Origin: Boothiomyces macroporosus
Lineage: Eukaryota; Chytridiomycota; Chytridiomycetes; Rhizophydiales; Terramycetaceae
Assembly: GCA_027604185.1 (NCBI GenBank)
Contig: JADGKB010000027.1
Coordinates: 1-64,000 of the forward strand
Direction: 5' to 3'
Length of the DNA stretch: 64,000 nucleotides
The notes under the pieces were generated by a model, which searched no databases, was not told where the DNA came from, and saw only the letters and a program-made list of their open reading frames with translations. Numbering within the stretch: the stretch's first letter is position 1; the number at the start of each line of letters is the position of its first letter. The position numbers and the translations under genes are program-made. Shown here one piece after another: positions 1-64,000 of the stretch.

Positions 1-974
1 AGTGGTTAAAGTATTTTTGGAGTTTGCAAAAGACTGGACTGGTTGAGATTGAGTTGCAGGCACTTCATCGAACTGAAACAAATCACTGGATTGTTTGGTG
101 TGCTGAGGATTTAAATTTGCTTGCATTGAAGCAAATAAATCTTGATCAAACTCTGGTTTTGATTCATTTACTGAATTTGAAGACTGTCCGAAAATTGAAC
201 TGTTATTTGTAAGCTCCCTGAATGCGGCATATGGATCTTCCTTTTTCTTTTCTGGTTGTGCTTTCACTTGTTCTGCAACTTTTGGTTTTGGAAAATCAAA
301 ATCAAGAGGCGATTCTACTGCTTTGATAGGGTTTCCGATAGAATTAGACCTTGGTGGAGGAATGAATGGCACAGGTTCTACAGTGGTTGATTTGGCAACA
401 GGCATACTGAAATTATACTGAGGCTCCTTTTTCAAATTTAGTAAATCTGCTGAATCTGGAGCATCATGAGCATGCAAGTTTTGATAGCTTCCAAAGCGCA
501 ACATCTGAACAGGATTGCGAAGGTCATTGTTTTCAATGCGTTCACTCTTGATTGGAAATTGTGAAAACAAAGTTGGTTTGTTTTGAGGTTTAGCCGGACC
601 ACTTGAATATAAGCTACCTTGACTGTTTTGTGATTCTACGTTTTGATATCTCAACTTCATGTGAATGCGAACCAAATGCGATTGTTTCTCCTCCTTCATT
701 GGACCATATATTTCCACTGCTTTTTGATTCCCTCCCTTAATATTCTCCAGTTCTTGCTCTGTAAAGATTGAATTGTAAATTGACTTTATGCGGAAATTGA
801 ATTCACGAAGGATACCTGAGCATTCTTGGCACACAAAGGTGTTACATGTGGTGTTGATGAAGGTAGGAGACTAGGGTTAACCAAGGCTACTTTTTTCCCA
901 CAATCAAAGCAATATTTGTTTGCATGCTGCCTAATCAATTCTTCAAAAATCTCTTTTTGCGTCTTCTTTTTCAT
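1..974 (-). CDS. AGFG/HRB-type ArfGAP (3' part beyond window)
   Basis: This encodes a zinc-finger Arf GTPase-activating domain followed by a long disordered tail. Such proteins act at endosome or Golgi membranes. The start is the ATG at 974. One 20-nt intron (871-890) interrupts the zinc finger; after removal the domain reads NKYCFDCGKK then SPTFINTTCNTFVCQECSG, giving the CxxC...CxxC pattern and the arginine finger four residues after the last Cys (CSGILR). The following stretch FRIKSIYNSIFTEQELENI matches the AGFG subgroup (human VKSISMTTFTQQEIEFL) better than ARFGAP1-3 or SMAP. The tail is rich in Ser, Pro, Asn and Gln, with DLF- and DPYAAF-like motifs of the kind that bind endocytic adaptors. 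About 318 codons are visible and the frame stays open to base 1, so the C-terminus is missing. Confidence 0.85.
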
Positions 975-1232
975 TTAAAAGATTCCACGACTTTGCGCCT
1001 TTTAATTCCACAAATGATTATGATTGAATGGCAATTTAAATACAAGCGTGAATCCATCAATATGCGGATATATTAGATCTCACGTTTTCCCGCTATGAAT
1101 CCATAAAATAATTCTCGAGTTTAGAGTCTCGTAAAGTAACTCTCGAGTTTAGAGTCTCGTAAAGTAACTCTCGAGTTTAGAGTCTCATAAAGTAACTCTC
1201 GAGTTTAGAGTCTCGTAAAGTAACTCTCGAGT
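975..1232. other. Intergenic, mostly minisatellite
   Basis: This is the upstream region of the AGFG-type gene and the downstream region of the glutaredoxin gene. The right half is the 28-bp tandem repeat listed separately. No open frame or RNA gene was recognised. Confidence 0.6.
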
Positions 1233-1235
1233 TTA
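1114..1235. repeat. 28-bp minisatellite, about 4.4 copies
   Basis: Units start at 1114, 1142, 1170 and 1198, with a partial fifth copy at 1226-1235. Each begins with the palindrome CTCGAG followed by tttaGAGTCTC. Copy 3 differs from the others by one base (cat for cgt). The array runs into the 3' end of the glutaredoxin gene: the partial last unit supplies that gene's TAA stop (1233-1235). Confidence 0.95.
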
Positions 1236-2272
1236 TTTGGGGATTAAATCTTTGAACTCTCCGTTGTTGATGAGCTCCTTGACAATATCCAATCCACCAA
1301 TCAATTCGCCATTGATATATAACTGTGGGAAAGTTGGCCAGTCAGAATATTCTTTTAATCCTTGGCGAACTTCTTCATCTTGTAAAATATCAAATGTATC
1401 AAACTCGCATCCTTGATCTTGTAGGATTCCAACCAAAACCCTTGAAAATCCGCATTTTGGGGTAGATGGATCACCCTAATATTAATTCCAATTACCTTCA
1501 TGAATAGCATCATCTTGTGTCTGTTGATCAACTTTTTCAATCTAGTGTTTAAATCTTCTTCTTCGGGTAATAGCTTTTGGAACTCTCCACTTGCAATCAT
1601 TTCCTTTAGGATATCCAATCCTCCGACAAATTCGCCATTGACATAGACTAGGCATTAAAAAATATTACTTTGAGGGAATGTAGGCCAATCCGAGTACTCC
1701 TTTAGTCCTTGTCTGACAGATTCATCAGCCAACTAAATTAACCATAAATTACAATATCAAATGATCCGTACTCGATATTCAATCCATTCAGTAACTCAAC
1801 AGTCTGTCTTGAAAACCCGCATCTAGGTTGAGATGGAACCCCTTTCATAAATAGCTAAATTAACATCAAGTACCATTACTGGGTGAGAGGTAGTCAAGGT
1901 CTTTAATTTATCCTTTAAATCCAAGACAACCGGAGCAGTAGTGAATGATGAATTCTGATATTTGGAAGCTAAAAATGATAGCTGTGGTGCATTAGATCCT
2001 TCAATTCGTTCAATTTCCTTTCCATCTTTCAAAAACACAAAAGTAGGAACTGTTTCGATTTCAAAATCCATCGCCAATTCTTCCACTTGTTCTGCATCAA
2101 CCAGAAAGTAGGACAGCTTTGGAAAGTTTCTTGAAGTTTCTTCAAACACAGTGTTCATATGAAGGCAAGGCTCATGGAAAGAAGCATAAAAGTTGATGAT
2201 TGATACTCCGGATTTATCCAGCTTCTGGAATTCGTCGATTGAATTGACTGTATTTACGTTGTGCTTTGTCAT
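1233..2272 (-). CDS. Monothiol glutaredoxin GLRX3/PICOT type (Trx-Grx-Grx)
   Basis: This is a cytosolic monothiol glutaredoxin that binds a glutathione-ligated [2Fe-2S] cluster for iron sensing and trafficking. Five exons (introns 1855-1873, 1733-1752, 1648-1668, 1476-1495; 19-21 nt) give 319 aa. An N-terminal thioredoxin-like domain (about residues 1-115, with a single Cys in FHEPCLHM instead of CxxC) is followed by two glutaredoxin domains. Each carries a CGFS active site ([13 protein letters not shown] and [13 protein letters not shown]), a WPTFPQ-Y-NGE motif and GG-D. Fungal Grx3/4 proteins normally have one Grx domain; two is the animal arrangement. The start ATG at 2272 gives a complete thioredoxin fold. 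The gene is divergent from the ion channel, with 84 bp between starts. Confidence 0.93.
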
Positions 2273-2356
2273 TTAAAGTTGAAATTTTTCCCCCAATCTG
2301 ATATCCGATTCACGTGATTTATCCCTTAAGCCACAACTCAAAGTTTGAAATCTTCC

Positions 2357-5300
2357 ATGTACGCCAAACGTGTTATTAAACAGTCCATGAGAGAGAGACA
2401 GCCGTTACTGCCTGCAGAGCATGAACAGGAATCTGATTTTACGGATAGCACAGTTAATACGCTGGAATTTCCGAGTGAAGTAAACAAAAGATTGGAATGG
2501 GTGTACTGGCTGGACAGGTCAACATTTAGTATATGGTAAATATATATTTATATTAGGTAAGTATCAAGTGATATTAGGTATTTTCAATCTAAATCAGGTG
2601 GTATTTGGTTGCTGATTCAGGGATATTACGGATGCGATTTTAAATTTGATTTTTATAGGTTCATATATCACACTAACAGTTCTTTCTATTGGTCCAAGAG
2701 TACGTTTAGTCTGATGATAGGGCACACCAACTGCACCACCCCCGCCAAGTGAACATTACCAAACAATCGACTTTATCATATCGCTACTGCTTTTTGTTCA
2801 ATGGCTCCCTCGCTTGTATATTACCATCAATCCCGCCAAAGAAATCAAGTCTACATTTTCCCTTTTGACACTTGTGTCTTGTGTCTCTGTATTTGTGGTA
2901 TTTTCAAACCTTTTTCATACCGAAGGGACTTTTCTGGAAGGTAAGTAAAGCTCATGTAGGTGGTGTTGTAGTCTTTTTATATCCATTTCGATTTTGGAGA
3001 CTTCACTCAACCATAGCAAGATGTTTCAGACCCAGGAAAAACTCTTTTCTACGGATATCGATAATCAATCAAAAATCAATCTTGCTCGGACTGTCTATAT
3101 TCAATACATTGGTTGCTGTGACAGCTTGGGTTCATATCTGTCTCTACAAAGTTCAGAAATATTACGACTTGAACTTTTTTGACATTTTCTATACAATTGG
3201 TAATACTTATTAACCAGAGCTGTAAGTTCTACCTCTGGGCTTAGTACGCAAATCATTCCGGATAATATTTTTAGCAGGATTATTACGTTAGGTGTCATGA
3301 TTATTGGGGCTATTTTTATTCCCACTCAGTTATCAGACTTGCTGGCGATGATTCGAAACTCTTCCAAATTCACAAAGCCTTATCAATTTACTGACAATAC
3401 ACGACATGTGTTGGTCGTGGGTAATTTGGAAATTGTGGCTCTGAAAGGGTTCTTGAGAGAGTTTTTCTCTCCAGATCATGGGAATGGAACAATGATTATG
3501 ACTGTTGTTTTATTGGCAATAGATGAACCAAATGAAGAACTACTGGCATTATTGGCCGACCCTGTTTATAGTAACAGAGTAAAATACATCAAAGGATCAC
3601 CAATAAGCTTTCGTTCTCTACAAAAAGCCAGAGCAGATGTAGCTTGTGCGAGCTTTATATTGGCTTCCCGCATATCAGACATTTCCCCTGTAGAAGAAGA
3701 TGCTAAAACTGTAATGCGGTGTCTCGTAAGTTATTAATTGACAAGTCTATTAGAAAATTCAACAAGAAGATTAAGATTTACGCTCAGATTCTTTTACCAA
3801 GAAATAAGATTCATTTGGAAGGGTTAGGTATGTCCAGCTAACTATAGCTGACCATGTGCTGTGCATTGATGAATTCAAACTAGGAATGGCTGCCCAAAGT
3901 TGTCTGGCACCAGGATTTTGTAATTTAATGTACCTTTTGACCAATTCAATATGTACAGATACGATTGGTGGATTACAAGACTTTCAAGATGGGCTTTGGA
4001 TCAAAGAGTACTTGGAAGGAGCAATGATGGAGCTGTACGAGATCAAGCTGTCTTTGGAATTTTCAAATTTGAGATTTGAAGAGATAATTGTACCGTTATA
4101 CCAAAAGCATCGAGCCATTGCTTTTGCAATTGGATTGGATATTGATCACGATCAAACTGGCACATTTGGATCGAATCAGCAAATCCTTTTTAATCCCACA
4201 AATCTAGTTTTAAAAGGAGGAGAAACACTATTCATGATTGCTGATTCAGACCAGACAACAAAAATAATTGAAAAGCTACACACGCATGACATATTAAGTG
4301 TGGAAAACAATGAACAATTTTGGGTTCTCGAACGAGTGCAATACTATTTTGAAAACACAACCCGCCATTCAATTCCAAGAATGTACCGAGAGCTAAAGTA
4401 CTCTGAAACTGATTCTCTGGAGAAAATACCATCAGTTACTGGAAAATCGAAAAAAGGCAAAACAGATGATTTCACTGTTGTAAACAGACAATCTGGGACA
4501 AATAAAGTTGAATCAGAAGCCCCCACTGCTGCAGAAATTTTTGGGACACCATTATCATCGTTTTCATCGTCTGAAGATGAACTTAAAACCCCAAGGGCCG
4601 CTGTCGGGTCTTCAGCCTCAACAGCTATCAAATTGGAACAAGTCGTTTCAGTTCTTGAAGCTGTTGAGAAACCAGAATATATTTCTGGAAAATCGCTTCC
4701 CGAAAAAGTCAGAGACCATGTAGTTTACTGCTGTATAAATCCTGTATTTCCTATCAATTTAGCGTATTTTGTAGCCCCGTTCCGCCAAAAAGAACCGAAT
4801 TCACCAATTGTTATTCTCTGTCCATCTCCACCAGAAGATGAAGACTGGAAAGTATTGTCTGATTACAACAATATTTACTACATTGTTGGCACACCTCTCC
4901 TCCGAAAGGATTTGAGGAAAACCGGAATTGATAGAGCTCTGTCAGCAGTTATCTTTTCTGATCCACAACCAGACAGTGTTACTGATCGCTCAGCAGACGC
5001 AACATCCTTATTAGCATTATTAAATATTCAAGCCTTGACAAGTGAATCACGAATATTCATAACAGTTGAATTTATACACGATCAAAACATGAAATTTATT
5101 GGGCATTCAAAACAATCCTATCGAGCCGCTGCTATCAGCGATGTTACTGAATTTCAATCCCAGAACCTAATTCCAGCATTTGCAGGAGGACATGTGTTTT
5201 CGCAATCAATGTTCCACTCTGTTCTTTGTCAAGCATATTATGAACACAATTTGCTATCAGTACTTCAAGTAACTATTGCTAATCTAGATGTTCTTATTTA

Positions 5301-5566
5301 ATGGAACCGATCCTTATTCAGATAACAACGAGCACGAGCCAGGGTTGTTCTTTCAAATAGCTTTGCCAGATAAAATGATTGGACTACCGTTTGGAACCTT
5401 ATTCGCTTATCTCTGCAGTGAATACCGTTGTATTACCATTGGATTGTATAGAGTATGTAATATTGGTAAAACATTTCAGTACGTATTCTTGAACCCTAAA
5501 CCTTCTTCAATAATTCAAGAAGGAGATTCGGCATTCTTAATTGGTCCAAGGAAACCAGAGTGGTAA
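2357..5566 (+). CDS. BK/Slo-like potassium-channel-family protein with two RCK domains
   Basis: Eight exons give exactly 1,001 aa. After a short cytosolic N-terminus come hydrophobic segments (WDITDAILNLIFIGSYITL, the SLLLFVQWLPRLYITINPAK region, FSLLTLVSCVSVFVVFSNLF, ILLGLSIFNTLVAVTAWVHI), a pore loop, an S6-like helix (IITLGVMIIGAIFIPTQLSD) and a long cytosolic part. RCK1 starts at HVLVVGNLEIVALKGFL; the DVACASFILAS and IGGLQ motifs are typical of Slo channels. An acidic, Ser-rich linker separates it from RCK2 (HVVYCCINP onward). The pore filter is unusual: TSGLST stands where TVGYGD is expected. Introns are 18-21 nt except a compound one at 2536-2620. Membrane location and calcium or voltage gating are inferred from the family. 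The stop at 5564-5566 is convergent with the next gene. Confidence 0.88.
2536..2620 (+). other. Compound intron: four intron-like units in tandem
   Basis: The channel reading frame joins TG (end 2535) to G (2621) to give FSIW-DITDAI. The 85 nt between split without remainder into four units, each starting GT and ending AG: 2536-2556, 2557-2577, 2578-2597 and 2598-2620 (or 2601-2620 preceded by gtg). Each is 20-23 nt, the normal intron size here. Confidence 0.75.
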
Positions 5567-5569
5567 CAC

Positions 5570-5601
5570 AATAAAAACAAAAAACTGGCATCTTTTTTAT
5601 T
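5570..5601. terminator. Facing AATAAA poly(A) signals between convergent genes
   Basis: AATAAA on the plus strand at 5570-5575 lies 4 nt after the channel stop. TTTATT at 5596-5601 is the minus-strand signal just after the stop of the coiled-coil gene. The two stop codons are only 36 bp apart. Confidence 0.6.
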
Positions 5602-5602
5602 G

Positions 5603-8600
5603 CTATTGATAATTTTCACACCTTGAATCTAAACGTCGTTGTAGGCTCTTGATTCTGTGTTCATAGGACTGCTTTAGTAGATTTTCATTCCTAGCCCTCT
5701 TTTGCTCCAATTTCTCCCGCTCCTCCAGCTGCTTACGATACACTTCAGCTATATAAGCCATTTTCTTTTTGTATTTGCTGTGAAGTTCTGCCTCTAGTTT
5801 GTGTACCTTTTTCTTGATGTAATCCAAATTGCAAGCTGGATTGCCGCAGTTTCTCTTTAAAGGCGCATGTTCTGCTTGGACTGCACTATGGCTATTATTT
5901 GACTGTTGTTGAGCGTCTGAAATCTGGATTATATTAGATTCTAGTTTTTTCAGTTTTTCAACGATTTCCAACTCCAAGGTGTTTTGCTTCCCTGTAGGTT
6001 CGTTGGAAGCATCTTGGAGCTGTGTTTTTGATTCTAGCTGCTGATTAAGTTTTAGCATATTTGTCTTTTGAGCTGATAATTCTATAACTTTCTGCTGCAG
6101 CTTCTCTAAATCTTGTAACAAGACGCTTTTGTTATCCTTTTCTATTTGAATGTCAATAAAACACTGTCTGATAGCAGATTCTTTCTTTGCGATTTGTCGC
6201 TCTAAATCTTGAATTTGGTTTTCTAATTTGGTGTTTTCCAAAAGAACATTTTCGATTCGCTGCCCGGATTTTGACAGCTCCTTTTCAAGCACTGAAACTT
6301 TTCCTTCCAGCACTCGCTTTTCTCTCTTTGCGTCTTCACTAGTTAATTTATCAATGTGATTTTGATGCCTTTCATTTTGGACTTCCCTTTCAAATATCTG
6401 CTCTTTCCATTTTAGTTCTTGAATTTCAGATTGAAGTTTTGAAATTGCGTCTCTAAACATTGGATTGTCAAATATGCCTCCTTTCAACTTTGTCTGATCT
6501 AATTTTAGTATTTTGCTACCTTCAAAAAGGTCATTACGAGGAGACTCCAAGCGTTGATTCTTGCTATCTAAGGTAGACTGCAAATGATTTTGAATAGATT
6601 TCATGCTAGTAATTTCTGCTTGGACAGCTTGATCCAGTGCAACATTACGCTGTATAACCTGATTTTTGAAATCTGCAATATATGATTTCAACAATGATAC
6701 CGCGTTGCCCCATGCCTGGACTTCAGAATATTGCATATTCTGCAAAGTCCTAATTTTCATTGACAACGGACCATCGGATTCTTGTTCCTCGTGACTTTTG
6801 AAGGTAACTACTTGCAGCTTTAGTTGATCCAACAGGTTTAAGACTATTTTGAAATGCCCTTCAAGGTACTCTCTGTTGGTCACAAAGCCTGCTTCCAAAT
6901 CTTCCTGTTTGTACGTGGGTATTGATTTTTGAATCAGGCTAGTCAACTTCCATGTTTGACAGATTTGATTCAGGATGCTGGCTCTGGAAGATATCAAGTC
7001 TTGTAAATTTTCAATTTGAATTTCTGCATCAATGATTTTGGCTGATTCATCTTTTCCATTCTTGCTGTTCGCAGCCTTTACGCGCCTTTTAAGGGATTCA
7101 ATTTCTAGTATTGCTTCTTGGTATTTAGACATCAAGTCTTCCGTTAAATCATCTTGAACTGAGTGACTTCCTAATTTCTTTAATTGCGTCTCCAGAGACT
7201 TTATTCTATGGTTTGCCTTGTCATAGTTGGCGTTAACTGATAATATTTCATCTTGCGCTTCAAGTAGCTTCTTTTCGGATTCTTTAAGCAAATTCTTGTT
7301 GGTGGCATTATCTTGAGATTCCTGGAAAAGTTTCTTTTCTTTATCTTCCAAGTCTAGTTTGAGAGATGATATTTGTTTTTGAAGAGATTCTGTCTCTGTT
7401 CCTTTCGTAGCGAGAAGCTCAAGTTTGCTGATCTTGTGCTCCAGTGCAGAAATGGTATCTTTCGAATGAGATAAATCGAAATTCAATTTTGGAATAGTAG
7501 CGGCCAAATCTTGGGCCTGTGCCAAATGTGTCTCAAGCCTTGATATTTGTTTATCTGCCAACGATTTGCTGTTTTCCAAATCTCGATATTTATCAGAAAG
7601 CTCGTTTATCTTGTCAGATTTCTGCGCAATATCCTTTTTACTTTTGGAAATAATTTCTTCTTGCTTTTCAATAGTCGACAGTAGTTCAGATAGTTTGTTT
7701 TCATTCTCATGAACCACTTTCTCACTGAACGCTTTCATCTGTTTCAATTCTCTATTTTTGTCATCAATCTCTTGCTGCAGCTTATTAGATGATAGTTCCA
7801 GTTCTTTTACCTCCAATTCCAGTTTAGAACATTTTGAGGTTAATCTTTGAACTTCTTTCTGCAATGCAGAAGCCTCATCCCGTTGAGTTTCTTCACCGTC
7901 TTTGAGATTTTCCACACTCATAACCAAATCATTCTTCATTCTGGTCAAGTCTTCATATTTAAAAGTAAGAGCCTCCAATTTTCGTTCGTAAGCCGAGATA
8001 TCTGAATCTTTTTGGAGCGAAAGAGTTTGCAATTCAGAATTGATAGATTTTAAAGCTTCAATTTCAGACTGCATTTTGTTGGTACTTTCCAACAGTGCAT
8101 TTTCTTGCTTTGCAAGATTAGCCCGTGCGTCATCCAAGGCAGCTGTCAATTCAGATATTCTCTGTGAATGATAGTTGGCATCATTATTTAATTTCTCTTT
8201 TTCCCACTCCAGAGTTTCCACTTCTTCTTTAAGTTTCAAGATTTCATCAGCTTTATCCAAGACAGAGCTATCTGCTTCTCTCTTCAAATCAATGATTTCG
8301 CCTTCAAGAGATTTGATTTGCAGATTTAAATCTTCTTGAACCGCCAAATTCTTTTCGTTCAACTCCATTAAATGATTATTTTTAGAAATCAGTTCTTGTT
8401 CTAATTTAATGAGTTGATTTTGAAGTTCCTTGTTACTATTTTCAGTTGCTGTTTTTTCCAAAGCCTGTTGTTCAAAGGCTTCTGCCTTTTCTTTCCAAAC
8501 TTTTCTTTCAGTCTCCACAGAGTCAAATCTCTCCATTTGGCTACTCATTTCTTGGATTTTTTCTTGCAAGGCAATACCATCTGCTTTCAAAGTTTGGTTT

Positions 8601-11566
8601 TGATCTTGAAGCTCAACAAGTCTTCCATTCAAAATATCCAATTCATTCATCTTGGCATCCAATGTCTTTGTGACATCCTTCAACTTGTCCTCCAATGACT
8701 GCAACTTTTCTACCCAACCTTGAATTTCCACTTGTTTATCTTCAAGTTGGGTTTTCAACTGCTTTATCTGTTCTTCATAGCTTTTCAGTGTTTCATCTGT
8801 AGTGCTGTCTTTTGTACTTTGTTTTACACTACGTTAGAAAATCAATACTGAAGGTCCCATTCCGACTGAACATATTTCAACTCCTCTTGTAGATCTAAAA
8901 TTTCATTCTCCTTTTCTTTATTGTCTGTTTTCAATTCCGTGATTTCAGCTTCCAAGGACTTTTTGGTATACTCTAATGACACCAACTGAGACTCCAAACT
9001 AGCTTTTTCTTTGTTTACCTTTTCTAGAGTCTTTTGAAATTGACCATCTAGTTCACTTTCAATTGAGCCCAACTTGGATTTCATGTCTGCAACTTCTTTC
9101 TCCATCACTGCATAGCTGCGCTTCATATCATGCGCATTCTTTACCTGATTCAGGACCTTTCCCATTTCTCTTCTAATTTTGGACATTATTTCCTGGTGAG
9201 CTTCGTCTACAAACATTGCAATTTGTGGAGCCAAAAGTATTTTAACTTCTTGGAACGCCATATCTTCCTCTTTTGCACTTGGATAATCCGTAAGAGCATA
9301 TGCATTGATTTTCGAAACACTGGCTTCTGCCTGCAACACATATTCGTGAAACTCTTTTAATTGATTTGAAACTGTGGCTATAGTAGAATTCGATTGGCAA
9401 AGTTTGTCTTCTATGTCAGCCCTTTCCCTATTAGCAACTTCAGCTTTCATCTTTGCACTTTCAACTTGATTCAGCAAGTTATTTATTTCGTAATCATCCT
9501 TGATTTCTTTAAACTGTGCTCCCAACTCTTCCAAAGAGGCTTGAAGTTCATCAATAGTTTGATCCTTTTCTTCAATTGTCGAATTTAAACCGTCAATCTT
9601 TTCCTGGAGTTGGGCTACGTTTTCTTTGAACGCTCTGATTTGATTTTCATATTCTTCTGCCTCCAAATTTTCCATAACTTTGTGCACAGCATCTGCAAAG
9701 GTAACTTTACTTGGAGAAGTCAACTTGGATAGCTTGGGCATGCTTCCAGCAGGTGATAATATACTATTTCTGACTTGTCGCACATACCCAGGTTGCCCGA
9801 TCGAAATGCGGTTATTGGAATTAAGTTGATTCAAACTTCCACTTTCGCTAACTGCATTCATCGCAAGTTGTTTATCCCGATCATTGAGCTGCTTCAGTAG
9901 TGTAAAATTTTGCTCCTTTAAGGTTTCCAGTGCTTCATCTTTCTTTACAATTACAGCCTTTAAATCTTCATTTTCAATTTTCAATACTTCAAATCTAGAG
10001 TTCTTGGTTTTTTCTTCCTTTAAAAGATGATCCAATTGACTGATTTTCTTTATAGATTCTCTCTTGTAGGCTTCAAATTCCTTGAACAGAGATGCTGCAT
10101 TCGTCACTTCAGAGGAGGAGCCTTGTCTTGAATGTGACGGTAATTGGCTTAATTCAAAGTTAGATTTGGAAGCCAAGCTGACTTGCTTTTTTGCAATTCG
10201 TTCGAATTCGCCTAATTTTGCCAAAAGCCTTTGTATTTCTCTTTTCTGCTCTTCTTGGTACTCTCGCTCTTTTTGAATTTCTTCCTTCAAGCTTTCAATT
10301 TCATGTTCATAGTCACTTCGAATGAAATTCATTCCACTATGGTCAAAAAAAAGTACTTTTCAAATGATATAGAGTCATGATTCACCGGTTCAAATGGATC
10401 AACATTCTCCTTTTCCATAGGCAACACTGCTCCAAAATGAAATGTTTTGGATTTGAATTTTAGTTTGGTGTCAACTTCTTTAATTTCCCTCTCATCAAGC
10501 CTATGCTCAGAACTTGATTTGGAGCTTTCCGGGATAACAGATAAGTCAGACCCTGTGTTTACTTCCTTTTTCAAATCTAAAGTAGATTTGACGGCATCTT
10601 CAATAGGTTTTAGCTTTGCAATGTCGATTTTTGATTTCGAATCAAATTCAAGTACACTAACAGAAGCCCCACCAACTGCAGATGACGCGCTGCTATTGAT
10701 ACTCAAATTTCCTAGTAAATTTGAATAAAAGTTTTCGGTTTTGATGTCTGCCGTAGATAACGCTTTGTTGTTGTCCAAAACCGTGTTACCACCTGTACTA
10801 CTGAACGAAATGACTGAAAGTCTTTTGCCTCCACCATAGTTATTCTTTTGCTTAGTGTTTGTAGTCCCAGTAGTTGGGGTAGGTGTGGAGTTTGAGGATC
10901 CAACACTGTGTTCGAGCGTGGTAATAATTTTTTCTGGAATAGTTCCTTCAGATTTATGTTTCATGTCTTCTTTTTGTATAGATTCTTCATTATTTCTATC
11001 TGGCTCTTCTATTGCTGGAACTTTAGCCTCTGAATTGAGTGATATTTCAGAAATCTCCTCTTCCTTTCCAACAAAAACTAGGGGACTTGAAGTTTGGCTG
11101 TTGGCTTCCACTTCTGGGTTAGGAGAATTAGTTTTTGAAGCTAGATACAGATTTTCTGGTGCTTCAATCCAGTCAACGGGCTCTGAAAACTCGCTGTCTT
11201 CATCGGTCAAATTGTCCAGACGCGACTTTGAAGGTGATACCGACAAGTCAGTGTATAAACCAGGTATTTCACTAAAGTTTGTAGTTTGGACGCTGTGTTC
11301 ATCTCTTTGCTGAGCTAAATGCTTGACAAGGTCTTTTTGCTGATTCGAATCCAAAGATACTTCGTCGGATAAGCTTTGAATATCGGATATAATGTCAGCT
11401 TGAATGTGCGACCGTTGCTATATTAGTTTCAAGTTACGCTGTTGGACGGCTCAGGGTTTACTGTCACTGTATGCATTGTTCGCGGAACTGTTGGGTCAAC
11501 CTGCTTGGGTTGGGTGTCTGTACTGTTGGTATTATTTGTCGACTCGTTCTTATATATCGTCGACAT
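5603..11566 (-). CDS. Giant coiled-coil protein (1,967 aa), centrosomal/golgin-like
   Basis: Four exons (20-nt introns at 11418-11437, 10337-10356, 8829-8848) give a frame of 1,967 aa. The first 400 residues are acidic, Ser/Thr-rich and disordered. The rest is almost continuous heptad coiled coil with only short breaks (for example around the RNSILSPAGSMPKL segment). The C-terminus has a Cys pair (NCGNPACN) and ends in a basic helix rich in Lys, Arg and Glu. There is no motor head, GRIP, CAP-Gly or membrane segment, so it is probably a scaffold such as a centrosome/basal-body or Golgi tether protein. I could not assign an orthologue. The start is the first ATG of the open frame, reached only after restoring the first intron. 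Confidence 0.8.
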
Positions 11567-11691
11567 TTTTAGTGAAGTTTCGATACTCACGAACTCTTGT
11601 TAACACCATTACGTCATGTCAAATGTTAGTAGATTTAAATTTATTTATACAAGGAGAGAGTTAGTTCTAGATGCCTATAATTAAGACTATA

Positions 11692-13044
11692 TTACTTGAT
11701 TTTCCTTAGGTTGTCTTTGTATCTTTGTTTGAGTGAGGCAAAAACAAAATTACCCCCTTTGTGATTCAATACTACATCAGGGTTTAACCGTTCAAATGCA
11801 GAGTCTAATCTGGAAGAGTCTAATGGAATATCTGTAATATTCAAAGATTTCTGGGTTCCAGCGTCAATTGAATTCTTTTCAGTTTGACATGAGGAAGAAG
11901 CTAGGATGCATGAAAATGACTGTGTCTGTGCATCTGAATACTCTATAATATCACATTGCGTTTCTCTAGTATTGTGTTCAGAGTTGGAAAAGACCCTTTC
12001 AGTCTGCGCTCCATTATCCATCATTTTGGGCAACTCTTCTGTTTGAATGTACACACTAGACTTGTTTTCGACATCAGGTTTGGTTGCAAAATTAGCGAAT
12101 TCGCACTGGGTAGATTGGTGAGAGCGTTCTTGTTCAGTTTGAATTTCTTGACAAGCAGTTACATTACAAGTTTGTGTACCGCTCTCAATGGCCAGTATTT
12201 CTATCTGGGTAAAACCATCTTTAGTCTCTAGTAAAGATGGTATATCTGCTTGACAGTAGAATTCCCGAGTTTCTTTGACCGCTGCTTTTGGTTTTTCGTT
12301 TAAACAATTTGCAGTGCCAGAAGAGGAGTAACTGGCTTCATCATTCTCCAACTTTTCAAGTGTCTTTGAAAAAAGAGTTTCCGCATGAGTGTACTGTCCG
12401 GTATGAACATCTTGCAGTTCCGCAGACCCATTTTGCACAAGGCTAGCCCCCAAATATTTTGTTGGTGTAATATTTGATTCAGTATTCAGTATTTTTTCGT
12501 GCAGTCTAATAGGCGATCCAGTATCCGATATTCGTACAGGAGAGGAGGTAAAAGACAGCACCGACGAGGATTCATCCTTTAGATACTTGTTCCTGATATT
12601 TTGTAGCATTGCAAAGTCTTCATTATTTTGAGAATCTTCCAATATTTGATTTTCTTTTAGGTATTCCTCCTGCTCTTGAATGAACTGATCCAAGTCCATG
12701 TTGAAAGATCCTTCGTTGACAATTATTTCAGACATGCTGGTGTTTGGTGACGTTGGTTCATACGCTGAAGCTAGTGCTGGTATCAAAGGAGGATTGCTCT
12801 TGATATTTGGGATTTCAATTTCTTGCAAGGGGGCTATCCAACTGTTTTCTGATCTAATACCGTACTTTTCTCTTATTAAATTCAGCAATTCTGATGGATT
12901 ATTCCCATCTTCTAGCTGGATATTTTCCGCTTGGTCTTTCCTTTCTGCTATTCGCCTCGTATTTGTTTCGCCTTGCTTCCCCTTCAAGTCGTATATGACG
13001 AACCCTTTGTTTCCCGTTTTCACTCTTCGCTCAACGATTCTCAT
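11692..13044 (-). CDS. Disordered protein with an array of QT/TQ motifs
   Basis: This is a single-exon gene of 450 aa that I do not recognise. The N-terminus (about 1-70) is basic and may be folded (RRVKTGNKGFVIYDLKGKQG). The middle is acidic and low in complexity. Between roughly residues 270 and 390 there is a regular series of short TQ/QT motifs: FTQIE, GTQTC, IQTEQ, STQCE, IQTEE, AQTER, TQCDI, AQTQS, CQTEK, GTQKS. Spaced TQT-like motifs are the usual ligand of dynein light chain LC8, so a multivalent LC8-binding partner is a reasonable inference. The start ATG lies only 18 bp from the start of GID8 on the other strand. Confidence 0.7.
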   Translation of the reverse strand: MRIVERRVKTGNKGFVIYDLKGKQGETNTRRIAERKDQAENIQLEDGNNPSELLNLIREKYGIRSENSWIAPLQEIEIPNIKSNPPLIPALASAYEPTSPNTSMSEIIVNEGSFNMDLDQFIQEQEEYLKENQILEDSQNNEDFAMLQNIRNKYLKDESSSVLSFTSSPVRISDTGSPIRLHEKILNTESNITPTKYLGASLVQNGSAELQDVHTGQYTHAETLFSKTLEKLENDEASYSSSGTANCLNEKPKAAVKETREFYCQADIPSLLETKDGFTQIEILAIESGTQTCNVTACQEIQTEQERSHQSTQCEFANFATKPDVENKSSVYIQTEELPKMMDNGAQTERVFSNSEHNTRETQCDIIEYSDAQTQSFSCILASSSCQTEKNSIDAGTQKSLNITDIPLDSSRLDSAFERLNPDVVLNHKGGNFVFASLKQRYKDNLRKIK

Positions 13045-13062
13045 TTTTCGCGAAATCCAAAA
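13045..13062. promoter_or_regulatory. 18-bp divergent spacer between two start codons
   Basis: The ATG of the QT-motif gene (minus, 13044) and the ATG of GID8 (plus, 13063) are separated by only 18 bp. No TATA-like element fits here. Transcription must start inside or next to the opposite coding region, or the mRNAs are nearly leaderless. Confidence 0.6.
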
Positions 13063-13893
13063 ATGACTGCAAATACAAGTAAATCATTTACGCTACAAGA
13101 ATGGGAAGAACGGTTGAAACAGGTTCAAGTAAATAAGCAGTAAAAGTAAATCGTTTCTCACCAGATTGTAACTCTCTCTTGACAAGATTAATTTAGGGAC
13201 TTGAATAAGCTAATTATGAACTACTTGGTGATAGAGGGATTCAAAGTACTTTGGATTTAATCCAGGATGCAGCGCAAAAGTTCCAAGAGGAATCCAAAGT
13301 GGATCCAAATATAAATCTTGCCAGCATCCAAGGGAGGATGAATATTCGCAACGCAGTTCAAGTACAATATCCTAACGATAGAATGGAAATATCGAGTCCG
13401 CAATCGAACAAGTAAACGATCTGGATCCAGAAATTCTTGATACTCACCCTAAATTATTCTTTCATTTGCAGCAACAGCGATTAATTGAGCTGATCAGATT
13501 AGGAAATATTGATGATGCTATTGGGTTTGCGCAAGAAGAGTTGGCGCCTAGAGGAGAAGAGCATGTATGACTGATCTAACTATAGGTAATCCAAATTAAC
13601 TATAGCCAGAGTTTCTTGAGGAATTAGAACGCACGATGGCATTGCTGGCTTTCGATAGCAGACAATCGCCTGTTGGAGACTTGCTGGACTATTCACAGAG
13701 ACAAAAGATTGCTAGCGAGTTGAATGCGGCAATCTTGACCTCCCAATGCCAGGAAAAAGACCCAAAGTTACCCTCATTGCTAAAGATGCTTATATGGTCT
13801 CAAGTATCTAATTTTCTAATTTAGAATCAATTGGAGGAAAAAGTAACGTTTCCAAAGATCAATAATTTAGCCACTGCTGAATTGGAATTATAA
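13063..13893 (+). CDS. GID8: GID8/TWA1 (LisH-CTLH-CRA, GID/CTLH ubiquitin ligase scaffold)
   Basis: GID8 is a core scaffold subunit of the GID/CTLH E3 ligase. Six exons give 223 aa, close to human GID8 (228). LisH: DLNKLIMNYLVIEGFK followed by DAAQKFQEESKVDPNI. CTLH/CRA: the IEQVNDLDPEILDTHPKLFF region, then LQQQRLIELIRLGNIDDAIG, EELERTMALLAFD and KLPSLLKMLIWSQNQLEEKV align along the whole length with the human protein. Introns: 13140-13196 (57 nt, apparently nested), 13246-13265, 13362-13381, 13565-13605 (apparently two in tandem), 13804-13824. The stop codon TAA overlaps an AATAAA signal (13892-13897). Confidence 0.95.
13140..13196 (+). other. 57-nt intron that reads as one 19-nt intron interrupted by two 19-nt introns
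   Basis: Frame and LisH homology (NKQ|DLNKLI) place the intron at 13140-13196. Inside it, 13146-13164 and 13168-13186 are each 19 nt, begin GTAA and end AG. Removing both leaves 13140-13145, 13165-13167 and 13187-13196 joined as gtaaaaattattaatttag, again a perfect 19-nt intron with a ttaat block. This nested arrangement is an inference from sequence arithmetic. Confidence 0.55.
13565..13605 (+). other. Tandem intron pair with no exon between
   Basis: Between GEEH and PEFLEELERT of GID8 the 41 nt split into 13565-13585 (21 nt) and 13586-13605 (20 nt). Both start GTA and both end in taactatag, the compact branch/acceptor block seen across the window. Confidence 0.65.
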
Positions 13894-13897
13894 TAAA
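13892..13897 (+). terminator. AATAAA overlapping the GID8 stop codon
   Basis: The last two bases of the TAA stop (13891-13893) are the first two of AATAAA. The same overlap is seen for Rpn12 (14947-14952), S-formylglutathione hydrolase (25013-25018), FAM161 (61626-61631), TTLL9 (63176-63181) and the STMP1-like gene (63444-63449). Confidence 0.65.
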
Positions 13898-14090
13898 TGC
13901 CTCTTGTTTTGACTCTATGTTTGATGGGCTGACTTTGGTCTACCAGACAGCAGGGTTACCAGTACTGCAATAAGATACACATCCAATACCTATACGAAAG
14001 CGCTAATTTCCTTTATATTCGAAAGAGTTGATTTGACTTGAATACACGCCAAGTTGCACCCTGGTATTTTCTTTTTCTGAATCTGAAAAA

Positions 14091-14948
14091 ATGTCCATGC
14101 AAGAAGGTACAATTCAGCTAACAAGCAATTACGCTCAGCGACCAACTAAGAAAGGAATTCAACGGAACAGATAGTCAGCAAGCCGTAAAAACATTAAGTC
14201 AGTTAAAGTTACTTTTAGCCAAACTTGGTCTGTTGCTTCCAAACGGCAAGGATCAAAAACAGCTCTTGCTCACCCGTACTTGAATTTAATCGTAGGTGAA
14301 GCATTGGAAATCGGTGCGATTTTGTCGATTAGAACCAAGGACATTCAATCGTTTGAAAGATACCTTGCTCAGTTAAAGACTTTTTATCGCGAGTTTGCTC
14401 ATATTATTCCGGAATCACCAAGAATGTTCATGTTGCTTGGATTAAATTTATTACGATTATTGGCTCAAGTTCGCATTTCAGAATTTCATACAGAATTGGA
14501 AAATATTGGAAGCATAAACTTGAAAAACATGTACATCAATCATCCTGTATCTATTGAGCAAGCGTTGATGGAAGGATCTTATAATAAAGTATGGAATGCT
14601 AGACAAGATGTGCCAGCGCAAGAATACTTGTTCTTTATGGATATTTTGATGGGCACTATTAGGTACGTTGGGGCTAACAAGACATGAAATCGCCACTTGC
14701 AGTGAAAAAGCGTACACGTCTTTACCAATCGCAGATGCGGCAACATTACTATATTTCAAAAGTCACGACGAACTATTGGCATTCAGCAAACAAGTAAATT
14801 GTATTAACGAAAGCGAAACTGGAACGTTGACCAAAAACAAAAGAAAATCATTTTTGTCAGTGACACTGTTAATAAGCTTGATATTCCTACTGAAAGTGTC
14901 ATTCACAACGTATTGAATTATGCCAAAGAGTTGGAACAAATTGTTTAA
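14091..14948 (+). CDS. RPN12: 26S proteasome regulatory subunit Rpn12 (PSMD8)
   Basis: This is a PCI-domain subunit of the 19S lid. Five exons (introns 14107-14125, 14276-14295, 14663-14681, 14794-14813) give 259 aa, the usual length. It aligns along its length with Rpn12: EALEIGAILSIRTKDIQSFE, then the RYLAQLKTFYREFAHIIPES region, LMEGSYNKVWNARQDVPAQE, EIATCSEKAYTSLPIADAAT, and the C-terminal PTESVIHNVLNYAKELEQIV typical of the family. The start ATG at 14091 precedes a short 16-nt first exon; a second ATG two codons on is possible. AATAAA overlaps the stop. Confidence 0.95.
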
Positions 14949-14984
14949 TAAAGCCTCCTTCCCGCTTATTTATTAGTAATGGAT

Positions 14985-16337
14985 TTATTTCTCTGTTGCT
15001 CTGGATGTGAGCATTCGCAAGAAAACGTGGAATTTCTTTGTTATAAAGAGAAAGAGAAATATTTGCAGGAATGAGAATCCCTGGTAAGCCACGAAATTCC
15101 GATCATTTCCAATCATTTCTGTGCTGAATCGAAGTACATAGCCCAGTAACAACGCCAAGCCATTCAATCCTTGAATAACGGCAAAGATGATGGCAAAAAT
15201 CAAGATTGAACCTCTATATCTTTCGCATTTTGACAGCTTCAAGGATATTAATACTGGAGGGACAATGGTCAGCAACAAGAATGCTAGTGCCCACACGAGA
15301 TAAACTATTGCCATTCTAAAGTAAATCTGGCCAAATAAACTGGGGCTAAAGTACTGTATGAAAAATAGGTATCTATACCCTGCAGTAACAATGTGTAGAA
15401 CGACAATCGAGTAGATTGCGATTTTAGTCTTTACTCTGTCGAAAAACAGGACTCTGGCAAGCATCTGCATCGATGAAATTGCGATATATAAAAAGCAAAG
15501 GTTTGTTATTCCATTCATGATAAGTCTGCATGCTATCTTATATCCGCTACTCGAATTACTCAACAGCCCATAAAGCAGGTATACTATAAGTGATATAAAT
15601 ATCCCGATATCCACAGTTAAGTTGTATAGATCGCCAGTAACGTATTGTGCGCGGAGTCTCTTTATACTCGCAACTATAGTGACCATACTTGATGCTATTC
15701 CAATAACCACAAAGAAAATCACTGCTACATCTAGTTGCTCAAATGCGCTTAAGGTCAAGTAGGACTGAGGGATGAATGAAGTCCATTTTCCATACAATAT
15801 ACCATCATTGAATGTTTTATAGTAAGCTGTGTATGTATCTCCATTGAAGGAATAACTGCTAAAATTTGAATTTAGAGCCAGTTCTTGAAATGTGCTCGAA
15901 CAATTAAAATCAGAATAGAGTTTGACAGCAGTGCCATTGCACGATAGGCCATCCATACAACTATCGCTCGGACTAATGTATGCTACATATTTGCTTGTTT
16001 CTAATACACAGTATTGAAGATTAATTGCGTCAACTGGCACAGAATTTTCTAACGTTACGGTGGGACTGAAAGAGTGAATTGCCAAACTAGAATATCCATT
16101 CGTCATTGAGGGATCTAAAGATGAATAGCAGCAACCAGTCCATCTTTCTACTGGATCCAAGCCGCAGACTGATTCAGGATAATCAGCTGTAACCTTTGTG
16201 TATATATCAAATGGGTCTTGTTTTGCATAAGTATACATTATTATAGGCTGACCAGTACAGTTACTACTAGTCCAAACTGTTTGAAATATTTGCGCATAAA
16301 CATAGCCAAGTATAGATAAATGCGCAAACAGCTTCAT
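14985..16337 (-). CDS. Orphan seven-helix membrane protein with Cys-rich ectodomain
   Basis: A single-exon gene of 450 aa. A signal peptide (MKLFAHLSILGYVYAQ) is followed by an extracellular domain of about 200 residues with many cysteines (SSNCTG, SVCGLDP, GCCYSS, SDSCMDGLSCNG, DFNCSS) and several NxS/T sites. About seven hydrophobic helices follow: DVAVIFFVVIGIASSMVTIV, VDIGIFISLIVYLLYGLL, LIMNGITNLCFLYIAISS, IAIYSIVVLHIVTAG, MAIVYLVWALAFLLLTIVPP, LIFAIIFAVIQGLNGLALLL and YQGFSFLQIFLFLFI. The design resembles a surface receptor, but I recognise no GPCR family signature. It shares the strand of nothing nearby except the QT and coiled-coil genes and is convergent with Rpn12 (36 bp between stops). 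Confidence 0.75.
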   Translation of the reverse strand: MKLFAHLSILGYVYAQIFQTVWTSSNCTGQPIIMYTYAKQDPFDIYTKVTADYPESVCGLDPVERWTGCCYSSLDPSMTNGYSSLAIHSFSPTVTLENSVPVDAINLQYCVLETSKYVAYISPSDSCMDGLSCNGTAVKLYSDFNCSSTFQELALNSNFSSYSFNGDTYTAYYKTFNDGILYGKWTSFIPQSYLTLSAFEQLDVAVIFFVVIGIASSMVTIVASIKRLRAQYVTGDLYNLTVDIGIFISLIVYLLYGLLSNSSSGYKIACRLIMNGITNLCFLYIAISSMQMLARVLFFDRVKTKIAIYSIVVLHIVTAGYRYLFFIQYFSPSLFGQIYFRMAIVYLVWALAFLLLTIVPPVLISLKLSKCERYRGSILIFAIIFAVIQGLNGLALLLGYVLRFSTEMIGNDRNFVAYQGFSFLQIFLFLFITKKFHVFLRMLTSRATEK

Positions 16338-16427
16338 TAAAATTGCAAAGGTTTTCCACCATTGTGACGCGCATTGTCCGGCACTGAATGATTTTCAGAT
16401 AAACATAACAATTCTTTACAATTCAGA

Positions 16428-17090
16428 ATGGAAGAGGTAGATGTATCGGCAGATCAAATGGGACGTACAGTGCAATTCTTGGCGAAAACATACATCAGCT
16501 GGCAAATTTGGAAAGAAACGGAACCTGAATTATTCTGGTATTTGGAACTAAACTAGGCTGTTTGAAAGAACATTTAAAGTATGGAAATGTGATATCAAGT
16601 TTACTGGCGATGAGCATTCTTACTTGGTATTTGTTTTTAATGCAGATTGAATTAGAAATGCCTCTCGATCAAATTGGTCGATTGGATTCTGGAATCAAAG
16701 ACGGTTCGTTGGCAATTGAAATTGACAAGATCCACGGACTGGATCCTGTGCTTCATAGAGGAAAAAAAGATGTACAATTCGCTAATGATAGGTAAAGATC
16801 TCAAAATTCCAAGTTAGCTTGGCACCAGCGCAGCCGGCAAATATCGAGACCAGAAAGACAATCGAAGCGCTAGAAAAGCGGTTGCTCAAAGTTGAGATCA
16901 ATGAAAGAAGCAGGTCGATTGATCTGAGCGGTAACTTTTATTAATCGTAGTCGTTATGCGAGACTTCCTTGGATACTCTGTAATGATGATGAAAAAGTTT
17001 GAAGAGCTCGACAAGAAGGTTGACGAAGGGTTGGTTAGCTTGGCAGCCAAATGTGACAAGATGGAAAAGACTGTCTTGAAATATAAATAA
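16428..17090 (+). CDS. Unrecognised 192-aa protein with C-terminal helices
   Basis: Five exons (introns 16538-16556, 16627-16645, 16792-16817 or -16813, 16931-16950) give an in-frame 192-aa product. The N-terminus reads QMGRTVQFLAKTYISWQIWK, then LFERTFKVWKCDIKF and EHSYLIELEMPLDQIGRLDS. The second half is helical and charged (IEALEKRLLKVEINERSRS, MRDFLGYSVMMMKKFEELDK). Family unknown to me. The third intron is ambiguous: two AGs four bases apart in the acceptor give different but frame-compatible products only if the 26-nt version is used for the total length. The gene model is supported by four typical introns and an intact frame. Confidence 0.65.
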
Positions 17091-17222
17091 TAAAACATAA
17101 ACGCATTTAATCAATATTTGCTTTTATAGTATTGTGCTGGCAGCTTAAATATCTGAGCCTCGTGCTGGTGACATGTCCTACTACAAGGCCGTAAACTTTG
17201 CCACATTCGTGGAAAGTTTGAA

Positions 17223-19546
17223 ATGGACGAAAGTGAAATGGAGCTGGAAAACTTTCAGAAAGGATTATCACAAGAAGAATCAGACTCGGACTTGGAGCCT
17301 CCATTTGAAATACATGGAATTTCACCGGCACAAAATCAGACATTTCCTCACCCTCTTGAGCCAAAGCTGTTTGATGGTGATTTCGCTCCTTTCCCGCAAA
17401 CAGTAAAGACAGAACAGAGTAATATTCCAATGCACACTACAGTTAATGATTTTCCAGACACGGATTCGGATGATCAAGCCCCAGAATCGATTCAGTTTGA
17501 GATGAGACCACTTGTAGCAGAGGATCGACCACCAAATAGACAGTATGATTTATCGCATTTGCAAACTCGACCAGAACCAGTGAGGAACAGACAAAGACAA
17601 AATCCTAGACCAAAAATCACAGGGTGGAAAGATGTCCGGAATTTAGATTCATTCCTTACAAGGGTAGGCCAATTCCTTATAGTTAGATTTATAATTACTA
17701 CGAAGGCAAAGGGTTTGTATGTATTATATTGAACCAAATCACGGATTTGCTGACTGTATTGTTCATTGTTGTGTTGTGCACATTTCTGGGTGAATGTATA
17801 GACTACTCGCTGATTCATGATTCAAAGAAACTGGAGCAAATTCTAGTGCCAGAGTGTTTTAATAGGTATTCATTTTTAATCCAAGCATGCGGATCATCAC
17901 AAAGTTTATCTTGTTTTTCAGCATGTCTTGGATATTGTACCAATTCATTCGTATTATAGGAGAGATACCCGATTTGCTGGAGATTAGAGAGTTTATGCAC
18001 AATGTCCTCAAAGTCAATGATGTTGAGCTTCAAACGATATTGTGGAATGAGGTTACAAAGAGAATGATCGAGACTAGAAAACTGACCACTCAAAGTCACC
18101 CTAATGAACGCTTTGATGCACATGTAATCGCCAACAGAATTCTTAGAAAAGGTAGGATATACTTACGATAGAAAACTACATGATTGCACTGTTCAACAAG
18201 GATATTTTGGATCTATCAGTTCCTTTTCTTGGATCTTCTCCATGGATGACATGGCTAATGCAAGACTACCTTACTTATGGGCTATTTTCATATGTTTTTG
18301 ATGAAAGTGGAAAGATACGAAAAAGGTTTTTGAAGCAAAGGAACCGTGAAGTTCTTACTGAGGGCTTGAAAAAAAGATTTCAAAATATGGCAAGTTTTCT
18401 TAATCTTAGGCAATTATTACTCTTGTCTTATCTCCATTTCTCTTCTTCTTTATGGTCGTCAGATCATTTTTCAGAATGGCAGAAGAGTACAGACAAAACC
18501 CGTCACTCCTAGGTGCACGAAGTTATTCAACATTATCCCATTGGAAAATGAGAGAATTCAATGAGATGCCGCACTTGTTCAACAAAAGATTGTTGCGCAG
18601 TTATGAAACTGCAAACAAATACATGCAGCAGTTTCCAAATCAAGTCGTGATTATTCTTGCAAAGTAAGTGGTATTAATCTAGATTTATTGCATTCGTATC
18701 TGGATCATTTGCCACTGTGCTGCTAGTAATAACGCTTTTTGAAGAAGAATTCCAGCAAGGATTTGAAATCACTCCAACAAAATCGGCTTTTTTCTACATT
18801 GGTGTGTTTGGATCTATCATGGCAATAGCTCAAGGTGCTACTCAAGAGAATATAGTTCATGAGCCAACAAGGTGGTTTCAAGAAGTAGTGCTAGATACCC
18901 ATTACAATCCTCCCGAGTGGAGGGATCAGTCACACACCCAAAAAGTACGGGATGAATTTGGAACAATGTTTCAGTACAAGATTGTCCTTATTGGGCTAGA
19001 AATATTGTCTGTAATTCTTGCACCAGCAATTCTGTACTTTTCTTTACCCAGTTGTTCGGGAAAGATTATTGATTTTTTCAGAGAATTTTCAGTACACGTA
19101 GACTCTACCGGTTATGTATGTTCATTTGCAGTGTTTGATTTTGAAAAGAATGGAAATGCAAAGTATGGCGCAACCAACAGGCCTATAAATGAAGACAAAG
19201 CCTCAAAGAACGGCAAAATGGAAGTATCCATGATTAATTTCAAAGTAATTCCTTTTAACAGTAGAACAACAACCCTGATTGGGATCCTGGCAACAGGAAT
19301 ACAGAATATATATCCAGGTTGATTAATAGGAGACCAATGAGAAATGATTTAGCAAGAACTGTACTTACTCAACGAATGACTGGCATGGGAATGGGGATGT
19401 CTCATGCGATGGGCAATTCTGAAATCCCGCACTCAATGATACAAGGCGAATCAATGATTGGCAGTGTTATTACCCCAGAGAATATTGGACGCGAACTCTT
19501 TGGATTGTTGGATGCAATGTATGAAGCTAATAGAAATCTTAATTGA
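17223..19546 (+). CDS. ATG9: Autophagy protein ATG9 (lipid scramblase)
   Basis: ATG9 is the multispanning scramblase of autophagy vesicles. Seven exons give 733 aa. After an acidic disordered N-terminus comes the ATG9 core: NLDSFLTR-IYNYYEGKGFVC, LTVLFIVVLCTFLGECIDYS, ANRILRKENYMIALFNKDIL, LVLSPFLFFFMVVRSFFRMA, LLGARSYSTLSHWKMREFNE, AKFIAFVSGSFATVLLVITL, FFYIGVFGSIMAIAQGATQE and SVILAPAILYFSLPSCSGKI. The C-terminal tail is Met/Gly-rich. Introns: 17664-17686 (23 nt), 17866-17885, 18152-18171, 18390-18409 (GC-AG), 18664-18682, 19245-19264. The start ATG at 17223 is the first in the frame. Confidence 0.95.
18390..18409 (+). other. 20-nt GC-AG intron in ATG9
   Basis: Only removal of gcaagttttcttaatcttag restores the frame from FQNM to AIITLVLSPFLFFF. 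A GT start one codon later would leave the wrong phase. The 5' end GCAAGT is the classical GC-AG donor. Confidence 0.8.
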
Positions 19547-19678
19547 TGTAAAATAAACTGTGATTATAATCAATCTCAATCGACATTCTTTTATTCCAGT
19601 CACTATGTATATTATGGTTCGCATGATCCGAATAAACTTAAAGTGGTAAAACAAAAAAATCATGCAAATAATTTATCC

Positions 19679-20554
19679 ATGATCAAGCTACCATCAGAGT
19701 ACCAATTTACCTCATTCATTGGTTCAGGTGCATTTGGAACAGTAGTCCGCTGTCAAGATGTAAAACGCAACAGGTCAGTAGCTGTCAAGATTATCCCAAA
19801 ACCAAAAATCTCCAACTGGATTGTTTACAATGATCAAAGAATCCCGCTAAAAGTAGACATATTATTACACTGTCACCACAAGAACATTATTCAAATCTTG
19901 GATTACTTTGAGAGTGTGGAAGATTTTTATATTGTTACGAATGTGCCAGCGAGAAGATGCCTTAAACTTCATGAAGCTAGTATGGATATGTTTCAATATA
20001 TTGAAAACTACTTTCCATTGCCAGAGCGGACAATCAAGATGTTTTTCAAACAAGCCGCCAGCGCAATTGATTACCTGTATGATATGAAGATCTGTCATGG
20101 TAGCACTCACTAACGTAGGTGATATCAAAGATGAAAACTTTTTGATTGATGAGAACTTGACGGTAATTCTAATCGATTTTGGTTGTGCTAGGTTTTGCGA
20201 ATGTAGTTAAGGATAACATAGATGACCGGGATTATGGTGGATTGGGCGGAACTGTTGAATACTGGAGTCCGGAATTCTACACTCGCACCTGTTTTAATCG
20301 CTATGCATCTGATATTTGGGCTTTAGGGATCGTCTTGGTAGTTATCACTAACAAGTATGTAATGTGGAACGGATGTACCCCTTACAATGCTGACAAGGAG
20401 TACGCTCCAGTATTTGAAGGTAGCCAGTGCTATCTAGAACTAGTTCAAGGTAACAATCTGTAATCAAGGTATGTTGCAAAACGTGCCAGAAGATAGATTT
20501 ATTATCAAAGATGTCATGCGGTTGGTAAAGTTATGGACAGTTGAAAAAGATTAG
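19679..20554 (+). CDS. PASK-like protein kinase domain, atypical
   Basis: Four exons (introns 20100-20118, 20203-20221, 20450-20468) give 272 aa, essentially a bare Ser/Thr kinase domain. It shows the Gly-rich loop (FIGSGAFGTVVR), the ATP-binding Lys (SVAVKII), HGDIKDENFLID in the catalytic loop, LIDFGCARF (DFG), GTVEYWSPEFY (APE-like) and SDIWALGIVL. The best resemblance is to PAS kinases (DIFENQGFF, IDRHPRL and HRDIKDEN in PASK), but no PAS domain is present upstream. Oddities: HRD is HGD, and the residue expected to be the alpha-C Glu is Lys (IPLKVDILL versus IPLEIALL in PASK). The chosen ATG starts just before the kinase fold; an upstream exon cannot be excluded. Confidence 0.8.
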
Positions 20555-20566
20555 CAATAAAAGGGT

Positions 20567-20815
20567 TTATTCATTTGGTTTGTGAACAGTAACTGTGCGT
20601 TCGGTAGAACTTCCGTGTTTGTAAGAAGCCGTACGAGTCCTTCTCGTCGGCCGTGATTGCAATTCGCTTTCAGGAATGCTTATATCAATGATATTACACG
20701 GTGAGACTGGTTCTATTTGCTTTAGTTCTTTTGATCTCCATTCATGTTCGATTATCAAATCCTCTTTAATTTCTGTTGGGATGGATACTTTTTCTTTGAA
20801 TTTACCAGTATTCAT
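20567..20815 (-). CDS. Possible small basic protein (82 aa)
   Basis: An open frame from ATG 20815 to the stop at 20567, convergent with the kinase gene (12 bp between stops). It is hydrophilic, with an Arg-rich stretch (SRPTRRTRTASYKHGSSTER) near the C-terminus. No family is recognised. The spacing to the facing ORF at 20849 (33 bp) fits the compact divergent pairs elsewhere in the window, which is the main reason for listing it. Confidence 0.4.
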   Translation of the reverse strand: MNTGKFKEKVSIPTEIKEDLIIEHEWRSKELKQIEPVSPCNIIDISIPESELQSRPTRRTRTASYKHGSSTERTVTVHKPNE

Positions 20816-20848
20816 AAACAAATTCGATCGGCGAGATTTTTATTGCTG

Positions 20849-21025
20849 ATGCATCATGTGAATTATGCGGATCTAGTTATTCAATTCAGGCAGACTGCCC
20901 ACTCACTTCAAAATCATGCAAAGTTAATCTCACCTAATCAAAAAGAGCGCATATTGTTAAATTTACACGGCTCACAAATTATCTATGAGTGCCATTCATG
21001 CGAACGGTGGCACGTGAAAGTATGA
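20849..21025 (+). CDS. Possible small protein (58 aa) with CxxC
   Basis: ATG 20849 to TGA at 21023-21025. The product ends in IIYECHSCERWHVKV with a CxxC pair; the rest is a short amphipathic region (ADLVIQFRQTAHSLQNHAKL). No family is recognised, and a chance ORF is possible. Confidence 0.35.
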   Translation: MHHVNYADLVIQFRQTAHSLQNHAKLISPNQKERILLNLHGSQIIYECHSCERWHVKV

Positions 21026-21097
21026 TAATCGGATATACTCAGAAATCAAAAAAAAGATATTTTAGTAAAGCAGCTTTCTATTCCTAAATAGAACAAA

Positions 21098-21813
21098 TTA
21101 ACAACAACCACCTCCAGCTTGCTGGGTAGGTACCGCTTGTCCAACTTTAATGTTTGCTTTATCTTTTGAAGGTTGAGCTGATGTAGTGGATCCCATTCTA
21201 TATTAGTGATCGTTAACCTGTCTTTAATTTGTTTTGCCATTGTCATGAAAGCTTGTTCGACATTGGTAGCGTTTTTAGCAGAGGTTTCCAAGAATGGAAT
21301 GCCCAATTGGTTTGCGAATTCCTACATCAATAATCAAATACACTGGCTGTTGTGAATTCCACAACCTTCTTTTCGACTAAATCGGATTTGTTTCCTACTA
21401 GAAGTTTATTGACACCCTCTGATGCGTATCGGTCAATTTCCTGAAGCCATTGCTTAACATTTGTAAAAGTGTCTTGGTCTGTAACATCATAAACGACGAT
21501 AATTCCGTGTGCTCCACGATAATAACTGGAAGTAATGGTTCTGAATCGCTCTTGACCTGCAGTGTCCCAAATTTGCAGTTTGACTGTTTTCCCTTCGAGC
21601 TCAATGGTGCGAATTTTCTAGTTTAATAATAAAGTACGAAATCAACTCCAATTGTGCTGATATAGGATTCAGTGTAAGTGTCATCCTAAATTAATGAGCG
21701 AGTACAGCAAAACGCAGCAAGAGACAGGATTTTCCGACACCAGAGTCTCCAATAAGTAAAAGTTTAAAGAGGTAATCGCTTTGGTTATTTCAAAGTTACT
21801 ATTCTGGATTCAT
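21098..21813 (-). CDS. YPT1: Rab1/Ypt1 GTPase
   Basis: This is the Rab GTPase of ER-to-Golgi traffic and early autophagy. Six exons (introns 21779-21799, 21686-21705, 21618-21637, 21322-21341, 21198-21217) give 204 aa. All G motifs are intact: GDSGVGKS (P-loop), [20 protein letters not shown] (switch I and Rab-specific), [20 protein letters not shown] (switch II), GNKSDL and [14 protein letters not shown]. The C-terminus is GGGCC, the double-geranylgeranylation signal; it appears only when the last intron is removed, which confirms the model. Confidence 0.97.
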
Positions 21814-22051
21814 TATTTCGGATGATTGAAGAAGTTTTGAAGGAATCTGAGAACGCCACCTTTTTCTACGTGTTTAAATCTACGCGCAAGGGGAGTGGAT
21901 AAATCACTGAGAGCAGGATCGGAACAGGTTTCAGCCCTTTTCCTTTCCGCCTACATGGAACTGCTTGGGTTACCTTTTCTCTGCTTTACATGTTTGGTTG
22001 GATCCAACTTAATGGATCCATTGAGTACCATGAAAAATTTTAAATTGTATA
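21814..22051. other. Intergenic, upstream of Rab1
   Basis: 238 bp between the Rab1 start and the striatin stop, both genes on the minus strand. It probably holds the Rab1 promoter and the striatin 3' end. No gene or clear motif was seen. Confidence 0.5.
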
Positions 22052-24091
22052 TTAATTGTTATAAATTGTGCATGTAGAATCAGCTCCACCAGAAGCCATC
22101 ATGCCTTTATATACAGAATGATGGTCAAGTGCCCAAACCCCTTCGTTCCCTTTTGTTTTAAAGGTATTCAATTCTTGGACAACTTGCCTGGAATCAAAAT
22201 CATACCATTTAATAAATCCATCATGGCCTGTAATTAGTTTCAAATACCTCCTGATTCTAAAACAGTGCCATCTGACGATATTGACAGAGCCGATACGCCT
22301 CCAGCATGACCTTGGATTGTTGTGATTACTTTGCCTAGATTAAATTCAATTACCAGTATGCATATCAAATAATCTAATGTCACCATCCTCATGTGCTGTG
22401 ATTAATATTGGTTCTATTGGGTGCTTTATAATCTTGTTGATTTGAGTGCGAATTGAAGAATCTAAATGAGAATATAATTACCAAATGTTTTGTTGCTTTC
22501 AAAAGTAGTCGATACAGATCCGGTTTGAATATCAAATGATTTGACTATACTGTTCTTGTAAGAGCCTATAATTGTGTTTGCATTGCCCCAACATACACTG
22601 GTTGGAGATTCATATTGAGATGTAGATGATTTTGTGAATCCGTTGTACCAAAATGTAGATTTCAATCCTGAAGATTCCAAATTTACATCCCACAGCTTGA
22701 GCGAACCATCTGCAGAAGCGGATATCAAAAAGGGGGTGGCTGGATGAGGTTTGATTTCCCAGATAGCATCAGAGTGCCCAACTAAAGTAGATACGGCATA
22801 CGAAGGTTCTAAATTAGAAACTATCTTGCCATATTTGGAATATGCAGGTCTATTTAACGGAGGAATATTCCAAATTCTAACAGTTGCATCCATACTTGCT
22901 GTAAAGCACACTTCATCTAATGGAGATATTGCTACACTGGTTACTGCGAGTGTATGCCCTCGGAATGTGATAACAGTCTTTGAATCTCGTCTGCAATTAA
23001 AGAAAATTACTCTTTATCCACTATTGCACTGGGAGATATACGCCATAGCTTTGCTGTTTTATCTTCAGACCCAGATAGTATGGCTAAATCGGTTGGATGA
23101 AAAGCAATTGAACGAACAGAATCAAAGTGACCTCGCAGAGATGGTTGGGCCGCCCATTGACTTTTCTTTACAACATTGGGAATTGCCAAAGTTTCGTAGT
23201 TAGCACCAACTTCAGTCCCATAATTGGTGCTCAAATCACTCGGAGGACTATCTGGAGAATTACCTGTTGGGGTATAATTCATTGTTTCATCTAAATAAAA
23301 TCAAATATACCTGTATCAATCTTTTTAATTGACGGTGGTAACTTTATCGACCCTTTAGACATGGTTTTTGCGTGCCCATACTTTTTCTTTGAACGATCTG
23401 GTTTGATTGTAGCTGACTGCAAGTCAAAGTTTTCTGGCAGATTACCAAATTCCATTCCACTTGATTCGTCTTGGAATGGAGATCGTTTGATTGTGCCTTT
23501 CTTGTAAAACTCTTGGTCATGGTCGCTCATTTCTTCTTTTTTCAATTCCATAGTTTGCGAAGGGAGTTCATTGGAAACCTTTCGACTAATGGTTGCAGTT
23601 GATAGTAGTACATCAGCTTCTTTTAAATAACTTGTTAGTAATGAAAAACCTCTTTAAAAGCTCTCTGCTTCTGGAATGACCAAATCCTTTGGTGAAATTC
23701 AACAAAGTGCCTTGTGGTAAGGCATTCGCTTGCGGAGTAGAAGTTTCGGGTGGCTCTGGTTTATCCTCTTCAACAATAATAGGTGGTGCAACAGGTGTTG
23801 GAGAAATGGTTTGTTCACCTTGCTTGTTCCTCTCTTGCTTCAACGCATATTCCAACATCTTTATCCTCCGTAACAGATCTGACTTGAGATTATCCATCGC
23901 TCTTCGCTCTCCTTCCAAGTAAGCGACTTTGGCCTTTTATTAGCTGAAAATACTTTTAATTCCGATCTTTCTATCTCCCATTCGTTCCGTTCCCGTTCAA
24001 ACTTTCTCCATTCTGTTTGCAAATAGTGGAGCACTCCAGGAAAGGAATAATTTTTCAAGTGGTTGGGAAGTGGTTTTTGAGATTCACTCAT
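22052..24091 (-). CDS. Striatin family WD40 protein (STRIPAK regulatory subunit)
   Basis: Striatins are the PP2A regulatory B''' scaffolds of the STRIPAK complex. Eight exons (seven introns of 19-20 nt, e.g. 23934-23953, 23631-23649, 23291-23310) give 633 aa. The N-terminal striatin domain is unmistakable: YSFPGVLHYLQTEWRKFERE, then VAYLEGERRAMDNLKSDLLR and RRIKMLEYALKQERNK. A linker containing RELLKSYLKEADVLL follows, then a C-terminal WD40 propeller with blades SLRGHFDSVRSIAFHP, TFRGHTLAVTSVAISP, TLVGHSDAIWEIKPHP, and a last blade ending ASGGADSTCTIYNN. Its start codon is 14 bp from that of the divergent S-formylglutathione hydrolase. Confidence 0.95.
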
Positions 24092-24105
24092 TTTGAGATT
24101 AAAAA
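24092..24105. promoter_or_regulatory. 14-bp divergent spacer between two start codons
   Basis: Striatin (minus, start 24091) and S-formylglutathione hydrolase (plus, start 24106) are separated by 14 bp. Both starts are fixed by conserved N-termini, so the closeness is not an annotation artefact. Confidence 0.65.
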
Positions 24106-25013
24106 ATGGCAACAATCCTCTCAAAGTCTAAATGCTACAACGGAACAGTTTTAAAGTACTTTTTTGCTAACCAGATATTCGCATAAATCGTTGGAATTAT
24201 CATGTGATATGAAATTCAGTGTTTTCCTCCCAGAAACAGTCAAGGGGACGCTTTTCTTTCTTTCTGGGCTGACCTGCAACGAAGTAAATAACGGTAACCA
24301 AGGACAATTTCATTCAGAAATCCTGCGCATTAGCAAAAGCAAGTGAGTTGGGATTGATCTTGATTTGCCCAGATACATCTCCTAGAGGACTAGGTAACCT
24401 CAATTTAACTCTGGTATTGAAGGCGAAGACGACTCTTGGGATTTTGGAACTGGTGCTGGATTCTACGTCGATGCTACAGTTGAAAGATTCAAGAATTACA
24501 GAATGTACTCTTATGTCACTAGCGAATTGTACGATTTGGTAACAAAAGAACTACCAATTGACAAATCCAAAGTAGGAATATTTGGCCGTAAGCTTATTGC
24601 TAATCAGATTCAATGGGCGGTCATGGTGCATTGGTTTGTGCACTTCGCAACCCAGAAAAGTTCAAATCTTGTTCTGCTTTTGCTCCAATCTGTAATCCGT
24701 CGAACTGTCCTTGGGGAAAGAAGGCTTTTGCAGGCTATTTAGGAGGAGAAGGAAGCGCATACGGTAGTTTATCTTTAATTTAGACGCGACTGAATTGAAA
24801 AAGATTTATTCTGGTCCTTCAAGAAAGGTTTTGATTGATCAAGGAGACCAAGATCAGTTCTTGAAGGAACAGCTCTTGCCAATGAATTTTGTTAGTGTAA
24901 AGAATGATTTAGTGGCTGTCGAATACAGGGAACACGTTGGCTATGACCATTCATATTGGTTTATCCAAACATTCATCAATGACCACCTTAAATTCCATGC
25001 ATCACACTTTTAA
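24106..25013 (+). CDS. S-formylglutathione hydrolase
   Basis: This enzyme hydrolyses S-formylglutathione in glutathione-dependent formaldehyde detoxification. Six exons give about 269 aa. Family motifs: [58 protein letters not shown], the nucleophile elbow [10 protein letters not shown] (catalytic Ser), [20 protein letters not shown], a later Asp ([10 protein letters not shown]) and the catalytic His in [17 protein letters not shown]. Introns: 24156-24174, one in the TCNE|DNF codons, 24394-24413 (apparent TG acceptor, or 24394-24422 with AG), one inside GIFG|HSMGG, and one before DATELKK. The start at 24106 is chosen because it alone gives the conserved [15 protein letters not shown]-terminus. 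Confidence 0.93.
24394..24413 (+). other. Intron ending in TG, or 29-nt AG alternative
   Basis: A 20-nt intron gtaacctcaatttaactctg would give [16 protein letters not shown], exactly the length of the human enzyme. The only canonical alternative ends at 24422, is 29 nt long and drops three residues. Either is possible. Confidence 0.45.
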
Positions 25014-25033
25014 ATAAAAGCAATCTTGAATAC

Positions 25034-25808
25034 TTAATTCTTTATTTGGGATCTGTTGATGAGGGCATATCTGCCAAGGGTAATGGTAACCAGCCAAATT
25101 GGAGCACCATATCCAAACAACTGGAACAAGTTCAATTTCAACCAAAAAGTATAAAATAGCCCAAGCGAGACGCCTAATGACACCAAGAACAAGGATCCAA
25201 CCAAGGCAGTTGATGATTTAGCAGTCAAATTACGAACATTTGCTCCCATGGATCCCCACTACAATTAAACAATAATTACCATTGCTAATAGAAATACCCA
25301 TGGAACTAGAGTAGCGATAGAAAATACATTGGACAATAATGGATTAGGCTCAGCAATTTCAGGTTGGAAAGTGTGGAATATTTCCTTTTTCAAATGAAAA
25401 TCATCTTCCTTTTTGATTGCAGAATTCTTGATTGCTAATACCCCAAGCGGATACTCCAACTTTTCATTCTTGTTTGCAATAAACAAGGAATATTCATAAT
25501 CACCACTTGGCAAAATATTTTTATGATTCTTGTTAGAAAATAGTTACCAATTCAAAGGTATATCCAGATCCTTTCTTTTCCAAAACGTACGCCTTGTCGC
25601 CTACAGCAAGTACAGCTTGATGCGGTGTGAATGATTCCAAGTCTACATTGAGCTGTAGTTTCTCACTAGAAGTCAGTTTGAGATCCTGTTTCTGAGGGAA
25701 TTTGAGGGCATGGTTGATCTTTTCCATTGATTCCTTGTAATGCGATAGCTTGAGTGATACATTAATTGCGCTTGTAAGCAGGACAAACAAAAAGTAGATT
25801 GGTTGCAT
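25034..25808 (-). CDS. Oligosaccharyltransferase subunit Swp1/ribophorin II C-terminal type
   Basis: This is a subunit of the ER oligosaccharyltransferase for N-glycosylation. Three exons give 244 aa from ATG 25808, which starts a signal peptide (MQPIYFLFVLLTSAINVSLK); an upstream in-frame ATG at 25868 would put 20 hydrophilic residues in front. The lumenal part shows the ribophorin II pattern (ESFTPHQAVLAVGDKAYVLE, ILPSGDYEYSLFIANKN), followed by three membrane helices (NVFSIATLVPWVFLLAMW, STALVGSLFLVSLGVSLGLF, FQLFGYGAPIWLVTITLG). The length is like yeast Swp1 (about 286) rather than animal ribophorin II (about 630). Confidence 0.82.
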
Positions 25809-26029
25809 GGTTTCAAAAAAAGCAGATTTGGGATTCTCGTTTCTAAAGAGAATGGCTTCCCCATTCATATTTTGCTGAAATCAAACCGCCTCTATATTGG
25901 AATGATATCTCAGATTGGTATTCTCGGTACCGCCTACCACAAGCTTCCCAGTGCAATCTCATTTATTCCGCAACTTTAAGTACAGTGCAATATATAAATA
26001 TCAGCCGCAACGCATCCCTAGAGCGATAG
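25809..26029. other. Intergenic, upstream of Swp1
   Basis: About 220 bp between the Swp1 start and the DONSON stop. No gene, repeat or clear control element was recognised. Confidence 0.4.
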
Positions 26030-27080
26030 TTAAACAGAGTGTTTATTGAGAAAATACCCCGACTTGTACTCTAGGCTCTTGATACTCTTGCAAAAGCCGT
26101 CATCAAATATTGTATTCAAATCATTCTGGAAAACAGCATTAAACGAATCTGCATAAGTAATTATTACCATTTCTGGATTCATACTCTTTCAATAATCGAA
26201 AAGTATGATCTGGAAGTAAATTTCCTGTAATGACATGTTTGTATTGGTTATTCTCTAGCTTCACACTTGATATAGCAGCTCTGTTGAGTTGCGCATTCAA
26301 AAAAACCTTGTTTGACAGCAATTTGGGTTGCGCGTTGTAATTCAAAAGGAAATCATAGAGAGCGTGCACTGAATGAATGAATGTAAGCGAATAATTCTCA
26401 ATCTGTTGTTCAGGCTCATCTTCGCTGTCGCTGTCGCATTTCTGTTGAGTAACATTTTCTATATATTCAATTCCTTCACTTTGAAGCATGCTCCTTAAAC
26501 CTGGAGTGGATTTATTCATTTGCGCAAGAATTTGTCCATCTAATTAGTGATGAATACCTTTACAATAAAACAGAACGGTGAATTCGCAAATGTAGTAAAA
26601 GTAATCAGACTTGAAATTCTTGAGCATCAGGTACAAGGACTGCATGGATAATTTCCAGTCTTTTGATTGATGGAACCAACTGTAGAGATATTTAGTTAAA
26701 GTATCTTTTCTAAACAGCGATTTGAGATCTTCTGATTCAATTTGACCTGTACTGAACTGAATCATTTCTTGAACATCTTTTTTCGGATCTGGTTTGATGT
26801 GAAAGTCGCATATTACCACTATCCGTGTTTTAATTGCCCAATCGATATAGAGATCTTCCGCCTTTTTCGGCTCAATCTTTATCTTTTCGAATTGAATCTC
26901 CTGTAGCGGGATCGCATTCTCTTGCTCCGGCTCTTTTCTAAACAGCTGCAGTGTGTTGCTCCGGAATGAGGTTTGCTTCTTTTGCGACTGAGTAATAGTG
27001 AACGGATTGATCCGCTTTTTCCCTATACTTGGATCCTGACCTTGTTTACTTGCATTTACAAATTTCATTTTGTTTTCCAT
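26030..27080 (-). CDS. DONSON (downstream neighbor of SON) replication factor
   Basis: DONSON helps load CDC45/GINS onto MCM during replisome assembly and is missing from the common yeasts. Three exons (introns 26540-26557, 18 nt; 26149-26167) give 337 aa, shorter than the human protein (566). Diagnostic stretches: WKLSMQSLYLMLKNFKSDYF, YYICEFTVLFYCKG and STPGLRSMLQSEGIEYIENV align with human DONSON (SVYNLLR, FFYVCTYQFTVLFRAAG, LREALRNEGIEF). The N-terminus has a short PIP-box-like/basic segment (GKKRINPFTITQSQKKQTSF). The start is the first ATG, 36 bp from the divergent coiled-coil gene. Confidence 0.85.
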
Positions 27081-27116
27081 TTTTTTCTTGATTTGTTTGT
27101 CCAGAATCTAAACCAA

Positions 27117-28866
27117 ATGCAGAAATCAATGGAGGAGCGGTTGGTAGAATATAAACAAAACAAGAAGCAAACAAAGATACTCAAGCAAAAAAACAGCAAC
27201 ACAATCGCAAAGAAGGATGAACTCAAGACTGTCAAGAAGGAAATACGCAAACCAACAAAACCACTCCCAGAAGTGAAAATACTATCCGCAGTAGAGCCAA
27301 AGCAGAGGAAGCAAGTAGAAAAGAAGCCTGCTTTGCAAGAGGTTGCAGAACAGGTTGAAAATCGCGTTAAAGACCCTACAGAATTACATACTCAAGAATC
27401 AGCTCAGACTTTGGAGCTCTCGGACAATGATCAACCTCCCGTAGAAGATAAAAACGACTCGTTCAGTGATAATAAAGATCATGAAACGGTGAACCGCAAC
27501 ATTGTTGTACAGTTGGAGTTGGAATCGAAAACAAACCAAATCGAACAGTTATCTACCTTGAACAAGCGTTTAAAAGAACAATTGGAAGAAAACGAAAGTC
27601 AGAAAAACAATATTATTTATGAGATGGAGCGCACTATAAACAAGCTCACGTCTGAAATTGATGAATTGGAAAAGAAGCCTGAGCAACATGCTGAAAAATG
27701 GATCCTCTTGACCAAAGTAGAGCAACTTGAAGAAATCATTGCAGAAAAGGATTTGGAAATCAAAAGATTATCTAGTGCCTCGGTTTCTCCAGCTGATATC
27801 ACTCCAGCCCAGGAATTGCAACAGCTGATCAACGAACAAAAACAAGAAATGGTCGAACTCAAATCGAATCAAAGCTATTTACAATCAAAGATTAATGAAT
27901 ACCAGCAAATCTTGAATCAAAAAGATTCCGTAATACAAATGCAAAAATCTCAATTGAATGAAATCAAAGCAAATTTGGAACAAACTCAAAGCGAGTATTT
28001 CATGTTGCAAAATACTTCAAAGAAGGAGTATGATCAAGACTATAATAATTTGAAAAAAGAGCATTCTGAATTGATGAATGAACACAAGCTTATCAAAACA
28101 GACCTTGAATCAAGTATCGAATGTATAGAATTATTGGAAAAAGAAGTTACTGAACTGCAAATGAAATTGACCGAAACTGAAACTGCACATGAGATCAATA
28201 GCAATATGTACAAACAAAATATTAATGAACTTGAGCAAGCTTTGAAAGAAGCCTTGGATGAAAACAAGAACCTATATACCGTAATTTTTATTAATATAGA
28301 CAAACAGCCAAGTCGAAAAGGAAAAACAAGAACTAGTATCAGTATTGGATGAGTTGGAAAAGATTCAATCTCAATTTGAAAACAATGATGAAAAAATTAG
28401 TGAACTGGAACAAGAAAACCTCTCAATATGTGCTACTAATTCCAAGTTGCAAATAGATATTGAAGACTATCGCGTTGCTTTAGAAGAAACTATTCAAGAG
28501 AACAAGGAGTTGCATGTAAATAGTGCTAATCTAGATGGAATTGACTGTGTTAAAGACCCCGAATAAAGAATACAAAGAGATGGAGTGTCAAACTGAATCA
28601 TCCAACAGTACTGAATACAAAGAAGCCCTCACCAAGCTTGTATTAGCAGGAGATCTCCAGACTCAAAAAGTAACTATTAAATAACCCAGTATAACCAAAC
28701 AATCAAACAATATGAATCCAAAATTAATAGCCTGAAAAAAGAAAAGAATTTAATGCAAGGGATTGTCGATAAACAAAAGACGTTAGAGGCGCAGTTACTT
28801 GAAGCATTAGAGAAAGCTAGCGAGCAAAACAAGGAGCTAAAAAATCAGTTAAATAAACAACCTTGA
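27117..28866 (+). CDS. Coiled-coil protein (563 aa), unassigned
   Basis: Four exons (introns 28281-28299, 28516-28534, 28670-28689) give 563 aa. The first 130 residues are Lys-rich and disordered; from about residue 130 to the end the protein is a nearly continuous coiled coil (e.g. QLSTLNKRLKEQLEENESQK, ECIELLEKEVTELQMKLTET). No recognised domain. It lies between DONSON (divergent) and the Myb-like gene (same strand, 77 bp downstream). Confidence 0.78.
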
Positions 28867-28943
28867 TTTTTTAAATTTCTCTATGGCTGAGTTGTGGCGA
28901 GAGTCCAGTTGCAAAAGTCCAGTTTTTGTCCTTTTTTCATTAA

Positions 28944-29705
28944 ATGGACAAGCACCAAACTAAAAAATGGAAGGAAAACGAATTGATCAAGGAGCTGGTA
29001 ATTAATAAATACAAAGAAATCAAAGACCAGCGGATCAAGTTACTGCACGAGATGGAGGAACTAAAACATCATCTAAAGCAAACCAATTCATTCTTGTTCA
29101 AGATATCACGACTACCAAAATCACCCAAAATCGATATCCAATTAAAATCCGAACCTTTACAGTCTCATATGCTCGATATCCCACTTATAAGTGATGCAGA
29201 TGACCAGCATATGATGGACAAGAGTTTTATTCTTGGAAAGAAAGGTAAATGGACGAATAAGGAGCTCAAAGAACTCAAATACCTCGTAGATCTTACTCGG
29301 AATGTAAAGCCTGTTGAAATGAGTGATTGGCAAAGGATTAGTAACCAGCTCCAAAGACCGGTAAACGACTGCATACTTTCATTCGACCATTCGCGACAAG
29401 TAAAACAGATAAAGTACAATACTAGCTGGACTGAACAGGAATCACACAAACTGCGTGTTTTGTATCAGTATTTACAGAACGATTGGAAGACTATATCGAC
29501 GTGGATGAATAAATCCCCAAAGCAGTGTTTCAACCATTATGCAAAGATTGATTTGGTAAAAGGAAGATGGACTGTTGACCAAGACGAAAAGTTGGTTGAA
29601 TTGTACCGCAAGTATCAGGACGTGAGTAAAGTGCAGCACGAATTAAAGTACAAGAGTACGTTTCAAGTGAAGCAGCGACTGAAAAGGTTAAAGCTGATTG
29701 AATGA
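28944..29705 (+). CDS. Myb/SANT-like DNA-binding protein
   Basis: Single exon, 253 aa. A Lys-rich helical N-terminus (about 1-55) is followed by three Myb-like repeats with spaced tryptophans: KKGKWTNKELKELKYLVDLT with DWQRISNQLQRP, TSWTEQESHKLRVLYQYLQN with DWKTISTWMNKSPKQCFNHY, and KGRWTVDQDEKLVELYRKYQ. The last repeat lacks the final Trp and ends in KSTFQVKQRLKRLKLIE. This suggests sequence-specific DNA binding in the nucleus. I cannot say which of the Myb subfamilies (for example SNAPc4-like or Bas1-like) is closest. Confidence 0.75.
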   Translation: MDKHQTKKWKENELIKELVINKYKEIKDQRIKLLHEMEELKHHLKQTNSFLFKISRLPKSPKIDIQLKSEPLQSHMLDIPLISDADDQHMMDKSFILGKKGKWTNKELKELKYLVDLTRNVKPVEMSDWQRISNQLQRPVNDCILSFDHSRQVKQIKYNTSWTEQESHKLRVLYQYLQNDWKTISTWMNKSPKQCFNHYAKIDLVKGRWTVDQDEKLVELYRKYQDVSKVQHELKYKSTFQVKQRLKRLKLIE

Positions 29706-30967
29706 ATTTGTCTTTGTATTACATATCAATGCCTAAATAAAACCTATTATGTTGAATCTCGTTTGATCCACTTGGTATTGACATCTCAGTACTGCCTAAA
29801 ACAATATACTAGTTAGACTGTAAATATTAAAAAGTATTAATAATTAAACTGGAAAGTCTATGGTAGCTTCTAGCAATTAACCCTTGACTATTTAAAATCT
29901 GTTCCCAATGTGAAAATTTATCCGCTCAATGCAAAACAATGAAAAACTCATCGATATAATAATACAGCAACAAGAGGCAGAAGAAAAACAGCCAGGCGTT
30001 TCAATCTATAGGTGTAGTAGATTGTGAAAACATGAATTTCAACAAGGAAGTATCAGAAAAGCTAATAAACTTGATAAAGAAATACCTAGCTCTAAAGAAA
30101 CGTAATCTAAGGACTATACATCAATACCGCCATCAAAGTCGCAATTATAGGTTGCTAGATAGGAGGTATAGCATCTAGGTTGTGAATGGTATGTAATAAA
30201 TGTAAGTTATTCGGAAGTTTTTGAGCTTTTTATAGAGATGTTTCAAAGGCGGTTTTAATGGGCTGCCTTGTTTTGGGCTGTTTATTGGAATTTGGGAATC
30301 TAGAGGTAGTTTAATTTCAGCCATTTTTCCGTTTTCTTCCCCACCACAGCCACAAAATATAAGTTGGAATGAATCAAAATGACTCATAATCTAGTTATTT
30401 TTGTCTGTTTATATTGCAGAAGAATCCTGCTTTCACAATTGATGGTTTGGAAATTAAGAGTGCACTGGAATGGTATTTTGTATATTTTTTGGTTTAGTGC
30501 ACCGAATAATTGCCCTTGACAGAAAACGTTTGCATTCAGAGTTCAAATCTTGATTTGAGATGACCGACACAAGGCCTTTCGAATGTCGCTAACATAGAAA
30601 TTTCAATTACCGACGAAAATAACGATCTTCTCCAAGGTAATGGACAACAACTTTCTTTTTCCCACCGTAGATTTGAAATAATACACCAGCGCAATTACAA
30701 TCTGTACTCAAAATACTGACCAATATTTTTCGATATGGAGCTGAACCAAATTACTAGACAGGTTTCCAACTACTCTTGAAGAGCAGCAATAAATCAATCG
30801 CAATTGCGTTAATTACAGACTAAGATTGCCCGCAAGTAATCGAATTAGAACGTATCACCTCTTGATATGGGAAATTGGTGATCAAAAACGTTTGAAATGC
30901 GGCCGGGGAAATAGATAGGCCGCAGAGAAAAATATAAAAAGCAAGTGAGAAAAAGTAAACAAAAAAG
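29706..30967. other. 1.26-kb region without a clear gene
   Basis: This is the second-emptiest part of the window after accounting for genes. It contains short stretches that look coding but do not form an intact gene: on plus, a 32-codon ORF from ATG 29930 and an open frame from 30031 to 30178 that read as two halves offset by one base; on minus, a 70-codon ORF (30175-30387); on plus, an open frame 30564-30719. Intron-like acceptor blocks (ctaacatag near 30596) are present. It may hold a decayed gene, an unrecognised RNA, or the promoter of the downstream acyltransferase. Confidence 0.4.
30175..30387 (-). CDS. Possible 70-aa protein
   Basis: ATG 30387 to the stop at 30175. The product begins MSHFDSFQLIFCGCGGEENG and then has a Pro/Lys-rich part (INSPKQGSPLKPPLKHLYKK). 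No homology is recognised. It sits in an otherwise gene-poor region, so it could be chance. Confidence 0.25.
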   Translation of the reverse strand: MSHFDSFQLIFCGCGGEENGKMAEIKLPLDSQIPINSPKQGSPLKPPLKHLYKKLKNFRITYIYYIPFTT

Positions 30968-32109
30968 ATGGATTACCTTTCACAGGATACACAGGACCTC
31001 ATCTATATCGCAACATACATATTACAGAATCCAGTCATCATGTTCTCAATGCCTGGATTACACTACCTCTTACTGCAATCCAACCTATCAGACAAACTCG
31101 CTACATTCCCAGTCTTGGCATTGATCTTTATTCTCCCACTCATTAGATTTGATCCATGCAGTGTCATTCACTTCATGTACGCCTTTTCCGCAGTGTTTAT
31201 GTTTTTGAGAATTTCAGACATTTACTTTGTAAACAGAAAGTTTGTAAAGTTGTGGGAATGGAGAGATTATATGGAATATTTCTTTACATATGATTTGTCT
31301 GCCATCAAAGAAAAAAAGGAAGAAAAGGAAAAGAAAGAGCTGCATAAACGCACAGTTGCTTACAAGGACCAAAACCAGGATTATTTTGTTCGTGTTGGAA
31401 TGATTACTGCATTAAAAGGAATTGTATTGTACTTGATTCTGAGATACATCAAATATGGAAGGCCAGATTGGATGCCGCTTCCGTATGAAATGGTGCACTT
31501 TAAGGACATGGGATTAGTGATGGATCAATACCTGCTTTCCCTTGCTCTTTGCATTATGTTGGATTTAGGTGCTTTTTTTTAACATTAGGCGTGTCTATCA
31601 GCATGCACTGGTGGTCATTCTTTTTCCGTATTCCCTATGCTCCGGTTATGAACCAACCTTATTTCTCTACTTCAATTAGAGATTTTTGGGCAAATAGATG
31701 GAATTTGCACGTTGGATTATGCTTGCGACGAATTTGTTTTGAACCAGTTGTTGCTTACTTTGGGTACAAACCAAATCAGAAAATCCCGCCAACTGTACTG
31801 ATGATTGGCGCCTTTTCCACTTTTGTTTACAGTGCTTTAATGCATGAATGGCTATTGTTTGCCATGACTGATAACTGGTCTTATGGAGAACACTTTATGT
31901 TCTTTACTTTGCATGGTGTGATTTCAACGTTGGAGGTGGTAATCAGAAAATTCATCATCAAAACTTTTGGTATTGACTTGGCCAAAGTTGTTCCAAAGCC
32001 ATTGCAGATCATATACGCAAACACTGTGTTGATGTTGTTGGCGCCACTATTCTTGAACCCATATATTAGAGACCGTGTCTACTTGAAGTATGTGGACCAA
32101 TTTATTTAA
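30968..32109 (+). CDS. Wax-synthase-like membrane-bound O-acyltransferase
   Basis: A multi-spanning ER enzyme predicted to move an acyl chain from acyl-CoA to an alcohol or sterol. Two exons (20-nt intron 31569-31588, which includes a run of eight T) give 373 aa. The MBOAT/wax synthase signature SIRDFWANRWNLHVGLCLRR is present, with the likely catalytic His in FVYSALMHEWLLFA. About eight hydrophobic segments flank these (for example LATFPVLALIFILPLI, QYLLSLALCIMLDLGVSISM). A charged cytosolic loop (IKEKKEEKEKKELHKR) lies near residue 115. The substrate cannot be told from sequence. The A-rich leader (acaaaaaag) precedes ATG 30968. Confidence 0.85.
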
Positions 32110-32153
32110 ATGAATCATTTTGTTTTTAATTCGCAAGGCAACTTTTAAAAATA

Positions 32154-34486
32154 TTAGTTTATATAGGCGTATTGATCTTTTTCTTCTGTCCGTTGAATAA
32201 ACTGCTTCTCAATCAATCCTTCAATACATTTTTTAATCAGGGGAATAGAGGGATTGAATCTGCTGCTGGAAGTGCGAATAACTTCATCAACAAGTGCTAG
32301 GTGAGACATTTGCTGATGGGCCTTCATTACCCGCACAATTACTGCTTGGATAAAGTACCTTCGATCTTCTTCTACTGCTTTCTTGGCCTCGCTGGCTTCC
32401 TCCTTCGAATCTGCAATAGCTATTGCAGGCAGTTTTAGTTTTACCCGTTTGCTAACGTTAGGATCTGCTTACTTTGTAAAATTATGATTTATCTTGAATA
32501 TTGCATTATCTTGTAATAATATTTCAAAGTCAATGAATGATTTAAGAATCTTTTCAACATCGCCTGGCTTGAAGTTGGTGATATTAGACAACTCTTCAAT
32601 AGTGTACTCTTCTGCTCTATTGTATGGCAGTATTATCATCAGTTGACGCAATGATAGACTTAGTTCGTATTTCTTGTCATAAAAATTCATTTTGATTTCT
32701 CCTCGAGAAAAGTGGTGGTTCCAAACCAACTTCCTGCCCACTCTAGAAGATGGGTTAATGTAAAACGCATTAAATTCATGAATTCGAGTTTCAATCAAAG
32801 TTTAGAGCAAGTGTACCTCAGGTGGCAGCTTATAGTCAGCATATGTATCTGAAGGAATCGGCCATGATCCAGTTGTCAGTACCAGCACATGAAAATCGTT
32901 CTCTCCGTGAGTTTTTTTGTATTCCGCATTGATTTCGTCACTGAGCGTAACATCCGTAAACATCCTTTGCATTTTACTGGTGAATTCAAATCCACAAGCT
33001 TCCTTCAGCTTGGAGATCATTGATAGTTCAATATCATTTGAAGTTGAAGAATTATACAATAGCCTCTTTGCCAAGGAACGCATGTAAAACTTTTGGAAAA
33101 GATCTTTCTCGTCGATATATACAAACAGTTTTGTAAGTTTAAACAGCTTTGCTTCCAGCTCCTGCTCGGACAATTGTATTTTGGACGATTTTTTCAGCAT
33201 ATGGTCAAAATACTTTGAAATAATTTCAGGGAAATTGATATTGGAAACAACAGTCGTGTTATTGATCAAATATCTAAACGCCTATGTTATCTTTGGCTAC
33301 CTTATCCATTGCAGCCTCAAATTCGTGCTCGCTTTCAAAAGAGTTTACTACAAATTGAAGATACTTGTCATGGAAAACTAGAATCTGGTCTAGGAATGAA
33401 AATGGATCTTTGTACTCTCTTTGGGCGTAGTCTATTAACACTTTTGAAATATGCTGTTCAAATGTTTCTACTGGTTCCCTGATCCCATCTGGAATTTTGG
33501 AAATTATCCTGTATGCGAGTAGTGAATTTCGTTCATCTTCATTCTGTATCATCACCTTGAATTCTTGCTGAATTTTTGATATATGGCTAATAATATATCC
33601 TTCCTTGAACGCATCCAGAACCTATTTTTAGGGTTATTTACCTTTTCATTGGAGGATTCATGCAGGTATCGAATATTCCGCTCAGACTCTTCATTGAATC
33701 TGGCCAACCCACGCTCAATAAATGTCGATATATCTACATTGCCTATAAGGTTGGTTGACTCGGCTGAATAGTATGAAACTGTGCTTTTGAGATACAAATC
33801 TTCAAATTCCTGCACATATAGCGCGATTGGTTTATCAGAATGGCTATTCATTTGAACTGTTATTAACAACTATTGTTACTGAGGGAATCAATGCAGGTTT
33901 TGACTACTTGGTCGTTGATTGCGTTTCCATTGCGGTTTTCTTGAATATTGGACATAATCTTTTCAATGAGCAAGTTGGAATGGTCCATATTCAGCTCTGA
34001 AAGTATCTTTGTCTGCCAAATGATATGCGCATGCTAATTTAACTTGGGATTACAGCAATTACCGGTAGTCTGAGTAGCTGGTCTGCTGGAGTGTTTTTGT
34101 ATGGATTTGATTTATGGGCCAGTTGCTTGTTTAGATACTCACAGGCTCTATTCATATGCACAGCAGCCAAATGATATTTTTCCCACTGCTCGGCGTATCC
34201 TTCCAGTAAATTCTTGGAGTTCAAGATAATCTACATCAATTTGGGTTTACTTTTTTGATTCCTACGGCATGTTCCGTTAAAAATTCCACAATCGCATTCA
34301 ATAGCATTTCAGATCGTGGTTCTGGTAATGCGGTACAGCAATCAAAAGTCATTTGGTATAATGCAATGGCATTTACTTGAGTGCTGTAAAGAAACAAGGA
34401 GAGTAACTCCAGTCTAAAATTTTCAAATAATTCTTCAAAATTGATCGTCTGTGTCAGAAAGGCTCTACCTTTGGACGAAGTGTCAT
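32154..34486 (-). CDS. Cullin-1-type SCF ubiquitin ligase scaffold
   Basis: Cullins scaffold RING ubiquitin ligases. Nine exons give 719 aa with an intact frame. The start at 34486 lies in a tiny first exon (MTLRPK) joined over a 20-nt intron (34449-34468) to TINFEELFENFR, the usual cullin N-terminus. Cullin repeats follow (AEQWEKYHLAAVHMNRACEY, RYLHESSNEKVLDAFKEGYI), then the cullin homology domain (KDLFQKFYMRSLAKRLL, MISKLKEACGFEFTSKMQRM, LTTGSWPIP) and the winged-helix end with the neddylation site region YFIQAVIVRVMKAHQQM and SSRFNPSIPLIKKCIEGLIE. Introns include 34231-34250, a 29-nt one near 34040, a 23-nt one near 33860, 33622-33641 and the TG-ending 32796-32816. Confidence 0.93.
32796..32816 (-). 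other. 21-nt intron with TG instead of AG acceptor (cullin)
   Basis: Joining PPE to IETRIHEFNAFY restores the cullin frame and aligns without gap to PSELERSYQRFTAFY of human CUL1. The intron begins gtacac and ends ctaaactttg. No AG exists nearby; the next one downstream would remove the conserved FNAFY block. Confidence 0.7.
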
Positions 34487-34548
34487 TTGGATTTAACTTT
34501 TTCAGAAAAAACCGTTTTGGCGTTTGCTCAGGTTTGTTGGCTGACACG

Positions 34549-35893
34549 TTAAAATTTCAAAGTTATATTAGCCTTGTGTAAGTAGAGGGCAGTGAAACCA
34601 ACTACAAACATGTACAAGAGAATTATGCCGATTGCAGGGCCGTCTGTGAATGACAGAGTGTCCAGGGTCATATTGACTAGGCCGGTAAGCAAGTTGGCGA
34701 TTAGAAAGATGGCCAATTGATTCCTATTGACACTTGCAAATATCACAGGGGTGTGATTAAATGGAGCAATGTAGGAATCAACCACAAAAAATCCAGCCAA
34801 AAAAGAAATGCACACCCAGGACGACCATATAGAATACGGTAGATTCGCCATTCTCCTAGATACTTTCCAATCGCTTTCTATTGTAAAATACAGTGCAATC
34901 GAGGAAGCTACCAAATACTTTAAAATCACAATCAACCTTTTCCTTGTCAACTTTTCATCCCAAGGTAATGTCAGTAGCTCTGACCCCAAAGATCCTGCTA
35001 TTAAAAAGATTGAATAGTAGCCTGAATGAATTTGATATTACCTAGTAGACTAAATATCCCCTCCCTGTTCATTGATATGAAATCTACCCTGGGACCAGTT
35101 AGTATGTAGGATTCCAGACCGTAGTTGAATAACACGTATTGATACCCTATATTACAGCAATGGTACCGCAAAGCACAGCAGTGGCCACCAAGATTATTGG
35201 TATTTTTGGAACAAACAGGTTTTGGAGTGAGACCAAGAGTGGTAGCAAAGAGAGAGTAACAAAAAAGTTCCAGTGCACACCATACTCTGAAACGTGTTCC
35301 TGATAGTTCAGTAGCTTTGTAAAGAAAGCCCTTCCAAAACCAAGGATCAAACACGGGACCAATTGCTTTAAAGTTTTCTTGAAATTAGTGGAAGATTGAT
35401 TAATCAATCTCGGACCTGCTACTATTCCTGATGAAAATATAAATGCTCCAACACCCACGTCCATCAATGATGTTCCAAATGTCTCTGTCTTTGCGAATCT
35501 GCGAGGGAATACATGAAAATCAACCGCGAGGATAGCTGAAATAGTTAGCAACTGTAAATATCCTCTAAACGCGACTATGAATGGTTCATGCTTTTGTGGC
35601 TTCACTGGTATTGCGTTTGAAGGCAATCTTACAAACAATAACACTATCAGAGATAGCTGTGCTGTCAATATATACATTGTCCAGTGTGCAAGTGTCGTTG
35701 ACAACACAAATGGTACCACCAAAATGATAAATTCCAATAAATATTGCTTGAATCCTCTCAAGGGAAAAATCCTGAATACCAATTTGTTTAATAAATACGC
35801 ATACAAAATAACCATCAAAATCAGCTGAATTTCATACATGGAAGACCCGGAATGTCCAGTGACATGCTTCTCCTTGTCTTGCTTGGACGACAT
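34549..35893 (-). CDS. GWT1: GPI-anchor inositol acyltransferase Gwt1/PIG-W
   Basis: This ER membrane enzyme acylates the inositol ring of glucosaminyl-PI in GPI-anchor synthesis. Three exons give 434 aa, typical for the family. Motifs: RGYLQLLTISAILAVDFHVF, PRRFAKTETFGTSLMDVGVG, GIVAGPRLI, EYGVHWNFFVTLSLLPLLV, MNREGIFSLLGYYSIFLIAG and a hydrophobic C-terminus with about 13 predicted helices. The start is ATG 35893 (MSSKQDKEKHVTGHSGSSMY); a longer frame has no ATG. Introns are 20 nt; both fall in conserved stretches and their removal restores known sequence. The stop is about 60 bp upstream of the cullin start on the same strand. Confidence 0.95.
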
Positions 35894-35920
35894 TTTAGCA
35901 ACGTGGAAACTTTTTCCCAA
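35894..35920. promoter_or_regulatory. 27-bp divergent spacer
   Basis: This lies between the start codons of Gwt1 (minus) and the Siw14-like phosphatase (plus). It is too short for a conventional promoter, as in the other divergent pairs here. Confidence 0.5.
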
Positions 35921-36514
<594 letters not shown>

Positions 36515-36541
36515 AATTATTCGTAAATAAAAAATATTATA

Positions 36542-37921
36542 TTAGTTTTCAAAGTCATCCGAGTAATATGAGCGATCGTCATTCACTACACTTTCTGCTT
36601 TTCCAACTGGTACGTTTTCCGGTGTCTTTCTATCTAAAGTATCTGATCTGGTTGCATAGAGCTCTAATTTTTCTATAGGGACGTCAATCATGTTGGGAGA
36701 AACGGATTTGGTCGAAACTGTCATTGCTGGCTTGAAAATATTCATTTTTTTACTTGCTATTTCCTTGTCTTCAATAATCTCTGGCTGAGCTAATGATATA
36801 GTGACTACTGGCGTTTTGTTTTTCTTTATCTTTACATTGTCAACATCAGCTATTGTTGAAAGTGGAATTGAATTCGTTTTTGGTTTTAATTTGCCAGTAT
36901 GAAATTTTGAAGATATTTTCGAACACATTGAAACGGAATCGTCGTCGGTCAAGTACTTTAGTCCTGATAGTGGATTGATGATTCGTTCTCGCTCCTTTGT
37001 TAGTCAAAAATACTTGAAGACAGTTGGTCAGTCTTATGACTTCTGCTTTCGAGACGTCAAGCTCTTTAATCAATTTGTTGATTTTGGTTTTCAAAGAAAC
37101 TATTTCTCGCAGTTTCATTTCTTCTGCCTTTTCTAACTGATTTTGTAATCCCTGAATAAGAACAAGACTACTTCAATTTTCTCATGGCATTGTTTCAATT
37201 CAGCTTCATACTGCTGATTCTTTTCATTTTGCATTGTGACTTCAGGCGTTTCGTATTGCTTTAATCTTGCTTTCAGATTCTGGACTCTAACTTGCAGCTT
37301 ATGGTACTCTTCAGCTTGAGAAATTGAATTCTTTTCAAGTATCATGATTTTTTCCAGTGATTTTTGTCTATCAATCTGGTATTAAAAGAAAGTACTCTTG
37401 TTACACGCAATTCTTCGTTCATCGCTTTGAATACTTTGGGGAAATCTCCTTGCTCTTTGTTGAGTGCCTGCAATCCTTTTTCTTGCCTGGCGTTTACGAT
37501 CTTCAACGTTTTTACTTCCTGCTGCAACCTCTGGATTTGAATTTTTTGTTCATCGTTTACGCTTATCAATCTAGTGATTTCCATGAACGATGTACTGGCT
37601 ATATTTGCGTAATCTGGATGCTTAATCTTTGGTTTTGCTTTTGCTTTCAAGCTAAATACAGGCGAGCCTTTAGCTAATCTGGGTGGCTTAAGTTCTTCTT
37701 CCTTTTTCAACACTGGAACTTTGGATTCTCCTGGTATTAATACAATTATCACGTTTTACGCCTCCCTTTAGCGGTATACGTAGATCTCGCTGTGCCGAAT
37801 CTTCTTTTGAAGTAAATGTAGTCAATTCAGCGGTGCCATCAGGTAGTGGTGTTACAGATCTTGCAAAACTTACTGGTCCTGATACCTCTGACCTCGTATT
37901 CTCTATTGGAAGTGTCTCCAT
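36542..37921 (-). CDS. Lebercilin (LCA5)-like ciliary coiled-coil protein
   Basis: Lebercilin is a ciliary/basal-body coiled-coil protein that interacts with intraflagellar transport. Five exons (four introns of 19-22 nt) give 432 aa. The lebercilin domain is visible from about residue 90: FMEITRLISVNDEQKIQIQR, LKIVNARQEKGLQALNKEQG and FPKVFKAMNEELRVTRIDRQ, which match human LENRLLKRLQHRQEKALNKF and LIARHNNEVRVLRERLR. Further coiled coil (QAEEYHKLQVRVQNLKARLK, INKLIKELDVSKAEVIRLTN) precedes a disordered Lys/Ser-rich C-terminus. The ATG at 37921 is the first in frame. Assignment rests on the lebercilin core pattern, so it is good but not certain. Confidence 0.7.
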
Positions 37922-38496
37922 CAGGTGTGACGCGTGAAAAATCAATGCAACTTTTCATGATCAACCAGATCTAGTTAGATCCAAGTAGGCGATAGCTATC
38001 AAGAGATCAGCATTGTTATCACCATCCTTCCTCGTGCTTGACTTGTAATAAATTTAATATATCAAAGACTAGAGCGTAGATTTTTAATTATTACTTTTTA
38101 ATATTGAACACAAATGGGGGCTTCATCAAAGCACTTTTGATCAACACACTGATGTTTTTGATGTGTCTTTTTCTTTGAGTGACTGCTGCCCCGGAATTTT
38201 TGTCAAGGGGACTTGAAATAGGAGAGTCAGGTGAAGGGGTTCAAACTATGGTGACTGGCGACATTCAGTAAGTTGAAACTGCAAGTGTTTGACTATTCCT
38301 TATTTTTCCTTAAAAATAAGGGCTCTCCCACAGCCATTCCACAACCTCAGTGTTTGAAAAGATGGAAATGGCAATCGCTCAACCAAATGAGCCCAACCGC
38401 AATAAGCTGAACTAAAGAATTCCGAAAGATTAAAATAAATTAGATATTTATTCCCTATTAACAGGTAAATCAAGTTATCCACAATTAAAAATCAAG
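37922..38496. other. Intergenic with structured DNA
   Basis: 575 bp between the lebercilin-like start and the homeodomain gene stop. No coding region was recognised. It contains a perfect hairpin and a 75-nt foldable segment, listed next. Confidence 0.5.
38298..38394. ncRNA. Possible structured RNA or cruciform (hairpin plus 75-nt stem-loop)
   Basis: At 38298-38321 there is a 10-bp perfect inverted repeat (CCTTATTTTT / AAAAATAAGG, 4-nt loop). Overlapping it by two bases, 38320-38394 begins GGGCTC and ends GAGCCC, and inside GCCATTCCA pairs with TGGAAATGGC (one bulge). Lower stem, internal loop and upper stem resemble a single H/ACA-type hairpin. A D-arm-like GCTC-ATTTGGTT-GAGC is visible on the minus strand, but no full tRNA can be drawn. 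Strand unknown. Confidence 0.25.
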
Positions 38497-39430
38497 TTAA
38501 GTGTTCACCCACTTTAGAAAACTTTGAGGGTCCTTGAACGCTTCTGGAAAGGAAGGATCATTGCTCGTAGTCGGCGGACTGTTGTAATAAACAGGGGTAG
38601 ACTGAATTGGAGTAATCAAATTCTCCAAAAACGTATCCGCTGATACTGCAGGGGTGTCATTAAAGTCTGCTTTTACACTGATATAATTTGGTGATTGTTT
38701 AGGTGCAGCTGGATATTGAGTATAGCAATCAGCACCAAACTGATTATATTTAGGAGTATCTAAATCATAGTTGGTTGGGGATGGATAACAGTAAGTAGGG
38801 GTAGGTCTAAGAGTGGAGTTTCTATTATCATAGTAAGATGGAAAAGGAACTAGAATTAAATAATAAATTACCTCCCAACTGCATGTTCAAGATTTGCTTG
38901 TATTCTTGAGGGAATTTTTGTACCAAATCGGATCGCTTTCCTACAAAGGATAACGGAGGAGTTGGACCAGATTCGAATATGTTGGTTAAAGGTGTCTCCA
39001 CAGTTGGGAATTTAGATGCGTCTTGAAATTTAGGGGCGGTATAAGTCAAATCAGGAGTATCAGACAAAGCAATTCCAGAGTCAGGACACACGGGAGTAGC
39101 GATTGGTGTTAATTTTGAAAAAGTGTCATACGGCGTGTGTGCTTCCTTTTCTTCAGCCTCTTCTTGATGATCGGAAAAATCATCCTTGTTGTCAGGGGAC
39201 TCTGGGGAATAGTTTGCAGGCCTCTTGGCTTTAGCCCTTCTATTTTGGAACCAGATTTGGATTGATCGAGAAGTTTTGTTCAAATCCCTGGCAAGTTCTT
39301 CCCTTAACTGCTTATTTGGCTTAATTATTCCTGATTCATAAATTGCAATTAGTCTTTCGGACGCTTCAGGTGAAAATCTGATACGTGGAACTCTACCATT
39401 TGGCAAGCTGAGTCTTGCTGGGTTGTGCAT
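38497..39430 (-). CDS. Homeodomain transcription factor
   Basis: Two exons (22-nt intron near 38854-38875) give 303 aa. The homeodomain is close to the N-terminus: RVPRIRFSPEASERLIAIYE, ending with the recognition helix SIQIWFQNRRAKAKR (WFxNRR intact), with spacing typical of a 60-residue non-TALE domain. The rest is acidic then Pro/Tyr/Ser-rich and probably disordered, suited to activation or repression. It resembles fungal Yox1/Pho2-like homeodomain proteins in general layout, but I cannot assign an orthologue. The upstream intergenic region is unusually long (0.9 kb) for this window, fitting a regulated gene. Confidence 0.88.
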
Positions 39431-40359
39431 CTACAGATATAAATTAAATTTTTTTGAGCGGAATTTTCAGTCTTTTTAAAGGAAAACAGCTGAGCGAGGT
39501 GGCGCTCCCTAGTGGTTACACGAACAAAAGACTTTAGCTCCCTGTATCCAAGCGCAAAATACTGGAGGATTTTGACACTGAGGAGTCAGTTTTTTGCGCA
39601 TAATTTTAATAAGCGGTGCAGAGTTTTTATTTTTCTCGTCAAACAAACAAACGTTTTGCAAAATTACCATTTCGATTGAGTCTTTAGAGTGCCACACAAG
39701 TTTTTTGTGGCAACCTCAGAAAAGTTTGGCTCTGTCAACCGTTCTGGTTTTACCTTGGGGGCTGTTTTAACGCCAGCCTTCCCTGTGATTACGAGACAAG
39801 TCACCTTCTGAGTCCAAGCAATTACAAACGCATTCTAGCGACAAGACAAGACAAATAATATGTGATACGATTGTGCTACGATCCCGTGAAAATTGACAAA
39901 GCAGACCTATTTAGGAAGAAAAACACCGCCCCGGTTACCCCACAGCTGGCCCGCCAATTTTGATTGAGTATTTGACAAATGGAAATTTGTAATGTTTCAT
40001 GAAATGTGCACCATGCCAGTCACTCGAGCTTTTCCCAATTGTTTTCAAAAGGTTTCACCTACTCAATGGCCACATTCAAGAGGGCATATGGTAATACAAA
40101 TGCCACATGAGAATCTTTGTGCTCACTCTACAATCACCTTGTCCGAAGATTTTCCGTCGCACCTTGTTCAACCCAAAGCCTGCCACTTTGTACCATCTCT
40201 GTATTACAATCGGAAAGGTTCATATCCCAAAGTTGAGTGTAGGACCAGTCTCACGTAACATCTTTAGGTGCGTGTTTCATTTGGCACCATTTAGATTAAA
40301 CCGCCCTTTCAAAAAAGCAATGTACGCTTTAGGCAAATGGCAAACCAAAGATTGTGAAT
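39431..40359. other. 0.93-kb intergenic region upstream of the homeodomain gene
   Basis: The largest gap but one. It includes the homeodomain promoter and the 3' end of GatA. Open frames inside (for example plus 39992-40258, 88 codons) lack intron support and recognisable domains, so I do not call them genes. No repeat or RNA gene was recognised. Confidence 0.45.
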
Positions 40360-41808
40360 TTATTGAGACAACAGCTTTGCGAATTCAAGCACATTCAAGT
40401 CGTTTCCATACTGCCCAACCAATTGAATACCGATTGGCAATCCATTTTCATTCCCGCCATTCATACTTATGGCTGGCAGCCCTGCTAAACTTGCAGGCAC
40501 AGTAAAAACGTCATTGATATATGGATTCCAATCCTTACTCTTTGTCATTTCCAAAGTTGGAGCTACATCTAACGCACTTGGGGTAAGCAAGAAATCAATT
40601 TGCGGAGAGTTTTCGTATTTTGCACCTGTTAATGGATTAACAGCTTGAAATACTCTATCGAAATCATCCTGGACTTGCTTCCGAACTTTCTGGGCTGCCA
40701 CATAAAACCGAGATTTTTCCCTATGGTTACTTTAATGTTACAGTGACTTTAATACATAGGCTCCAATCATGATACGTTTTTTGACTTCGTTACCAAATCC
40801 TTCAGTCCGAGTTTTGAAAAGGGAATCTTTGTAATTGTCACCGTTCGCCTTGAATCCGTATCTGATTCCATCGTATTTTGCAAGGTTAGAATATGCTTCA
40901 GCAGGAGCAATTATGTAATAGGCTGATAAAGCCTGGGATGTTGATGGAATGGATACTGGTACGATTTTTGCTCCCCTCTTTTCCAATTTCTCCAATGTTT
41001 GACTCCAAACTCTTAATACAGCATCTGATATCCCATCAACATGGTATTCTTGTGGAACCCCTATCCTTAAATTTTCAATCTCTAGGATTTCTTTCCTTTC
41101 CTTTGAAACAATTGAAGTCGGGTCCAATTCATCTTTTCCTTTTAGAACATCTGAATTAGTTTCCAATCAAACCAAATACATCACAAATGATATTCAAGTC
41201 TTTTGAAAGGATGCCAACCGTGTCCAGTGAATGAGCATAAGGTATCAAACCATATCTGGAAATACTGCCATAAGAAGGTTTAAATCCATATATTCCGCAA
41301 TATGAAGCTGGTAAACGAACACTACCACCTGTGTCTGAGCCAATAGCCCTAGATTTAGCAATGTTTTACACAGCACAGAACCCTGCTGCAACCGCTGCTG
41401 CACTTCCTCCAGAACTGCCTCCACACACTCTTAAAGGATCAACAGGATTCAATGATGGTCCATAAAAACTATTTGTATTGAAGGATCCCATCCCAAATTC
41501 ATCCATATTTGCCTTGCCAATTATCAATCCTCCTTCCTCCTTTATTTTTCTGACGGCTGTAGACTCTATCGGTGAATAGTACGCTAAAATAAAAACGATT
41601 TACCAGACAGTATTTTCGATGCGCATGTTGTTTTGAATTCCGCTGTCGCAAAATTATCCTTGACCACTATTGGAATCCCCCTCAGTCTCCCATTCTTATT
41701 CCCGATCTGATCAAGTAGCATCTGCGAATCGGTTTGTGATATCAGTGCATTCAATCTTTTGTTTTTCAAGTGAATTTGACGAAAACACTCTACCACTTTT
41801 TCCTTCAT
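40360..41808 (-). CDS. Mitochondrial Glu-tRNA(Gln) amidotransferase subunit A (GatA)
   Basis: An amidase-signature enzyme that releases ammonia from glutamine for mitochondrial Gln-tRNA synthesis. Five exons give 454 aa from ATG 41808. Catalytic triad: Lys in [11 protein letters not shown], first Ser in [16 protein letters not shown], second Ser in [20 protein letters not shown]. Further family stretches: [67 protein letters not shown] and [20 protein letters not shown]. It is about 30-40 residues short at the N-terminus compared with homologues; an upstream exon in 41820-41990 is likely but could not be placed with confidence. AATAAA overlaps the stop. Confidence 0.9.
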
Positions 41809-42028
41809 ACAAAAAAACAAGAAATAAATCTGCTAGTGATCCTAGCTTTAGTTGGCAATATTTTTGGGAACTGTTGCGCATCGATCCCCAATCTGTTGCG
41901 GATAAAGGATAGTACATCTGCACATGATTTGGTTAACTCGGCAATTCGATCAAATTGAATTAATCCAGTGATAAATCATCTCGCAACTTAATAGGTGATT
42001 TTTCCGGTTTCATCTTTCATATTTTTTC

Positions 42029-43565
42029 ATGTCTTTTTCAAGTGCGGTTGTCTTGACAGATTTGAACGATTTCATATCGCCTTCGCAGGCATGCATCAAG
42101 CCTGTAGATACACCAAAGCCAACGACTGATAGCGCTCAAGTAATTGATTTTTCACAAGGTTAAAATTGATAAAGACGGTTCATATTACCAAGTACAAATT
42201 GATGGCAGCGAACAAAAATTGGAATCAGCGACTATTTCATTGAATGACTGTTTAGCTTGCAGGTAATCATTCCCTGATATAAGCGGATGCATTACATCAG
42301 CAGAAAGCGTTTTGATTACTCAACAAAGTTATGAGGAATTTTACAAAGTACTAAAGCAAAACGCAGAGTATAAACAGGATGGATTGATGGACAAGATACA
42401 AATTGTTTGTATCTCAATATCGTCACAGTCAAGGGCATCAATTGGGGCAAAATTCGGGCTGAATAGCGAGGAAATCTGGCACAAACTAGCTCAAATTATG
42501 ACAAATCACTTTGGGGTTGACCATGTATTCGATGTGGATTTTGCTAGGGATTTAGCACTGTTGGAAAGCGGGAAATCTTTTGTTTCCAGATTTGCTAAAC
42601 AGGATGAGCTTCCAATGCTAGCTAGCTCCTGCCCAGGTTGGATATGCTACGCTGAAAAAACACATGGAACAATCCTAAATTTGATTGATACAACCAAGTC
42701 TCCTCAGCAAATAATGGGCTCTCTGTTGAAAGACCATTTTGCAAACCAGCTTGGAGTTACTCCTGATAGAATCTACCACGTATCAATTATGCCTTGCTAC
42801 GATAAGAAACTAGAAGCTTCCAGACAAGATTTTTATAATGATTTGTACAGAACTAGAGATGTAGATTTGGTATTGGCAACTTCTGAGGTGGAATTAATGA
42901 TTCAAAAAGAGCAAATCGACTTTTCCAACGTTCCTTTAGTTCCTTATCATTCACAGTAACTAAAAATTAACGGCAGATTTACGAGAACTATCGGTTCTGA
43001 ACTTGCGAAAACCGAAGGATCAAGCTCTGGTGGATATCTGTCATATATCATGAGATATGCAGTCTACTCCCTATACAACATAAATATATCGCCTCAAGAT
43101 GTAGAGTCTGGTGGAAATGGCATCACAGTGATTCCCGGAAGAAACTCTGACTTTACCGAAGTCTTTTATACACCTCCAAATCACACAGAGCCAACTCTTA
43201 AATTTGCGTATGCTTATGGCTTTAGGAACATTCAGAATCTTGTCCGCAAAGTGAAAACAAAATCAAAACGCACTACCACAAAGTACGATTTCGTTGAAGT
43301 TATGGCATGTCCATCAGGTTGCATCAATGGAGGTGGACAGTTAAAGAATGAAGCTGTTTCATCAAAGGAATGGGTTGCCATCCAAGAAAGAGTGTATCAA
43401 AACGATAAAGTGCGATTGCTGACTGCTCCTGAATTAAGCCCAGTTGTACAACTATATCAAGAATGGCTAGGTGGTGAGGGAACTGCCAAAGCCCAACATA
43501 TGCTCCATACCACTTACCATGCAGTTGAAAATAATTTTCAATCTGGTTTGGCAGTAAAGTGGTAG
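42029..43565 (+). CDS. NAR1: Cytosolic Fe-S assembly factor NAR1 (iron-hydrogenase-like)
   Basis: NAR1 carries Fe-S clusters in the cytosolic Fe-S assembly (CIA) pathway. Four exons (introns 42140-42158, 42263-42283, 42956-42976) give 491 aa. N-terminal cluster region: LESATISLNDCLACSGCITS, with the second intron splitting CLAC|SGC. H-cluster-like Cys: SSCPGWICYAEKTHG, VSIMPCYDKKLEASR and VMACPSGCINGGGQ. It ends in KW. The DKKLEA-SRQDF block and the MACPSGC motif distinguish NAR1 from true hydrogenases, which need maturases. The start ATG at 42029 gives the usual MSFSSAVVLTDLNDFISPSQ N-terminus. Confidence 0.95.
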
Positions 43566-43830
43566 AGTTCTCTAAAAATAAAGAATCCCTTATCGACCCG
43601 GTGTTTCCGATTGGTCAACATGACACCCTTTGTAACTTGATTATCCTTTTCTGCCTTTGTGTTAAATAAGGCGGGGGGTTGCTTGTCCTGATTTGGGGTG
43701 GCAACGGTTTTAAAAGGAACGAATTAACAAAAAAAACAACTCTGTTTCGTCGCAGGCACATAAAACTCTCAGCCTTCGGTCGCCATCCTCCTAGTTTTTC
43801 TTGCACATTTTGTCTATTTTATCATTCAAT
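43566..43830. other. Intergenic between NAR1 and cyclin
   Basis: 265 bp, with AATAAA about 15 nt after the NAR1 stop. The cyclin promoter is presumably here. No other feature is seen. Confidence 0.4.
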
Positions 43831-44508
43831 ATGGCACCCGCAAAGCTGACCCTCTCAAACACACACCTGAAAAGCACTTCGACTCAGCAGTATTTCAACA
43901 TGCGAAGGAATGCGGATATCGCCTTTTCAAAGACTATTTTCAGTAGCAGCACGATGCCGCCGCACTTTATACAGTTTCTATCGACATTCATATATGCACT
44001 TTGGCATGACCAGAGTTTTACATACCTTACAAATTACCCTACACACGGTTTACTTGAATTCCAAAAGTTTATAGTAGATTTACTTGGAAGAATTAAAATC
44101 AGTTTTTCAGTAATCATTTTAGCACTAAAATACATCCATAGAATTAAATGCAGATGCCCACATATACAGGGCAAACCTGGAAGCGAATACCGGTTATTCG
44201 TATGTACTTTAATTCTAGCCATGAAATATTTAGCAGACAATGTATATCCAAACCGCGCATGGCACTCGTTGTCAAGAATTCCGTTGATCGAGATTAATTT
44301 GGCCGAAATCGAGTTTATGGTCCAACTTGGATACGATTTACATGTAACCGAGCAAAAATATTTTGGTTGGCTTATTGTTGTGGATGACGCCTTTCAAAAG
44401 TATAGAGGAATGCTCAACACGAAATCTGGGCAATGCTTGACACCTCCGTTAGACTCTCCTGTTCTAACGACATCAAATGATATGAAACCCTTCAATAAAT
44501 TGCGTTAG
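43831..44508 (+). CDS. PCL/Pho85-type cyclin
   Basis: Single exon, 225 aa. The cyclin box matches the fungal PCL1/2 and PHO80 class: HFIQFLSTFIYALW, SVIILALKYIHRIK, IQGKPGSEYRLFVCTLILAM, KYLADNVYPNRAWHSLSRIP and LAEIEFMVQLGYDLHVTEQK. The GSEYRLF...LAMKYL-DN block is the PCL signature for binding a Pho85/CDK5-like kinase. The start ATG at 43831 (MAPAKLTLSNTH) is preferred because the frame upstream has no ATG. The partner kinase is not in this window. Confidence 0.88.
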   Translation: MAPAKLTLSNTHLKSTSTQQYFNMRRNADIAFSKTIFSSSTMPPHFIQFLSTFIYALWHDQSFTYLTNYPTHGLLEFQKFIVDLLGRIKISFSVIILALKYIHRIKCRCPHIQGKPGSEYRLFVCTLILAMKYLADNVYPNRAWHSLSRIPLIEINLAEIEFMVQLGYDLHVTEQKYFGWLIVVDDAFQKYRGMLNTKSGQCLTPPLDSPVLTTSNDMKPFNKLR

Positions 44509-44594
44509 TAAATTGTAATCAGCATTTCTAACTGGTGATCATCTTTGATTTTGGATTTGTGACAAAAAAGATCCCATTTTGATTTATTCATTAA

Positions 44595-46499
44595 TCATTT
44601 TTTCGCCCACGATTTGCTCTTAGAACTAGTGATCGTCGCGGTGATTCTAGTATTGTTGGATTTCACAGGTCTTGAACTGGAAGGCAGACTAGGAAATTGT
44701 TCGTTTGTTGGGTTGGCCATCCCTGATTTTACAATATTGGCGAGCGATGGAGAGTTTTTGGCAGATTGAGTAGTTCTTTGTGGTCCGTTAGGAGTTGAGA
44801 CTGTCAATGATTCTACAGATAGTTGAGCGGGTCTTTGCCAAGTAGGAGGGGCTGGACTAACAGGATTAACTGTTGGCCTTGGCTGTGGAATCACCTTTTT
44901 CTTTGGAGCAGGGGGTTGTGCCCAATTTGAAGGCTTAACATAAACAGAGTCGTTTTCTTGCTGCATCTAAATTAATTTTAAAATACTGTTGCTTTATGAT
45001 CATTCCAAGCTCGCAGCATGGCTGTTCTCTTTGATTCCGACTTTTTCATTGCCTCAAACTCCTCAATGGACATTCCCTTTTTCTTGGACTTTTTCTGACT
45101 TGTCTGCAGCGGTTGTTCTTCGGGGAATGTTTCTGCTAAATGCTGCCATGCACGGTGAACCTCATTCATGACTAAATCTTTTTTGACGCCTGGATTGTTT
45201 TTGATGCTGAGGTTTACAAATTCGTTGAGGAACACACTTGCTGAAACCGTATTTGCCTTGAACGAGGCAGTAAGGATTTTAAATTGGGCAAGAAAGCTGT
45301 CGTTGCTTTTGAATAATTTCTCTAAAATGCTCATTAGTTCCGGGCCAGCATCTGCAAGTGCATTGTCTTGCGCTGGTGTAAGTTCTATTGGAGCAGGAGT
45401 AGAGAGTTCAGCAGGTGTAGGGTTTGATGTATCAGTAAGTTCTGCACCGAACCCACGCCGCTGCCCTCCGAGTGCTGGAAAATTGTCTGAAGCGTTTACA
45501 GCGGGTGTTGAAGTATTCCGTGTATCTGACCTATCGGATCTTTGACGACTTTTCCTCACCTCATCATCTCTTTGTCTTGTAGTAGCAGATCCAGCATAGT
45601 TGAAATCCAACTGAATTGCCTTTCCTTTGGCTTTTGATCTTGAATCTGCGTGTTCTTGAAGCTGCTATAAACTAGTAATTACCATGTGTCCTTGCAAATC
45701 CAAGTCTGATCCAAACACAACAAACTTTTGATCTATACACCTTTGTTCTCTGCAAGGGAAATGCTCTTCATTAAAATGCTCCACTAAGGAAGAGTAATTT
45801 TGGAAATACAAGTGCTGAATCCCGCTTCTTTGACAAAGGAAACACTGCTCATGGGCTTCTCTACAATGATCGTACAATTCATCCAATCCATAGAACCTTG
45901 TATGGCAAAATCCACAATCTGGATGACCCTATCATTAGTTTTGAGCACTTTGAAAGACGGGTCGTCCGGATCTCCTTCTTTATTATGTCTTTTTAGAGTC
46001 TTTGTAGTATAGAGGGTATGCTCGTGAATGAATACTTTCTTGTGTCTGGTACACAACTCACTATCATTAAACGGTATTACCATAGTAATGAATCGTGAGC
46101 TTTCTTTACATGATTCCGCAATTCATTCCAGCCTCCTCCACACACTGAAGTGCACTCCTTGTCAGGGCAATTGAAAGCAAGTAATTCCAGTGTCTTGTCA
46201 TGCATTTCCTTTGATTTGAAATATATTCCAAGTTTTCGGTCGGAATTCATATTCCGTAGGTTATAAGTGCTAAATTCTGAATCATGGTCGTCTGTATATA
46301 CTACTTGAGGGCATTCGGTCTGGTTAGTAGGAGTCTTACTTTGCACAAGGGACAGCTTTGTACTTTGTACAATGCTCGCATTCGCAAGGAGCACATATGG
46401 CAAAATACATGATTACATGGACCTATCGCATACCTGACAGTTATTTTTAAATTACCACTGGAAAGGGTTCGCACAAATTGGACACACTTCGTCCTTCAT
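44595..46499 (-). CDS. Hel2/ZNF598 RING E3 ligase (ribosome collision sensor)
   Basis: Hel2/ZNF598 ubiquitinates 40S proteins on collided ribosomes to start ribosome-associated quality control. Seven exons give 594 aa. N-terminal RING: VCPICANPFQWYAIGPCNHV, FCHMCSLRMRALYKVQSCPL with CxxC...CxH...CxxC...CxxC. Zinc fingers follow: FNCPDKECTSVCGGGWNELR, HVKKAHDSLLCELCTRHKKV, GHPDCGFCHTRFYGLDELYD, HCREAHEQCFLCQRSGIQHL and EEHFPCREQRCIDQKFVVFG. The C-terminus is disordered with an ASDNFPALGG motif and NEQFPSLPSSS, also seen in ZNF598. All six introns are 18-22 nt and each restores family sequence. Confidence 0.95.
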
Positions 46500-46544
46500 T
46501 TTTTTATTTTTTGGAAAAATTCAAATTGAAAATTTCAGTTTTAT

Positions 46545-47862
46545 TCAGAGCTCTTCATGCTTTACTTTTTCTTTCTTTAGCTTTGGTTCGAGTGTAAAGG
46601 AAGTCATGCCTAATCCGGCACTGGTAGCATCCAAGAAGGACGAAATAGAAGGCTCATCAAAAGCGGTCTTCAACACTCGATAGGACTTTCTAGGGTAATT
46701 CAAGGCTAGCATGGAAGGATACATATCGCTTACACCAAAATCTCTGATTAACTGAGATCCAGTTTCAATCGCATTCACCCAAACGAAATTATAAAGATCT
46801 TTTTCATAGTACTTTGTCTTGACAGCTTGAATGACCGCAATATGTTCATCCAATGCTTTAGTGCTTTCTGGATACTCAGGCTCGTGAGTCAAGAATGAAA
46901 TAATGCAGGTTTTATCAGCAAGACAGAGTTTCTTCAAGTCATCTTGGTTTTTGATTTCAGGAATTTTTGGATCATCTATTGTTACGGATAGTTACATTTT
47001 ACTTTCTTTTCCTTTTGCTCACCCTTCTTCTTTTCGTCCTTCTTGTCTTTCTTTTTCTTCTCTGTCTTCTTGCGTTTGGATGGTAATGCATACTTGTCCA
47101 GGAACTCTACAAGCTGCGCTTGTTTCACGATTCCATCGTACGCGATAACATTTGAACCATCTTTAGGGAATATTAGGATTGCAGGAAAAGTTTCAACGCC
47201 CAATTCAGCTACCAATTCGGCGTTAGAGCTTTTTACTTCACCAAACGCAAGTCTATCCAAATATTCAATCGAGAGAGCTTTAAACAGCGGAGGGGTAGTT
47301 TTCTTGTCTGTCACCAATACAACTTTGTCGACTTTGTCATTCTAGATTAACACGTATTTACAGAGGCCTTGAACTCTTCCAACGTAACCGTTTTCTTGTG
47401 TCTTTGTCCAATCTTGGCCACATGCTTGCTTGGAATCATTGGCAATACGGTATCCATAATTGCCTTTGCTGTACGTTCTCCTCTGTAATCTTTATCAATG
47501 GCTCGTTACCTTGAGGCATCCCTTTGGCACCAGCAGGGAAAATCTTTAGCGTTGGGAATCCTTGAACCCCATATTGGCCACAGAGTTGTTGGTTTGCTTT
47601 ATCATCACAATCTACATTCACCAGTTTCACCAATCCCTTCAATTTTGCAGCTGCCTGGTAATAATCTGGTTTCATTGCGCTACAATGTCCACACCTACAT
47701 TAAATGATCTTACCATGCTACGATTAATTAGGTGTTACGAGCATAGAACATGACAAATACTACACCTGGTTCTGCTAGCACAACATCCTTAAAATCCTTG
47801 TGATTTGCTGGCACAACACTTGCTAATACAGCAGTAAGAGCAAGAAGCAGATTAACGATCAT
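46545..47862 (-). CDS. ER protein disulfide isomerase, P5/Mpd1-like
   Basis: Six exons give 405 aa. A signal peptide (MIVNLLLALTAVLASVVPAN) is followed by one active thioredoxin domain with APWCGHCSAMKPDYY and GQYGVQGFPTLKIFPAGAKG, and a second thioredoxin-like domain without CxxC (LVTDKKTTPPLFKALSIEYL, LGVETFPAILIF). A Lys-rich linker (KKTEKKKKDKKDEKKKGEQK) precedes a third part, LVEF...DLYNFVWVNAIETG. The C-terminus is HEEL, a plausible ER-retrieval variant of HDEL. The active-site codons are split by two introns with a 4-nt exon between (47695-47738). Divergent from ferrochelatase, 124 bp between starts. Confidence 0.92.
47695..47738 (-). other. Two introns flanking a 4-nt micro-exon in the PDI active site
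   Basis: On the minus strand a 21-nt intron (47718-47738) and a 19-nt intron (47695-47713) enclose only CATG (47714-47717). Including these four bases gives FYAPWCGHC; leaving them out destroys the WCGHC motif and the frame. Confidence 0.88.
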
Positions 47863-47986
47863 TTTTGTTGTGGATAGAATCCAACTTTCCAATTTTAACT
47901 CTTGTACATTTGGATGAATCTGATTGGCTGTCTCTAGGGCTTGCTGGTTAACTAGCCGAAAACGAGCCAGGGAAAAACTCTCCCAA

Positions 47987-49177
<1,191 letters not shown>

Positions 49178-49240
49178 TGTGTCAATAAACCATCTTGTCG
49201 TTCATAAAAGTAATCCAACGAGAGTATTAATAATAGTTTA

Positions 49241-49422
49241 TTATCTTGCTTCAAACTGAACCATTCTCTTTGTTCTCTTCTTGTACATGATTCTGTATCC
49301 GCACTCCTGACACCTAATAGATTCCCTTGGTCTGATCACATTATCTTTTCCGCATTCTATATCAATTAAAAACAACCTCCGCAGATATAAGTAACATCCA
49401 ATTTTGGTCTTTGAAAATCCAT
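49241..49422 (-). CDS. RPB12: RNA polymerase subunit Rpb12 (RPABC4)
   Basis: A small zinc-ribbon subunit shared by RNA polymerases I, II and III. Two exons (20-nt intron 49357-49376 with donor GTTGTT) give 53 aa: [32 protein letters not shown] and [12 protein letters not shown]. The four zinc Cys (CGEC, CQEC) and the family C-terminus are all present. The start is 19 bp from the divergent small membrane protein gene. Confidence 0.96.
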
Positions 49423-49441
49423 TTTCAAGAAAAAAAAATTG
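49423..49441. promoter_or_regulatory. 19-bp divergent spacer
   Basis: This lies between the start codons of Rpb12 (minus) and the 53-aa membrane protein (plus). It is A-rich and contains no room for a standard core promoter. Confidence 0.5.
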
Positions 49442-49603
49442 ATGGACATTTTCAACCTTATCTTGTTTTACATTACAAATTTCGTCAAAGATCTGGGGTT
49501 GATTGATGTTAGAGTATACGGGATTGTTATGGGAATATCAGTGTTTGCTTTGTTGGGATACTTGGTCCTTAAAAAACCAACTTATTCGAAAATAAAAGAG
49601 TAA
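49442..49603 (+). CDS. Small single-pass membrane protein (53 aa)
   Basis: ATG 49442 to TAA 49601-49603. One hydrophobic helix ([19 protein letters not shown]) follows an amphipathic N-terminus ([20 protein letters not shown]), with a short basic tail [10 protein letters not shown]. Family not recognised. Its position, directly divergent from Rpb12 with the compact spacing typical of real gene pairs here, supports it as a gene. Confidence 0.55.
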
Positions 49604-49692
49604 GGTTACCAGTTTCCGAAAATAATAAGGTTATTGGAGTCCAAAATAATAAGGTTAGTGGATTCCGAAAATAATATAGTTATTGGAAACCA
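49602..49692. repeat. 25-bp imperfect tandem repeat, 3.7 copies
   Basis: Copies at 49602-49626, 49627-49650 and 49651-49675, with a partial copy at 49676-49692. The shared core is aaggtta-N-tgga-N-tcc-N-aaaataat with a few substitutions. It fills the gap between the small membrane protein gene and the dynactin-like gene. Confidence 0.85.
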
Positions 49693-49722
49693 AGTCACTG
49701 GTATTTTCTCTTCCATTCTTTA

Positions 49723-50265
49723 ATGACTCTAATCTCCAAAGTGACAACTAAACACATGCTGGAAGAAAGACTAGAAATAATTGAACAAATCGTTTCGCCA
49801 GAACCAGTCAGTGCAAACACAGTGATACCCAAAGCAGATCCAAAGCAAACGATTATTGGTGATTACTTTGAATTCAAGAAACGGCTGTATTCAACCGATA
49901 AACCAGAAATCCAGAAATACTTGAAATTATATCAGCAAGTAGAACCAAACTTGAATTACTCTCGCACATTACTGGACCATCACCTAATGAAAGAAATGGT
50001 TGTATGCTCATTCCAAGAACTGAATACACTGATTTCACAGTTGCAGGAATTAAAAGATTTGGTAGCAGTGGCTGATTTGGAATTCAATTACAAGAAACAG
50101 GAAATACATAAAGTGATTGAAGAGTATGATTTGGAGAGCGACGACCTGGAAAAACAGAGCGAGCAGTTCCTGAAACTACTGGGTGATTATAATGATTTTA
50201 TAAGCAAGATATCAACGCTATTTGTGAATTACCATCTGATGCTCGATGAACTGGAAAATAAATAA
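49723..50265 (+). CDS. Dynactin subunit 3 (p24)-like protein
   Basis: Single exon, 180 aa, all-helical. The pattern fits dynactin p24: an early LEERLEIIEQIV helix, FKKRLYSTDKPEIQKYLKLY, QELNTLISQLQELKDLVAVA and the final YNDFISKISTLFVNYHLMLD, comparable to YNKTTMLLSKQFVQWDEQL in the human protein. If correct, it is part of the dynein-dynactin shoulder. Identity across this family is low, so the call is tentative. The stop (50265) is only 3 bp from the stop of the convergent golgin gene. Confidence 0.5.
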   Translation: MTLISKVTTKHMLEERLEIIEQIVSPEPVSANTVIPKADPKQTIIGDYFEFKKRLYSTDKPEIQKYLKLYQQVEPNLNYSRTLLDHHLMKEMVVCSFQELNTLISQLQELKDLVAVADLEFNYKKQEIHKVIEEYDLESDDLEKQSEQFLKLLGDYNDFISKISTLFVNYHLMLDELENK

Positions 50266-50268
50266 CTT

Positions 50269-53200
50269 TTATTTCTTTAATTGCTTCAACTCTTCTTCCA
50301 TTGCAACCATCTTTACAGTCAAGTCCTAGAATTAACTAGTTTTACCTCCAACAGTTTCTGCATCTTTATGTTGATTGAAGACAGAATTTGCGGATCCATT
50401 TTATGCATTCCCATTGCGCTGCCAAGGATGTTCATGTTTACCTGGGTTAGAAAGTCCTACCTTTTTAGGTCTGTCATCCGGTTGGAGCGCCATTTCGTGT
50501 TCTTTCAAGATGTACATTTGCACCACTTTGGATTTAGCTTCTACTTCTTGATGTGCTCTCTTTACTTTTTCATCCATTTGTCGGAGCTAAATTAGTATGT
50601 ATTACTTCCTCTTCAAGGTATTGACCGCGTTTAATCAATGCTTCGTTTTCTTGAGTAAGCAGTTCGACCTGTTTGTTGTCAACTGGCTTGTTTTTATCAT
50701 CATTTGAATCAGATTTCTCCCCTCTTCTTTCTTTCGCCAATTGCTTTTGTAAATCTTTAACCATCTGCGCGGCTTTTCTATTTGCAAGAGTCAACTCATG
50801 ATCAGTTTCTTTTAGTTTCTTTTCAAGGGTTTCCTTTTCTTGTTTCAGCGTCTCCAGTTCTGTGGTGGAGACTGTAGATTGCTCAAGGATTTTTGAATTC
50901 AAGGTATTCACCTGAGATTTTAAATCTTCAATCATTGCTTGATTGGCTTCCAGTTGCTGTCTAAGAGTAGCATTTTCTTGGGTGGATACTTCCTTGTCCT
51001 TTTCAAGTTTCGATAGAGTCTTTTTGGCTTTTTCTTGCGCTTCTTGAAGCTCTTCTTTTTGAGTCTTTAACTTCTTGTATTGTTCTTCCTTTTCTGCTAG
51101 CGCTTTTGAGTTTCTTTGGTATCCAGAGAGTGTAACTTGATTCTCTTGCACAAGCAACTCGTATTTGCTGGTGAGCTCCTTCAAGTCCTCGGCCGCCTTG
51201 GTGCTTGCAGATTGATCTTGCTTTGCCTTTTCAACATCTTTAACAAGTTCAGTATTTTTCAAAGTCAGGCTTTCTACAATTTTGGCTTGCTCTTGCTTGA
51301 AATTAGTCAGCTCAGTTTCAAGCAATTTGATTTTAGCAAGATTCTTGGTGAGCTCATCTGTTTTTGCAGCTACCATAGTGTCGTACTTTTTGGTTAATTC
51401 AAGTTTCAGGTTGTCCTGATCTTTCTTTTGCTTTTCCAAATCTTGAGTTAATTTGGTCTTTTCTTTCTTGAACTTTTCTTCCAATTCGACTTTTTCCTTT
51501 GTATTTCTTAATTCGGCATCAATCATTGCTTTTCTGCTTTTTTCTTCCATTTCTAATTTCTCTTTCTTTGATAATTCAATGTGTTCTTGTTTGAATTTTT
51601 CCTCCATTTCTGCGCGTAATTTCTTGTCTGAGGATGCCTTGGAATCTAAAAGCTGTGCGATTTGCTCTTGTAAGCTCTTGGAAAGGAAATCGCTCGCTTC
51701 CTTGTTTCTGGCAATTTGCTTCTGTAGAGATTCCACCTCTGCCTTGTAGCTATTTATCTTTGTTGCATTTTCAGTGTTCTTTTTATCTAGCTCTGCCTGC
51801 AAGTCGACAATCTTTTTATTCATTTCTACATTCTTTGATTTCTCCTCATTTAATGTAGAAATTTCTTTTGTTAGTTCTTCTATCTTGGCAAGATGTTCTT
51901 TAGATTGGTTTTCGCCAGCAGCGATGTTTGCTTGGGTTTCCAGACCAGCAATTTTGCTTTCCAAGGTAGTTTTCTGTTTTTCAAAGTCGTCTATCATGGC
52001 TTGTAACTCTTTGATCTTCTTGCTTTGCTCCAAAGACTCTTTGACAGTTTCATTAAAATCTTTCAGTAGAACTTCATTTTGAGCGAGTCCTTGATATGCT
52101 GAACTCAATTCCATGTTTCGGACCTCGATTTCTTGAGTAAGAGAATTAATATGCGATATGTGCTCTTCATTACCATAAACAATCTTTTTCAAATCGTCGA
52201 AATTGGATGTCTTTGTGTCTTGGAAGAGAGCATCTCTTTGAGCAACTAGGTCTTTATGCTTTGTCTCAATTTCTGAATAACTTGCTTTCATAGTGTCTAG
52301 TTCTTGTTGCTTTTGAGCAATTAGTGATTCATAGTGGCTCTTTAGATTATTCACTTGGTTTTTATGCTCCTGATCTAGTTCATCCAGTGGCGATCCTGCA
52401 TTTTGTTCTGGACTCTCACTCTTTAGTGCATTCAGACGAACTTGAAGAGTTTTGATTTCACCGTTCAATTCATTCATTTGTAGCGTTTTTGCAGCTTTAT
52501 CAGTGTTCAATTCATCAATTTCCTTTTGTTTATCCTCCAGAGTCTTTTTATAAATCTCTACCATTGCTTTCTGTGATTCCAAATCTCTGATATAGCTGTC
52601 TATTTCTGAAGCAAGCTTTTGTGTGCTCTCGTTGTATTGTAGCTGCTGCTGGTTAATGGTGGCATTTAATCTGCTATGATCAGCTTTTAATTCTTCATAT
52701 TTTAATTGGGTTTCTGTAAATGCCGCCAACTTTTGGATCAGAGCCAAGTTTTCTTCCTCCAGTTTAGAGGCAGAGCTTTCTTTCAATGACAATTTATCCC
52801 TTAATTCGTTCAATTCTGATAATCTGGCTTCTAATGAACTGATTTGATTCGTTTTAGTTTGCAATTCCTCAATTATTTGCTTGTTTTGCTTTTCCAAGTC
52901 TTGAACTTTGTCAGATTGATCATTTGGCTTAGTAGGAAGTGCAGGAAGCGATATTTCTGCTGATTTGCTTTTGATAGATGCCAGTTCCACTTTCAAAGTT
53001 TCATTTTCACTCTCCAAGGCTTTTAATTTTGCCAACTCCTTCTTGATCAATTCCGGATTAATTTCTTCGGTTGAGTGAACACTTGTGGTTGATGTTGTAA
53101 GAGTGGAAAGTAAATTGGACGCTGCCGGTTGTTGTGCAGGTGTTGGAGCTGGGGTTGGAGTGGTACTAGCCGCTCTACTTCCCCACCAACTTCTTGCTGC

Positions 53201-54075
53201 TGCAGCCATGGTGGAGGTAGTGCCTGGTGATGTAGCGTTGGTGGCAGGAGCAGTAGGAGCTAAATTGGTGTGTGAAACGTTAGTCGGAACAGGGGTTGCA
53301 GGAGCTTTTTCATCCAGATTTTCACTAGATTTTGCAATAGATATGTTTGTTGAATGTTGTGGTGGTGCGTTAGCTGGCGCTGCAGTTTGAGCTGTAGTTG
53401 TTGATTTAAACCATGAAGACCCAATCGAAGGCTTGGCAGAAGCAGTACTATTTGCAGCAGCTAGATCTGCGGCTTTACGTTCTTCAATCTGAATTTTATA
53501 CTCTTCAATTTCTGCTTTCAAGTTTCCAATAACTTTCTGCAGCCGCACTTTCTCAGATTTCCACTCTGTATTGCTTTTTTCCATTCCAGCAATTTGAGCC
53601 TCCAAGATATGTACTTTGGATTCAAGATTGACTGAAGGGGGCTCCTCTGCTTGTTGTGGTTCTGGCTCTGTGATGGCAATATTATTATCCGCGAGCTGCT
53701 TGCGAAGATGGGCAATTAGGGTTTTTGAATCCTGACTTTGTTTATCAGCTTTTAGTACCATTGAATGAATTGTATCTTTCAAAGAGTCATTCTACATTAA
53801 AATGAAGCAAACTTGTAATTTTTGGTCTGATAATAGTTCCAGCTCTGCTCTTAACTTTGCCATTTCATCAAATGCATTTTGAATTACTCTCGCTTCTTTT
53901 GATTTTGATATCAGAGCTATATTAATCTAACGCTGTACTATGCGCTTGCTTTAATTCCTTTTCAATGGCAGCTTTCTCTTTATTCAGCTGCGACAGAGCT
54001 GCAATAGACTCATCTCTCTGCCGCGTTAAAACCTCTATCTATAATATTAGATCGCCAATTAACCTCTGACTCCAT
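50269..54075 (-). CDS. CCDC186-like golgin/endosomal coiled-coil protein
   Basis: Seven exons (introns of 19-25 nt) give 1,226 aa. Nearly the whole length is coiled coil, interrupted by a Pro/Ala/Ser/Thr-rich segment near residues 200-320 that carries repeated WFKSTTT/SWWGSR-like aromatic motifs. The C-terminal region (LIKRGQYLEEEVLRQMDEKV, SKVVQMYILKEHE, DPQILSSINIKMQKLLEDLT) matches the conserved end of CCDC186 (KTRIIQNYIMRE, LEINKKLQAVLEDTLLKN), a TGN/endosome tether. The ATG at 54075 is reached through three short 5' exons (MESE, then IEVLTRQRDESIAALSQLNK). No GRIP domain is seen. Confidence 0.7.
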
Positions 54076-54229
54076 ATACTAAAAGTAAGAGCGCAAACTA
54101 TGCGATGACGTCAATCCCCTTCCATACAAAAACAACATCAAATTCAACTCAAGTGGCGATCAAGATGGAATCTGGAGCAGATCGTTTATTAGCTGCAAAT
54201 AACATTTTTTCTCCAAACTTTTTCACAAA

Positions 54230-54716
54230 ATGGCAGGAGCTTCACAAAAGAAAATAGCAGAACGAAACAAATCGATTGTCAATTCACATCAAAATATCTA
54301 TGCCGGGGTATTGATATTCTATATATTGTACAGGATTGCATATCAATACAGTACATTCACATACTACCATGGGTTTTGGTTTAGTTTCATCAATATTGTA
54401 AATTTAACCCTGTTCATGCAAATGAGAGGCATGGCAACATCAGGCGGTGATTTAGGACAGGAAGGCGGTCTACTTTCTTACTACTATGATGTCTTGTATA
54501 TTGGATGGTTTGTGTTGGCGGCCTCCTGCTTTTCTGACTGTAAATAGCGATTTAACCCTAGTATTCTTTTGGGCCTACATTTTTGTTCCACTAATAGCGG
54601 TCTACAAGTTGAAGACCTTGGTATATATGCATTTATAATAGGTTTCTAGCTTTTTTGGAAAGACAGCAAATACGGTTAAAAAAGAAGAAAGAAAACGAAG
54701 TGTCTTGCTTGATTAG
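54230..54716 (+). CDS. TMEM208/Snd2 ER protein-targeting factor
   Basis: Part of the SRP-independent (SND) route to the ER. Three exons (introns 54540-54561, 54621-54641) give 147 aa. The family N-terminus is clear: MAGASQKKIAERNKSIVNSH then NIYAGVLIFYILYRIAYQYS. Four hydrophobic helices follow, including SFINIVNLTLFMQM and LYIGWFVLAASCFSDLFFWA. The end is Lys-rich (TANTVKKEERKRS). Start ATG 54230 is in good context after ttcacaaa. Confidence 0.9.
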
Positions 54717-54786
54717 AGTCTTATCCATAACCCTCGATTTTCAATATAATTTGTAAGAATTGAATTTTGACTTTACGCGTTTCGCA

Positions 54787-56693
54787 ATGGACACTATTCA
54801 AGAGCCACCAATCCCCACAGAACTAATAGGAAATTTTGAACAGGATTATCCAGAGGTTTGCAAGAGATTAGGTACAAAGCCATTGGCTGTTCTTAAATTT
54901 GGCTCCGCGTTACCACCTTTACCGCTAAAACAAAATGAAATCATGTCTCCAGAATTATCTGCAAAATCTTCAGAAATGTCAATGCCTCAGTCTAGAATTG
55001 GAAGTGCAGGACGTAAACAGCAAGCTGCCATCAATGATGCGGAGGTTGAAGTAAAGCCTGTCATTCACACTGGGTCAAAGGCAGATTTGTTGGCAGATGG
55101 GGGAATTTCCACTCATAACATCTCCCACAATGGAACAGCAAAATCATTCATACCTTCTAGGAAAGTAGTGAGCGACAGAAGAGAGATGTCGATTCAGGAA
55201 TTCTTAAAGAAAGGACAAATTGATTTTGGTAGCGGGATGAATTTCTTTTCTGGCCTACAGTGGACAAAACGGGAAGTCCCTTACGCTTCCAGGTATCGCT
55301 TTACTCCAACGGTAAACATCTTAATGCTGGATGGGGAAGAAGAGGAGGAAATTCTATACAAGATTGACATTAGAGGATGGAAGTTACCAATTCAAAATCT
55401 GGAAGCGTTAAATATAATGTTACCGCAAATGCACAATCTTGTTAATTTAAGGTAGAACCTTTTTAATCCAGCTTGTGGAATTGTGGATTGACAAACCTTC
55501 ATCTCCCAAGCATTCTGTCTATATGCGTTTCTGGTAACATAAGGCAGCTGTTGCTTGACCAAAACCCTTTAATACCAGAGATTTCTTACGGTCTGTTCTT
55601 GGGTGAAGACTCATGTTTGAGAACGCTGATTCTACGAGGAAATAATATTACAGATTTAGGAGCCAAACTGATTTCTAATGCACTTAAAACAAACAGAAAC
55701 TTGGTTGGATTGGATTTGTTTGAAAACAGAATCCAAAAAGGGGGAGCAGAAGCGCTTTCAGAAGCACTTAAAGTAAACTCGTGTTTGCAAGCTTTAAACC
55801 TCGGAAAGAATCATGTAGGTGATGACGGAGCAATGTATCTATCCAAAGTACTTTGTCATTTTAAAATAGGCATTGTCAAACTATCCCTTGAGTCCAGAAG
55901 AAGTTCAACAACGGAAAAAGCAAATTTCAGAGACAGATAGACAGAAGCATGACGTTGAAGAAGTTTTTCTCCGTTAATTTAGGATTCTGGAGCCAACAAG
56001 AATAAAAAAGGGAGAAGGGCTCCCTCCGCAATGCAGAAACCACCAGAAAAGGGAGATAAAAAAGGTGCCGCCAAAACTGGAGCAGCTTCTGTACCAGCAA
56101 AAAAAGTGTCAGAGCCTACTCCTCCAGTAGGGAAGAAGGTTGAAGATCCAAAAGCCAAAAAAGCAGCTCCTCCAGTGGATGATAAAAAGGCAAAGAAACC
56201 AGTGTCTGTTCAGAAGAATAAGAAGGGAAAGCCAGAGGATCTCAAAGAAGAAACCGAGGAGGTAATTTATGCTTATTGCAAGGCTGTTGATGCGGTAAAC
56301 AATTTCGAACCAATGTTTGAGGTGAATAATCAATGGTATATATTAGGAAACAGGACATTAAATAGCTTAAACTTGTGCTCGAACGGAATTACAGATAACG
56401 GGTTAAAGATACTTTATGACCTTGTGAATGAACAAGAAATAACTAGTGACCAAGCACTGGACGGGATGCTGGGATTGTTTCGCTTAATATTGATTGTACG
56501 ATTCGTTTAACGGTAGCATAATAATATAAGCTATGATAGCCCAATGTATTTGCAGTTGAATACATTACTTAATTCTCGAAACCCCTTCTTTGAACCTGTT
56601 GACGATATGGACATTAGTGCGGATGGTAACAACGACGGTGGTGATTTTGCTGAAGGTGAAAACGATGACGTTTTCCCTGAAGAACAGAACTGA
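54787..56693 (+). CDS. LRRC71-like leucine-rich repeat protein (flagellar)
   Basis: Five exons give 607 aa. The first 130 residues are disordered; then IQEFLKKGQIDFGSG and RYRFTPTVNILMLDGEEEEE lead to ribonuclease-inhibitor-type LRRs: LRTLILRGNNITDLGAKLIS, NLVGLDLFENRIQKGGAEAL, LQALNLGKNHVGDDGAMYLS, and, after a Lys/Pro-rich insert, LNSLNLCSNGITDNGLKILY and FRLILIHNNISYDSPMYLQL. The insert between repeats (KKGAAKTGAASVPAKK region) and the overall order resemble LRRC71, a flagellum-associated protein. The C-terminus is very acidic (DDMDISADGNNDGGDFAEGE). The subfamily call is moderate; the LRR call is secure. Introns: 55453-55472, one after DGAMYLSK, one before DSGANKN, one before HNNISYD. Confidence 0.65.
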
Positions 56694-56747
56694 TTTCATA
56701 AAATTGTATTAATATGTTTATATGTTATGCATTTATTATCATTAGTT

Positions 56748-59700
56748 TCATTTGGATGTCTTCCCACTGTTAGTTTTAGGAGATGAAGATCCCCACACTC
56801 CAGAAAGAAAGCTTGAAGCATTAGTTAATAAGTCAGTTGCTTTTTGTGGCTGGGAAATGTTTGAAAGTCCGGCAACTGCATTCATTAAACCCATAACTTT
56901 GCTAGCCCCAGAACTATCTGATACCCCCAAAGGCACATCTGAGTTGCTGCTCTTCAAAGTACGCAGCTTAATTATAGACTCTGGACGCGATCTAACTTTG
57001 ATTGAAGATCTATTAGGAACCGCAAGATTGAGCTTTGAATACAAAGACAAGTGCGATGGAGTTGTCACAGGCAGTAGTGTAAACCGAGGAACTGTTGGGG
57101 CTAACGCCACAAGATGATGTTGCTCTTGAACAGACGTTGGTTTTTTCAATCTGAATTAGCAATCAATCACGTTTCATTGGATTTTTTAGGATGTATCACA
57201 TAAATCGAATTGAGTAGCGAAATCGATTTCTGATAGTGCCTTTCTACATTCTTGTCAGCCGAGGATATTTCTTCTTTGGAAAGTTTCTACAATTAAAGGC
57301 AAGAACCTTATCTACAAGGGCTTTAAGCGAAGCAATGGCTGCGTTTCTCTCTGAAAAGTCTTCAACGGTAGTCCCACACTGTCCAATCGTCTTGGCAATA
57401 AACTCCAGATCAAAATATAGCTGCAAATCACCATCTTTCGATCTCAATGTGGATTGATCGTGTAAAAGTTCCCTATAAGCCTTTACTATTTGATTGAACG
57501 ATGCTTTTAGAAGCAATAAGATGCATCTCTGACATTAAATATAGTTTACCTGGTCCATATTGAAACCGTCAACTTGATTAATTGATCTACACAAATCAAA
57601 TAGACCCTCGGTCAAATTATTCGAAGGATGTATTGGGATTTGATCACCTCCACTCTCTGGAGCTAAAATTAGTTAAATATACCTTCCCATAAAGATCGAA
57701 ATTGGATGCACGTTTCCCAATTGACTGCTTTTAAGCTCTGTAAAGTGTGCACATAAAGATTACTAGAGACAAAGCTGATCCATAACTTGTGTGATCGAAC
57801 ATAGAGTTCGTCCAATCCTTTTGCTAATAAATGACCTTCAGGGCTATTTTCGGTCTTTCGACTGCCTTCAAGAAGATTCGCAGAGTCAAATAGTACCAGC
57901 AACTCTTTTGAAAGTTCTAGCACAACCTTTGAAACTCTCCCAATGAATATCATTTTAAGGTATATCAAATCTTGGTTTCTGTCAGAAGTTGCTGAAGCGT
58001 TTTCCAATCCAGTTAGTTGCTCAGATAAATAATGGGTGTAACTTTCCAAAGCAAATTCAAATGAATTTTGTGTAGCTTTTCCCAGCTGCTCAAGATCTGT
58101 TTGTATTTTGCTATTATTTTCGGCGCTTAGCGAGGAAATAAGGTTTGTGTAAAAAACAATCATGGATTGGATGTCTTTATGGATCAAGTCTGCAGAATGG
58201 TGAATTTTCCTTTGTATTTCAGCTATTACAGGTGTCTGAGATTGCCCAATTGTATCTATCGAAGTTGTCTGTAAGTTGAAATTGCCCAGCTTTTGCCCCC
58301 AAAGGAAATTGCCAACGTCCTTTTCTATTCATGAGCAATAATTTACCTGGTGATGAAGCAATATTTTGAAGGTGCGTCACTAATATGAGGGAGGTACTAG
58401 TAAATATGTTCCGAAAAACATTTTCTATAATTGCCGTGCAGCATTCAATAAATTTTTCGTGAAATAACAATGTCCATAAAGAAGTCTTTGTGGCATATAA
58501 TTGAGTAGATAACTAGGTTAGTTCAAATCGCACCATCAACCATGATTCATTATTATCAAAGTCACTTTGAATATTTCTAAATACTGAATCACTTATTTCA
58601 ATCAAGTCAGTGCCTTTGCTGATTTTCGAAAGCAATCCCGACAACTTTGAACCAACTTGAGACTTAACATTATCTATCCAGGTCGCAGATAATTGTAAAA
58701 GCGCTGCGTTGTCAATACAAGTCTTTGTATTCATTGTAGGATAATATTTCTTGACCGATGCAGGCAAGTATCTGAAAAGCAGGCTCATATTGGTGTTTTC
58801 AGAGTAGAGCTTTACAAAGGCAGACATTGAAATATCTGCCCTGGCATCAAAAATACTTGGAAGGTAGTTTTTTAACTTTGAACCATCTGTGTTGCTGTAA
58901 AATAGTGAATGGATACAAGATACTGTAAACTTGATTATTTTCGTCACCTCCATCAAATTGGAACGCATCACAGTTGGATCAGCTTCTTTCAAATCAAGTT
59001 TTTCAAGTAGCACTTTTTTCCTTTGCTTCAAAAATATCTGAATTAGGTCAGAGTCTGTGTTATTTTCCAATATTCCAATGGCGGCCAACGCATCAAGTAA
59101 TTTCTAGATTAAAATCAGATACTTCTTCCCGTAAATCATTCATTCCAACAGATGAGATTGCTTTTTCCACAATTTGTGCTTTCAAAGGAGCAATCGCCTC
59201 CCACTGTCTTTTCACGACAGGGAAATTGGTCTTGTACTTTGCAGCCATAGATTCAGTAGAAGATTGTATATTAGAATAAACCAATTTGGCTATCATATAA
59301 TATCTGCTTGCGGTTACAAACTGTCCACTTTCAGTCGCATTCCAAATGTGCTCTGGAGTAACAACTAATAATCGTATTTGCGCAGCTATTGGGTATAAAG
59401 TTACTAGTATTATCTTTAATCTACTCTTTCCTGGGGCTGATGAATCCTGTTTACTTGAGATTGAACCAATATTGGACTGTCTGCAGATATCCTGAATCGA
59501 TTTAAATGACGATATTAATTCTTCAGTGGATTGCTTCATCTGCCCAACAGCATCCGCGGCATCAATCACATCCCTATAGCTATTCCTATCGATTATTGGT
59601 AAAGTACCCAACCATGGTGCGAAGGTCCTGCTTTTTGCGATCCGCATCTCTTCTGTATATTAAGGCCAACGTACTTTATCTTTAGCAATATTGAACGCAG

Positions 59701-59757
59701 TTCATCTACATGGTGTTTCTGGAACAATATTTCTGCGTCCACTTTGTCCTCTTCCAT
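56748..59757 (-). CDS. COG1: Conserved oligomeric Golgi complex subunit 1 (COG1)
   Basis: COG1 is part of the tethering complex for retrograde transport within the Golgi. Ten exons (nine introns of 19-22 nt) give 940 aa, in the family range. The N-terminus is diagnostic: VDAEILFQKHHVDELRSILL, DRKKQDLRTMVGNSYRDVID and AADAVGQMKQSTEELI match human COG1 (FETHGAEEIRGLER, LRQMVGERYRDLIEAADTIG). The following region, LVTLYPIAAQIRLLVVTPEH with TASRYYMIAKLVYSNI, is also typical; the rest is alpha-helical, and the C-terminus has RFTLLPVTTPS. The start at 59757 is the first ATG. Divergent from FAM161, 119 bp between starts. Confidence 0.88.
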
Positions 59758-59876
59758 TTTCAGTTGGAGATTAAAGCAAAAATTGCAGTCTATTCAAGGG
59801 ATTAATTTATGCTCTCTATTTAACTACTGAAGCACCTTCTATCTAATGACATCACGATAGAATTTTACACGCAAAG

Positions 59877-61630
59877 ATGACTCTTCAACTCTCTGCTACT
59901 GGAGTTGGCCTCAACAAATCCAGAATTGCATTCACGGACTCTAGTATTCAGCTGAATGAGGAGAAGGATGCGAAACGAAACCCAAAGAGGGAAACCAGCT
60001 CTCCAGTTGAATCAATGTTACAGTCAGCTTTAAGTCATGCGTCAAATGAAGAGTATCAAGAGGCATTACTACTGGAGAAATACAGAGACGCACTTTTAGC
60101 ACACGCAAGAGAGTTGCAGGTAGAATTACACTCTGATTTGAATGCGAGAGCACGAAAGATTGCTCCAAAGGTTTATGGGTGGTCTGAAGATGCCATACCG
60201 GGAATATCAAGAAAATATCAAGCTAAATATGAATTTAATCAATTGGATTATGAAGAAATGTGGGAGAATTTGCGTGGTGTGGCAGCCCATGAATATAACT
60301 TGGAAGACCCCAAAGTTTCAAGCGAATTCTTTGCTGAATTACAAGAGTTGATGCTTGGAAAGAGCATGAAGAAGATCAAGCCTTCCTTATTGAATCGTAA
60401 CTATCCTTGGTTAGAACCAAATGGCTTGATTCAGAAAAGTGCCCCCATGTGCGCGGTACATAGCAATTGATGTAGGTAATAAAGAAGCCAAGTAAAAAAG
60501 TAGTGAAGCCAAGAGATCAAACAAAAGTTTCAATCGCGAAACAGAGGTTTGAAGAGTATATGAGGCAAAAAGAACTGGAACTTGAAAGAATCATGAATGA
60601 AAAGTTTCACGCTAATCCGATTCCGGCATCCTCAATGCTTCCAAAGTACTTTTGAATTAATCAAGATATAAATCAATTATTGAAAACAGCAGTACCAAGA
60701 GTATGGTGATCAGAAACGAAGCTATACTAAAAAATATCCAAAAAATGAAAGAGGAAGACCAAATTCCAAAACCAAAGGTCGAATATTCTAATAGTTAGAA
60801 GTCGAGTATCAACCCAATATTGTCAAAAGCAATTCATGAATTGCCAACGGCTCCAAAATCTGAAAAGGATGCTCCCAAAAAGAAGGAAAAGATTAAAAGA
60901 ATCATCGGTAACAAGTCTTTGAATTATAGAAGAGATGACAAAAGAGTGTACTTTCAAACCTAAGCTGTCTGAAAAAATTCCAGATTTTCAAGCACTGCAG
61001 GTTAAATTCCAAAACAGTTTGGAAGAGAAAAAGAAGGATTGGGCTCCGACCATGTACATTTATCTAATACCAGTGCCCAGCCATTTGAAAATATGGTTCA
61101 GCATCATATCGAGCAAGCAAAAAAGGCAGAGGAAACTAAAAAGAAGATATTGTTAATCGAGAAAGAAGAATGCAAACCAGAAAAATTTAGCACAATCGAC
61201 AAGAATCAATCATCAATTAGAGCAAAGTCGACTCATTCGTTCAATTTACTTGTCCGTCACAGGAAAGAAACTACTGAAGCCCAGAGATTAATCCAAGAAA
61301 TTCTAGAAGAGGAAGAATCCAACGCCAAAAAGAAGAAAAAGGAAATCGCAGATAAAATTAGGTCAAGAATTAATCGCAGTTCTCAGTTAACCAACAAGAT
61401 AAACAAGGAATTGAAATTGAAAAGGCACTCTCAAGGTAAACAATGCTAACCCAGATCAGCTGCGAATGGAAGAGGACTACAAAAAGAGAATTGAAGAAAT
61501 GAATGAGCGAATAGCAAACAGGCTTTGCTTATTTGAGGAAGCAAAGCTAAAGTGCGCGAATAACAAAGTGAAATCTGAAATCCAGACAATCCTAAAAGAA
61601 GCAGGTCTAAAGGCAAAGGACTATGAATAA
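59877..61630 (+). CDS. FAM161-family ciliary protein
   Basis: FAM161 proteins bind microtubules at the connecting cilium and centriole inner scaffold. Seven exons (introns of 19-22 nt) give 543 aa. The UPF0564/FAM161 signature is spread over the second half: FEEYMRQKELELERIMNEKF then HANPIPASSMLPKY (the F-x-A-x-P-x-P motif), ECTFKPKLSEKIPDFQALQV and KFQNSLEEKKKDW, THSFNLLVRHRKETTEAQRL, and the ending RMEEDYKKRIEEMNERIANR with KSEIQTILKEAGLKAKDYE. The first 200 residues are less conserved. AATAAA overlaps the TAA stop. It lies between COG1 and TTLL9. Confidence 0.82.
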
Positions 61631-61690
61631 ACGTGTATATACTTTTTCTCTTGAAACCCTTCATGTTTGGTATGACATAATCTTTGCTAA

Positions 61691-63177
61691 ATGGCAAAAT
61701 TAGGAGAATCAGATACAAATTTACCACAGACTACAGTCTCTCTATCAGCACTAAATCTAAATTCAAATTCAAATTCAGAAAAGGAAAAGGTAGATAGTAA
61801 TGAAAAAACAAACACGTAAGTAATGTTTGATTTAGAAGTAGCAATAACCAATCAGCGTCGAATTCAAATGTATCACAAGTAGTTAGATTCAAAACTGGAC
61901 TAAAAAACACGGTTTGGGATTGTATGCGTGATAGAGGATGGAAGGAAACCGATAGTGATTTAGACTGGGATTTCTTTTGGGCAGACGTTCATTGGATACA
62001 TGAAACGTTTGACCATGTATATCTCCAAGAGCAGCAGAGAATAAATCATTTTCGAAACCACTACGAAGTACGTGGTTTTAATACTAGCTGACAAGAAAAG
62101 ATTTGCTCGTTAAAAATGTCAAACGCATGATTAAAACGGTGGAAAAAGAATATGGGAAACAAGAAGCCCAAAAGTTTGAATTTATATCTACTTCTTATGT
62201 TCTTCCACAGGAGCATGCCCTCTTTCAGGAAGAATTCAAAAGGACACCTGGAGGGATTTGGATAATGAAGCCGGTCGGTAAAGCACAAGGAAAGGGGATA
62301 TTCCTAATCAACAAAATGAGTCAGATTTCCAGCTGGAAAAAAGACCCAAGGATTAAAGGAAAGGGAGATGATGAAAGTCCAGAAGCTTACATTGTACAGA
62401 GGTACATTGAAAATCCGTACTTGATTGGAGGCAAGCCATAATTAACAAAGGCAAAAAGTTTGATATCAGAGCATATGTATTAGTCACATCGTATTATCCT
62501 CTAGTAGTTTACATACACCGAAACGGATTCTGCAGATTTTCAAACTCTCAATTTTCAATGAACGTTAAAGATATTTCAAACATGTATATTCATGCGACAA
62601 ATGTTGCCATCCAAAAACATAATCCTAATTATGACGGCGACAAGGGATGCAAATGGTTACTAAGAAATTTAAAGACTTTTTTGGTAACCAAACACGGGAC
62701 AAAAAAGATTGACGAGCTGTTTACAGAAATGGAAGCCTTAGTGGTGCGTAGCCTAATGAGTGTGCAAAAAGTAATGATCAATGACAAGCATTGCTTTGAG
62801 CTTTACGGATACGATATTTTAATTGATGATAATTTGAAACCGTGAGTTGTATTGACGATAGATGGCTACTGGAAGTGAATGCGTCGCCATCATTGAGCGC
62901 AGAAACACAATTTGACTATGACTTAAAGTATGCAATGCTCAATGACGCATTCAATGTGGTAGATTTAGAAAGAAAGTAAATATCGCATAATGCTAGATAC
63001 CAGGACAAGAATAAGTTGCGAACCAGAGTAGGCGGGTTTGATCTCGTTTATAATGATGGGCCGGTGAAGCATGAAAGGACGAGCAGCTATTCATCCTATC
63101 TTGGATGCTACCAACCTATTCCTAGGGCTCCCAGAGTAAAGAAGCGATTTGCTGCCAGAGAAAGGGCAAATAACTAA
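61691..63177 (+). CDS. TTLL9: Tubulin polyglutamylase TTLL9
   Basis: TTLL9 adds glutamate chains to axonemal tubulin. Six exons (introns 61816-61835, 62068-62087, 62431-62450, 62842-62861, 62976-62996) give 461 aa. It aligns closely with human TTLL9: [60 protein letters not shown] (ATP binding), [57 protein letters not shown] and the TTLL9-type ending [20 protein letters not shown]. The N-terminal 45 residues are Ser/Asn-rich. The fourth exon junction uses a GC-AG intron. It strongly implies a motile flagellum at some stage. Confidence 0.96.
62431..62450 (+). other. 20-nt GC-AG intron in TTLL9
   Basis: Removal of gcaagccataattaacaaag joins PYLIGG to KKFDIRAY, matching human PYLIGGRKFDLRVY without gap. 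The donor is GCAAG, as in the ATG9 case. Confidence 0.85.
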
Positions 63178-63253
63178 TAAAATACAATAGTGTTTCACTT
63201 TATGCGGCGCAAAACTTTTTGACCTCAACAAATTTTTCGCACAAGTTATCGAG

Positions 63254-63448
63254 ATGTTTAAATTTTTACTAGGAGTAGCTGTTGGTATCTATATCGCTCA
63301 AGAATATTCCGACAAGGTAATCAGTGGCTGACCAAAGATGCCACCAATCAAATTGGTTGTCCAAAAGGTGGTAGAAATGGTTTCGAAAGAAGTTCAAACC
63401 GCCAAGGACGACAAGAGTGAAAAGAAGGACGCACCAAAAGAAGAATAA
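63254..63448 (+). CDS. STMP1-like short mitochondrial membrane protein
   Basis: Two exons (21-nt intron 63317-63337) give 57 aa. MFKFLLGVAVGIYIAQEYSD matches the N-terminal membrane helix of short transmembrane mitochondrial protein 1 ([23 protein letters not shown] in human); a helical and charged tail follows (KLVVQKVVEMVSKEVQTAKD). This small-protein family sits in the mitochondrial inner membrane and is linked to respiratory complexes in animals. AATAAA overlaps the stop. Confidence is limited by length. Confidence 0.7.
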
Positions 63449-63539
63449 ATTCTGTTATATTAGTTTCGCTCAATTACAAGAAAATGTTCTATTAATGGCA
63501 CCCACTTTAGCATTGACAAGTCATTGAAACAATTCTGGA

Positions 63540-64000
63540 TTAATATTTCATTACCATAACTTCGGACCGAGATTTGCAGTTGAGCAAAAAGTCTCTTCTA
63601 AAGTCAAATATCGCAACCGCAGTAAGGGAAAGAATATCCAGAGAATCATATCCAATTATCCTGTCCCATAACAGCAGCACTTGGTCGCAGTCCAGTATAC
63701 CAACAAATGCGTACAAGATCCATTTAAAAGCAATTTCTAGAGGGCTGCAGTCTAAATTATGAGATAAATGGAAGAATAACTGTGCATCATGCTCTTTAAA
63801 GACATTTTCAAACAAGATTGATAGATAGAGGATAGATCCCTTCTTGTTGCATGGTATGTGTAGCTGGTGGAAATATCTGGTTAGCTTCATAGTACCTCAC
63901 ATACATTTCCCTGAATAGCAAATAAGCCTCCCCAGCATCAGTGAATAAATAGCACAGGGGCATTACGTACAATGATATTCCCCAAAAGGGATACATTCCA
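63540..64000 (-). CDS. TBC1D19-like RabGAP (C-terminal part, 5' side beyond window)
   Basis: Only the end of the gene is inside the window, with one 19-nt intron (63877-63895). The visible protein is LYVMPLCYLFTDAGEAYLLF, EMYVRYFHQLHIPCNKKGSI, LFENVFKEHDAQLFFHLSHN, SPLEIAFKWILYAFVGILDC, DQVLLLWDRIIGYDSLDILS and LTAVAIFDFRRDFLLN. This is the second half of a TBC domain and follows human TBC1D19 (HLKEIGAQPLRIAFKWMVRA, TDQLLLLWDRILGYNSLEIL). The catalytic Arg and Gln fingers lie upstream, outside the window. The Rab target is unknown. Confidence 0.85.

Follow-up and report, generated by a model that had tools for sequence, protein, structure and literature searches.

The coding frames of the window (the whole stretch of DNA analyzed here, 64 kb in length) are broken by segments of about 20 nt, which raises the question of whether they represent a single narrow size class of spliceosomal introns and, if so, what kind of spliceosome removes them. 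The window corresponds to contig C27 of an assembly of 15.2 Mb in 216 contigs, and the full sample consisted of the window and 20 further stretches, each of 10 kb, on a total of 20 other contigs, together 264 kb that were not chosen at random. The Atg9 protein encoded in the window is identical to the public Boothiomyces macroporosus protein P0242 at 623 of 623 aligned residues, and its TTLL9 shares 94% identity with that of Boothiomyces sp. JEL0866. Judged by these matches, the window is nuclear DNA of B. macroporosus or of a strain of the same species. The holomycotan origin proposed in the initial annotation is borne out by the Atg9 identity and by chytrid protein matches, which identify a fungus. 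An origin from a mikrocytid, suggested by published work, was discarded in view of these chytrid matches. Boothiomyces is placed in the Rhizophydiales (Chytridiomycota), and the source excerpts give soil and aquatic pollen baits as the origin of the isolates they list. An Rfam scan and a tRNA scan of the window gave no match, nor did the comparison of one stretch of the window with a phage collection.

Regarding intron length, pairs of the form GTA...YTRAY-N0-4-AG were counted by length on both strands without gene models. The window contained 28, 52, 17, and 8 such pairs at 19, 20, 21, and 22 nt, against 6.6, 4.4, 7.0, and 4.6 in order-3 Markov controls, while each of the remaining lengths between 12 and 69 nt had at most 12 pairs. 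The 20 other stretches gave 55, 96, 64, and 38 pairs at the same four lengths (controls 18.5, 18.5, 17, and 17); the next-highest single length shown was 53 nt, with 28 pairs and a control of 13.5, and no second peak was detected in these stretches up to 150 nt, the bins of 60–150 nt lying close to the control. Profiles of length and motif, suggested in the initial annotation, thus peak only at 19–22 nt, and the confinement of the excess to these lengths supports GT-AG ends independently of gene models. After strands had been assigned by a gene finder blind to the motif, the sense strand held 54 pairs per length at 19–22 nt vs. 10 at other lengths, and the antisense strand 10.5 vs. 8.5. An excess was also present outside called genes (25 vs. 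4), presumably reflecting genes missed by the first model. The segments are very probably spliceosomal introns forming one narrow class of 19–22 nt, removed by an ordinary U2-type spliceosome. It is highly improbable that the real introns are longer or lie at other sites and that the class is an artefact of forcing reading frames, since the peak is present where neither frame nor gene model enters the count and also under the flat length priors described below; the longer calls made in every gene-finder run are what speaks for that alternative.

The coding-only gene finder, which was trained on long open frames and allowed GT-AG introns of 12–400 nt at equal cost, called 304 introns, 90 of them at 19–22 nt and 214 outside this range. 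Below 60 nt no single length outside 19–22 nt had more than seven introns, and the 145 calls of 60–399 nt were scattered without a peak. A second finder, in which site profiles were learned from its own introns of 18–23 nt and then from all of at least 16 nt, with lengths again treated equally, placed 190 of 318 introns at 18–23 nt and 128 outside; the counts of this and later finders depend on the size class, the profiles having been trained on the finder's own introns. In the final models a length prior was added and GC donors were permitted, GT/GC-AG ends being required. These models comprise 461 introns in 111 gene models over the 264 kb; 409 introns are of 25 nt or less (hereafter tiny), 390 of these are 19–22 nt long, and their mean length is 20.5 nt (sd 1.1), all figures shaped by the prior. 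Tiny introns are present in 91 gene models, and scaling by length suggests about 23,500 in the genome, as extrapolated from this non-random sample. For the window, the final models contain 113 introns of 18–23 nt, 59 of which are 20 nt long, in agreement with the initial reading that nearly all introns are 18–23 nt and that 20 nt is the commonest length. The earlier figure of about 135 introns in the window is plausible, because the final models omit some: the fifth intron of Rab1, two in a potassium-channel gene and four in a Siw14-like gene. Among the 95 tiny introns whose length is a multiple of three, 86 contain a stop in the true phase, and 53 and 61 do so in the other phases; as finder bias favours the same pattern, no inference of selection is drawn from it.

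The final models also include 52 calls longer than 25 nt, ten of them in the window. AATAAA occurs in 30 of the 52, at 3.4 per kb vs. 0.47 in coding sequence, and because of this enrichment many of the longer calls probably span gene ends. Three of the ten in the window were explained: a call of 351 nt resolves into tiny introns, and calls of 81 and 301 nt bridge neighbouring genes. At a fourth of these ten, in a cullin gene (about 32773–32820), there is an in-frame stop, and no GT-AG tiny intron that removes it was found there. A second intron class of 24–120 nt (19 calls) was considered but not supported, 12 of the calls having an acceptor score lower than 1.51, the lower quartile for short introns, and nine containing AATAAA. 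Of the claim that the whole intron set is this small, a single motif length class throughout the 264 kb stands, while the completeness of the set is unproved in view of the 52 longer calls.

Homology was used as a further line of evidence by spliced alignment of 16 proteins from fungi, the majority of them chytrids, with three genes of the window, allowing GT/GC-AG introns of 10–1000 nt at one flat cost (GC slightly dearer) and without a motif prior. Of 93 intron calls, 79 were 18–23 nt long, falling at 17 places supported by at least two references and one place supported by a single reference. The remaining 14 calls, of 26–361 nt, would favour longer introns, but only one of them recurs, a GC site of 35 nt given by two of four striatin references, at which the other two give 20 nt. 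On the forward strand, the ATG9 gene has GT-AG introns of 23 nt (17664..17686, placed by all six reference proteins), 20 nt (17866..17885, five of six) and 20 nt (18152..18171, five of six), a GC-AG intron of 20 nt (18390..18409, four of six), and introns of 19 nt (18664..18682) and 20 nt (19245..19264), both placed by all six. The striatin gene (22052..24091, reverse strand) has seven introns of 19–20 nt, each site being supported by two to four of four references. In the TTLL9 gene (61691..63177, forward strand) there are five introns of 20–21 nt, the first at a site poorly placed by the references; one, of 20 nt, is GC-AG (62431..62450, five of six references), and its splicing yields GGKKFDIR. 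A few introns are GC-AG, a correction to the initial annotation.

Public protein models of these fungi bear on the same sites. Four public Boothiomyces and Terramyces proteins imply an intron of 18–23 nt at 18 of the 21 GT-AG sites of their genes, and three Boothiomyces models lose conserved residues at GC-AG tiny introns of this genome, two other strains being represented here by their proteins alone. The B. macroporosus Atg9 model P0242 has a single intron at 18152–18512 in place of the 20-nt intron at 18152..18171, two Boothiomyces models take 59 and 361 nt at the GC-AG site of ATG9, and the TTLL9 model P0001 of JEL0866 is without GKKFDIR. By these comparisons, public models already silently remove most GT-AG tiny introns and fail at the GC-AG ones, and the loss of conserved residues at the latter is a warning for annotation.

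Genes with more distant homologs or diagnostic motifs gave the same picture. The Rab1 gene region (21046..21813, reverse strand) has modelled introns at 21779–21799, 21686–21705, 21618–21637, and 21322–21341, and the spliced product aligns with human Rab-1A over 172 residues ungapped across all four. A fifth intron of 20 nt with a GTTA donor (21198..21217, reverse strand), absent from the automatic model, gives the C-terminus AGGGCC when removed. In a GatA-type amidase gene (40360..41808, reverse strand), introns of 20, 21, 22, and 21 nt leave no gap at any of the four sites against mitochondrial GatA. Both gapless comparisons argue against longer or displaced introns. The ferrochelatase gene (47987..49166, forward strand) has introns of 20, 20, 20, and 19 nt; compared with human ferrochelatase, the first two sites are gapless, the third lies beside one-residue gaps and the fourth falls where the match ends. 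The proteins matched by spliced Rab1, GatA and ferrochelatase in these comparisons are ones of solved structure.

Two further genes, for which the names Siw14 and PDI are presumed beyond their family matches, depend on the removal of tiny introns for their conserved motifs. In the Siw14-like gene (36010..36442, forward strand), removal of introns at 36010–36028 (19 nt), 36238–36257 (20 nt), 36284–36304 (21 nt), and 36422–36442 (21 nt), chosen by eye and not from a model, leaves a single open frame with HCNKGK. In the PDI gene, on the reverse strand, introns of 21 nt (47718..47738) and 19 nt (47695..47713) flank a micro-exon of 4 nt, CATG (47714..47717), within the active site; this micro-exon is required for YAPWCGHC, and a single intron of 44 nt would break the frame. 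The restoration of GGGCC in Rab1, WCGHC in PDI and HCNKGK in the Siw14-like enzyme, on which the initial annotation relied, is therefore upheld. The potassium-channel gene, on the forward strand, contains four intron-like units of 21, 21, 20, and 20 nt (2536..2620), three of which abut while the last follows GTG, and introns of 19 nt (2941..2959) and 20 nt (3200..3219) that are both absent from the automatic model. The first two of the four units overlap a tandem repeat of period 21. Abutting units, as candidates for twin or recursive introns, occur at 2536–2597 in the window and at 8930–8969 of one 10-kb stretch (L010).

Regarding intron anatomy, the donor consensus is AAG|GTAATT, with A at +3 in 86% of the introns of at least 16 nt called by the second finder, and exons end in a consensus AAG. 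Among the 409 tiny introns, whose ends were required by the models, 403 donors are GT and six are GC. The A that probably serves as branch point occupies position 14 in 141 introns, 15 in 186, and 16 in 48, and in 351 of the 409 it lies 5 or 6 nt from the intron end, that is, 3–4 nt before AG; the spread is narrow (branch position sd 1.1, tail length sd 1.0). A full YTRAY is present in 277 of the 409, although the acceptor profile of the models favours such a motif. The close spacing of a branch-like site and the acceptor noted initially is confirmed, while the description of the two as fused is not, as there is no overlap between them. The gap of 3–4 nt leaves no room for a pyrimidine tract. 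The same features bear on the idea that the segments arose through errors of sequencing or assembly, or that they are eliminated at the DNA level like the internal eliminated sequences of ciliates. Either type of insertion would, once removed, also restore frames, but the branch-like motif, a G at exon position -1 in 50%, the narrow length and the sense-strand bias fit splicing, and the public models of relatives, which derive from other assemblies, run on without interruption at most sites. With U1, U2, U6, and 3′-site proteins also encoded in the genome, errors or elimination are more improbable still than the displaced introns weighed above.

The search for splicing components proposed in the initial annotation, for U1, U2, U6, SF1, and U2AF, recovered U1, U2, U6, SF1, and U2AF65. 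U2 (two copies) and U6 score above the gathering threshold, and U1 falls just short of it (68.8 vs. 69.5); the pairing sequences are canonical (U1 AUACUUACCUG, U2 GUAGUA, U6 ACAGAGA). U2AF65 was matched exon by exon with 230.7 bits, the whole-protein cut-off of 310.3 not being reached. The SF1-HH domain scored 114.6 bits, SF1 having in addition a KH domain and zinc knuckles, and Yju2 scored 223.4 bits. Once reconstructed, SF1, Yju2, and Cwc25 each hit their own Pfam family (Cwc25 as CWC25 plus Cir_N), the N-terminus of Cwc25 has MGGG, and thus keeps the GGG plug, as well as Trp12 and Trp24, and Isy1 appeared solely as search matches beginning at model position 4. A RED_N profile search gave no match, and since the control also matched nowhere this is weak evidence of absence.

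Splicing by such an ordinary U2-type spliceosome would begin with pairing of U1 to the 5′ site, followed by marking of the YTRAY-like branch site, with its A 14–16 nt into the intron, by SF1, U2AF, and U2, and would form a lariat loop of 14–16 nt with a tail of 5–6 nt before joining at the nearby AG. The geometry would require the U6/5′SS and U2/branch helices to be either shortened or formed sequentially. We infer from these sequence features that this machinery removes the segments, that the A is the branch nucleotide, and that assembly takes place on so little intron. A dedicated short-intron route that has become general, with SPF45 in place of U2AF or with dependence on Smu1-RED, appears unlikely, although less so than the other alternatives. 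U2AF65 and SF1 are retained, and none of the seven G-patch proteins found is SPF45-like; one has an RRM, placed upstream of the G-patch and at variance with the domain order of SPF45, and this again is weak evidence of absence. In favour of such a route, the likely branch A is 3–4 nt from AG, less than the U2AF65 footprint of 8–9 nt given in the relevant part of PMC8363638, and Smu1-RED is described in the excerpted text of PMC6692369 as needed by human introns with a short 5′SS-branch distance.

Several other systems have comparable tiny introns. For the heterotrich ciliate Stentor coeruleus, the excerpted report gives introns of 15–16 nt with a branch A at position 10–11, tiny introns being present in 18% of genes (PMC9505925). 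Both have a genome-wide tiny GT-AG set, a fixed branch A, a short tail (5 nt in Stentor) and canonical U1 and U2, whereas here the introns are 19–22 nt, the A is at 14–16, and tiny introns are found in 91 of 111 gene models. Stentor Cwc25 is without the GGG plug, a loss that may, as the same text proposes (PMC9505925), help to prevent clashing with the tight loop; Boothiomyces Cwc25, in contrast, retains MGGG, and plug loss would therefore be unnecessary for a loop of 14–16 nt. The chlorarachniophyte (Bigelowiella) nucleomorph has a similarly narrow range of 18–21 nt according to the portion of PMC10245619 consulted, but it is a relic nucleus and not a fungal genome with a 15.2-Mb assembly. 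Mikrocytids likewise have introns of 16–17 nt in a very narrow range with conserved motifs, and in these parasites 17–19 spliceosomal proteins were identified, as stated in that portion (PMC10245619); here, U1, U2, U6, SF1, U2AF65, Yju2, Cwc25, and Isy1 were all matched, and RED_N gave no match. Introns of the fungus Cryptococcus neoformans are similarly dense, but their mean of 63 nt, in the excerpt of PMC8476143, is about three times longer, and no fungal set near 20 nt is named in the excerpted parts of that 644-genome survey (PMC8476143). In searches of openly licensed PMC papers, no tiny uniform intron set was found reported for a fungus. Tiny uniform sets are already in print for heterotrichs, mikrocytids, and the nucleomorph, and what is striking here is the fungal host together with the retained machinery.

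In human extracts, the excerpted parts of PMC6692369 report that a 5′SS-branch distance of about 50 nt is required, with an estimate of about 52 nt for the B complex. We somewhat favour the view that a fungal spliceosome with canonical U1, U2, and U6 contacts, SF1, U2AF65, and the Cwc25 plug takes introns with a 5′SS-branch distance of about 14 nt as its sole class, some of them abutting or separated by an exon of 4 nt; the human-extract minimum of about 50 nt would then not be a property of the catalytic core. If this is true, a B complex of the human type, in which extended U6/5′SS and 14-nt U2/branch helices are separate, could not form as such on the tiny introns. For the question of how small an intron can be and which factor limits it, a chytrid whose 5′SS-branch distance is about 14 nt would offer a fungal test system, and it may be used to study B-complex geometry, the choice of 3′ sites without a pyrimidine tract and the shrinkage of a whole intron set to one size.

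Four intron-like units (21, 21, 20 and 20 nt) lie within the potassium-channel gene at window 2536-2620 (+), three of them abutting with AG|GT at the junctions and the last following GTG. A 21-bp tandem repeat with an 80% match overlaps the first two units, an arrangement that resembles the duplication of a single intron. The units could be removed stepwise or be excised as a single 85-nt intron. Two abutting 20-nt intron units are also present in another stretch of the assembly (L010, 8930-8969).

In the cullin gene, the long frame is broken by a single TAA (window 32773-32820, - strand), where no GT-AG tiny intron removing this codon was found; a 21-nt segment at the site would require a TG acceptor.

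Between two gene models, window 1104-1235 holds a tandem repeat of a 28-bp unit (4.7 copies, 96% matches). The 3.1-kb Cwc25-bearing loci on contigs C49 and C100 (L045 and L046) are identical in sequence, reflecting either duplication or assembly redundancy. Striatin and Ras domains occur together in one public protein of Terramyces sp. JEL0728 (P0121), and the corresponding genes are neighbours in the Boothiomyces macroporosus window; P0121 is probably a fused gene model, and the gene order is probably conserved.
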